DNA of 64,000 nt from the NCBI GenBank assembly GCA_964036665.1, contig OZ038529.1, positions 15,570,060-15,634,059 of the forward strand, read 5' to 3'. The stretch comes from Gordius sp. MW1. Taxonomy: Eukaryota; Nematomorpha; Gordioida; Gordea; Gordiidae. The position numbers and the translations under genes are program-made. The notes under the pieces are model-generated. The model saw only the letters and a list, made by a program, of their open reading frames with translations. It did no database searches and was not told where the DNA came from. This document shows, piece by piece, positions 1 through 64,000 of this stretch. Numbering within the stretch: the stretch's first letter is position 1; the number at the start of each line of letters is the position of its first letter.

Positions 1-7
1 CACTCAC

Positions 8-46
8 GTTGCGATACAACAAACTAATCGCAACAATAAAACGTTG
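8..46. other. Conserved dyad at the monomer start (example copy)
   Basis: GTTGCGAT at 8-15 and ATCGCAAC at 27-34 form a perfect 8-bp inverted repeat around an 11-nt loop. The CAAC ending the right arm (31-34) can also pair with GTTG at 43-46. The same core recurs in nearly every monomer of the window. About a third of copies read GATGCAAC instead of GATACAAC. This leaves the 8-bp arms intact and adds a tighter GTTGC-GAT-GCAAC hairpin. Protein binding or cruciform formation is an inference only. Confidence 0.75.
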
Positions 47-168
47 TCTTTTGTCAAAATGATAGTTCTCGCAGCTTAAAACCTCTTTGCGGAAGTGAAT
101 CGAGGATAATAGGATTCTCAGATTGGCTTACTTTTATATATTTTTTTACGCTCTTTCACATAGAATCG

Positions 169-213
169 AAAAAAATAAATATTTTTACCTCAAAATTTTT
201 CACATATTTTTCT
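169..213. other. Spaced A/T tracts in each monomer (example copy), possible curved DNA
   Basis: After CATAGAATCG each monomer carries an A7 run, then T5, A4T5 and T5 tracts whose starts lie roughly 10-14 bp apart. This run is among the best-conserved stretches of the repeat. A few copies lose AAAA before TTTTTCAC (for example near 2600, 7340, 8360, 14210, 49300 and 60240). Tracts near the helical period are known to bend DNA; that they do so here is inferred. Confidence 0.55.
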
Positions 214-345
214 TTGGACCGTATTCATCCGATGAATGTTTTCGTTTTCAGACGTGGTTTCTATGATCCCAAGTAAAAATTTATCAGAATCTAAAAACTA
301 TTACTTTAAAATCATAATCGCATAGAGCAGTTTTCAAAAATTAAG

Positions 346-692
346 CACTCACGTTGCGATACAACAAACTAATCGCAACAATAAAACGTTGTCTTTTGTC
401 AAAATGAATATTTCTGGCAGCTTAAAACCTCTTTTCGGAAGTAAATCGAGGATAATAGGATTCTCAAATTGGCTTACTTTTATATATTTTTTTACGCTCT
501 TTCACATAGAATAGAAAAAAATAAATATTTTTATCTCAAAATTTTTCACATATTTTCTTTGAACCGTATTCATCCGATGAAAGTTGTCGTTTTCAGACGT
601 GGTTTCTATGATCCCAAGTAAAAATTTATCAGAATCTAAAAACTATTACTTTGAAATCATGATCGCATAGAGCCATTTTGAAAAATTAAGCA
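346..692 (+). repeat. Representative satellite monomer with landmarks
   Basis: A typical ~344-bp unit, given as a guide to the array. In order it contains: the dyad core GTTGCGAT/ATCGCAAC; a second GTTG in AAACGTTGTC; a variable site after GTCAAAATG; the CTCGCAGC or CTGGCAGC motif; a site alternating TTGCGG or TTTCGG; GTC/GTG/GTAAATCGAGGATAATAGG; the TTTATATATTTTTT tract; CTCTTTCACATAGAATCG; an A/T-tract run; TTTG(A/G)ACCGTATTCATCCGATG; TTTTCAGACGTGG; TTTCTATGATCCCAAG; and a polymorphic tail GCATAGAGCC, GCATAATGCA, GCATAATGGA or GCATATTTTC. These linked variants define the higher-order units. Confidence 0.9.
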
Positions 693-3600
693 TCACGTTG
701 CGATGCAACAAACTAATCGCAACAATAAAACGTTGTCTTTTGTTAAAATGATAGTTCTCGCAGCTTAAAACCTCTTTGCGGAAGTGAATCGAGGATAATA
801 GGAATCTCAGATTGGCTTACTTTTATATATTTTTTACGCTCTTTCACATAGAATCGAAAAAAATAAATGTTTTTACCTCAAAATTTTTCACATATTTTTT
901 TTTGAACCGTATTCATCCGATGAAAGTTGTCGTTTTCAGACGTGGTTTCTATGATCCCAAGTAAAAATTTATCAGAATCTAAAAACTATTACTTTGAAAT
1001 CATGATCGCATAGAGCCATTTTGAAAAATTAAGCATCACGTTGCGATGCAACAAACTAATCGCAACAATAAAACGTTGTCTTTTGTTAAAATGATAGTTC
1101 TCGCAGCTTAAAACCTCTTTGCGGAAGTGAATCGAGGATAATAGGAATCTCAGATTGGCTTACTTTTATATATTTTTTACGCTCTTTCACATAGAATCGA
1201 AAAAAATAAATGTTTTTACCTCAAAATTTTTCACATATTTTTTTTTGAACCGTATTCATCCGATGAAAGTTGTCGTTTTCAGACGTGGTTTCTATGATTA
1301 TAAGTAAAAATTTATCAGAATCTGAAAACTACTACTTTGAAATCATGATCGCATAATGCATTTTTGAAAAATTAAGCACTCACGTTGCGATACAACAAAC
1401 TAATCGCAACAATAAAACGTTGTCTTTTGTCAAATTGATAGTTCTCGCAGCTTAAAACCTCTTTTCGGAAGTCAATCGAGGATAATAGGATTCTTAAATT
1501 GGCTTACTTTTATATATTTTTTCATGCTCTTTAACATAGAATCGAAAAAAATAAATATTTTTCCCTCAAAATTTTTCACATATTTTTCTTTGGACCGTAT
1601 TCATCCGATGAAAGTTGTCGTTTTCAGACGTGGTTTCTATGATCCCAAGTAATAATTTATCAGAATCTGAAAACTATTACTTTGAAATCATGATCGCATA
1701 GAGCCATTTTGAAAAATTAAGCATCACGTTGCGATGCAACAAACTAATCGTAACAATAAAACGTTGTCTTTTGTTAAAATGATAGTTCTCGCAGCTTAAA
1801 ACCTCTTTGCGGAAGTGAATCGAGGATAATAGGAATCTCAGATTGGCTTACTTTTATATATTTTTTACGCTCTTTCACATAGAATCGAAAAAAATAAATG
1901 TTTTTACCTCAAAATTTTTCACATATTTTTTTTTGAACCGTATTCATCCGATGAAAGTTGTCGTTTTCAGACGTGGTTTCTATGATCCCAAGTAAAAATT
2001 TATCAGAATCTGAAAACTATTACTTTGAAATCATGATCGCATAATGCATTTTTGAAAAATTAAGCACTCACGTTGCGATACAACAAACTAATCGCAACAA
2101 TAAAACGTTGTCTTTTGTCAAAATGATAGTTCTCGCAGCTTAAAACCTCTTTTCGGAAGTCAATCGAGGAAAATAGGATTCTTAAATTGGCTTACTTTTA
2201 TATATTTTTTTATGCTCTTTAACATAGAATCGAAAAAAATAAATATTTTTACCTTAAAATTTTTCACATATTTTTCTTTGGACCGTATTCATCCGATGAA
2301 AGTTGTCGTTTTCAGACGTGGTTTCTATGATCCCAAGTAATAATTTATCAGAATCTGAAAACTATTACTTTGAAATCATGATCGCATAGAGCCATTTTGA
2401 AAAATTAAGCATCACGTTGCGATGCAACAAACTAATCGCAACAACAAAACGTTGTCTTTTGTCAAAATGATAGTTCTCGCAGCTTAAAACCTCTTTTCGG
2501 AAGTCAATCGAGGATAATAGGATTCTCAAATTGGCTTACTTTTATATATTTTTTCATGTTGTTTCACATAGAATCGAAAAAAATAAATATTTTTACCTCA
2601 TTTTTCACATATTTTTCTTTGAACCGTATTCATCGGATGAAAGTTGTCGTTTTCAGACGTGGTTTCTATGATCCCAAGTAAAAATTTATCAGAATCTAAA
2701 AACTATTAGTTTGAAATCATAATCGCATAGAGCAGTTTTCAAAAATTAAGCACTCACGTTGCGATACAACAAACTAATCGCAACAATAAAACGTTGTCTT
2801 TTGTCAAAATGATAGTTCTCGCAGCTTAAAACCTCTTTTTGGAAGTCAATCGAGGATAATAGGATTCTCAAATTTTTTCATGCTCTTTCACATAGAATTG
2901 AAAAAAATAAATATTTTTACCTCAAAATTTTTCACATATTTTTCTTTGAACCGTATTCATCCGATGAAAGTTGTCGTTTTCAGACGTGGTTTCTATGATC
3001 CCAAGTAAAAATTTTTTAGAATCTAAAAACTATTACTTTGAAATCATAATCGCATAGAGCAGTTTTCAAAAATTCAGCACTCACGTTGCGATACAACAAA
3101 CTAATCGCAACAATAAAACGTTGTCTTTTGTCAAAATGATAGTTCTCGCAGCTTAAAACCTCTTTGCGGAAGTCAATCGAGGATAATAGGATTCTCAAAT
3201 TGGCTTACTTTTATATATTTTTTTACGCTCTTTGACATAGAATCGAAAAAAATTAATAGTTTTACCTCAAAATTTTTCACATATTTTTCTTTGGACCGTA
3301 TTCATCCGATGAAAGTTGTCGTTTTCAGACGTGGTTTCTATGATCCCAAGTAATAATTTATCAGAATCTGAAAACTATTACTTTGAAATCATGATCGCAT
3401 AGAGCCATATTAAGCACTCACGTTGCGATACAACAAACTAATCGCAACAATAAAACGTTGTCTTTTGTCAAAATGATAGTTCTCGCAGCTTAAAACCTCT
3501 TTGCGGAAGTGAATCGAGGATAATAGGATTTTCAAATTGGCTTACTTTTATATATTTTTTTACGCTCTTTCACATAGAATCGAAAAAAATAAATATTTTT

Positions 3601-4900
3601 ACCTCAAAATTTTTCACATATTTTTCTTTCAACCGTATGCATCCGATGAAAGTTCTCGTTTTCAGACGTGGTTTCTATGATCCCAAGTAATAATTTATCA
3701 GAATCTGAAACCTATTACTTTGAAATCATGATCGCATAGAGCCATTTTGAAAAATTAAGCATCACGTTGCGATGCAACAAACTAATCGCAACAATAAAAC
3801 GTTGTCTTTTGTCAAAATGATAGTTCTCGCAGCTTAAAACCTCTTTGCGGAAGTGAATCGAGGATAATAGGATTTTCAAATTGGCTTACTTTTATATATT
3901 TTTTTACGCTCTTTCACATAGAATCGAAAAAAATAAATATTTTTACCTCAAAATTTTTCACATATTTTTCTTTGGACCGTATTCATCCGATGAAAGTTGT
4001 CGTTTTCAGACGTGGTTTCTATGATCCCAAGTAATGATTTATCAGAATCTGAAAACTATTTCTTTGAAATCATGATCGCATAGAGCCATTTTGAAAAATT
4101 AAGCACTCACGTTGCGATGCAACAAACTAATCGCAACAATAAAACGTTGTCTTTTGTCAAAATGTTAGTTCTCGCAGCTTAAAACCTCTTTTCGGAAGTC
4201 AATCGAGGATAATAGGATTCTCAAAATGGCTTACTTTTATATATTTGTTCATGCTCTTTCGCATACTATCGAAAAAAATAAATATTTTTACCTCAAAATT
4301 TTTCACATATTTTTCTTTGAACCGTATTCATCCGATGAAAGTTGTCGTTTTCAGACGTGGTTTCTATGATCCCAAGTTAAAATTTATCAGAATCTCAAAA
4401 CTATTACTTTGAAATCATAATCGCATAGAGCAGTTTTCAAAAATTCAACACTCACGTTGCGATACAACAAACTCATCGCAACAATAAAACGTTGTCTTTT
4501 GTCAAAATGAATAGTTCTGGGAGCTTAAAACCTCTTTTCGGAAGTAAATCGAGGATAATAGGATTCTCAAATTGGCTTACTTTTATATATTTTTTTACGC
4601 TCTTTCACATACTTTCGAAAAAAATAAATATTTTTACCTCAAAATTTTTCACATATTTTTCTTTGAACCGTATTCATCCGATGAAAGTTGTCGTTTTGAG
4701 ACGTGGTTTCTATGATCCCAAGTAAAAATTTATCAGAATCTGAAAACTATTCCTTTGAAATCATGATCGCATAGAGCCATTTTGAAAAATTAAGCATCAC
4801 GTTGCGATGCAACAAACTAATCGCAACAATAAAACGTTGTCTTTTGTCAAAATGATAGTTCTCGCAGCTTAAAACCTCTTTTCGGAAGTCAATCGAGGAT

Positions 4901-4905
4901 AATAG
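4901..4905. repeat. Target-site duplication, left copy (AATAG)
   Basis: AATAG lies immediately before the left LTR and is repeated at 6916-6920 directly after the right LTR. It comes from the conserved satellite stretch GAGGATAATAGGATTCTC. Removing the 2010-bp element and one 5-bp copy leaves a 338-bp monomer. That is the length expected for this variant, which lacks 6 bp in its GCATATTTTC tail. A 6-bp duplication (AATAGT) cannot be excluded because both sides continue with T. Confidence 0.88.
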
Positions 4906-4984
4906 TTTTCTATACACCAATAAGTATAGAATTTAGAAATATTCATTTAGTTATTTTAGAATTTATTTATTCGTTTCAAGGTAT

Positions 4985-5007
4985 GTCCTCCCCCAAAAAG
5001 GGAGGAC
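4985..5007. other. Perfect GC-rich stem-loop in the left LTR
   Basis: GTCCTCCC (4985-4992) pairs with GGGAGGAC (5000-5007) around a 7-nt loop. It stands out as a GC-rich hairpin in AT-rich surroundings and is identical in the other LTR at 6452-6474. On the minus strand it lies downstream of AATAAA, so it could be an R/U5 structural element or a transcript end. It is followed by A/T sequence rather than a clean T-run, so it is not a bacterial terminator. Confidence 0.6.
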
Positions 5008-5034
5008 TGGATCTAGAACTCTCCGGTAATAAAC

Positions 5035-5040
5035 TTTATT
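5035..5040 (-). promoter_or_regulatory. AATAAA polyadenylation-like signal in the left LTR
   Basis: TTTATT on the plus strand gives AATAAA on the minus strand, inside the downstream LTR and upstream of the stem-loop at 4985-5007. This is a plausible 3'-end signal for the element transcript. The identical motif lies at 6502-6507 in the other LTR. Chance occurrence is likely in AT-rich sequence, so support is mainly positional. Confidence 0.4.
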
Positions 5041-5448
5041 AATATCAGATCAAAAAAAATATAACTATCTTTACAAATATATAACTGACTTTTACAAACA
5101 ATTCGTACTTTAAATAGCAGGAATAATAATGATGATGGTTGATGTAAATAGGTAAACCATACAATAACGATCGGGGGTTGATTGAAGATGAAAATATGTA
5201 AACAACACCATCACGATCGGGGAGGGGGATTATAACAAACAAACGCGTTAGGACTGCGTGACAATAAATTTGAATAGTCATACAACTAGCAAGGGGAGGG
5301 TAATAAAACTAAAAGGGTAATTGAACAAGCCAAGAATAGTAATTAAAACACGAAAGGGGGGAAGAAAAATAGCTATATCATAAAACTAGAACTAAGCAAC
5401 CAAAACTGGATAAAACCAAAATTAAGAGGGGATTGGCGTTATGCCACA

Positions 5449-5462
5449 CCTTACCCTTTACC
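5449..5462 (-). other. Polypurine-tract-like sequence next to the 3' LTR
   Basis: On the minus strand this reads GGTAAAGGGTAAGG and abuts the TGTGGC start of the LTR. A purine-rich primer for plus-strand DNA synthesis is expected at exactly this place in LTR elements. Two T residues interrupt it. The opposite side of the interior has no comparable tract, which supports the minus-strand orientation. Confidence 0.6.
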
Positions 5463-5483
5463 AAATAACAAACTTGACCTTTA

Positions 5484-5918
5484 CTATTTCTGGCAATTTT
5501 GTAATCTCCACATTCCGGCTTTTTGACCGACCTTGATCTTGACATTGACCTTGCTATTAACATTGACCTTCATATTGACATCGATATTGACATTGACCTC
5601 GATATTGCCACTACTTCCCGACAAATTCCAAGGATGACTCATTGAGTTCAGAGCCTTATATACCCGAGGATGACTCAAAGAGTTCAGAGCCTCATATACC
5701 CGAGGATGACTCAAAGAGTTCAGAGCCTCAATACTCGGTTTAGTAGTACAATTGCAAACCAAAAAATCTCCGTCATGTCCTTCCTTCAAATTATTCATAT
5801 AAGCCACTTTACAAAAAAATGTCATTTCCTTCCTTCCAATTATCAATATGATCCACTTTACAAAAATCGCCTTTTCCCCTTTCATAAAATCATGCTTATA
5901 TCGCCCAATAATATTCAA
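5484..5918 (-). CDS. Unrecognised 144-codon frame in the LTR element interior
   Basis: An open frame on the element's sense strand, not recognised as any family. The N-terminal ~65 residues are lysine-rich and contain a CNC pair but no zinc-knuckle spacing. Residues ~63-98 are three 12-residue repeats (EALNSLSHPRVY type) encoded by the 36-bp tandem repeat. Residues ~105-130 are an alternating V-N/D/K stretch (VNVNIDVNMKVNVN type) encoded by a 12-bp-type repeat. Both repeats have periods divisible by three, so they keep the frame open without any need for selection. No gag, protease or polymerase motif is visible. It could be a degenerate gag remnant, a novel small protein or, most likely, a chance frame. 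Confidence 0.25.
   Translation of the reverse strand: MNIIGRYKHDFMKGEKAIFVKWIILIIGRKEMTFFCKVAYMNNLKEGHDGDFLVCNCTTKPSIEALNSLSHPRVYEALNSLSHPRVYKALNSMSHPWNLSGSSGNIEVNVNIDVNMKVNVNSKVNVKIKVGQKAGMWRLQNCQK
5524..5608. repeat. Imperfect 6/12-bp tandem repeat (GACATTGACCTT type)
   Basis: About seven imperfect 12-bp units of the form (G/A)A(C/T)ATTGACCTT, with TATTGACATC-type variants. It is the leftmost of five short tandem repeats inside the LTR element and encodes the V-N-V-K-like stretch in the minus-strand frame. Confidence 0.75.
5631..5735. repeat. 36-bp tandem repeat, about three copies
   Basis: AGGATGACTCA recurs at 5631, 5667 and 5703, exactly 36 bp apart. Units 2 and 3 are nearly identical; unit 1 differs in a few positions (ATTGAG for AAAGAG). 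The last unit ends early at CTCAATACTCGG. It encodes 12-residue repeats in the minus-strand frame. Confidence 0.9.
5772..5869. repeat. 49-bp tandem duplication
   Basis: GTCAT(G/T)TCCTTCCTTC begins at 5772 and 5821, 49 bp apart. The two copies share the TCCTTCCTTC start and a CCACTTTACAAAAA end, with several differences between. A weaker third copy may continue to about 5915. Confidence 0.7.
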
Positions 5919-6102
5919 CTAAACAAGGGGGGGGGTTAATATAAAATTGATTAATAACAATATAATAATCATATTAATGTAACACAATAATAATTTAGGT
6001 TTCAATTTAAATTATTTGCTTTCAGTGGGTTTTCACTCAATTTTACCAGACATTTTGGATATCTTCATTAATCCCCAATGGTTTAAGAATTTTTTTTTAT
6101 AC
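5919..6102. other. AT-rich element interior without recognised features
   Basis: Between the 49-bp and 66-bp repeats the only notable feature is a run of nine G residues at 5927-5935 followed by AT-rich sequence. No open frame of note or conserved motif is seen. The G9 run may be miscounted in the assembly. Confidence 0.5.
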
Positions 6103-6230
6103 CTTCCCTGAACATCGCCATTAGAATTTTTCAGAATTCCTTTATTGAATATTTTTCAGAATACCCAACTTCCCTGAAAATTGCCATCAGAATTTTTCAT
6201 AATTCCTTCATTGAATACTATTCAGAATAT
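6103..6230. repeat. 66-bp tandem duplication
   Basis: CTTCCCTGAA starts at 6103 and again at 6169. Both copies continue through GCCAT(T/C)AGAATTTTTCA, AATTCCTT(T/C)ATTGAATA and TTCAGAATA. Divergence is greater than between the 36-bp units. Confidence 0.75.
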
Positions 6231-6271
6231 CTGCTAAGAATTATTTGCTTTCGATGTGTCTGTCCATCGCT

Positions 6272-6356
6272 GCGGCGTGACTTTGCTTCCAGTGGATTCG
6301 AATAAAAAGCGGCGTGATTTTGCTTCCAGTCGATTCGAATAAAAAGCGGCGTGACT
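6272..6356. repeat. 37-bp tandem repeat, about 2.3 copies
   Basis: GCGGCGTGA recurs at 6272, 6309 and 6346, spaced 37 bp. Units 1 and 2 differ at only a few positions, and the third is cut off after GCGGCGTGACTTTG just before the right LTR. It is the most GC-rich part of the element interior and lies in what would be the 5' leader of the transcript. Confidence 0.88.
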
Positions 6357-6370
6357 TTGAGCTATCACCA
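6354..6370 (-). other. Possible primer-binding site (weak)
   Basis: On the minus strand the interior begins AT and then TGGTGATAGCTCAAAGT, two bases after the 5' LTR. Primer-binding sites normally start with TGG, complementary to the tRNA CCA end, within a few bases of the LTR. I could not match the rest to a known tRNA 3' end, so this rests on position and the TGG alone. Confidence 0.3.
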
Positions 6371-6372
6371 AT

Positions 6373-6915
6373 TTTTCTATACACTAATAAGTATAGAATT
6401 TAGAAATATTCATTTAGTTATTTTAGAATTTATTTATTCGTTTCAAGGTATGTCCTCCCCCAAAAAGGGAGGACTGGATCTAGAACTCTCCGGTAATAAA
6501 CTTTATTAATATCAGATCAAAAAAAATATAACTATCTTTACAAATATATAACTGACTTTTACAAACAATTCGTACTTTAAATAGCAGGAATAATAATGAT
6601 GATGGTTGATGTAAATAGGTAAACCATACAATAACGATCGGGGGTTGATTGAAGATGAAAATATGTAAACAACACCATCACGATCGGGGAGGGAGATTAT
6701 AACAAACAAACGCGTTAGGACTGCGTGACAATAAATTTGAATAGTCATACAACTAGCAAGGGGAGGGTAATAAAACTAAAAGGGTAATTGAACAAGCCAA
6801 GAATAGTAATTAAAACACGAAAAGGGGGAAGAAAAATAGCTATATCATAAAACTAGAACTAAGCAACCAAAACTGGATAAAACCAAAATTAAGAGGGGAT
6901 TGGCGTTATGCCACA
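6373..6915 (-). repeat. Right LTR (5' LTR of the minus-strand element)
   Basis: Direct repeat of the left LTR at a constant offset of 1467 bp, with no length difference. In the minus-strand reading it supplies the promoter region (U3) and the start of the transcript. No convincing TATA box or initiator could be singled out by eye because the LTR is very AT-rich. Its outer boundary at 6915 (GCCACA) is fixed by the following AATAG duplication and resumption of satellite sequence. Confidence 0.9.
6452..6474. other. Perfect GC-rich stem-loop in the right LTR
   Basis: Same 8-bp perfect stem and 7-nt loop as at 4985-5007, conserved without change between the LTRs. In the minus-strand reading this copy would lie within the 5' leader region of the transcript. 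Confidence 0.6.
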
Positions 6916-6920
6916 AATAG
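6916..6920. repeat. Target-site duplication, right copy (AATAG)
   Basis: AATAG directly follows the right LTR, and satellite sequence resumes as TATTCTCAAATTGG. The usual satellite base after AATAG is G; here it is T. This is either a variant of the target monomer or a later mutation. Confidence 0.88.
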
Positions 6921-7199
6921 TATTCTCAAATTGGCTTACTTTTATATATTTTTTCATGCTCTTTCACATACTATCGAAAAAAATAAATATTTTTACCTCA
7001 AAATTTTTCACATATTTTTCTTTGAACCGTATTCATCCGATGAAAGTTGTCGTTTTCAGACGTGGTTTCTATGATCCCAAGTAAAAATTTATCAGAATCT
7101 GAAAACTATTACTTTGAAATCATGATCGCATATTTTCAAAAATTAAGCATCACGTTGCGATACAACAAACTAATCGCAACAATAAAACGTTGTCTTTTG

Positions 7200-9030
7200 T
7201 CAAAATGATGGTTCTCGCAGCTTAAAACCTCTTTTCGGAAGTCAATCGAGGATAATAGGATTCTCAAATTGGCTTACTTTTATATATTTTTTCATGCTGT
7301 TTCACATAGAATCGAAAAAAATAAATATTTTTACCTCATTTTTCACATATTTTTCTTTGGACCGTACGCATCCGATGAAAGTTGTCGTTTTCAGACGTGG
7401 TTTCTATGATCCCAAGTAAAAATTTATCAGAATCTGAAAACTATTACTTTGAAATCATGATCGCATATTTTCAAAAATTAAGCATCACGTTGCAATACAA
7501 CAAACTAATCGCAACAATAAAACGTTGTCTTTTGTCAAAATGTTAGTTCTCGCAGCTTAAAACCTCTTTGCGGAAGTCAATCGAGGATAATAGGATTCTC
7601 AAATTGGCTTACTTTTATATATTTTTTTACGCTCTTTCACATAGGATCGAAAAAAATAAATATTTTTACCTCAAAATTTTTCACATATTTTTCTTTGGAC
7701 CGTATGCATCCGATGAAAGTTGTCGTTTTCAGACGTGGTTTCTATGATCCCAAGTAAAAATTTATCAGAATCAGAAAACTATTACTTTGAAATCATGATC
7801 GCATAATGCATTTTTGAAAAATTAAGCACTCACGTTGCGATACAACAAACTAATCGCAACAATAAAACGTTGTCTTTTGTCAAAATGTTAGTTCTCGCAG
7901 CTTAAAACCTCTTTGCGGAAGTCAATCGAGGATAATAGGATTCTCAAATTGGCTTACTCTTATATATTTTTTTACGCTCTTTCACATAGAATCGAAAAAA
8001 ATAAATATTATTACCTCAAAATTTTTCACATATTTTTCTTTCAACCGTATGCATCCGATGAAAGTTCTCGTTTTCAGACGTGGTTTCTATGATCCCAAGT
8101 AATAATTTATCAGAATCTGAAACCTATTACTTTGAAATCATGATCGCATAGAGCCATTTTGAAAAATTAAGCATCACGTTGCGATGCAACAAACTAATCG
8201 CAACAAGAAAACGTTGTCTTTTGTCAAAATGATAGTTCTCGCAGCTTAAAACCTCTTTTCGGAAGTCAATCGAGGATAATAGGATTCTCAAATTGGCTTA
8301 CTTTTATATATTTTTTCATGCTGTTTCACATAGAATCGAAAAAAATAAATATTTTTACCTCATTTTTCACATATTTTTCTTTGAACCGTATTCATCCGAT
8401 GAAAGTTGTCGTTTTCAGACGTGGTTTCTATGATCCCAAGTAAAAATTTATTAGAATCTAAAAACTATTACTTTGAAATCATAATCGCTTAGAGCAGTTT
8501 TCAAAAATTCAGCACTCACGTTGCGATACAACAAACTAATCGCAACAATAAAACGTTGTCTTTTGTCAAAATGATAGTTCTTGCAGCTTAAAACCTCTTT
8601 GCGGAAGTCAATCGAGGATAATACGATTCTCAAATTGGCTTACTTTTATATATTTCTTTACGCTCTTTCACATAGAACCGAAAAAAATAAATATTTTTAC
8701 CTCAAAATTTTTCACATATTTTTCTTTGGACCGTATTCATCCGATGAAAGTTGTCGTTTTCAGACGTGGTTTCTATGATCCCTAGTTAAAATTTATCAGA
8801 ATCTCAAAACTATTACTTTGAAATCATGATCGCATAGAGCCATTTTGAAAAATTAAGCATCACGTTGCGATGCAACAAACTAATCGCAACAATAAAACGT
8901 TGTCTTTTGTCAAAATGATAGTTCTCGCAGCTTAAAACCTCTTTTCGGATGTCAATCGAGGATAATAGGATTCTCAAATTGGCTTACTTTTATATATTTT
9001 TTCATGCTGTTTCACATAGAATCGAAAAAA
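7200..9030 (+). repeat. Outlying copy of the 6-mer satellite unit
   Basis: The variant order here (ATGATGGTTCTCGC, then CCGTACGCATCC, two ATGTTAG monomers, AAGAAAACG, then TACGATTCTC) matches 13050-14880 and 15100-16930. It lies upstream of, and partly overlaps, the 4-mer array. It ends where AAAATTTTCAC in this copy meets AAAATTTTTCAC in the others. Confidence 0.8.
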
Positions 9031-12000
9031 ATAAATATTTTTACCTCAAAATTTTCACATATTTTTCTTTGAACCGTATTCATCCGATGAAAGTTGTCGT
9101 TTTCAGACGTGGTTTCTATGATCCCAAGTAAAAATTTATTAGAATCTAAAAACTATTACTTTGAAATCATAATTGCATAGAGCAGTTTTCAAATATTCAG
9201 CTCTCACGTTGCGATACAACAAACTAATCGCAACAATAAAACGTTGTCTTTTGTCAAATTGAATAGTTCTGGCAGCTTAAAACCTCTTTTCGGAAGTAAA
9301 TCGAACATAATAGGATTCTCAAATTGGCTTACTTTTATATATTTTTTTACGCTCTTTCACATAGAATCGAAAAAAATAAATATTATTACCTCAAAATTTT
9401 TCACATATTTTTCTTTCAACCGTATGCATCCGATGAAAGTTCTCGTTTTCAGACGTGGTTTCTATGATCCCAACCAAGTAATAATTTATCAGAATCTGAA
9501 ACCTATTACTTTAAAATCATGATCGCATAGAGCCATTTTGAAAAATTAAGCATCACGTTGCGATGCAACAAACTAATCGCAACAATAAAACGTTGTCTTT
9601 TGTCAAAATGATAGTTCTCGCAGCTTAAAACCTCTTTTCGGAAGTCAATCGAGGATAATAGGATTCTCAAATTGGCTTACTTTTATATATTTTTTCATGC
9701 TGTTTCACATAGAATCGAAAAAAATAAATATTTTTACCTCATTTTTCACATATTTTTCTTTGAACCGTATTCATCCGATGAAAGTTGTCGTTTTCAGACG
9801 TGGTTTCTATGATCCCAAGTAAAAATTTATTAGAATCTAAAAACTATTACTTTGAAATCATAATCGCTTAGAGCAGTTTTCAAAAATTCAGCACTCACGT
9901 TGCGATACAACAAACTAATCGCAACAATAAAACGTTGTCTTTTGTCAAAATGATAGTTCTTGCAGCTTAAAACCTCTTTGCGGAAGTCAATCGAGGATAA
10001 TACGATTCTCAAATTGGCTTACTTTTATATATTTTTTTACGCTCTTTCACATAGAACCGAAAAAAATAAATATTTTTACCTCAAAATTTTTCACATATTT
10101 TTCTTTGGACCGTATTCATCCGATGAAAGTTGTCGTTTTCAGACGTGGTTCCTATGATCCCTAGTTAAAATTTATCAGAATCTCAAAACTATTACTTTGA
10201 AATCATGATCGCATAGAGCCATTTTGAAAAATTAAGCATCACGTTGGGATGCAACAAACTAATCGCAACAATAAAACGTTGTCTTTTGTCAAAATGATAG
10301 TTCTCGCAGCTTAAAACCTCTTTTCGGATGTCAATCGAGGATAATAGGATTCTCAAATTGGCTTACTTTTATATATTTTTTCATGCTGTTTCACATAGAA
10401 TCGAAAAAAATAAATATTTTTACCTCAAAATTTTCACATATTTTTCTTTGAACCGTATTCATCCGATGAAAGTTGTCGTTTTCAGACGTGGTTTCTATGA
10501 TCCCAAGTAAAAATTTATTAGAATCTAAAAACTATTACTTTGAAATCATAATTGCATAGAGCAGTTTTCAAATATTCAGCTCTCACGTTGCGATACAACA
10601 AACTAATCGCAACAATAAAACGTTGTCTTTTGTCAAATTGAATAGTTCTGGCAGCTTAAAACCTCTTTTCGGAAGTAAATCGAACATAATAGGATTCTCA
10701 AATTGGCTTACTTTTATATATTTTTTTACGCTCTTTCACATAGAATCGAAAAAAATAAATATTATTACCTCAAAATTTTTCACATATTTTTCTTTCAACC
10801 GTATGCATCCGATGAAAGTTCTCGTTTTCAGACGTGGTTTCTATGATCCCAACCAAGTAATAATTTATCAGAATCTGAAACCTATTACTTTAAAATCATG
10901 ATCGCATAGAGCCATTTTGAAAAATTAAGCATCACGTTGCGATGCAACAAACTAATCGCAACAATAAAACGTTGTCTTTTGTCAAAATGATAGTTCTCGC
11001 AGCTTAAAACCTCTTTTCGGAAGTCAATCGAGGATAATAGGATTCTCAAATTGGCTTACTTTTATATATTTTTTCATGCTGTTTCACATAGAATCGAAAA
11101 AAATAAATATTTTTACCTCATTTTTCACATATTTTTCTTTGAACCGTATTCATCCGATGAAAGTTGTCGTTTTCAGACGTGGTTTCTATGATCCCAAGTA
11201 AAAATTTATTAGAATCTAAAAACTATTACTTTGAAATCATAATCGCTTAGAGCAGTTTTCAAAAATTCAGCACTCACGTTGCGATACAACAAACTAATCG
11301 CAACAATAAAACGTTGTCTTTTGTCAAAATGATAGTTCTTGCAGCTTAAAACCTCTTTGCGGAAGTCAATCGAGGATAATACGATTCTCAAATTGGCTTA
11401 CTTTTATATATTTTTTTACGCTCTTTCACATAGAACCGAAAAAAATAAATATTTTTACCTCAAAATTTTTCACATATTTTTCTTTGGACCGTATTCATCC
11501 GATGAAAGTTGTCGTTTTCAGACGTGGTTTCTATGATCCCTAGTTAAAATTTATCAGAATCTCAAAACTATTACTTTGAAATCATGATCGCATAGAGCCA
11601 TTTTGAAAAATTAAGCATCACGTTGCGATGCAACAAACTAATCGCAACAATAAAACGTTGTCTTTTGTCAAAATGATAGTTCTCGCAGCTTAAAACCTCT
11701 TTTCGGATGTCAATCGAGGATAATAGGATTCTCAAATTGGCTTACTTTTATATATTTTTTCATGCTGTTTCACATAGAATCGAAAAAAATAAATATTTTT
11801 ACCTCAAAATTTTCACATATTTTTCTTTGAACCGTATTCATCCGATGAAAGTTGTCGTTTTCAGACGTGGTTTCTATGATCCCAAGTAAAAATTTATCAG
11901 AATCTAAAAACTATTACTTTGAAATCATAATTGCATAGAGCAGTTTTCAAATATTCAGCTCTCTCACGTTGCGATACAACAAACTAATCGCAACAATAAA

Positions 12001-12105
12001 ACGTTGTCTTTTGTCAAATTGAATAGTTCTGGCAGCTTAAAACCTCTTTTCGGAAGTAAATCGAACATAATAGGATTCTCAAATTGGCTTACTTTTATAT
12101 ATTTT
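7960..12105 (+). repeat. 4-mer higher-order repeat, period 1379 bp, about 3 copies
   Basis: Marker sites recur at 1379 bp. Examples are the shifted CGGATGTCAATC at 8947, 10326 and 11705, and TACGATTCTC near 8622, 10001 and 11380. A 4-bp insertion (CCAACCAAG) is shared by copies 2 and 3 near 9473 and 10852 but absent near 8096, so it arose before the last duplication. Copy 3 diverges at about 12105, where CATGCTCTTTCACATAC replaces ACGCTCTTTCACATAG. Confidence 0.9.
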
Positions 12106-12399
12106 TTCATGCTCTTTCACATACAATCGAAAAAAATAAATATTTTTACCTCAAAATTTTTCACATATTTTTCTTTGAACCGTATTCATCCGATGAAAGT
12201 TGTCGTTTTCAGACGTGGTTTCTATGATCCCAAGTAAAAATTTATCAGAATCTGAAAACTATTACTTTGAAATCATGATCGCATAGAGCCATTTTTAAAA
12301 ATTAAGCATCACGTTGCGATACAACAAACTAATCGCAACAATAAAACGTTTTCTTTTGTCAAAATGATAGTTCTCGCAGCTTAAAACCTCTTTTCAGAA

Positions 12400-15300
12400 G
12401 TCAATCGAGGATAATACGATTCTCAAATTGGCTTACTTTTATATATTTTTTTACGCTCTTTCACATAGAACCGAAAAAAATAAATATTTTTACCTCAAAA
12501 TTTTTCACATATTTTTCTTTGGACCGTATTCATCCGATGAAAGTTGTCGTTTTCAGACGTGGTTTCTATGATCCCTAGTTAAAATTTATCAGAATCTCAA
12601 AACTATTACTTTGAAATCATGATCGCATAGAGCCATTTTGAAAAATTAAGCATCACGTTGCGATGCAACAAACTAATCGCAACAATAAAACGTTGTCTTT
12701 TGTCAAAATGATAGTTCTCGCAGCTTAAAACCTCTTTTCGGATGTCAATCGAGGATAATAGGATTCTCAAATTGGCTTACTTTTATATATTTTTTCATGC
12801 TGTTTCACATAGAATCGAAAAAAATAAATATTTTTACCTCAAAATTTTTCACATATTTTTCTTTGGACCGTATGCATCCGATGAAAGTTGTCGTTTTCAG
12901 ACGTGGTTTCTATGATCCCAAGTAAAAATTTATCAGAATCAGAAAACTATTACTTTGAAATCATGATCGCATAATGCATTTTTGAAAAATTAAGCACTCA
13001 CGTTGCGATACAACAAACTAATCGCAACAATAAAACGTTGTCTTTTGTCAAAATGATGGTTCTCGCAGCTTAAAACCTCTTTTCGGAAGTCAATCGAGGA
13101 TAATAGGATTCTCAAATTGGCTTACTTTTATATATTTTTTCATGCTGTTTCACATAGAATCGAAAAAAATAAATATTTTTACCTCATTTTTCACATATTT
13201 TTCTTTGGACCGTACGCATCCGATGAAAGTTGTCGTTTTCAGACGTGGTTTCTATGATCCCAAGTAAAAATTTATCAGAATCTGAAAACTATTACTTTGA
13301 AATCATGATCGCATATTTTCAAAAATTAAGCATCACGTTGCGATACAACAAACTAATCGCAACAATAAAACGTTGTCTTTTGTCAAAATGTTAGTTCTCG
13401 CAGCTTAAAACCTCTTTGCGGAAGTCAATCGAGGATAATAGGATTCTCAAATTGGCTTACTTTTATATATTTTTTTACGCTCTTTCACATAGGATCGAAA
13501 AAAATAAATATTTTTACCTCAAAATTTTTCACATATTTTTCTTTGGACCGTATGCATCCGATGAAAGTTGTCGTTTTCAGACGTGGTTTCTATGATCCCA
13601 AGTAAAAATTTATCAGAATCAGAAAACTATTACTTTGAAATCATGATCGCATAATGCATTTTTGAAAAATTAAGCACTCACGTTGCGATACAACAAACTA
13701 ATCGCAACAATAAAACGTTGTCTTTTGTCAAAATGTTAGTTCTCGCAGCTTAAAACCTCTTTGCGGAAGTCAATCGAGGATAATAGGATTCTCAAATTGG
13801 CTTACTCTTATATATTTTTTTACGCTCTTTCACATAGAATCCAAAAAAATAAATATTATTACCTCAAAATTTTTCACATATTTTTCTTTCAACTGTATGC
13901 ATCCGATGAAAGTTCTCGTTTTCAGACGTGGTTTCTATGATCCCAAGTAATAATTTATCAGAATCTGAAACCTATTACTTTGAAATCATGATCGCATAGA
14001 GCCATTTTGAAAAATTAAGCATCACGTTGCGATGCAACAAACTAATCGCAACAAGAAAACGTTGTCTTTTGTCAAAATGATAGTTCTCGCAGCTTAAAAC
14101 CTCTTTTCGGAAGTCAATCGAGGATAATAGGATTCTCAAATTGGCTTACTTTTATATATTTTTTCATGCTGTTTCACATAGAATCGAAAAAAATAAATAT
14201 TTTTACCTCATTTTTCACATATTTTTCTTTGAACCGTATTCATCCGATGAAAGTTGTCGTTTTCAGACGTGGTTTCTATGATCCCAAGTAAAAATTTATC
14301 AGAATCTAAAAACTATTACTTTGAAATCATAATCGCATAGAGCAGTTTTCAAAAATTCAGCACTCACGTTGCGATACAACAAACTAATCGCAACAATAAA
14401 ACGTTGTCTTTTGTCAAAATGATAGTTCTTGCAGCTTAAAACCTCTTTGCGGAAGTCAATCGAGGATAATACGATTCTCAAATTGGCTTACTTTTATATT
14501 TTTTTACGCTCTTTCACATAGAACCGAAAAAAATAAATATTTTTACCTCAAAATTTTTCACATATTTTTCTTTGGACCGTATTCATCCGATGAAAGTTGT
14601 CGTTTTCAGACGTGGTTTCTATGATCCCTAGTTAAAATTTATCAGAATCTCAAAACTATTACTTTGAAATCATGATCGCATAGAGCCATTTTGAAAAATT
14701 AAGCATCACGTTGCGATGCAACAAACTAATCGCAACAATAAAACGTTGTCTTTTGTCAAAATGATAGTTCTCGCAGCTTAAAACCTCTTTTCGGATGTCA
14801 ATCGAGGATAATAGGATTCTCAAATTGGCTTACTTTTATATATTTTTTCATGCTGTTTCACATAGAATCGAAAAAAATAAATATTTTTACCTCAAAATTT
14901 TTCACATATTTTTCTTTGGACCGTATGCATCCGATGAAAGTTGTCGTTTTCAGACGTGGTTTCTATGATCCCAAGTAAAAATTTATCAGAATCAGAAAAC
15001 TATTACTTTGAAATCATGATCGCATAATGCATTTTTGAAAAATTAAGCACTCACGTTGCGATACAACAAACTAATCGCAACAATAAAACGTTGTCTTTTG
15101 TCAAAATGATGGTTCTCGCAGCTTAAAACCTCTTTTCGGAAGTCAATCGAGGATAATAGGATTCTCAAATTGGCTTACTTTTATATATTTTTTCATGCTG
15201 TTTCACATAGAATCGAAAAAAATAAATATTTTTACCTCATTTTTCACATATTTTTCTTTGGACCGTACGCATCCGATGAAAGTTGTCGTTTTCAGACGTG

Positions 15301-16945
15301 GTTTCTATGATCCCAAGTAAAAATTTATCAGAATCTGAAAACTATTACTTTGAAATCATGATCGCATATTTTCAAAAATTAAGCATCACGTTGCGATACA
15401 ACAAACTAATCGCAACAATAAAACGTTGTCTTTTGTCAAAATGTTAGTTCTCGCAGCTTAAAACCTCTTTGCGGAAGTCAATCGAGGATAATAGGATTCT
15501 CAAATTGGCTTACTTTTATATATTTTTTTACGCTCTTTCACATAGGATCGAAAAAAATAAATATTTTTACCTCAAAATTTTTCACATATTTTTCTTTGGA
15601 CCGTATGCATCCGATGAAAGTTGTCGTTTTCAGACGTGGTTTCTATGATCCCAAGTAAAAATTTATCAGAATCAGAAAACTATTACTTTGAAATCATGAT
15701 CGCATAATGCATTTTTGAAAAATTAAGCACTCACGTTGCGATACAACAAACTAATCGCAACAATAAAACGTTGTCTTTTGTCAAAATGTTAGTTCTCGCA
15801 GCTTAAAACCTCTTTGCGGAAGTCAATCGAGGATAATAGGATTCTCAAATTGGCTTACTCTTATATATTTTTTTACGCTCTTTCACATAGAATCGAAAAA
15901 AATAAATATTATTACCTCAAAATTTTTCACATATTTTTCTTTCAACCGTATGCATCCGATGAAAGTTCTCGTTTTCAGACGTGGTTTCTATGATCCCAAG
16001 TAATAATTTATCAGAATCTGAAACCTATTACTTTGAAATCATGATCGCATAGAGCCATTTTGAAAAATTAAGCATCACGTTGCGATGCAACAAACTAATC
16101 GCAACAAGAAAACGTTGTCTTTTGTCAAAATGATAGTTCTCGCAGCTTAAAACCTCTTTTCGGAAGTCAATCGAGGATAATAGGATTCTCAAATTGGCTT
16201 ACTTTTATATATTTTTTCATGCTGTTTCACATAGAATCGAAAAAAATAAATATTTTTACCTCATTTTTCACATATTTTTCTTTGAACCATATTCATCCGA
16301 TGAAAGTTGTCGTTTTCAGACGTGGTTTCTATGATCCCAAGTAAAAAATTATCAGAATCTAAAAACTATTACTTTGAAATCATAATCGCATAGAGCAGTT
16401 TTCAAAAATTCAGCACTCACGTTGGGATACAACAAACTAATCGCAACAATAAAACGTTGTCTTTTGTCAAAATGATAGTTCTTGCAGCTTAAAACCTCTT
16501 TGCGGAAGTCAATCGAGGATAATACGATTCTCAAATTGGCTTACTTTTATATTTTTTTACGCTCTTTCACATAGAACCGAAAAAAATAAATATTTTTACC
16601 TCAAAATTTTTCACATATTTTTCTTTGGACCGTATTCATCCGATGAAAGTTGTCGTTTTCAGACGTGGTTTCTATGATCCCTAGTTAAAATTTATCAGAA
16701 TCTCAAAACTATTACTTTGAAATCATGATCGCATAGAGCCATTTTGAAAAATTAAGCATCACGTTGCGATGCAACAAACTAATCGCAACAATAAAACGTT
16801 GTCTTTTGTCAAAATGATAGTTCTCGCAGCTTAAAACCTCTTTTCGGATGTCAATCGAGGATAATAGGATTCTCAAATTGGCTTACTTTTATATATTTTT
16901 TCATGCTGTTTCACATAGAATCGAAAAAAATAAATATTTTTACCT
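12400..16945 (+). repeat. 6-mer higher-order repeat, period ~2053 bp, about 2.2 copies
   Basis: TACGATTCTC recurs at about 12416, 14470 and 16523. Between these, the same series of six monomer types follows (CGGATGTC, GATGGTTC, two ATGTTAG types, AAGAAAACG, TACGATTC). The second copy contains a 2-bp shorter TATATT tract. Similarity stops near 16945. Confidence 0.88.
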
Positions 16946-17460
16946 CAAAATTTTCACATATTTTTCTTTGAACCGTATTCATCCGATGAAAGTTGTCGTT
17001 TTCAGACGTGGTTTCTATGATCCCAAGTAAAAATTTATCAGAATCTAAAAACTATTACTTTGAAATCATAATTGCATAGAGCAGTTTTCAAATATTCAGC
17101 TCTCACGTTGCGATACAACAAACTAATCGCAACAATAAAACGTTGTCTTTTGTCAAATTGAATAGTTCTGGCAGCTTAAAACCTCTTTTCGGAAGTAAAT
17201 CGAACATAATAGGATTCTCAAATTGGCTTACTTTTATATATTTTTTCATGCTCTTTCACATACAATCGAAAAAAATAAATATTTTTACCTCAAAATTTTT
17301 CACATATTTTTCTTTGAACCGTATTCATCCGATGAAAGTTGTCGTTTTCAGACGTGGTTTCTATGATCCCAAGTAAAAATTTATCAGAATCTGAAAACTA
17401 TTACTTTGAAATCTTGATCGCATAGAGCCATTTTCAAAAATTAAGCATCACGTTGCGATA
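16848..17460 (+). repeat. Segment paralogous to 11707-12319
   Basis: Two consecutive monomers (CGGATGTCAATC type followed by TCAAATTGAATAG with TCGAACATAATAGG) repeat those at 11707-12319 at an offset of about 5140 bp. The 6-mer array is thus flanked on both sides by the same pair, as expected if it expanded inside it. Confidence 0.75.
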
Positions 17461-17949
17461 CAACAAACTAATCGCAACAATAAAACGTTTTCTTTTGTCA
17501 AAATGATAGTTCTCGCAGCTTAAAACCTCTTTTCGGAAGTCAATCGAGGATAATAGGATTCTCAAATTGGCTTACTCTTATATATTTTTTTACGCTCTTT
17601 CACATAGAATCGAAAAAAATAAATATTTTTACCTCAAAATTTTTCACATATTTTTCTTTGGACCGTATTCATCCGATGAAAGTTCTCGTTTTCAGACGTG
17701 GTTTCTATGATCCCAAGTAATAATTTATCAGAATCTGATAACTATTACTTTGAAATCATGATCGCATAATGCATATTTGAAAAATTAAGCACTCACGTTG
17801 CGATACAACAAACTAATCGCAACATTAAATTGTCTTTTGTCAAAATGTTAGTTCTCGCAGCTTAAAACCTCTTTTCGGAAGTCAATCGAGGATAATAGGA
17901 TTCTCAAATTGGCTTACTTTTATATATTTTTTTATGTTGTTTCACATAG

Positions 17950-20900
17950 GATCGAAAAAAATAAATATTTTTACCTCAAAATTTTTCACATATTTTTCTT
18001 TGAACCGTATTCATCCGATGAAAGTTGTCGTTTTCAGACGTGGTTTCTATGATCCCAAGTAAAAATTTATCAGAATCTAAAAACTATTACTTTGAAATCA
18101 TAATCGCATAGATCAGTTTTCAAAAATTCAGCACTCACGTTGCGATACAACAAACTAATCGCAACAATAAAACGTTGTCTTTTGTAAAATTGAATAGTTC
18201 TGGCAGCTTAAAACCTCTTTTCGGAAGTGAATCGAGGATAATAGGATTCTCAAATTGGCTTACTTTTATATATTTTTTTACGCTCTTTCACATAGAATCG
18301 AAAAAAATAAATATTTTTACCTCAAAATTTTTCACATATTTTTCTTTGAACCGTATTCATCCGATGAAAGTTGTCGTTTTCAGACGTGGTTTCTATGATC
18401 CCAAGTAAAAATTTATCAGAATCTAAAAACTATTACTTTGAAATCATAATCGCATAGAGCAGTTTTCAAAAATTCAGCACTCACGTTGCGATACAACAAA
18501 CTAATCGCAACAATAAAACGTTTACTTTTGTCAAAATGATAGTTCTCGCAGCTTAAAACCTCTTTGCGGAAGTCAATCGAGGATAATAGGATTCTCAAAT
18601 TGGCTTACTTTTATATATTTTTTCATGCTCTTTCACATAGAATCGAAAAAAATAAATATTTTTACCTCAAAATTTTTCACATATTTTTCTTTCAACCGTA
18701 TGCATCCGATGAAAGGTGTCGTTTTCAGACCGGGTTTCCATGATAAAAAGTAAAAATTTATCAGAATCAGAAAACTATTACTTTGAAACCATGATCGCAT
18801 AATGCATTTTCAAAAATTAAGAATCACGTTGCGATACAACAAACTAATCGCAACAATAAAACGTTGTCTTTTGTCAAAATGATAGTTCTCGCAGCTTAAA
18901 ACCTCTTTTCGGAAGTCAATCGAGGATAATAGGATTCTCAAATTGGCTTACTTTTATATATTTTTTCATGCTCTTTCACATAGAATCGAAAAAAATAAAT
19001 ATTTTTACCTCAAAATTTTTCACATATTTTTCTTTGAACCGTATTCATCCGATGAAAGTTGTCGTTTTCAGACGTGGTTTCTATGATCCCAAGTAAAAAT
19101 TTATCAGAATCTGAAAACTATTACTATGAAATCATGATCGAATAGAGCCATTTTCAAAAATTAAGCATCACGTTGCGATACAACAAACTAATCGCAACAA
19201 TAAAACGTTGTCTTTTGTCAAAATGATAGTTCTCGCAGCTTAAAACCTCTTTTCAGAAGTCAATCGAGGCTAATAGGATTCTCAAATTGGCTTACTTTTA
19301 TATATTTTTTCATGCTGTTTCACATAGAATCGAAAAAAATAAATATTTTTACCTCAAAATTTTTCACATATTTTTCTTTGAACCGTATTCATCCGATGAA
19401 AGTTGTCGTTTTCAGACGTGGTTTCTATGATCCCAAGTAAAAATTTATCAGAATCTAAAAACTATTACTTTGAAATCATAATCGCATAGAGCAGTTTTCA
19501 AAAATTCAGCACTCACGTTGCGATACAACAAACTAATCGCAACAATAAAACGTTGTCTTTTGTAAAATAGAATAGTTCTGGCAGCTTAAAACCTCTTTTC
19601 GGAAGTAAATCGAGGATAATAGGATTCTCAAATTGGCTTACTTTTATATATTTTTTTACGCTCTTTCACATAGAATCGAAAAAAATAAATATTTTTACCT
19701 CAAAATTTTTCACATATTTTTCTTTGAACCGTATTCATCCGATGAAAGTTGTCGTTTTCAGACGTGGTTTCTATGATCCCAAGTAAAAATTTATCAGAAT
19801 CTAAAAACTATTACTTTGAAATCATAATCGCATAGAGCAGTTTTCAAAAATTCAGCACTCACGTTGCGATACAACAAACTAATCGCAACAATAAAACGTT
19901 GTCTTTTGTAAAATTGAATAGTTCTGGCAGCTAAACCTCTTTTCGGAAGTAAATCGAGGATAATAGGATTCTCAAATTGGCTTACTTTTATATATTTTTT
20001 TACGCTCTTTCACATAGAATCGAAAAAAATAAATATTTTTACCTCAAAATTTTTCACATATTTTTCTTTGAACCGTATTCATCCGATGAAAGTTGTCGTT
20101 TTCAGACGTGGTTTCTATGATCCCAAGTAAAAATTTATCAGAATCTAAAAACTATTACTTTGAAATCATAATCGCATAGAGCAGTTTTCAAAAATTCAGC
20201 ACTCACGTTGCGATACAACAAACTATTTGCAACAATAAAACGTTGTCTTTTGTCAAAATGATAGTTCTCGCAGCTTAAAACCTCTTTGCGGAAGTCAATC
20301 GAGGATAATAGGATTCTCAAATTGGCTTACTTTTATATATTTTTTCATGCTCTTTCACATAGAATCGAAAAAAATAAATATTTTTACCTCAAAATTTTTC
20401 ACATATTTTTCTTTCAGCCGTATGCATCCGATGAAAGTTGTCGTTTTCAGACCGGGTTTCCATGAAAAAAAGTAAAAATTTATCAGAATCAGAAAACTAT
20501 TACTTTGAAACCATGATCGCATAATGCATTTTCAAAAATTAAGCATCACGTTGCGATACAACAAACTAATCGCAACAATAAAACGTTGTCTTTTGTCAAA
20601 ATGATAGTTCTCGCAGCTTAAAACCTCTTTTCGGAAGTCAATCGAGGATAATAGGATTCTCAAATCGGCTTACTTTTATATATTTTTTCATGCTGTTTCA
20701 CATAGAATCGAAAAAAATAAATATTTTTACCTCAAAATTTTTCACATATTTTTCTTTGAACCGTATTCATCCGATGAAAGTTGTCGTTTTCAGACGTGGT
20801 TTCTATGATCCCAAGTAAAAATTTATCAGAATCTGAAAACTATTACTTTGAAATCATGATCGAATAGAGCCATTTTCAAAAATTAAGCATCACGTTGCGA

Positions 20901-22330
20901 TACAACAAACTAATCGCAACAATAAAACGTTGTCTTTTGTCAAAATGATAGTTCTCGCAGCTTAAAACCTCTTTTCGGAAGTCAATCGAGGCTAATAGGA
21001 TTCTCAAATTGGCTTACTTTTATATATTTTTTCATGCTGTTTCACATAGAATCGAAAAAAATAAATATTTTTACCTCAAAATTTTTCACATATTTTTCTT
21101 TGAACCGTATTCATCCGATGAAAGTTGTCGTTTTCAGACGTGGTTTCTATGATCCCAAGTAAAAATTTATCAGAATCTAAAAACTATTACTTTGAAATCA
21201 TGATCGCATAATGCATTTTTGAAAATTAAGCATCACGTTGCGATACAACAAACTAATCGCAACAAAAAAACGATGTCTTTTGTCAAAATGTTAGTTCTCG
21301 CAGCTTAAAACCTCTTTTCGGAAGTCAATCGAGGATAATAGGATTCTCAAATTGGCTTACTTTTATATATTTTTTTACGCTCTTTCACATAGAATCGAAA
21401 AAAATAAATATTTTTACCTCAAAATTTTTCACATATTTTTCTTTGAACCGTATTCATCCGATGAAAGTTGTCGTTTTCAGACGTGGTCTCTAAGATCCCA
21501 AGTAAAAATTTATCAGAATCTAAAAACTATTACTTTGAAATCATAATCGCATAGAGCAGTTTTCTAAAATTCAGCACTCACGTTGCGATACAACAAACTA
21601 ATCGCAACAATAAAACGTTGTCTTTTGTCAAAATGATAGTTCTCGCAGCTTAAAACCTCTTTGTGGAAGTCAATCGAGGATAATAGGATTCTCAAATTGG
21701 CTTACTTTTATATATTTTTTCATGCTCTTTCACATAGAATCGAAAAAAATAAATATTTTTACCTCAAAATTTTTCACATATTTTTCTTTCAACCGTATGC
21801 ATCCGATGAAAGTTGTCGTTTTCAGACCGGGTTTCCATGATAAAAAGTAAAAATTTATCAGAATCAGAAAACTATTACTTTGAAACCATAATCGCATAAT
21901 GCATTTTCAAAAATTAAGCATCACGTTGCGATACAACAAACTAATCGCAACAATAAAACGTTGTCTTTTGTCAAAATGATAGTTCTCGCAGCTTAAAACC
22001 TCTTTTCGGAAGTCAATCGAGGATAATAGGATTCTCAAATTGGCTTACTTTTATATATTTTTTCATGCTGTTTCACATAGAATCGAAAAAAATAAATATT
22101 TTTACCTCAAAATTTTTCACATATTTTTCTTTGAACCGTATTCATCCGATGAAAGTTGTCGTTTTCAGACGTGGTTTCTATGATCCCAAGTAAAAATTTA
22201 TCAGAATCTGAAAACTATTACTTTGAAATCATGATCGAATAGAGCCATTTTCAAAAATTAAGCATCACGTTGCGATACAACAAACTAATCGCAACAATAA
22301 AACGTTGTCTTTTGTCAAAATGATAGTTCT
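17950..22330 (+). repeat. 5-mer (1722 bp) and 4-mer (1375 bp) satellite units
   Basis: The rare motif GACCGGGTTTCCATGA occurs at about 18728, 20450 and 21825, spaced 1722 and then 1375 bp. GATCGAATAG and GAGGCTAATAGG markers accompany the first two copies. The third unit lacks one monomer. An adjacent pair at about 19.5 and 19.85 kb (TGTAAAAT(T/A)GAATAG) is a further local duplication. Confidence 0.8.
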
Positions 22331-25300
22331 TGCAGCTTAAAACCTCTTTGCGGAAGTCAATCGAGGATAATACGATTCTCAAATTGGCTTACTTTTATAT
22401 ATTTTTTTACGCTCTTTCACATAGAACCGAAAAAAATAAATATTTTTACCTCAAAATTTTTCACATATTTTTCTTTGGACCGTATTCATCCGATGAAAGT
22501 TGTCGTTTTCAGACGTGGTTTCTATGATCCCAAGTAATAATTTATCAGAATCTGAAAATTATTACTTTGAAATCATGATCGCATAGAGCCATTTTGAAAA
22601 ATTAAGCATCACGTTGCGATGCAACAAATTAATCGCAACAATAAAACGTTGTCTTTTGTCAAAATGATAGTTCTCGCAGCTTAAAACCTCTTTGCGGAAG
22701 TCAATTGAGGATAATAGGATTCTCAAATTGGCTTACTCTTATATATTTTTTTACGCTCTTTCACATAGAATCGAAAAAAATAAATATTTTTATCTCAAAA
22801 TTTTTCACATATTTTTCTTTGAACCGTATTCATCCGATGAAAGTTGTCGTTTTCAGACGTGGTTTCTATGATCCCAAGTAAAAATTTATCAGAATCTGAA
22901 AACTATTACTTTGAAATCATGATCGCATAGAGCCATTTTGAAAAATTAAGCATCACGTTGCGATGCAACAAACTAATCGCAACAATAAAACGTTGTCTTT
23001 CGTCAAAATGATAGTTCTCGCAGCTTAAAACCTCTTTTCGGAAGTCAATCGAGGATAATAGGATTCTCAAATTGTCTTACTTTTATATATTTTTTTATGC
23101 TCTTTCACATACTATCGAAAAAAATAAATATTTTTACCTCAAAATTTTTCACATATTTTTCTTTGAACCGTATTCATCCGATGAAAGTTGTCGTTTTCAG
23201 ACGTGGTTTCTATGATCCCAAGTAAAAATTTATCAGAATCTGAAAACTATTACTTTGAAATCATGATCGCATAATGCATTTTTGAAAAATTAAGAACTCA
23301 CGTTGCGATACAACAAACAAATCGCAACAATAAAACGTTGTCTTTTGTCAAAATCATAGTTCTCGCAGCTTAAAACCTCTTTGCGGAAGTCATTCGAGGA
23401 TAATAGGATTCTCAAATTGGCTTACTTTTATATATTTTTTCATGCTCTTTCACATAGAATCGAAAAAAATAAATATTTTTACCTCAAAATTTTTCACATA
23501 TTTTTCTTTCAACCGTATGCATCCGATGAAAGTTGTCGTTTTCAGACGTGGTTTCTATGATCCCAAGTAAAAATTTATCAGAATCAGAAAACTATTACTT
23601 TGAAATCATGATCGCATAGTGCATTTTTGAAAAATTAAGCACTCACGTTGCGATACAACAAACTAATCGCAACAATAAAACGTTGTCTTTTGTCAAAATG
23701 ATAGTTCTCGCACAGCTTAAAACCTCTTTTCGGAAGTCAATCGAGGATAATAGGATTCTCAAATTGGCTTACTTTTATATATTTTTTTATGCTCTTTCAC
23801 ATAGAATCGAAAAAAATAAATATTTTTAATTCAAAATTTTTCACATATTTTTCTTTGGACCGTATTCATCCGATGAAAGTTGTCGTTTTCAGACGTGGTT
23901 TCTATGATCCCAAGTAATAATTTATCAGAATCTGAAAATTATTACTTTGAAATCATGATCGCATAGAGCCATTTTGAAAAATTAAGCATCACGTTGCGAT
24001 GCAACAAATTAATCGCAACAATAAAACGTTGTCTTTTGTCAAAATGATAGTTCTCGCAGCTTAAAACCTCTTTTCGTTAGTCAATCGAGGATAATAGGAT
24101 TCTCAAATTGGCTTACTTTTATATATTTTTTCATGCTCTTTCACATACTATCGAAAAAAATAAATATTTTTACCTCAAAATTTTTCACATATTTTCTTTG
24201 AACCGTATTTATCCGATGAAAGTTGTCGTTTTCAGACGTGGTTTCTATGATCCCAAGTATAAATTTATCAGAATCTGAAAACTATTACTTTGAAATCATG
24301 ATCGCATAATGCATTTTTGAAAAATTAAGCACTCACGTTGCGATACAACAAACTAATCGCAACAATAAAACGTTGTCTTTTGTCAAAATGATAGTTCTCG
24401 CAGCTTAAAACCTCTTTGCGGAAGTCAATCGAGGATAATAGGATTCTCAAATTGGCTTACTTTTATATATTTTTTCATGCTCTTTCACATACTATCGAAA
24501 AAAATAAATATTTTTACCTCAAAATTTTTTACATATTTTTCTTTGAACCGTATTCATCCGATGAAAGTTGTCGTTTTCAGACGTGGTTTCTATGATCCCA
24601 AGTAAAATTTATCAGAATCTGAAAACTATTACTTTGAAATCATGATCGCATAATGGATTTTTGAAAAATTAAGCATCACGTTGCGATACAACAAACTAAT
24701 CGCAACAATAAAACGTTGTCTTTTGTCAAAATGATAGTTCTCGCAGCTTAAAACCTCTTTGCGGAAGTCAATTGAGGATAATAGGATTCTCAAATTGGCT
24801 TATTTTTATATATTTTTTTACGCTCTTTCACATAGAATCGAAAAAAATAAATATTTTTATCTCAAAATTTTTCACATATTTTTCTTTGAACCGTATTCAT
24901 CCGATGAAAGTTGTCGTTTTCAGACGTGGTTTCTATGATCCCAAGTAAAAATTTATCAGAATCTGAAAACTATTACTTTGAAATCATGATCGCATAGAGC
25001 CATTTTCAAAAATTAAGCATCACGTTGCGATACAACAAACTAATCGCAACAATAAAACGTTGTCTTTTGTCAAAATGATAGTTCTCGCAGCTTAAAACCT
25101 CTTTTCGGAAGTCAATCGAGGATAATAGGATTCTTAAATTGGCTTACTTTTATATATTTTTTCATGCTCTTTCACATAGAATCGAAAAAAATAAATATTT
25201 TTACCTCAAAATTTTTCACATATTTTTCTTTGGACCGTATTCATCCGATGAAAGTTGTCGTTTTCAGACGTGGTTTCTATGATCCCAAGTAATAATTCAT

Positions 25301-25376
25301 CAGAATCTGAAAACTATTACTTTGAAATCATGATCGCATAGAGCCATTTTGAAAAATTAAGCATCACGTTGCGATG
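22330..25376 (+). repeat. Heterogeneous satellite monomers without a clear higher-order period
   Basis: About nine monomers of mixed types. Short stretches match each other at about 1380 bp (GCAACAAATTAATCG at 22621 and 24001), but the match is lost after about 200 bp. This block looks like a mosaic left by older exchanges next to the homogenised centre. Confidence 0.7.
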
Positions 25377-28300
25377 CAACAAACTAATCGCAACAATAAA
25401 ACGTTGTCTTTTGTCAAAATGATAGTTCTCGCAGCTTAAAACCTCTTTGCGGAAGTGAATCGAGGATAATAGGAATCTCAGATTGGCTTACTTTTATATA
25501 TTTTTTTACGCTCTTTCACATAGAATCGAAAAAAATAAATATTTTTACCTCAAAATTTTTCACATATTTTTCTTTGGACCGTATTCATCCGATGAAAGTT
25601 GTCGTTTTCAGACGTGGTTTCTTTGATCCCAAGTAATAATTTATCAGAATCTGAAAACTATTACTTTGAAATCATGATCGCATAATGCATTTTTGAAAAA
25701 TTAAGCACTCACGTTGCGATACAACAAACTAATCGCAACAATAAAACGTTGTCTTTTGTCAAAATGATAGTTCTCGCAGCTTAAAACCTCTTTGCGGAAG
25801 TGAATCGAGGATAATAGGATTCTCAGATTGGCTTACTTTTATATATTTTTTTACGCTCTTTCACATAGAATCGAAAAAAATAAATATTTTTACCTCAAAA
25901 TTTTTCACATATTTTTCTTTGAACCGTATTCATCCGATGAAAGTTGTCGTTTTCAGACGTGGTTTCTTTGATCCCAAGTAATAATTTATCAGAATCTGAA
26001 AACTATTACTTTGAAATCATGATCGCATAATGGATTTTTGAAAAATTAAGCATCACGTTGCGATACAACAAACTAATCGCAACAATAAAACGTTGTCTTT
26101 TGTCAAAATGATAGTTCTCGCAGCTTAAAACCTCTTTTCGGAAGTCAATCGAGGATAATAGGATTCTCAAATTGGCTTACTTTTATATATTTTTTCATGC
26201 TCTTTCACATAGAATCGAAAAAAATAAATATTTTTACCTCAAAATTTTTCACATATTTTTCTTTGGACCGTATTCATCCGATGAAAGTTGTCGTTTTCAG
26301 ACGTGGTTTCTTTGATCCCAAGTAATAATTTATCAGAATCTGAAAACTATTACTTTGAAATCATGATCGCATAATGCATTTTTGAAAAATTAAGCACTCA
26401 CGTTGCGATACAACAAACTAATCGCAACAATAAAACGTTGTCTTTTGTCAAAATGATAGTTCTCGCAGCTTAAAACCTCTTTGCGGAAGTGAATCGAGGA
26501 TAATAGGATTCTCAGATTGGCTTACTTTTATATATTTTTTTACGCTCTTTCACATAGAATCGAAAAAAATAAATATTTTTACCTCAAAATTTTTCACATA
26601 TTTTTCTTTGAACCGTATTCATCCGATGAAAGTTGTCGTTTTCAGACGTGGTTTCTATGATCCCAAGTAAAAATTTATCAGAATCTGAAAACTATTACTT
26701 TGAAATCATGATCGCATAATGGATTTTTGAAAAATTAAGCATCACGTTGCGATGCAACAAACTAATCGCAACAATAAAACGTTGTCTTTTGTCAAAATGA
26801 TAGTTCTCGCAGCTTAAAACCTCTTTGCGGAAGTGAATCGAGGATAATAGGAATCTCAGATTGGCTTACTTTTATATATTTTTTTACGCTCTTTCACATA
26901 GAATCGAAAAAAATAAATATTTTTACCTCAAAATTTTTCACATATTTTTCTTTGGACCGTATTCATCCGATGAAAGTTGTCGTTTTCAGACGTGGTTTCT
27001 ATGATCCCAAGTAAAAATTTATCAGAATCTGAAAACTATTACTTTGAAATCATGATCGCATAGAGCCATTTTCAAAAATTAAGCATCACGTTGCGATACA
27101 ACAAACTAATCGCAACAATAAAACGTTGTCTTTTGTCAAAATGATAGTTCTCGCAGCTTAAAACCTCTTTTCGGAAGTCAATCGAGGATAATAGGATTCT
27201 TAAATTGGCTTACTTTTATATATTTTTTCATGCTCTTTCACATAGAATCGAAAAAAATAAATATTTTTACCTCAAAATTTTTCACATATTTTTCTTTGGA
27301 CCGTATTCATCCGATGAAAGTTGTCGTTTTCAGACGTGGTTTCTATGATCCCAAGTAATAATTCATCAGAATCTGAAAACTATTACTTTGAAATCATGAT
27401 CGCATAGAGCCATTTTGAAAAATTAAGCATCACGTTGCGATGCAACAAACTAATCGCAACAATAAAACGTTGTCTTTCGTCAAAATGATAGTTCTCGCAG
27501 CTTAAAACCTCTTTTCGGAAGTCAATCGAGGATAATAGGATTCTCAAATTGTCTTACTTATATATGTTTTTTTATGCTCTTTCACATACTATCGAAAAAA
27601 ATAAATATTTTTACCTCAAAATTTTTCACATATTTTTCTTTGGACCGTATTCATCCGATGAAAGTTGTCGTTTTCAGACGTGGTTTCTATGATCCCAAGT
27701 AATAATTTGTCAGAATCTGAAAACTATTACTTTGAAATCATGATCGCAGAATGCATTTTTGAAAAATTAAGCACTCACGTTGCGATACAACAAACTAATC
27801 GCAACAATAAAACGTTGTCTTTTGTCAAAATGATAGTTCTCGCAGCTTAAAACCTCTTTGCGGAAGTGAATCGAGGATAATAGGATTCTCAGATTGGCTT
27901 ACTTTTATATATTTTTTTACGCTCTTTCACATAGAATCGAAAAAAATAAATATTTTTACCTCAAAATTTTTCACATATTTTTCTTTGAACCGTATTCATC
28001 CGATGAAAGTTGTCGTTTTCAGACGTGGTTTCTATGATCCCAAGTAAAAATTTATCAGAATCTGAAAACTATTACTTTGAAATCATGATCGCATAATGGA
28101 TTTTTGAAAAATTAAGCATCACGTTGCGATACAACAAACTAATCGCAACAATAAAACGTTGTCTTTTGTCAAAATGATAGTTCTCGCAGCTTAAAACCTC
28201 TTTTCGGAAGTCAATCGAGGATAATAGGATTCTCAAATTGGCTTACTTTTATATATTTTTTCATGCTCTTTCACATAGAATTGAAAAAAATAAATATTTT

Positions 28301-31300
28301 TACCTCAAAATTTTTCACATATTTTTCTTTGAACCGTATTCATCCGATGAAAGTTGTCGTTTTCAGACGTGGTTTCTATGATCCCAAGTAAAAATTTATC
28401 AGAATCTGAAAACTATTACTTTGAAATCATGATCGCATAGAGCCATTTTCAAAAATTAAGCATCACGTTGCGATACAACAAACTAATCGCAACAATAAAA
28501 CGTTGTCTTTTGTCAAATGATAGTTCTCGCAGCTTAAAACCTCTTTTCGGAAGACAATCGAGGATAATAGGAATCTCAGATTGGCTTACTTTTATATATT
28601 TTTTTACGCTCTTTCACATAGAATCGAAAAAAATAAATATTTTTACCTCAAAATTTTTCACATATTTTTCTTTGGACCGTATTCATCCGATGAAAGTTGT
28701 CGTTTTCAGACGTGGTTTCTTTGATCCCAAGTAATAATTTATCAGAATCTGAAAACTATTACTTTGAAATCATGATCGCATAATGCATTTTTGAAAAATT
28801 AAGCACTCACGTTGCGATACAACAAACTAATCGCAACAATAAAACGTTGTCTTTTGTCAAAATGATAGTTCTCGCAGCTTAAAACCTCTTTGCGGAAGTC
28901 AATCGAGGATAATAGGATTCTCAAATTGTCTTACTTTTATATATTTTTTTATGCTCTTTCACATACTATCGAAAAAAATAAATATTTTTACCTCAAAATT
29001 TTTCACATATTTTTCTTTGAACCGTATTCATCCGATGAAAGTTGTCGTTTTCAGACGTGGTTTCTATGATCCCAAGTAAAAATTTATCAGAATCAGAAAA
29101 CTATTACTTTGAAATCATGATCGCATAATGGATTTTTGAAAAATTAAGCATCACGTTGCGATACAACAAACTAATCGCAACAATAAAACGTTGTCTTTTG
29201 TCAAAATGATAGTTCTCGCAGCTTAAAACCTCTTTTCGGAAGTCAATCGAGGATAATAGGATTCTCAAATTGGCTTACTTTTATATATTTTTTCATGCTC
29301 TTTCACATAGAATCGAAAAAAATAAATATTTTTACCTCAAAATTTTTCACATATTTTTCTTTGAACCGTATTCATCCGATGAAAGTTGTCGTTTTCAGAC
29401 GTGGTTTCTATGATCCCAAGTAAAAATTTATCAGAATCTGAAAACTATTACTTTGAAATCATGATCGCATAGAGCCATTTTCAAAAATTAAGCATCACGT
29501 TGCGATACAACAAACTAATCGCAACAATAAAACGTTGTCTTTTGTCAAATGATAGTTCTCGCAGCTTAAAACCTCTTTTCGGAAGTCAATCGAGGATAAT
29601 AGGATTCTCAAATTGGCTTACTTTTATATATTTTTTCATGCTCTATCACATAGAATCGAAAAAAATAAATATTTTTATCTCAAAATTTTTCACATATTTT
29701 TCTTTGAACCGTATTCATCCGATGAAAGTTGTCGTTTTCAGACGTGGTTTCTATGATCCCAAGTAAAAATTTATCAGAATCTGAAAACTATTACTTTGAA
29801 ATCATGATCGCATAGAGCCATTTTCAAAAATTAAGCATCACGTTGCGATACAACAAACTAATCGCAACAATAAAACGTTGTCTTTTGTCAAAATGATAGT
29901 TCTCGCAGCTTAAAACCTCTTTTCGGAAGTCAATCGAGGATAATAGGATTCTTAAATTGGCTTACTTTTATATATTTTTTCATGCTCTTTCACATAGAAT
30001 CGAAAAAAATAAATATTTTTACCTCAAAATTTTTCACATATTTTTCTTTGGACCGTATTCATCCGATGAAAGTTGTCGTTTTCAGACGTGGTTTCTTTGA
30101 TCCCAAGTAATAATTTATCAGAATCTGAAAACTATTACTTTGAAATCATGATCGCATAATGCATTTTTGAAAAATTAAGCACTCACGTTGCGATACAACA
30201 AACTAATCGCAACAATAAAACGTTGTCTTTTGTCAAAATGATAGTTCTCGCAGCTTAAAACCTCTTTGCGGAAGTGAATCGAGGATAATAGGAATCTCAG
30301 ATTGGCTTACTTTTATATATTTTTTTACGCTCTTTCACATAGAATCGAAAAAAATAAATATTTTTACCTCAAAATTTTTCACATATTTTTCTTTGGACCG
30401 TATTCATCCGATGAAAGTTGTCGTTTTCAGACGTGGTTTCTTTGATCCCAAGTAATAATTTATCAGAATCTGAAAACTATTACTTTGAAATCATGATCGC
30501 ATAATGCATTTTTGAAAAATTAAGCACTCACGTTGCGATACAACAAACTAATCGCAACAATAAAACGTTGTCTTTTGTCAAAATGATAGTTCTCGCAGCT
30601 TAAAACCTCTTTGCGGAAGTGAATCGAGGATAATAGGATTCTCAGATTGGCTTACTTTTATATATTTTTTTACGCTCTTTCACATAGAATCGAAAAAAAT
30701 AAATATTTTTACCTCAAAATTTTTCACATATTTTTCTTTGAACCGTATTCATCCGATGAAAGTTGTCGTTTTCAGACGTGGTTTCTATGATCCCAAGTAA
30801 AAATTTATCAGAATCTGAAAACTATTACTTTGAAATCATGATCGCATAATGGATTTTTGAAAAATTAAGCATCACGTTGCGATACAACAAACTAATCGCA
30901 ACAATAAAACGTTGTCTTTTGTCAAAATGATAGTTCTCGCAGCTTAAAACCTCTTTTCGGAAGTCAATCGAGGATAATAGGATTCTCAAATTGGCTTACT
31001 TTTATATATTTTTTCATGCTCTTTCACATAGAATCGAAAAAAATAAATATTTTTACCTCAAAATTTTTCACATATTTTTCTTTGGACCGTATTCATCCGA
31101 TGAAAGTTGTCGTTTTCAGACGTGGTTTCTTTGATCCCAAGTAATAATTTATCAGAATCTGAAAACTATTACTTTGAAATCATGATCGCATAATGCATTT
31201 TTGAAAAATTAAGCACTCACGTTGCGATACAACAAACTAATCGCAACAATAAAACGTTGTCTTTTGTCAAAATGATAGTTCTCGCAGCTTAAAACCTCTT

Positions 31301-34300
31301 TGCGGAAGTGAATCGAGGATAATAGGATTCTCAGATTGGCTTACTTTTATATATTTTTTTACGCTCTTTCACATAGAATCGAAAAAAATAAATATTTTTA
31401 CCTCAAAATTTTTCACATATTTTTCTTTGAACCGTATTCATCCGATGAAAGTTGTCGTTTTCAGACGTGGTTTCTATGATCCCAAGTAAAAATTTATCAG
31501 AATCTGAAAACTATTACTTTGAAATCATGATCGCATAATGGATTTTTGAAAAATTAAGCATCACGTTGCGATGCAACAAACTAATCGCAACAATAAAACG
31601 TTGTCTTTTGTCAAAATGATAGTTCTCGCAGCTTAAAACCTCTTTGCGGAAGTGAATCGAGGATAATAGGAATCTCAGATTGGCTTACTTTTATATATTT
31701 TTTTACGCTCTTTCACATAGAATCGAAAAAAATAAATATTTTTACCTCAAAATTTTTCACATATTTTTCTTTGGACCGTATTCATCCGATGAAAGTTGTC
31801 GTTTTCAGACGTGGTTTCTATGATCCCAAGTAAAAATTTATCAGAATCTGAAAACTATTACTTTGAAATCATGATCGCATAGAGCCATTTTCAAAAATTA
31901 AGCATCACGTTGCGATACAACAAACTAATCGCAACAATAAAACGTTGTCTTTTGTCAAAATGATAGTTCTCGCAGCTTAAAACCTCTTTTCGGAAGTCAA
32001 TCGAGGATAATAGGATTCTTAAATTGGCTTACTTTTATATATTTTTTCATGCTCTTTCACATAGAATCGAAAAAAATAAATATTTTTACCTCAAAATTTT
32101 TCACATATTTTTCTTTGGACCGTATTCATCCGATGAAAGTTGTCGTTTTCAGACGTGGTTTCTATGATCCCAAGTAATAATTCATCAGAATCTGAAAACT
32201 ATTACTTTGAAATCATGATCGCATAGAGCCATTTTGAAAAATTAAGCATCACGTTGCGATGCAACAAACTAATCGCAACAATAAAACGTTGTCTTTCGTC
32301 AAAATGATAGTTCTCGCAGCTTAAAACCTCTTTTCGGAAGTCAATCGAGGATAATAGGATTCTCAAATTGTCTTACTTATATATGTTTTTTTATGCTCTT
32401 TCACATACTATCGAAAAAAATAAATATTTTTACCTCAAAATTTTTCACATATTTTTCTTTGGACCGTATTCATCCGATGAAAGTTGTCGTTTTCAGACGT
32501 GGTTTCTATGATCCCAAGTAATAATTTGTCAGAATCTGAAAACTATTACTTTGAAATCATGATCGCAGAATGCATTTTTGAAAAATTAAGCACTCACGTT
32601 GCGATACAACAAACTAATCGCAACAATAAAACGTTGTCTTTTGTCAAAATGATAGTTCTCGCAGCTTAAAACCTCTTTGCGGAAGTGAATCGAGGATAAT
32701 AGGATTCTCAGATTGGCTTACTTTTATATATTTTTTTACGCTCTTTCACATAGAATCGAAAAAAATAAATATTTTTACCTCAAAATTTTTCACATATTTT
32801 TCTTTGAACCGTATTCATCCGATGAAAGTTGTCGTTTTCAGACGTGGTTTCTATGATCCCAAGTAAAAATTTATCAGAATCTGAAAACTATTACTTTGAA
32901 ATCATGATCGCATAATGGATTTTTGAAAAATTAAGCATCACGTTGCGATACAACAAACTAATCGCAACAATAAAACGTTGTCTTTTGTCAAAATGATAGT
33001 TCTCGCAGCTTAAAACCTCTTTTCGGAAGTCAATCGAGGATAATAGGATTCTCAAATTGGCTTACTTTTATATATTTTTTCATGCTCTTTCACATAGAAT
33101 TGAAAAAAATAAATATTTTTACCTCAAAATTTTTCACATATTTTTCTTTGAACCGTATTCATCCGATGAAAGTTGTCGTTTTCAGACGTGGTTTCTATGA
33201 TCCCAAGTAAAAATTTATCAGAATCTGAAAACTATTACTTTGAAATCATGATCGCATAGAGCCATTTTCAAAAATTAAGCATCACGTTGCGATACAACAA
33301 ACTAATCGCAACAATAAAACGTTGTCTTTTGTCAAATGATAGTTCTCGCAGCTTAAAACCTCTTTTCGGAAGACAATCGAGGATAATAGGAATCTCAGAT
33401 TGGCTTACTTTTATATATTTTTTTACGCTCTTTCACATAGAATCGAAAAAAATAAATATTTTTACCTCAAAATTTTTCACATATTTTTCTTTGGACCGTA
33501 TTCATCCGATGAAAGTTGTCGTTTTCAGACGTGGTTTCTTTGATCCCAAGTAATAATTTATCAGAATCTGAAAACTATTACTTTGAAATCATGATCGCAT
33601 AATGCATTTTTGAAAAATTAAGCACTCACGTTGCGATACAACAAACTAATCGCAACAATAAAACGTTGTCTTTTGTCAAAATGATAGTTCTCGCAGCTTA
33701 AAACCTCTTTGCGGAAGTCAATCGAGGATAATAGGATTCTCAAATTGTCTTACTTTTATATATTTTTTTATGCTCTTTCACATACTATCGAAAAAAATAA
33801 ATATTTTTACCTCAAAATTTTTCACATATTTTTCTTTGAACCGTATTCATCCGATGAAAGTTGTCGTTTTCAGACGTGGTTTCTATGATCCCAAGTAAAA
33901 ATTTATCAGAATCAGAAAACTATTACTTTGAAATCATGATCGCATAATGGATTTTTGAAAAATTAAGCATCACGTTGCGATACAACAAACTAATCGCAAC
34001 AATAAAACGTTGTCTTTTGTCAAAATGATAGTTCTCGCAGCTTAAAACCTCTTTTCGGAAGTCAATCGAGGATAATAGGATTCTCAAATTGGCTTACTTT
34101 TATATATTTTTTCATGCTCTTTCACATAGAATCGAAAAAAATAAATATTTTTACCTCAAAATTTTTCACATATTTTTCTTTGAACCGTATTCATCCGATG
34201 AAAGTTGTCGTTTTCAGACGTGGTTTCTATGATCCCAAGTAAAAATTTATCAGAATCTGAAAACTATTACTTTGAAATCATGATCGCATAGAGCCATTTT

Positions 34301-37300
34301 CAAAAATTAAGCATCACGTTGCGATACAACAAACTAATCGCAACAATAAAACGTTGTCTTTTGTCAAATGATAGTTCTCGCAGCTTAAAACCTCTTTTCG
34401 GAAGTCAATCGAGGATAATAGGATTCTCAAATTGGCTTACTTTTATATATTTTTTCATGCTCTATCACATAGAATCGAAAAAAATAAATATTTTTATCTC
34501 AAAATTTTTCACATATTTTTCTTTGAACCGTATTCATCCGATGAAAGTTGTCGTTTTCAGACGTGGTTTCTATGATCCCAAGTAAAAATTTATCAGAATC
34601 TGAAAACTATTACTTTGAAATCATGATCGCATAGAGCCATTTTCAAAAATTAAGCATCACGTTGCGATACAACAAACTAATCGCAACAATAAAACGTTGT
34701 CTTTTGTCAAAATGATAGTTCTCGCAGCTTAAAACCTCTTTTCGGAAGTCAATCGAGGATAATAGGATTCTTAAATTGGCTTACTTTTATATATTTTTTC
34801 ATGCTCTTTCACATAGAATCGAAAAAAATAAATATTTTTACCTCAAAATTTTTCACATATTTTTCTTTGGACCGTATTCATCCGATGAAAGTTGTCGTTT
34901 TCAGACGTGGTTTCTTTGATCCCAAGTAATAATTTATCAGAATCTGAAAACTATTACTTTGAAATCATGATCGCATAATGCATTTTTGAAAAATTAAGCA
35001 CTCACGTTGCGATACAACAAACTAATCGCAACAATAAAACGTTGTCTTTTGTCAAAATGATAGTTCTCGCAGCTTAAAACCTCTTTGCGGAAGTGAATCG
35101 AGGATAATAGGAATCTCAGATTGGCTTACTTTTATATATTTTTTTACGCTCTTTCACATAGAATCGAAAAAAATAAATATTTTTACCTCAAAATTTTTCA
35201 CATATTTTTCTTTGGACCGTATTCATCCGATGAAAGTTGTCGTTTTCAGACGTGGTTTCTTTGATCCCAAGTAATAATTTATCAGAATCTGAAAACTATT
35301 ACTTTGAAATCATGATCGCATAATGCATTTTTGAAAAATTAAGCACTCACGTTGCGATACAACAAACTAATCGCAACAATAAAACGTTGTCTTTTGTCAA
35401 AATGATAGTTCTCGCAGCTTAAAACCTCTTTGCGGAAGTGAATCGAGGATAATAGGATTCTCAGATTGGCTTACTTTTATATATTTTTTTACGCTCTTTC
35501 ACATAGAATCGAAAAAAATAAATATTTTTACCTCAAAATTTTTCACATATTTTTCTTTGAACCGTATTCATCCGATGAAAGTTGTCGTTTTCAGACGTGG
35601 TTTCTATGATCCCAAGTAAAAATTTATCAGAATCTGAAAACTATTACTTTGAAATCATGATCGCATAATGGATTTTTGAAAAATTAAGCATCACGTTGCG
35701 ATACAACAAACTAATCGCAACAATAAAACGTTGTCTTTTGTCAAAATGATAGTTCTCGCAGCTTAAAACCTCTTTTCGGAAGTCAATCGAGGATAATAGG
35801 ATTCTCAAATTGGCTTACTTTTATATATTTTTTCATGCTCTTTCACATAGAATCGAAAAAAATAAATATTTTTACCTCAAAATTTTTCACATATTTTTCT
35901 TTGGACCGTATTCATCCGATGAAAGTTGTCGTTTTCAGACGTGGTTTCTTTGATCCCAAGTAATAATTTATCAGAATCTGAAAACTATTACTTTGAAATC
36001 ATGATCGCATAATGCATTTTTGAAAAATTAAGCACTCACGTTGCGATACAACAAACTAATCGCAACAATAAAACGTTGTCTTTTGTCAAAATGATAGTTC
36101 TCGCAGCTTAAAACCTCTTTGCGGAAGTGAATCGAGGATAATAGGATTCTCAGATTGGCTTACTTTTATATATTTTTTTACGCTCTTTCACATAGAATCG
36201 AAAAAAATAAATATTTTTACCTCAAAATTTTTCACATATTTTTCTTTGAACCGTATTCATCCGATGAAAGTTGTCGTTTTCAGACGTGGTTTCTATGATC
36301 CCAAGTAAAAATTTATCAGAATCTGAAAACTATTACTTTGAAATCATGATCGCATAATGGATTTTTGAAAAATTAAGCATCACGTTGCGATGCAACAAAC
36401 TAATCGCAACAATAAAACGTTGTCTTTTGTCAAAATGATAGTTCTCGCAGCTTAAAACCTCTTTGCGGAAGTGAATCGAGGATAATAGGAATCTCAGATT
36501 GGCTTACTTTTATATATTTTTTTACGCTCTTTCACATAGAATCGAAAAAAATAAATATTTTTACCTCAAAATTTTTCACATATTTTTCTTTGGACCGTAT
36601 TCATCCGATGAAAGTTGTCGTTTTCAGACGTGGTTTCTATGATCCCAAGTAAAAATTTATCAGAATCTGAAAACTATTACTTTGAAATCATGATCGCATA
36701 GAGCCATTTTCAAAAATTAAGCATCACGTTGCGATACAACAAACTAATCGCAACAATAAAACGTTGTCTTTTGTCAAAATGATAGTTCTCGCAGCTTAAA
36801 ACCTCTTTTCGGAAGTCAATCGAGGATAATAGGATTCTTAAATTGGCTTACTTTTATATATTTTTTCATGCTCTTTCACATAGAATCGAAAAAAATAAAT
36901 ATTTTTACCTCAAAATTTTTCACATATTTTTCTTTGGACCGTATTCATCCGATGAAAGTTGTCGTTTTCAGACGTGGTTTCTATGATCCCAAGTAATAAT
37001 TCATCAGAATCTGAAAACTATTACTTTGAAATCATGATCGCATAGAGCCATTTTGAAAAATTAAGCATCACGTTGCGATGCAACAAACTAATCGCAACAA
37101 TAAAACGTTGTCTTTCGTCAAAATGATAGTTCTCGCAGCTTAAAACCTCTTTTCGGAAGTCAATCGAGGATAATAGGATTCTCAAATTGTCTTACTTATA
37201 TATGTTTTTTTATGCTCTTTCACATACTATCGAAAAAAATAAATATTTTTACCTCAAAATTTTTCACATATTTTTCTTTGGACCGTATTCATCCGATGAA

Positions 37301-39310
37301 AGTTGTCGTTTTCAGACGTGGTTTCTATGATCCCAAGTAATAATTTGTCAGAATCTGAAAACTATTACTTTGAAATCATGATCGCAGAATGCATTTTTGA
37401 AAAATTAAGCACTCACGTTGCGATACAACAAACTAATCGCAACAATAAAACGTTGTCTTTTGTCAAAATGATAGTTCTCGCAGCTTAAAACCTCTTTGCG
37501 GAAGTGAATCGAGGATAATAGGATTCTCAGATTGGCTTACTTTTATATATTTTTTTACGCTCTTTCACATAGAATCGAAAAAAATAAATATTTTTACCTC
37601 AAAATTTTTCACATATTTTTCTTTGAACCGTATTCATCCGATGAAAGTTGTCGTTTTCAGACGTGGTTTCTATGATCCCAAGTAAAAATTTATCAGAATC
37701 TGAAAACTATTACTTTGAAATCATGATCGCATAATGGATTTTTGAAAAATTAAGCATCACGTTGCGATACAACAAACTAATCGCAACAATAAAACGTTGT
37801 CTTTTGTCAAAATGATAGTTCTCGCAGCTTAAAACCTCTTTTCGGAAGTCAATCGAGGATAATAGGATTCTCAAATTGGCTTACTTTTATATATTTTTTC
37901 ATGCTCTTTCACATAGAATCGAAAAAAATAAATATTTTTACCTCAAAATTTTTCACATATTTTTCTTTGAACCGTATTCATCCGATGAAAGTTGTCGTTT
38001 TCAGACGTGGTTTCTATGATCCCAAGTAAAAATTTATCAGAATCTGAAAACTATTACTTTGAAATCATGATCGCATAGAGCCATTTTCAAAAATTAAGCA
38101 TCACGTTGCGATACAACAAACTAATCGCAACAATAAAACGTTGTCTTTTGTCAAATGATAGTTCTCGCAGCTTAAAACCTCTTTTCGGAAGACAATCGAG
38201 GATAATAGGAATCTCAGATTGGCTTACTTTTATATATTTTTTTACGCTCTTTCACATAGAATCGAAAAAAATAAATATTTTTACCTCAAAATTTTTCACA
38301 TATTTTTCTTTGGACCGTATTCATCCGATGAAAGTTGTCGTTTTCAGACGTGGTTTCTTTGATCCCAAGTAATAATTTATCAGAATCTGAAAACTATTAC
38401 TTTGAAATCATGATCGCATAATGCATTTTTGAAAAATTAAGCACTCACGTTGCGATACAACAAACTAATCGCAACAATAAAACGTTGTCTTTTGTCAAAA
38501 TGATAGTTCTCGCAGCTTAAAACCTCTTTGCGGAAGTCAATCGAGGATAATAGGATTCTCAAATTGTCTTACTTTTATATATTTTTTTATGCTCTTTCAC
38601 ATACTATCGAAAAAAATAAATATTTTTACCTCAAAATTTTTCACATATTTTTCTTTGAACCGTATTCATCCGATGAAAGTTGTCGTTTTCAGACGTGGTT
38701 TCTATGATCCCAAGTAAAAATTTATCAGAATCAGAAAACTATTACTTTGAAATCATGATCGCATAATGGATTTTTGAAAAATTAAGCATCACGTTGCGAT
38801 ACAACAAACTAATCGCAACAATAAAACGTTGTCTTTTGTCAAAATGATAGTTCTCGCAGCTTAAAACCTCTTTTCGGAAGTCAATCGAGGATAATAGGAT
38901 TCTCAAATTGGCTGACTTTTATATATTTTTTCATGCTCTTTCACATAGAATCGAAAAAAATAAATATTTTTACCTCAAAATTTTTCACATATTTTTCTTT
39001 GAACCGTATTCATCCGATGAAAGTTGTCGTTTTCAGACGTGGTTTCTATGATCCCAAGTAAAAATTTATCAGAATCTGAAAACTATTACTTTGAAATCAT
39101 GATCGCATAGAGCCATTTTCAAAAATTAAGCATCACGTTGCGATACAACAAACTAATCGCAACAATAAAACGTTGTCTTTTGTCAAATGATAGTTCTCGC
39201 AGCTTAAAACCTCTTTTCGGAAGTCAATCGAGGATAATAGGATTCTCAAATTGGCTTACTTTTATATATTTTTTCATGCTCTATCACATAGAATCGAAAA
39301 AAATAAATAT
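25377..39310 (+). repeat. 14-mer higher-order repeat, period 4819 bp, about 2.9 copies
   Basis: Approximate units are 25377-30195, 30196-35014 and 35015-39310. Marker sites repeat at exactly 4819 bp. Examples are the GATCGCAGAATGCA monomer starting its frame at 27665, 32484 and 37303, the one-base-deleted TCAAATGATAG at 28515 and 33334, TTACTTATATATG near 27556, 32375 and 37194, and GAAGACAATCG. I saw no difference between units 1 and 2 in the parts I compared. Unit 3 has GGCTGACTTTT near 38912 where the others have GGCTTACTTTT. Some sub-segments inside a unit repeat at 6 monomers. Confidence 0.92.
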
Positions 39311-41725
39311 TTTTACCTCAAAATTTTTCACATATTTTTCTTTCAACCGTATACATCCGCTGAAAGTTGTCGTTTTCAGACGTGGTTTCCATGATAAAAG
39401 TAAAAATTTATCAGAATCTGAAAACTATTACTTTGAAATCATGATCGCATAATGGATTTTTGAAAAATTAAGCATCACGTTGCGATACAACAAACTAATC
39501 GCAACAATAAAACGTTGTCTTTTGTCAAAATGATTGTTCTCGCAGCTTAAAACCTCTTTGCGGAAGTCAATTGAGGATAATAGGATTCTCAAATTGGCTT
39601 ATTTTTATATATTTTTTTACGCTCTTTCACATAGAATCGAAAAAAATAAATATTTTTATCTCAAAATTTTTCACATATTTTTCTTTGGACCGTATTCATC
39701 CGATGAAAGTTGTCGTTTTCAGACGTGGTTTCTATGATCCCAAGTAATAATTTGTCAGAATCTGAAAACTATTACTTTGAAATCATGATCGCAGAATGCA
39801 TTTTTGAAAAATTAAGCACTCACGTTGCGATACAACAAACTAATCGCAACAATAAAACGTTGTCTTTTGTCAAAATGATAGTTCTCGCAGCTTAAAACCT
39901 CTTTGCGGAAGTGAATCGAGGATAATAGGATTCTCAGATTGGCTTACTTTTATATATTTTTTTACGCTCTTTCACATAGAATCGAAAAAAATAAATATTT
40001 TTACCTCAAAATTTTTCACATATTTTTCTTTGAACCGTATTCATCCGATGAAAGTTGTCGTTTTCAGACGTGGTTTCTATGATCCCAAGTAAAAATTTAT
40101 CAGAATCTGAAAACTATTACTTTGAAATCATGATCGCATAATGGATTTTTGAAAAATTAAGCATCACGTTGCGATACAACAAACTAATCGCAACAATAAA
40201 ACGTTGTCTTTTGTCAAAATGATAGTTCTCGCAGCTTAAAACCTCTTTTCGGAAGTCAATCGAGGATAATAGGATTCTCAAATTGGCTTACTTTTATATA
40301 TTTTTTCATGCTCTTTCACATAGAATCGAAAAAAATAAATATTTTTACCTCAAAATTTTTCACATATTTTTCTTTGGACCGTATTCATCCGATGAAAGTT
40401 GTCGTTTTCAGACGTGGTTTCTTTGATCCCAAGTAATAATTTATCAGAATCTGAAAACTATTACTTTGAAATCATGATCGCATAATGCATTTTTGAAAAA
40501 TTAAGCACTCACGTTGCGATACAACAAACTAATCGCAACAATAAAACGTTGTCTTTTGTCAAAATGATAGTTCTCGCAGCTTAAAACCTCTTTGCGGAAG
40601 TGAATCGAGGATAATAGGATTCTCAGATTGGCTTACTTTTATATATTTTTTTACGCTCTTTCACATAGAATCGAAAAAAATAAATATTTTTACCTCAAAA
40701 TTTTTCACATATTTTTCTTTGAACCGTATTCATCCGATGAAAGTTGTCGTTTTCAGACGTGGTTTCTATGATCCCAAGTAAAAATTTATCAGAATCTGAA
40801 AACTATTACTTTGAAATCATGATCGCATAATGGATTTTTGAAAAATTAAGCATCACGTTGCGATGCAACAAACTAATCGCAACAATAAAACGTTGTCTTT
40901 TGTCAAAATGATAGTTCTCGCAGCTTAAAACCTCTTTGCGGAAGTGAATCGAGGATAATAGGAATCTCAGATTGGCTTACTTTTATATATTTTTTTACGC
41001 TCTTTCACATAGAATCGAAAAAAATAAATATTTTTACCTCAAAATTTTTCACATATTTTTCTTTGGACCGTATTCATCCGATGAAAGTTGTCGTTTTCAG
41101 ACGTGGTTTCTATGATCCCAAGTAAAAATTTATCAGAATCTGAAAACTATTACTTTGAAATCATGATCGCATAGAGCCATTTTCAAAAATTAAGCATCAC
41201 GTTGCGATACAACAAACTAATCGCAACAATAAAACGTTGTCTTTTGTCAAAATGATAGTTCTCGCAGCTTAAAACCTCTTTTCGGAAGTCAATCGAGGAT
41301 AATAGGATTCTTAAATTGGCTTACTTTTATATATTTTTTCATGCTCTTTCACATAGAATCGAAAAAAATAAATATTTTTACCTCAAAATTTTTCACATAT
41401 TTTTCTTTGGACCGTATTCATCCGATGAAAGTTGTCGTTTTCAGACGTGGTTTCTATGATCCCAAGTAATAATTCATCAGAATCTGAAAACTATTACTTT
41501 GAAATCATGATCGCATAGAGCCATTTTGAAAAATTAAGCATCACGTTGCGATGCAACAAACTAATCGCAACAATAAAACGTTGTCTTTCGTCAAAATGAT
41601 AGTTCTCGCAGCTTAAAACCTCTTTTAGGAAGTCAATCGAGGATAATAGGATTCTCAAATTGTCTTACTTATATATGTTTTTTTATGCTCTTTCACATAC
41701 TATCGAAAAAAATAAATATTTTTAC
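39310..41725 (+). repeat. Mosaic segment; 13-mer period (4473 bp)
   Basis: The third 14-mer unit breaks off near 39310-39344, where TTTCAACCGTATACATCCGCTG appears. From about 39.77 kb the order matches 35.30 kb onward at an offset of 4473 bp (13 monomers), so one monomer fewer than the 14-mer. A unique CTTTTAGGAAG change lies near 41625. This is a recombination joint between related units. Confidence 0.8.
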
Positions 41726-44700
41726 CTCAAAATTTTTCACATATTTTTCTTTGGACCGTATTCATCCGATGAAAGTTGTCGTTTTCAGACGTGGTTTCTA
41801 TGATCCCAAGTAATAATTTGTCAGAATCTGAAAACTATTACTTTGAAATCATGATCGCAGAATGCATTTTTGAAAAATTAAGCACTCACGTTGCGATACA
41901 ACAAACTAATCGCAACAATAAAACGTTGTCTTTTGTCAAAATGATAGTTCTCGCAGCTTAAAACCTCTTTGCGGAAGTGAATCGAGGATAATAGGATTCT
42001 CAGATTGGCTTACTTTTATATATTTTTTTACGCTCTTTCACATAGAATCGAAAAAAATAAATATTTTTACCTCAAAATTTTTCACATATTTTTCTTTGAA
42101 CCGTATTCATCCGATGAAAGTTGTCGTTTTCAGACGTGGTTTCTATGATCCCAAGTAAAAATTTATCAGAATCTGAAAACTATTACTTTGAAATCATGAT
42201 CGCATAATGGATTTTTGAAAAATTAAGCATCACGTTGCGATACAACAAACTAATCGCAACAATAAAACGTTGTCTTTTGTCAAAATGATAGTTCTCGCAG
42301 CTTAAAACCTCTTTTCGGAAGTCAATCGAGGATAATAGGATTCTCAAATTGGCTTACTTTTATATATTTTTTCATGCTCTTTCACATAGAATCGAAAAAA
42401 ATAAATATTTTTACCTCAAAATTTTTCACATATTTTTCTTTGAACCGTATTCATCCGATGAAAGTTGTCGTTTTCAGACGTGGTTTCTATGATCCCAAGT
42501 AAAAATTTATCAGAATCTGAAAACTATTACTTTGAAATCATGATCGCATAGAGCCATTTTCAAAAATTAAGCATCACGTTGCGATACAACAAACTAATCG
42601 CAACAATAAAACGTTGTCTTTTGTCAAATGATAGTTCTCGCAGCTTAAAACCTCTTTTCGGAAGACAATCGAGGATAATAGGAATCTCAGATTGGCTTAC
42701 TTTTATATATTTTTTTACGCTCTTTCACATAGAATCGAAAAAAATAAATATTTTTACCTCAAAATTTTTCACATATTTTTCTTTGGACCGTATTCATCCG
42801 ATGAAAGTTGTCGTTTTCAGACGTGGTTTCTTTGATCCCAAGTAATAATTTATCAGAATCTGAAAACTATTACTTTGAAATCATGATCGCATAATGCATT
42901 TTTGAAAAATTAAGCACTCACGTTGCGATACAACAAACTAATCGCAACAATAAAACGTTGTCTTTTGTCAAAATGATAGTTCTCGCAGCTTAAAACCTCT
43001 TTGCGGAAGTCAATCGAGGATAATAGGATTCTCAAATTGTCTTACTTTTATATATTTTTTTATGCTCTTTCACATACTATCGAAAAAAATAAATATTTTT
43101 ACCTCAAAATTTTTCACATATTTTTCTTTGAACCGTATTCATCCGATGAAAGTTGTCGTTTTCAGACGTGGTTTCTATGATCCCAAGTAAAAATTTATCA
43201 GAATCAGAAAACTATTACTTTGAAATCATGATCGCATAATGGATTTTTGAAAAATTAAGCATCACGTTGCGATACAACAAACTAATCGCAACAATAAAAC
43301 GTTGTCTTTTGTCAAAATGATAGTTCTCGCAGCTTAAAACCTCTTTTCGGAAGTCAATCGAGGATAATAGGATTCTCAAATTGGCTTACTTTTATATATT
43401 TTTTCATGCTCTTTCACATAGAATCGAAAAAAATAAATATTTTTACCTCAAAATTTTTCACATATTTTTCTTTGAACCGTATTCATCCGATGAAAGTTGT
43501 CGTTTTCAGACGTGGTTTCTATGATCCCAAGTAAAAATTTATCAGAATCTGAAAACTATTACTTTGAAATCATGATCGCATAGAGCCATTTTCAAAAATT
43601 AAGCATCACGTTGCGATACAACAAACTAATCGCAACAATAAAACGTTGTCTTTTGTCAAATGATAGTTCTCGCAGCTTAAAACCTCTTTTCGGAAGTCAA
43701 TCGAGGATAATAGGATTCTCAAATTGGCTTACTTTTATATATTTTTTCATGCTCTATCACATAGAATCGAAAAAAATAAATATTTTTACCTCAAAATTTT
43801 TCACATATTTTTCTTTCAACCGTATACATCCGCTGAAAGTTGTCGTTTTCAGACGTGGTTTCCATGATAAAAGTAAAAATTTATCAGAATCTGAAAACTA
43901 TTACTTTGAAATCATGATCGCATAATGGATTTTTGAAAAATTAAGCATCACGTTGCGATACAACAAACTAATCGCAACAATAAAACGTTGTCTTTTGTCA
44001 AAATGATTGTTCTCGCAGCTTAAAACCTCTTTGCGGAAGTCAATTGAGGATAATAGGATTCTCAAATTGGCTTATTTTTATATATTTTTTTACGCTCTTT
44101 CACATAGAATCGAAAAAAATAAATATTTTTATCTCAAAATTTTTCACATATTTTTCTTTGGACCGTATTCATCCGATGAAAGTTGTCGTTTTCAGACGTG
44201 GTTTCTATGATCCCAAGTAATAATTTGTCAGAATCTGAAAACTATTACTTTGAAATCATGATCGCAGAATGCATTTTTGAAAAATTAAGCACTCACGTTG
44301 CGATACAACAAACTAATCGCAACAATAAAACGTTGTCTTTTGTCAAAATGATAGTTCTCGCAGCTTAAAACCTCTTTGCGGAAGTGAATCGAGGATAATA
44401 GGATTCTCAGATTGGCTTACTTTTATATATTTTTTTACGCTCTTTCACATAGAATCGAAAAAAATAAATATTTTTACCTCAAAATTTTTCACATATTTTT
44501 CTTTGAACCGTATTCATCCGATGAAAGTTGTCGTTTTCAGACGTGGTTTCTATGATCCCAAGTAAAAATTTATCAGAATCTGAAAACTATTACTTTGAAA
44601 TCATGATCGCATAATGGATTTTTGAAAAATTAAGCATCACGTTGCGATACAACAAACTAATCGCAACAATAAAACGTTGTCTTTTGTCAAAATGATAGTT

Positions 44701-46290
44701 CTCGCAGCTTAAAACCTCTTTTCGGAAGTCAATCGAGGATAATAGGATTCTCAAATTGGCTTACTTTTATATATTTTTTCATGCTCTTTCACATAGAATC
44801 GAAAAAAATAAATATTTTTACCTCAAAATTTTTCACATATTTTTCTTTGAACCGTATTCATCCGATGAAAGTTGTCGTTTTCAGACGTGGTTTCTATGAT
44901 CCCAAGTAAAAATTTATCAGAATCTGAAAACTATTACTTTGAAATCATGATCGCATAGAGCCATTTTCAAAAATTAAGCATCACGTTGCGATACAACAAA
45001 CTAATCGCAACAATAAAACGTTGTCTTTTGTCAAATGATAGTTCTCGCAGCTTAAAACCTCTTTTCGGAAGACAATCGAGGATAATAGGAATCTCAGATT
45101 GGCTTACTTTTATATATTTTTTTACGCTCTTTCACATAGAATCGAAAAAAATAAATATTTTTACCTCAAAATTTTTCACATATTTTTCTTTGGACCGTAT
45201 TCATCCGATGAAAGTTGTCGTTTTCAGACGTGGTTTCTTTGATCCCAAGTAATAATTTATCAGAATCTGAAAACTATTACTTTGAAATCATGATCGCATA
45301 ATGCATTTTTGAAAAATTAAGCACTCACGTTGCGATACAACAAACTAATCGCAACAATAAAACGTTGTCTTTTGTCAAAATGATAGTTCTCGCAGCTTAA
45401 AACCTCTTTGCGGAAGTCAATCGAGGATAATAGGATTCTCAAATTGTCTTACTTTTATATATTTTTTTATGCTCTTTCACATACTATCGAAAAAAATAAA
45501 TATTTTTACCTCAAAATTTTTCACATATTTTTCTTTGAACCGTATTCATCCGATGAAAGTTGTCGTTTTCAGACGTGGTTTCTATGATCCCAAGTAAAAA
45601 TTTATCAGAATCAGAAAACTATTACTTTGAAATCATGATCGCATAATGGATTTTTGAAAAATTAAGCATCACGTTGCGATACAACAAACTAATCGCAACA
45701 ATAAAACGTTGTCTTTTGTCAAAATGATAGTTCTCGCAGCTTAAAACCTCTTTTCGGAAGTCAATCGAGGATAATAGGATTCTCAAATTGGCTTACTTTT
45801 ATATATTTTTTCATGCTCTTTCACATAGAATCGAAAAAAATAAATATTTTTACCTCAAAATTTTTCACATATTTTTCTTTGAACCGTATTCATCCGATGA
45901 AAGTTGTCGTTTTCAGACGTGGTTTCTATGATCCCAAGTAAAAATTTATCAGAATCTGAAAACTATTACTTTGAAATCATGATCGCATAGAGCCATTTTC
46001 AAAAATTAAGCATCACGTTGCGATACAACAAACTAATCGCAACAATAAAACGTTGTCTTTTGTCAAATGATAGTTCTCGCAGCTTAAAACCTCTTTTCGG
46101 AAGTCAATCGAGGATAATAGGATTCTCAAATTGGCTTACTTTTATATATTTTTTCATGCTCTATCACATAGAATCGAAAAAAATAAATATTTTTACCTCA
46201 AAATTTTTCACATATTTTTCTTTCAACCGTATACATCCGCTGAAAGTTGTCGTTTTCAGACGTGGTTTCCATGATAAAAGTAAAAATTTA
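41725..46290 (+). repeat. 7-mer higher-order repeat, period 2407 bp, about 1.9 copies
   Basis: Units run about 41725-44131 and 44132-46290. They share the GATCGCAGAATGCA monomer (frames from 41776 and 44183), GAAGACAATCG, the TCAAATGATAG deletion and the distinctive TATACATCCGCTG/CCATGATAAAAG monomer (about 43826 and 46233, also 39352). The same seven-monomer series makes up 37303-39710. It ends at GAATCAGAAAAC near 46293. Confidence 0.88.
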
Positions 46291-46589
46291 TCAGAATCAG
46301 AAAACTATTACTTTGAAATCATGATCGCATAATGCATTTTTGAAAAATTAAGCACTCACGTTGCGATACAACAAACTAATCGCAACAATAAAACGTTGTC
46401 TTTTGTCAAAATGTTAGTTCTCGCAGCTTAAAACCTCTTTGCGGAAGTCAATCGAGGATAATAGGGTTCTCAAATTGGCTTACTTTTATATATTTTTTTA
46501 CGCTCTTTCACATAGAATCGAAAAAAATAAATATTTTTACCTCAAAATTTTTCACATATTTTTCTTTGGACCGTATTCATCCGATGAAA

Positions 46590-48420
46590 GTTGTCGTTTT
46601 CAGACGTGGTTTCTATGATCCCAAGTAATAATTTGTCAGAATCTGAAAACTATTACTTTGAAATCATGATCGCAGAATGCATTTTTGAAAAATTAAGCAC
46701 TCACGTTGCGATACAACAAACTAATCGCAACAATAAAACGTTGTCTTTTGTCAAAATGATAGTTCTCGCAGCTTAAAACCTCTTTGCGGAAGTGAATCGA
46801 GGATAATAGGATTCTCAGATTGGCTTACTTTTATATATTTTTTTACGCTCTTTCACATAGAATCGAAAAAAATAAATATTTTTACCTCAAAATTTTTCAC
46901 ATATTTTTCTTTCAACCGTATGCATCCGATGAGGTTGTCGTTTTCAGACGTGGTTTCCATGATAAAAAGTAAAAATTTATCAGAATCAGAAAACTATTAC
47001 TTTGAAATCATGATCGCATAATGCATTTTTGAAAAATTAAGCACTCACGTTGCGATACAACAAACTAATCGCAACAATAAAACGTTGTCTTTTGTCAAAA
47101 TGATAGTTCTCGCAGCTTAAAACCTCTTTGCGGAAGTCAATCGAGGATAATAGGATTCTCAAATTGGCTTACTTTTATATATTTTTTTACGCTCTTTCAC
47201 ATAGAATCGAAAAAAATAAATATTTTTACCTCAAAATTTTTCACATATTTTTCTTTGGACCGTATTCATCCGATGAAAGTTGTCGTTTTCAGACGTGGTT
47301 TCTATGATCCCAAGTAATAATTTATCAGAATCTGAAAATTATTACTTTGAAATCATGATCGCATAGAGCCATTTTGAAAAATTAAGCATCACGTTGCGAT
47401 GCAACAAACTAATCGCAACAATAAAACGTTGTCTTTTGTCAAAATGATAGTTCTCGCAGCTTAAAACCTCTTTTCGGAAGTCAATCGAGGATAATAGGAT
47501 TCTCAAATTGGCTTACTTTTATATATTTTTTCATGCTCTTTCACATACTATCGAAAAAAATAAATATTTTTACCTCAAAATTTTTTACATATTTTCTTTG
47601 AACCGTATTCATCCGATGAAAGTTGTCGTTTTCAGACGTGGTTTCTATGATCCCAAGTAAAAATTTATCAGAATCTGAAAACTATTACTTTGAAATCATG
47701 ATCGCATAATGCATTTTTGAAAAATTAAGCACTCACGTTGCGATACAACAAACTAATCGCAACAATAAAACGTTGTCTTTTGTCAAAATGATAGTTCTCG
47801 CAGCTTAAAACCTCTTTGCGGAAGTCAATCGAGGATAATAGGATTCTCAAATTGGGTTACTTTTATATATTTTTTTACGCTCTTTCACATACTATCGAAA
47901 AAAATAAATATTTTTACCTCAAAATTTTTCACATATTTTTCTTTGAACCGTATTCATCCGATGAAAGTTGTCGTTTTCCGACGTGGTTTCTATGATCCCA
48001 AGTAATAATTTGTCAGAATCTGAAAACTATTACTTTGAAATCATGATCGCAGAATGCATTTTTGAAAAATTAAGCACTCACGTTGAGATACAACAAACTA
48101 ATCGCAACAATAAAACGTTGTCTTTTGTCAAAATGATAGTTCTCGCAGCTTAAAACCTCTTTCCGGAAGTGAATCGAGGATAATAGGATTCTCAGATTGG
48201 CTTACTTTTATATATTTTTTTACGCTCTTTCACATAGAATCGAAAAAAATAAATATTTTTACCTCAAAATTTTTCACATATTTTTCTTTCAACCGTATGC
48301 ATCGGATGAGGTTGTCGTTTTCAGACGTGGTTTCCATGACAAAAAGTAAAAATTTATCAGAATCAGAAAACTATTACTTTGAAATCATGATCGCATAATG
48401 CATTTTTGAAAAATTAAGCA
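46590..48420 (+). repeat. 4-mer satellite unit, period 1377 bp, partly duplicated
   Basis: The GATCGCAGAATGCA monomer starts at 46591 and 47968. Each is followed by a monomer with the 4-bp loss CGATGAGGTTGTCG or GGATGAGGTTGTCG (about 46927 and 48304). Only about 1.3 copies are present, with more point differences than in the 14-mer. Confidence 0.75.
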
Positions 48421-48749
48421 CTCACGTTGCGATACAACAAACTAATCGCAACAATAAAACGTTGTCTTTTGTCAAAATGATAGTTCTCGCAGCTTAAAAC
48501 CTCTTTCCGGAAGTCAATCGAGGATAATAGGATTTTCAAATTGGCTTACTTTTATATATTTTTTCACGCTCTTTCACATACTATCGAAAAAAATAAATAT
48601 TTTTACCTCAAAATTTTTCTCATATTTTTCTTTGAACCGTATTCATCCGATGAAAGTTGTCGTTTTCAGACGTGGATTCTATGATCCCAAGTAAAAATTT
48701 ATGAGAATCTGAAAACTATTACTTTGAAATCATGATCGCATAGAGCCAT

Positions 48750-50110
48750 TTTCAAAAATTAAGCATCACGTTGCGATACAAAAAACTAATCGCAACAATA
48801 AAACGTTGTCTTTTGTCAAAATGATAGTTCTCGCAGCTTAAAATCTCTTTTCGGAAGTCAATCGAGGATAATAGGATTCTTAAATTGGCTTACTTTTATA
48901 TATTTTTTCATGCTCTTTAACATAGAATCGAAAAAAATAAATATTTTTACCTCAAAATTTTTCACATATTTTTCTTTGGACCGTATTCATCCGATGAAAG
49001 TTGTCGTTTTCAGACGTGGTTTCTATGATCCCAAGTAATAATTTATCAGAATCTGAAAACTATTACTTTGAAATCATGATCGCATAGAGCCATTTTGAAA
49101 AATTAAGCATCACGTTGCGATGCAACAAACTAATCGCAACAATAAAACGTTGTCTTTTGTCAAAATGATAGTTCTCACAGCTTAAAACCTCTTTTCGGAA
49201 GTCAATCGAGGATAATAGGATTCTCAAATTGGCTTACTTTTATATATTTTTTCATGCTGTTTCACATAGAATCGAAAAAAATAAATATTTTTACCTCATT
49301 TTTCACATATTTTTCTTTGAACCGTATTCATCCGATGAAAGTTGTCGTTTTCAGACGTGGTTTCTATGATCCCCAGTAAAAATTTATCAGAATCTAAAAA
49401 CTATTACTTTGAAATCATAATCGCATAGAGCAGTTTTCAAAAATTAAGCACTCACGTTGCGATACAACAAACTAATCGCAACAATAAAACGTTGTCTTTT
49501 GTCAAAATGATAGTTCTCGCAGCTTAAAACCTCTTTTTGGAAGTCAATCGAGGATAATAGGATTCTCAAATTTTTTCATGCTCTTTCACATAGAATTGAA
49601 AAAAATAAATATTTTTACCTCAAAATTTTTCACATATTTTTCTTTGAACCGTATTCATCCGATGAAAGTTGTCGATTTCAGACGTGGTTTCTATGATCCC
49701 AAGTAAAAATTTATCAGAATCTAAAAACCATTACTTTAAAATGATAATCGCATAGAGAAGTTTTCAAAATTCAGCACTCACGTTGCGATACAACAAACTA
49801 ATCGCAACAATAAAACGTTGTCTTTTGTCAAAATGATAGTTCTCGCAGCTTAAAACCTCTTTGCGGAAGTCAATCGAGGATAATAGGATTCTCAAATTGA
49901 CTTACTTTTATATATTTTTTTACGCTCTTTCACATAGAATCGAAAAAAATAAATAGTTTTACCTCAAAATTTTTCACATATTTTTCTTTGGACCGTATTC
50001 ATCCGATGAAAGTTGTCGTTTTCAGACGTGGTTTCTATGATCCCAAGTAATAATTTATCAGAATCTGAAAACTATTACTTTGAAATCATGATCGCATAGA
50101 GCCATTTTGA
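48750..50110 (+). repeat. Satellite segment paralogous to 2063-3410 and 57660-59005
   Basis: The monomer order here is TTCTTAAATTGG with CTCTTTAACATAG, then the GCTGTTTCAC/CCTCATTTTTCAC type, then the shortened monomer (TCTCAAATTTTTTCATG near 49564), then a TAAATAGTTTTACC type. The same order occurs at both ends of the window. It is the third copy of a distinctive four-monomer series. Confidence 0.8.
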
Positions 50111-50116
50111 AAAATT

Positions 50117-50806
50117 AAGCACTCACGTTGCGATACAACAAACTAATCGCAACAATAAAACGTTGTCTTTTGTCAAAATGATAGTTCTCGCAGCTTAAAA
50201 CCTCTTTGCGGAAGTGAATCGAGGATAATAGGATTCTCAGATTGACTTACTTTTATATATTTTTTCATGCTCTTTCACATAGAATCGAAAAAAATAAATA
50301 TTTTTACCTCAAAATTTTTCACATATTTTTCTTTGGACCGTATTCATCCGATGAAAGTTGTCGTTTTCAGACGTGGTTTCTATGATCCCAAGTAATAATT
50401 TATCAGAATCTGAAAACTATTACTTTGAAATCATGATCGCATAGAGCCATTTTGAAAAATTAAGCACTCACGTTGCGATACAACAAACTAATCGCAACAA
50501 TAAAACGTTGTCTTTTGTCAAAATGATAGTTCTCGCAGCTTAAAACCTCTTTGCGGAAGTGAATCGAGGATAATAGGATTCTCAGATTGACTTACTTTTA
50601 TATATTTTTTCATGCTCTTTCACATAGAATCGAAAAAAATAAATATTTTTACCTCAAAATTTTTCACATATTTTTCTTTGGACCGTATTCATCCGATGAA
50701 AGTTGTCGTTTTCAGACGTGGTTTCTATGATCCCAAGTAATAATTTATCAGAATCTGAAAACTATTACTTTGAAATCATGATCGCATAGAGCCATTTTGA
50801 AAAATT
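50117..50806 (+). repeat. Tandem duplication of a single monomer (345-bp period)
   Basis: Two adjacent monomers appear identical by eye, including the shared rare ATTGACTTAC (50241 and 50586) and GTGAATCGAGG with a CATGCTC tract. This is the smallest and probably one of the youngest amplifications in the array. Confidence 0.85.
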
Positions 50807-50929
50807 AAGCATCACGTTGCGATGCAACAAACTAATCGCAACAATAAAACGTTGTCTTTTGTCAAAATGATAGTTCTCGCAGCTTAAAACCTCTTTTCGG
50901 AAGTCAATCGAGGATAATAGGATTCTCAA

Positions 50930-53825
50930 ATTGGCTTACTTTTATATATTTTTTCACGCTCTTTCACATACTATCGAAAAAAATAAATATTTTTACCTCA
51001 AAATTTTTCACATATTTTTCTTTGAACCGTATTCATCCGATGAAAGTTGTCGTTTTCAGACGTGGTTTCTACCAAGTAAAAATTTATCAGAATCTGAAAA
51101 CTATTCCTTTGAAATCATGATCGCATATTTTCAAAAATTAAGCATCACGTTGCGATACAACAAACTAATCGCAACAATAAAACGTTGTCTTTTGTCAAAA
51201 TGTTAGTTCTCGCAGCTTAAAACCTCTTTGCGGAAGTCAATCGAGGATAATAGGATTCTCAAATTGGCTTACTTTTATATAATTTTTTACGCTCTTTCAC
51301 ATAGAATCGAAAAAAATAAATATTTTTACCTCAAAATTTTTCACATATTTTTCTTTCAACCGAATTGCATCCGATGAAAGTTGTCGTTTTCAGACGTGGT
51401 TTCTATGATCCCAAGTAATAATTTATCAGAATCTGAAAACTATTACTTTGAAATCATGATCGCATAGAGCCATTTTGAAAAATTAAGCACTCACGTTGCG
51501 ATACAACAAACTAATCGCAACAATAAAAAGTTGTCTTTTGTCAAAATGTTAGTTCTCGCAGCTTAAAACCTCTTTGCGGAAGTCAATCGAGGATAATAGG
51601 ATTCTCAAATTGGCTTACTCTTATATATTTTTTTACGCTCTTTCACATATAATCGAAAAAAATAAATATTTTTACCTTAAAATTTTTCACATATTTTTCT
51701 TTCAACCGAATTGCATCCGATGAAAGTTGTCGTTTTCAGACGTGGTTTCTATGATCCCAAGTAATAATTTATCAGAATCTGAAAACTATTACTTTGAAAT
51801 CATGATCGCATAGAGCCATTTTGAAAAATTAAGCACTCACGTTGCGATACAACAAACTAATCGCAACAATAAAACGTTGTCTTTTGTCAAAATGATATGT
51901 CTCGCAGCTTAAAACCTCTTTGCGGAAGTGAATCGAGGATAATAGGATTCTCAGATTGGCTTACTTTTATATATTTTTTTACGCTCTTTCACATAGAATC
52001 GAAAAAAATAAATATTTTTACTTCAAAATTTTTCACATATTTTTCTTTGGACCGTATTCATCCGATGAAAGTTTTCGTTTTCAGACGTGGTTTCTATGAT
52101 CCCAAGTAAAAATTTATCAGAATCAGAAAACTATTACTTTGAAATCATGATCGCATAATGCATTTTTGAAAAATTAAGCACTCACGTTGCGATACAACAA
52201 ACTAATCGCAACAATAAAACGTTGTCTTTTGTCAAAATGTTAGTTCTCGCAGCTTAAAACCTCTTTGCGGAAGTCAATCGAGGATAATAGGATTCTCAAA
52301 TTGGCTTACTCTTATATATTTTTTTACGCTCTTTCACATAGAATCGAAAAAAATAAATATTTTTACCTTAAAATTTTTCACATATTTTTCTTTCAACCGT
52401 ATGCATCCGATGAAAGTTGTCGTTTTCAGACGTGGTTTCTATGATCCCAAGTAATAATTTATCAGAATCTGAAAACTATTACTTTGAAATCATGATCGCA
52501 TAGAGCCATTTTGAAAAATTAAGCACTCACGTTGCGATACAACAAACTAATCGCAACAATAAAACGTTGTCTTTTGTCAAAATGATAGTTCTCGCAGCTT
52601 AAAACCTCTTTGCGGAAGTCAATCGAGGATAATAGGATTCTCAAATTGGCTTACTTTTATATATTTTTTCACGCTCTTTCACATACTATCGAAAAAAATA
52701 AATATTTTTACCTCAAAATTTTTCACATATTTTTCTTTGAACCGTATTCATCCGATGAAAGTTGTCGTTTTCAGACGTGGTTTCTACCAAGTAAAAATTT
52801 ATCAGAATCTGAAAACTATTCCTTTGAAATCATGATCGCATATTTTCAAAAATTAAGCATCACGTTGCGATACAACAAACTAATCGCAACAATAAAACGT
52901 TGTCTTTTGTCAAAATGTTAGTTCTCGCAGCTTAAAACCTCTTTGCGGAAGTCAATCGAGGATAATAGGATTCTCAAATTGGCTTACTTTTATATAATTT
53001 TTTACGCTCTTTCACATAGAATCGAAAAAAATAAATATTTTTACCTCAAAATTTTTCACATATTTTTCTTTCAACCGAATTGCATCCGATGAAAGTTGTC
53101 GTTTTCAGACGTGGTTTCTATGATCCCAAGTAATAATTTATCAGAATCTGAAAACTATTACTTTGAAATCATGATCGCATAGAGCCATTTTGAAAAATTA
53201 AGCACTCACGTTGCGATACAACAAACTAATCGCAACAATAAAAAGTTGTCTTTTGTCAAAATGTTAGTTCTCGCAGCTTAAAACCTCTTTGCGGAAGTCA
53301 ATCGAGGATAATAGGATTCTCAAATTGGCTTACTCTTATATATTTTTTTACGCTCTTTCACATATAATCGAAAAAAATAAATATTTTTACCTTAAAATTT
53401 TTCACATATTTTTCTTTCAACCGAATTGCATCCGATGAAAGTTGTCGTTTTCAGACGTGGTTTCTATGATCCCAAGTAATAATTTATCAGAATCTGAAAA
53501 CTATTACTTTGAAATCATGATCGCATAGAGCCATTTTGAAAAATTAAGCACTCACGTTGCGATACAACAAACTAATCGCAACAATAAAACGTTGTCTTTT
53601 GTCAAAATGATATGTCTCGCAGCTTAAAACCTCTTTGCGGAAGTGAATCGAGGATAATAGGATTCTCAGATTGGCTTACTTTTATATATTTTTTTACGCT
53701 CTTTCACATAGAATCGAAAAAAATAAATATTTTTACCTCAAAATTTTTCACATATTTTTCTTTGGACCGTATTCATCCGATGAAAGTTTTCGTTTTCAGA
53801 CGTGGTTTCTATGATCCCAAGTAAA
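50930..53825 (+). repeat. 5-mer higher-order repeat, period 1715 bp, about 1.7 copies
   Basis: A diagnostic 9-bp deletion TTTCTACCAAG occurs at about 51067 and 52782. CCGAATTGCATCC, AAAAAGTTGTC and ATGATATGTCTCGC markers recur at the same 1715-bp spacing (the frame at 51897 repeats at 53612). The first unit includes one more ATGTTAG monomer after the ATATGTC one. The second unit continues into the ATTTCTGGCAGC monomer also seen at 346-692. Confidence 0.88.
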
Positions 53826-54234
53826 AATTTATCAGAATCTAAAAACCACTACTTTGAAATCATAATCGCATAGAGCAGTTTTCAAAAATTAAGCACTCAC
53901 GTTGCGATACAACAAACTAATCGCTACAATAAAACGTTGTCTTTTGTCAAAATGAATATTTCTGGCAGCTTAAAACCTCTTTTCGGAAGTAAATCGAGGA
54001 TAATCGGATTCTCAAATTGGCTTACTTTTATATATTTTTTTACGCTCTTTCACATAGAATCGAAAAAAATAAATATTTTTACCTCAAAATTTTTCACATA
54101 TTTTTCTTTGGACCGTATTCATCCGATGAAAGTTGTCGTTTTCAGACGTGGTTTCTATGATCCCAAGTAATAATTTATCAGAATCTGAAAACTATTACTT
54201 TGAAATCATGATCGCATAGAGCCATTTTGAAAAA

Positions 54235-57200
54235 TTAAGCATCACGTTGCGATGCAACAAACTAATCGCAACAATAAAACGTTGTCTTTTGTCAAAATGA
54301 TAGTTCTCGCAGCTTAAAACCTCTTTTCGGAAGTCAATCGAGGATAATAGGATTCTCAAATTGGCTTACTTTTATATATTTTTTCATCTGTTTCACATAG
54401 AATCGAAAAAAATTAATATTTTTACCTCATTTTTCACATATTTTTATTTGAACCGTATTCATCCGATGAAAGTTGTCGTTTTCAGACGTGGTTTCTATGA
54501 TCTTAAGTAAAAATTTATCAGAATCTAAAAAGTATTACTTTGAAATCATAATCGCATAGAGCAGTTTTCAAAAATTAAGCACTCACGTTGCGATACAACA
54601 AACTAATCGCAACAATAAAACGTTGTCTTTTGTCAAAATGATAGTTCTCGCAGCTTAAAACCTCTTTTCGGAAGTCAATCGAGGATAATAGGATTCTCAA
54701 ATTTTTTCATGCTCTTTCACATAGAATTGAAAAAAATAAATATTTTTACCTCAAAATTTTTCACATATTTTTCTTTGAACCGTATTCATCCGATGAAAGT
54801 TGTCGTTTTCAGACGTGGTTTCTATGATCCCAAGTAAAAATTTATCAGAATCTAAAAACTATTACTTTGAAATCATAATCGCATAGAGCAGTTTTCAAAA
54901 ATTCAGCACTCACGTTGCGATACAACTAACTAATCGCAACAATAAAATGTTGTCTTTTGTCAAAATGATAGTTCTCGCAGCTTAAAACCTCTTTGCGGAA
55001 GTCAATCGAGGATAATAGGATTCTCAAATTGGCTTACTTTTATATATTTTTTTATGCTCTTTCACATAGAATCGAAAAAAATAAATATTTTTACCTCAAA
55101 ATTTTTCACATATTTTTCTTTGGACCGTATTCATCCGATGAAAGTTGTCGTTTTCAGACGTGGTTTCTATGATCCCAAGTAATAATTTATCAGAATCTGA
55201 AAATTATTACTTTGAAATCATGATCGCATAGAGCCATTTTGAAAAATTAAGCATCACGTTGCGATGCAACAAACTAATCGCAACAATAAAACGTTGTCTT
55301 TTGTCAAAATGATAGTTCTCGCAGCTTAAAACCTCTTTGCTGAAGTGAATCGAGGATAATAGGATTCTCAAATTGGCTTACTTTTATATATTTGTTCATA
55401 TTCTTTCGCATACTATCGAAAAAAATAAATATTTTTACCTCAAAATTTTTCACATATTTTTCTTTGAACCGTATTCATCCGATGAAAGTTGTCGTTTTCA
55501 GACGTGGTTTCTATGATCCCAAGTTAAAATTTATCAGAATCTCAAAACTATTACTTTGAAATCATAATCGCATAGAGCAGTTTTCAAAAATTCAACACTC
55601 ACGTTGCGATACAACAAACTCATCGCAACAATAAAACGTTGTCTTTTGTCAAAATGAATAGTTCTGGAAGCTTAAAACCTCTTTTCGGAAGTAAATCGAG
55701 GATAATAGGATTCTCAAATTGGCTTACTTTTATATATTTTTTTACGCTCTTTCACATACTATCGAAAAAAATAAATATTTTTACCTCAAAATTTTTCACA
55801 TATTTTTCTTTGAACCGTATTCATCCGATGAAAGTTGTCGTTTTCAGACGTGGTTTCGATGATAAAAAGTAAAAATTTATCAGAATCTGAAAACTATTAC
55901 TTTGAAATCATGATCGCATAGAGCCATTTTCAAAAAGTAAGCATCACGTTGCGATACAACAAACTAATCGCAACAATAAAACGTTTTCTTTTGTCAAAAT
56001 GATAGTTCTCGCAGCTTAAAACCTCTTTTCGGAAGTCAATCGAGGATAATATGATTCTCAAATTGGCTAACTTTTATATTTTTTCATGCTCTTTCACATA
56101 CAATCGAAAAAAATAAATATTTTCACCTCAAAATTTTTCACATATTTTTCTTTCAACCGTATGCATCCGATGAAAGTTGTCGTTTTCAGACGTGGTTTCG
56201 ATGATAAAAAGTAAAAATTTATCAGAATCAGAAAACTATTACTATGAAATCATGATCGCATAGTGCATTTTTGAAAAATAAAGCACTCACGTTGCGATAC
56301 AACAAACTAATCGCAAAAATAAAACGTTGTCTTTTGTCAAAATGATAGATCTCGCAGCTTAAAACCTCTTTTCGGAAGTAAATCGAGGATAATAGGATTC
56401 TCAAATTGGCTTACTTTTATATATTTTTTCATGCTCTTTCACACAAAATCGAAAAAAATAAATATTTTTACCTTAAAATTTTTCACATATTTTTCTTCGG
56501 ACCGTATTCATATAATGAAAGTTGTCGTTTTCAGACGTGGTATCTTTGATCCCAAGTAATAATTTATCAGACTGAAAACTATTACTTTGAAATCATGATC
56601 GCATAATGCATTTTTGAAAAATTAAGCACTCACGTTGCGATGCAACAAACTAATCGCAACAATAAAACGTTGTCTTTTGTTAAAATGATAGTTCTCGCAG
56701 CTTAAAACCTCTTTGCGGAAGTGAATCGAGGATAATAGGAATCTCAGATTGGCTTACTTTTATATATTTTTTACGCTCTTTCACATAGAATCGAAAAAAA
56801 TAAATGTTTTTACCTCAAAATTTTTCACATATTTTTTTTTGAACCGTATTCATCCGATGAAAGTTGTCGTTTTCAGACGTGGTTTCTATGATCCCAAGTA
56901 AAAATTTATCAGAATCTGAAAACTATTACTTTGAAATCATGATCGCATAATGCATTTTTGAAAAATTAAGCACTCACGTTGCGATACAACAAACTAATCG
57001 CAACAATAAAACGTTGTCTTTTGTCAAAATGATAGTTCTCGCAGCTTAAAACCTCTTTTCGGAAGTCAATCGAGGATAATAGGATTCTTAAATTGGCTTA
57101 CTTTTATATATTTTTTCATGCTCTTTAACATAGAATCGAAAAAAATAAATATTTTTACCTCAAGATTTTTCACATATTTTTCTTTGGACCGTATTCATCC

Positions 57201-60200
57201 GATGAAAGTTGTCGTTTTCAGACGTGGTTTCTATGATCCCAAGTAATAATTTATCAGAATCTGAAAATTATTACTTTGAAATCATGATCGCATAGAGCCA
57301 TTTTGAAAAATTAAGCATCACGTTGCGATGCAACAAACTAATCGCAACAATAAAACGTTGTCTTTTGTTAAAATGATAGTTCTCGCAGCTTAAAACCTCT
57401 TTGCGGAAGTGAATCGAGGATAATAGGAATCTCAGATTGGCTTACTTTTATATATTTTTTACGCTCTTTCACATAGAATCGAAAAAAATAAATGTTTTTA
57501 CCTCAAAATTTTTCACATATTTTTTTTTGAACCGTATTCATCCGATGAAAGTTGTCGTTTTCAGACGTGGTTTCTATGATCCCAAGTACAAATTTATCAG
57601 AATCTGAAAACTATTACTTTGAAATCATGATCGCATAATGCATTTTTGAAAAATTAAGCACTCACGTTGCGATACAACAAACTAATCGCAACAATAAAAC
57701 GTTGTCTTTTGTCAAAATGATAGTTCTCGCAGCTTAAACCTCTTTTCGGATGTCAATCGAGGATAATAGGATTCTTAAATTGGCTTACTTTTATATATTT
57801 TTTCATGCTCTTTAACATAGAATCGAAAAAAATAAATATTTTTACCTCAAAATTTTTCACATATTTTTCTTTGGACCGTATTCATCCGATGAAAGTTGTC
57901 GTTTTTAGACGTGGTTTCTATGATCCCAAGTAATAATTTATCAGAATCTGAAAACTATTACTTTGAAATCATGATCGCATAGAGCCATTTTGAAAAATTA
58001 AGCATCACGTTGCGATGCAACAAACTAATCGCAACAATAAAACGTTGTCTTTTGTCAAAATGATAGTTCTCGCAGCTTAAAACCTCTTTTCGGAAGTCAA
58101 TCGAGGATAATAGGAGTCTCAAATTGGCTTACTTTTATATATTTTTTCATGCTGTTTCACATAGAATCGAAAAAAATAAATATTTTTACCTCATTTTTCA
58201 CATATTTTTCTTTGAACCGTATTCATCCGATGAAAGTTGTCGTTTTCAGACGTGGTTTCTATGATCCCAAGTAAAAATTTATCAGAATCTAAAAACTATT
58301 ACTTTGAAATCATAATCGCATAGAGCAGTTTTCAAAAATTAAGCACTCACGTTGCGATACAACAAACTAATCGCAACAATAAAACGTTGTCTTTTGTCAA
58401 AATGATAGTTCTCGCAGCTTAAAACCTCTTTTTGGAAGTCAATCGAGGATAATATTCTCAAATTTTTTCATGCTCTTTCACATAGAATTGAAAAAAATAA
58501 ATATTTTTACCTCAAAATTTTTCACATATTTTTCTTTGAACCGTATTCATCCGATGAAAGTTGTCGTTTTCAGACGTGGTTTCTATGATCCCAAGTAAAA
58601 AATTTTTAGAATCTAAAAACTATTACTTTGAAATCATAATCGCATAGAGCAGTTTTCAAAAATTCAGCACTCACGTTGCGATACAACAAACTAATCGCAA
58701 CAATAAAACGTTGTCTTTTGTCAAAATGATAGTTCTCGCAGCTTAAAACCTCTTTGCGGATGTCAATCGAGGATAATAGGATTCTCAAATTGGCTTACTT
58801 TTATATATTTTTTTACGCTCTTTGACATAGAATCGAAAAAAAATAATAGTTTTACCTCAAAATTTTTCACATATTTTTCTTTGGACCGTATTCATCCGAT
58901 GAAAGTTGTCGTTTTCAGACGTAATTTCTATGATCCCAAGTAATAATTTATCAGAATCTGAAAACTATTACTTTGAAATCATGATCGCATAGAGCCATTT
59001 TGAAAAATTAAGCATCACGTTGCGATGCAACAAACTAATCGCAACAATAAAACGTTGTCTTTTGTCAAAATGATAGTTCTCGCAGCTTAAAACCTCTTTG
59101 CGGAAGTGAATCGAGGATAATAGGTTTATCAAATTGGCTTACTTTTATATATTTTTTTACGCTCTTTCACATAGAATCGAAAAAAATAAATATTTTTACA
59201 TCAAAATTTTTCACATATTTTTCTTTGGACCGTATTCATCCGATGAAAGTTGTCGTTTTCAGACGTGGTTTCTATGATCCCAAGTAATGATTTATCAGAA
59301 TCTGAAAACTATTACTTTGAAATCATGATCGCATAGAGCCATTTTGAAAAATTAAGCACTCACGTTGCGATGCAACAAACTAATCGCAACAATAAAACGT
59401 TGTCTTTTGTCAAAATGATAGTTCTCGCAGCTTAAAACCTCTTTTCGGAAGTCAATCGAGGATAATAGGATTCTCAAAATGGCTTACTTTTATATATTTG
59501 TTCATGCTCTTTCGCATACTATCGAAAAAAATAAATATTTTTACCTCAAAATTTTTCACATATTTTTCTTTGAACCGTATTCATCCGATGAAAGTTGTCG
59601 TTTTCAGACGTGGTTTCTATGATCCCAAGTTAAAATTTATCAGAATCTCAAAACTATTACTTTGAAATCATAATCGCATAGAGCAGTTTTCAAAAATTCA
59701 ACACTCACGTTGCGATACAAAAAACTCATCGCAACAATAAAACGTTGTCTTTTGTCAAAATGAATAGTTCTGGGAGCTTAAAACCTCTTTTCGGAAGTAA
59801 ATCGAGGATAATAGGATTCTCAAATTGGCTTACTTTTATATATTTTTTTACGCTCTTTCACATACTTTCGAAAAAAATAAATATTTTTACCTCAAAATTT
59901 TTCACATATTTTTCTTTGAACCGTATTCATCCGATGAAAGTTGTCGTTTTCAGACGTGGTTTCTATGATCCCAAGTAAAAATTTATCAGAATCTGAAAAC
60001 TATTACTTTGAAATCATGATCGCATAGAGCCATTTTGAAAAATTAAGCATCACGTTGCGATGCAACAAACTAATCGCAACAATAAAACGTTGTCTTTTGT
60101 CAAAATGATAGTTCTCGCAGCTTAAAACCTCTTTTCGGAAGTCAATCGAGGATAATAGGATTCTCAAATTGGCTTACTTTTATATATTTTTTCATGCTGT

Positions 60201-62785
60201 TTCACATAGAATCGAAAAAAATAAATATTTTTACCTCATTTTTCACATATTTTTATTTGAACCGTATTCATCCGATGAAAGTTGTCGTTTTCAGACGTGG
60301 TTTCTATGATCTTAAGTAAAAATTTATCAGAATCTAAAAAGTATTACTTTGAAATCATAATCGCATAGAGCAGTTTTCAAAAATTAAGCACTCACGTTGC
60401 GATACAACAAACTAATCGCAACAATAAAACGTTGTCTTTTGTCAAAATGATAGTTCTCGCAGCTTAAAACCTCTTTTCGGAAGTCAATCGAGGATAATAG
60501 GATTCTCAAATTTTTTCATGATCTTTCACATAGAATTGAAAAAAATAAATATTTTTACCTCAAAATTTTTCACATATTTTTCTTTGAACCGTTTACATCC
60601 GATGAAAGTTGTCGTTTTCAGACGTGGTTTTGATGATAAAAAGTAAAAATTTATCAGAATCTGAAAACTATTACTTTGAAATCATGATCGCATAGAGCCA
60701 TTTTCAAAAAGTAAGCATCACGTTGCGATACAACAAACTAATCGCAACAATAAAACGTTGTCTTTTGTCAAAATGATAGTTCTCGCAGCTTAAAACTTCT
60801 TTTCGGAAGTCAATCGAGGATAATAGGATTCTCAAATTGGCTTACTTTTATATATTTTTTCATGCTGTTTCACATAGAATCGAAAAAAATAAATATTTTT
60901 ACCTCATTTTTCACATATTTTTATTTGAACCGTATTCATCCGATGAAAGTTGTCGTTTTCAGACGTGGTTTCTATGATCTTAAGTAAAAATTTATCAGAA
61001 TCTAAAAACTATTACTTTGAAATCATAATCGCATAGAGCAGTTTTCAAAAATTCAGCACTCACGTTGCGATACAACTAACTAATCGCAACAATAAAATGT
61101 TGTCTTTTGTCAAAATGATAGTTCTCGCAGCCTAAAACCTCTTTGCGGAAGTCAATCGAGGATAATAGGATTCTCAAATTGGCTTACTTTTATATATTTT
61201 TTTATGCTCTTTCACATAAAATCGAAAAAAATAAATATTTTTACATCAAAATTTTTCACATATTTTTCTTTGGACCGTATTCATCCGATGAAAGTTGTCG
61301 TTTTCAGACGTGGTTTCTATGATCCCAAGTAATAATTTATCAGAATCTGAAAATTATTACTTTGAAATCATGATCGCATAGAGCCATTTTGAAAAATTAA
61401 GCATCACGTTGCGATGCAACAAACTAATCGCAACAATAAAACGTTGTCTTTTGTCAAAATGATAGTTCTCGCAGCTTAAAACCTCTTTGCTGAAGTGAAT
61501 CGAGGATAAGAGGATTCTCAAATTGGCTTACTTTTATATATTTGTTCATGCTCTTTCGCATACTATCGAAAAAAATAAATATTTTTACCTCAAAATTTTT
61601 CACATATTTTTCTTTGAACCGTATTCATCCGATGAAAGTTGTCGTTTTCAGACGTGGTTTCTATGATCCCAAGTTAAAATTTATCAGAATCTCAAAACTA
61701 TTACTTTGAAATCATAATCGCATAGAGCAGTTTTCAAAAATTCAACACTCACGTTGCGATACAACAAACTCATCGCAACAATAAAACGTTGTCTTTTGTC
61801 AAAATGAATAGTTCTGGGAGCTTAAAACCTCTTTTCGGAAGTAAATCGAGGATAATAGGATTCTCAAATTGGCTTACTTTTATATATTTTTTTACGCTCT
61901 TTCACATACTATCGAAAAAAATAAATATTTTTACCTCAAAATTTTTCACATATTTTTCTTTGTACCGTATTCATCCGATGAAAGTTGTCGTTTTCAGACG
62001 TGGTTTCGATGATAAAAAGTAAAAATTTATCAGAATCTGAAAACTATTACTTTGAAATCATGATCGCATAGAGCCATTTTCAAAAAGTAAGCATCACGTT
62101 GCGATACAACAAACTAATCGCAACAATAAAACGTTTTCTTTTGTCAAAATGATAGTTCTCGCAGCTTAAAACCTCTTTTCGGAAGTCAATCGAGGATAAT
62201 ATGATTCTCAAATTGGCTTACTTTTATATTTTTTCATGCTCTTTCACATACAATCGAAAAAAATAAATATTTTTACCTCAAAATTTTTCACATATTTTTC
62301 TTTCAACCGTTTGCATCCGATGAAAGTTTTCGTTTTCAGACGTGGTTTCGATGATAAAAAGTAAAAATTTATCAGAATCAGAAAACTATTACTATGAAAT
62401 CATGATCGCATAGTGCATTTTTGAAAAATTAAGCACTCACGTTGCGATACAACAAACAAATCGCAAAAATAAAACGTTGTCTTTTGTCAAAATGATAGTT
62501 CTCGCAGCTTAAAACCTCTTTTCGGAAGTCAATCGAGGATAATAGGATTCTCAAATTGGCTTACTTTTATATATTTTTTCATGCTCTTTCACACAAAATC
62601 GAAAAAAATAAATATTTTTACCTCAAAATTTTTCACATATTTTTCTTCGGACCGTATTCATATAATGAAAGTTGTCGTTTTCAGACGTGGTATCTTTGAT
62701 CCCAAGTAATAATTTATCAGACTGAAAACTATTACTTTGAAATCATGATCGCATAATGCATTTTTGAAAAATTAAGCACTCACGT
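54235..62785 (+). repeat. Large satellite segmental duplication, offset about 5.8-6.15 kb
   Basis: 54.24-54.75 kb matches 60.05-60.57 kb (offset about 5812), and 54.90-56.63 kb matches 61.05-62.78 kb (offset 6150). The difference is one extra monomer at about 60.6-60.95 kb in the right copy. Shared rare markers are ATACAACTAACTAATCG with AAAATGTTG, TTTGCTGAAGTG, GTTCATGCTCTTTCGC or its ATATTC variant, GTTTCGATGATAAAAAG, TTCATATAATG and TTTATCAGACTG. Between the copies, 56.63-60.16 kb matches the left end of the window. Confidence 0.85.
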
Positions 62786-64000
62786 TGCGATACAACAAAC
62801 TAATCGCAACAATAAAACGTTGTCTTTTGTCAAAATGATAGTTCTCGCAGCTTAAAACCTCTTTTCGGAAGTAAATCGAGGATAATAGGATTCTCAAATT
62901 GGCTTACTTTTATATATTTTTTTACGCTCTTTCACATACTATCGAAAAAAATAAATATTTTTACCTCAAAATTTTTCACATATTTTTCTTTGAACCGTAT
63001 TCATCCGATGAAAGTTGTAGTTTTCAGACGTGGTTTCTATGATCCCAAGTGAAAATTTATCAGAATCTGAAAACTATTACTTTGAAATCATGATCGCATA
63101 GAGCCATTTTGAAAAATTAAGCATCACGTTGCGATGCAACAAACTAATCGCTACAATAAAACGTTGTCTTTTGTCAAAATGATAGTTCTCGCAGCTTAAA
63201 ACCTCTTTTCGGAAGTCAATCGAGGATAATAGGATTCTCAAATTGGCTTACTTTTATATATTTTTTCATGCTCTTTCACATACTATCGAAAAAAATAAAT
63301 ATTTTTACCTCAAAATTTTTCACATATTTTTCGTTGAATCGTATTCATCCGATGAAAGTTGTCGTTTTCAGACGTGGTTTCTATGATCCCAAGTAAAAAT
63401 TTATCAGAATCTGAAAACTATTACTTTGAAATCATGATCGCATATTTTCAAAAATTAAGCATCACGTTGCGATACAACAAACTAATCGCAACAATAAAAC
63501 GTAGTCTTTTGTCAAAATGTTAGTTCTCGCAGCTTAAAACCTCTTTGCGGAAGTCAATAGAGGATAATAGGATTCTCAAATTGGCTTACTTTTATATATT
63601 TTTTTACGCTCTTTCACATAGAATCGAAAAAAAAATATTTTTACCTCAAAATTTTTCACATATTTTTCTTTGGACCGTATGCATCCGATGAAAGTTGTCG
63701 TTTTCAGACGTGGTTTCTATGATCCCAAGTAAAAATTTATCAGAATCAGAAAACTATTACTTTGAAATCATGATCGCATAATTCGTTTTTGAAAAATTAA
63801 GCACTCACGTTGCGATACAACAAACTAATCGCAACAATAAAACGTTGTCTTTTGTCAAAATGTTAGATCTCGCAGCTTAAAACCTCTTTGCGGAAGTCAA
63901 TCGAGGATAATAGGATTCTCAAATTGGCTTACTCTTATATATTTTTTTACGCTCTTTCACATAGAATCGAAAAAAATAAATATTTTTACCTCAAAATTTT
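62785..64000 (+). repeat. Right-end satellite monomers paralogous to 4.4-8.0 kb
   Basis: The series GATGCAAC monomer with CATACTATCG and a GCATATTTTC tail, then two ATGTTAG/ATGTTAGATC monomers with TATGCATCC and TTACTCTTATA, parallels 4790-4905 joined to 6916-7140 and then 7480-8000. One monomer (about 7150-7480) is absent here. The site corresponding to the LTR insertion is intact at 63228-63232. The final monomer is cut by the window edge. Confidence 0.75.

Follow-up and report, generated by a model that had tools for sequence, protein, structure and literature searches.

Introduction

Human alpha satellite has AT-rich monomers of 171 bp, higher-order repeats (HORs) of near-identical multimers and one block per chromosome. 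In the mouse, two satellites of differing abundance, minor and major, occupy one centromeric region. The fission yeast centromere, tens of kilobases long, has a central core between flanking repeats of opposite orientation. Among nematodes, holocentricity is best documented in the group that includes C. elegans, and karyotype evidence for other members of the phylum is described as scarce or controversial (PMC7392213). Holocentric nematodes are described as carrying many satellites scattered genome-wide, and the monocentric Trichinella spiralis as carrying none that are scattered (PMC7392213). Nematomorpha, the hairworms, is the sister phylum of Nematoda (PMC11603191).

The window, the whole stretch of 64,000 nucleotides analyzed here, lies on chromosome C3 of a 211.8-Mb genome of eight chromosomes (C1-C8). 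It is tandem satellite DNA, with head-to-tail copies and HORs beyond chance. The satellite (satellite A) resembles human alpha satellite in its AT-rich monomers, near-identical multimers and single block per chromosome; unlike alpha satellite, it has a 344-bp unit, no CENP-B box was found in it, and its block holds a second, related satellite (satellite B) and has its sides on opposed strands. Two satellites of differing abundance in one centromeric region recall the mouse, but here A and B are related (~65%) and the blocks lie mostly away from chromosome ends. Opposed flanks recall fission yeast, although the scale is megabases, tandem satellites stand on both sides and the symmetry is broken on some chromosomes. 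Holocentric nematodes, in a related phylum, likewise have satellite-rich genomes, but their satellites are scattered (PMC7392213), whereas every copy listed here falls within the single block of its chromosome. The window probably belongs to a centromeric block on C3 of a gordioid hairworm, where it lies in the right flank; each of the chromosomes carries a single block of this kind.

Results

Monomers and higher-order repeats

Cyclic alignment to the window's own consensus gave 188 segments, of which nine (two pieces at the window edges and seven touching an insertion) were left out. The other 179 were full-length ~344-bp monomers (>90% identity to the consensus), all on the same strand, and the plus-strand alignment spans the whole array. 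Identity to the consensus averaged 97.1% (minimum 94.5%, n = 179) and pairwise identity 94.8% (minimum 85.5%). TRF, which is independent of the alignment, reported plus-strand arrays of 345 bp × 14.3 copies at 1-4905 and, right of the insertion, 344 bp × 166.3 copies at 6916-64000 (94% matches). An anchor search, by which some monomers were missed, placed 140 on the plus and 0 on the minus strand. The original prediction of about 180 same-orientation copies was thus borne out; its description of the array as unbroken has to be corrected at 4906-6915, where 2,010 bp are inserted.

It had also likened 344 bp to two nucleosome repeats. The length agrees, but the consensus has no internal ~172-bp half-period: identity at shift 172 was 29.1%, against a mean of 28.7% over all shifts, and the reading of satellite A as two joined ~172-bp halves was given up. 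In satellite A the observed/expected CpG ratio is 1.64, with none of the depletion that methylation would lead one to expect, a point against the centromeric reading.

HOR runs were defined as at least 4 consecutive monomers at ≥98% identity at a fixed lag of 1-59. The window has 15 such runs, against a mean of 0.01 across 100 permutations of monomer order, and the predicted HOR structure is therefore real. The longest (27 monomers at lag 14, 4,818 bp, mean identity 99.88%) belongs to a 14-mer that is followed by a 13-mer variant of 4,473 bp (14 monomers at lag 13, 99.96%), together at 25021-44637. Seven monomers each make up a 7-mer of 2,407 bp at 41887-46701 (lag 7, 99.67%), a 6-mer of 2,055 bp at 12310-16759 (lag 6, 99.54%) and a 4-mer of 1,379 bp at 8175-11964 (lag 4, 99.71%). 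All are on the plus strand.

As far as tested, the window holds no gene, as had been predicted: there was no Rfam match, no tRNA was found, and none of the six ORFs scanned against Pfam, out of 16 of at least 80 aa, reached the cut-off (two matches below it, E 0.07-0.09).

The insertion at 4906-6915

The one transposon foreseen in the window is a non-autonomous LTR-like insertion of 2,010 bp, with no strand assigned. Its 543-bp direct terminal repeats (4906-5448 and 6373-6915) are identical at 540 of 543 positions, and the plus-strand sequence AATAG, present once in the satellite consensus, is duplicated around it (4901-4905 and 6916-6920). Direct terminal repeats with a short target duplication are features of LTR retrotransposons. 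LTR retrotransposons also have gag/pol domains or TG...CA termini; here the ends are TTTT...CACA, TG...CA being lacking, and no gag/pol domain was recognized in the two ORFs of at least 80 aa scanned, neither of which reached the Pfam cut-off (one match below it, E 0.087). Copies listed as 100% lie at +63,800 and -13,336 bp from the window's copy. Because relatives lie on all eight chromosomes, a centromere-specific transposon was dropped as a description.

Distribution of satellite A in the genome

Among the copies listed, satellite A occupies a single block per chromosome on all eight, with midpoints at 0.12-0.64 of chromosome length; the spans between sampled copies are 0.9-4.0 Mb each and sum to 20.5 Mb, about 10% of the genome. 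Three samples were taken: the 122 best-scoring places, for which 40 out of 2,145 candidates were scored; 100 listed of the 124 places of a rare variant, complete for C1-C6 and reaching 10.22 Mb on C7; and 100 listed of 260. Together, the places listed make up a single interval of 0.9-4.0 Mb on every chromosome touched. No A copy lay outside the blocks among the matches listed, nor did the rare variant on C1-C6, where its listing is complete. An exact A 18-mer had 52,533 matches in the genome (31,285 forward and 21,248 reverse) and was absent from the first 11.25 Mb of C1 (C1:1-11.25 Mb), where the first copy stands at 11.25 Mb. Since it is present in 380 of 428 sampled monomers, the genome would hold about 20 Mb of satellite A. 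A dispersed pattern, looked for in silico in place of FISH, was not seen among the copies listed.

A single block on each of eight chromosomes probably marks the centromeres. On sequence, the best reading of the block is a (peri)centromeric satellite of monocentric chromosomes, with a putative role in the centromere; the predicted (peri)centromeric location is supported by the one block on 8/8 chromosomes. For the window taken alone, heterochromatin merely beside the centromere fits equally well. Candidate CenH3 pieces, diverged from H3, occur at C5:23,668,010-23,668,380, at 55% (E 2.7e-6) and 56% identity (E 0.095), with a stop in the first of the two.

The blocks could instead be large interstitial, knob-like heterochromatin with the satellite as a passenger on chromosomes that are holocentric as in Caenorhabditis, which we regard as very unlikely. 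The sister phylum does include holocentric species (PMC7392213), and CENP-C (PF11699) had no genome match at E ≤ 1 in an exon-by-exon search, in which exons may be split and for which the control genomes were prokaryotic. A single block on each of the eight chromosomes is, however, what monocentric chromosomes lead one to expect, and the blocks take in all the copies listed, whereas satellites in holocentric nematodes are scattered (PMC7392213).

Monomer similarity within and between chromosomes

Monomers were compared among ten samples (seven from C3, two from C8 and one from C6), and matches at ≥99% between samples occurred only among those from C3. On C8, 83% of draws from the left arm found the closest monomer in the right arm and 94% of draws from the right arm found it in the left, with no left-right pair at ≥99%. 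The C3 left sample at 13.33 Mb had no ≥99% monomer in common with any other sample, and three C3 samples had 23-29% of their nearest neighbors in the C6 sample. To judge from these monomers, the matches among C3 samples and the pairing of the C8 arms speak for homogenization within a chromosome; the C8 pairs below 99%, the isolated C3 sample and the C3-C6 neighbors would count against copying confined to one chromosome.

Satellite B and strand arrangement

Satellite B (unit 349-353 bp, ~65% alike to A) was found between A copies on C1, C2, C3, C4, C5, C7 and C8, where its amount inside the blocks is smaller than that of A; none was sampled on C6. A search for the CENP-B box found no site within 2 mismatches in A; in B, each unit contains a single minus-strand site, at 2 mismatches. 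The C8 block is impure, one of three short samples inside it being unrelated to the satellite.

The outermost sampled A copies lie on opposite strands on 8/8 chromosomes; they converge on 6/8 and diverge on C3 and C4. Extra internal switches occur in the blocks of C1, C2 and C3. The map consists of sampled points, few of them on C4, C7 and C8. On C1, satellite B has one sharp strand switch, between 13,018,586 and 13,020,464: of 100 places listed, from 3,562 matches to a B pattern that falls on a common variant site, 44 on the plus strand are followed by 56 on the minus. B is on both strands on C5 and C7, plus before minus. On a smaller scale, a 478-bp inverted segment is present twice, 1,849 bp apart, within one 10-kb stretch.

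Satellite-only contigs are hard to orient, and errors of scaffolding could lie behind some of the strand switches. That such contigs, placed in the wrong direction, mainly account for the opposed strands is possible if doubtful: the internal switches on C1, C2 and C3 are compatible with it, but random flips are not expected to give convergence on 6/8 chromosomes or opposed outer strands on 8/8 (one-sided p 0.004 if strands are independent, in a test framed after the pattern was seen), and the 478-bp segment is a small inversion inside a single 10-kb stretch.

Mouse telocentric satellites share a single orientation, so that fusions yield mirror arrays. Centric (Robertsonian-type) fusion, with telocentrics carrying fixed-direction arrays joined face to face and B at the join, would accommodate the outer strands, opposed on all chromosomes and convergent on most, together with the order of B on C1, C5 and C7. 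We consider it unlikely: C3 and C4 diverge, C1, C2 and C3 have further switches, and the opposed arms of C8 are mutual nearest relatives, which is unexpected of different chromosomes unless they have been homogenized since.

The animal

The telomere repeat is TTAGGG, on which ground an insect was rejected as the source. In the mitochondrial sequence (C12), with genes named by eye (nad3 and nad4L less surely) and atp8, rRNAs and tRNAs left out, the ORF order is cox1-cox2-atp6-cox3-nad3-nad4L-nad4-nad5-nad2(-)-nad6-cytb, nad1(-). This agrees with Nematomorpha, Gordioida, for which the published order is cox1-cox2-atp8-atp6-cox3-nad3-nad4L-nad4-nad5-nad2(-)-nad6-cytb, rRNAs(-), nad1(-) (PMC10380579). 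The mitochondrial protein genes contain at least 29 pairs of inverted repeats, 23 of them 100% complementary, with arms of up to 108 nt. Long perfect inverted repeats inside these genes are a hairworm trait, a gastrotrich with repeats of up to 60 bp also being named (PMC6649704). In cox1, ATA, AAA and AGA stand, as judged by eye, at positions usually Met, Lys and Ser; bryozoan and tunicate sources were rejected. Telomeres, mitochondrial gene order and palindromes together point to a gordioid hairworm.

Discussion

On the centromeric reading of the blocks, the satellite block would organize the centromere on each chromosome. Either B or the most homogeneous A HORs would carry CenH3 chromatin and the kinetochore, and the A flanks, including the window, would form pericentromeric heterochromatin. 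Unequal exchange and segmental duplication, mostly intra-chromosomal, may enlarge the arrays and keep them alike; the insertion found again 63.8 kb downstream may be a local case of such duplication. Later inversions and inverted duplications would have produced the opposed strands.

A bolder proposal, which we offer tentatively and hold doubtful, is that monocentric hairworms have mirror-image centromeres that extend over megabases in the arrangement A> B> / <B <A, the kinetochore sitting where the strand changes, and that holocentricity arose within nematodes after the split. The mirror would then be a working or renewal feature, not a relic.

The array is ordinary in kind and useful because of the animal, in which the origin of nematode holocentricity is made testable. 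A single large satellite block on every chromosome of a hairworm would point to a monocentric state outside nematodes. The A and B monomers can serve directly as probes, and through the hairworm satellite the timing of the switch to holocentricity becomes testable. If the mirror-image arrangement is true, nematode holocentricity would postdate the split from hairworms.

Satellite A and its higher-order structure

The window, C3:15,570,060-15,634,059, consists of two stretches of one AT-rich satellite (satellite A; GC content 30.5% over the sampled arrays), split by a single insertion. Cyclic alignment gave 179 full monomers, all on the plus strand, with a mean identity of 97.1% to the consensus and 94.8% to one another; the original prediction of a same-orientation array of ~344-bp units was correct. 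Its claim of higher-order repeats (HORs) is likewise borne out, and the structure is unmistakable: a 4-mer occupies positions 8,175-11,964, a 6-mer 12,310-16,759, a 14-mer (4,818-bp unit, repeats 99.9% identical) followed by a 13-mer form 25,021-44,637, and a 7-mer 41,887-46,701, against a mean of 0.01 such runs when monomer order was shuffled (100 permutations). Sequence comparison of samples, which is informative for presence only since it overlooked the window's own repeats, also detected 7-mers of 2.41 kb on the left of the C3 block (L046) and the right of the C8 block (L051). CpG was over-represented in satellite A from the window and the other A samples (observed/expected 1.64); the ratio was 0.96-0.99 for sequence sampled from the small contigs C10 and C11.

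Extent of satellites A and B

An 18-mer of A, occurring 170 times in the window, had 52,533 exact matches in the genome (31,285 plus, 21,248 minus) and was carried by 380 of 428 aligned monomers from ten samples; together these figures give ~20 Mb of A. Satellite B (349-353 bp) was first met in two mid-block samples, from C3 and C5. Its consensus is ~65% alike to that of A (local score 154, versus a maximum of 29 among 50 mononucleotide shuffles), and a 16-mer of B had 7,111 genome matches.

The placed copies form one interval on each of the eight chromosomes (C1-C8), 20.5 Mb in sum; the intervals are spans between sampled copies and hence lower bounds. Patterns were placed at up to 100 sites each, ordered from C1, with one variant complete for C1-C6; the C8 interval was drawn from similarity matches and samples. 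Of 20 short samples, 17 were A or B. Two of the three unrelated ones (L063, C3:16.90 Mb; L072, C2:13.50 Mb) lie outside the sampled satellite spans and the third (L069, C8:14.40 Mb) inside one.

Strand organization of the blocks

Intervals and strands (+ or -) were as follows, in Mb. C1 (11.25-14.49) reads A+ 11.25-11.48, A- 11.65-12.25, A+ 12.62-12.88, B+ 12.883-13.0186, B- from 13.0205 and A- 13.54-14.49; C2 (8.67-12.49) reads A+ 8.67-9.06, A- 9.19-9.43, B+ 10.45, A+ 11.15-12.06 and A- 12.49. C3 (12.80-16.84) reads A- 12.80, A+ 13.02-13.10, A- 13.32-14.20, B- 14.49-14.80, A- 14.97-15.10 and A+ 15.30-16.84, the last part being the one in which the window sits. C4 (2.47-3.38) reads A- 2.47, B- 2.70 and A+ 3.38; C5 (11.02-13.93), A+ 11.02-12.01, B+ 12.50-12.52, B- 12.80-12.83 and A- 13.24-13.93; C6 (13.34-16.25), A+ 13.34-14.32 and A- 15.28-16.25; C7 (9.13-10.50), A+ 9.13-9.69, B+ 9.93, B- 10.126-10.130 and A- 10.22-10.50; and C8 (13.50-14.83), A+ 13.50-13.80, B- 14.10, unrelated sequence at 14.40 and A- 14.82.

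The outermost sampled strands are opposed on 8/8 chromosomes and convergent on six; the innermost (adjoining B or, on C6, the sampling gap) are opposed on 7/8 and convergent on five. Strand opposition had p = 0.004 to 0.035 in a test framed post hoc on hand-entered sampled points. In a C6 sample (L052, C6:13.355-13.365 Mb) a 478-bp inverted satellite segment occurs twice, 1,849 bp apart (sample positions 4333-4810 and 6182-6659), as if copied within a higher-order unit.

Copying and homogenization

The insertion (window 4,906-6,915) is a 2,010-bp LTR-like element with direct terminal repeats of 543 bp (540/543 identical) and a 5-bp duplication, AATAG, on either side; its two ORFs of at least 80 aa had no Pfam match at the cut-off. 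Relatives occur on all eight chromosomes (at least 104 matches, from 40 scored of 261 candidates). Copies lie in the same array at -13,336 and +63,800 bp, both at 100% among the matches listed, and two more, 98% alike, lie on the opposite strand at C3:13.71 Mb. Window positions 1-400 recur at 99% at an offset of +63,801, where the 199 bases still within the window have an ungapped identity of 97.5%. From the near-equal offsets of +63,800 and +63,801, which are two points rather than an alignment through the duplicated stretch, it appears that long stretches of the array were duplicated together with the insertion.

Monomers were compared among ten samples (seven from C3, two from C8, one from C6). 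Between-sample matches of at least 99% were found among C3 samples only, and these span arms of opposite strand (C3 left, 13.44 Mb, versus the window: 21% of left monomers). On C8, whose arms are opposed, left-arm monomers had their closest relative in the right arm in 83% of draws and right-arm monomers theirs in the left in 94%, with no left-right pair at 99%. The C3 left sample at 13.33 Mb had no monomer in common at 99% or above with any other of the ten, and the C6 sample supplied 23-29% of nearest neighbours for three C3 samples. We read these comparisons as suggesting that copying occurs mostly within one chromosome and may cross a strand switch, which favours an inversion or inverted duplication over arms of different chromosomal origin. 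The evidence for chromosome-confined copying is mixed, and confidence in the overall reading was lowered accordingly.

Histones and kinetochore proteins

Two H3 genes are intact and identical, one is intron-split (pieces 89-95% identity) and one carries stops (80-83%). A diverged H3 in two pieces (55-56% identity) at C5:23.668 Mb is a candidate CenH3. A profile search of the genome gave no match to CENP-C, a null result of little weight.

C2 carries two tandem histone clusters (12.986-13.214 and 15.176-15.284 Mb; units ~5.2 kb and ~6.3 kb). The first starts ~0.5 Mb from the last sampled C2 satellite copy; direction changes inside the cluster. Sample L011, from the second (L011-L020), holds H2B, and other cluster matches look like H2A; none of the sites listed by the H3 search falls in these clusters.

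Telomeres and mitochondrial genome

TTAGGG repeats were found at 8 of the 11 chromosome ends read, with other sequence at the C4 start, C7 start and C8 end. A short-unit, GGACAACGGACG-like repeat fills the sampled parts of contig C9 (L029, L035, L036) and is present at the C4 start (L024) and C8 end (L043), two of the ends where no TTAGGG was seen.

Contig C12 is mitochondrial (14,798 bp; code table 5 fits). Genes were assigned by eye, nad3 and nad4L less certainly, in the order cox1, cox2, atp6, cox3, nad3, nad4L, nad4, nad5, nad2(-), nad6, cytb, nad1(-). Its inverted repeats (L033, L034) have arms of up to 108 nt and form at least 29 pairs, 23 of those listed being fully complementary; by coordinates, several lie within the nad1, atp6, nad5, nad2 and nad6 ORFs. 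This gene order and such inverted repeats are both reported for gordioid hairworms (PMC6649704 and PMC10380579), the former paper also giving shorter repeats, to 60 bp, in a gastrotrich.

Centromeric interpretation

The centromere reading is drawn chiefly from the presence of one block per chromosome on 8/8 chromosomes. The earlier (peri)centromeric interpretation was right in its main line, and we infer the functional role. The nearest B sample (14.80 Mb) is about 0.77 Mb from the window; if B forms the core, the window lies in a flank, and B may come closer between samples. On the sequence evidence, the window is probably a piece of the right flank of the (peri)centromeric block of C3. In the literature searched, largely open-access, neither a centromere nor a nuclear satellite was seen described for hairworms; PMC11603191 names four hairworm assemblies. 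Satellite A is ordinary in kind. Its value is as a pointer to centromeres in the phylum sister to the nematodes, for which it merits direct testing.
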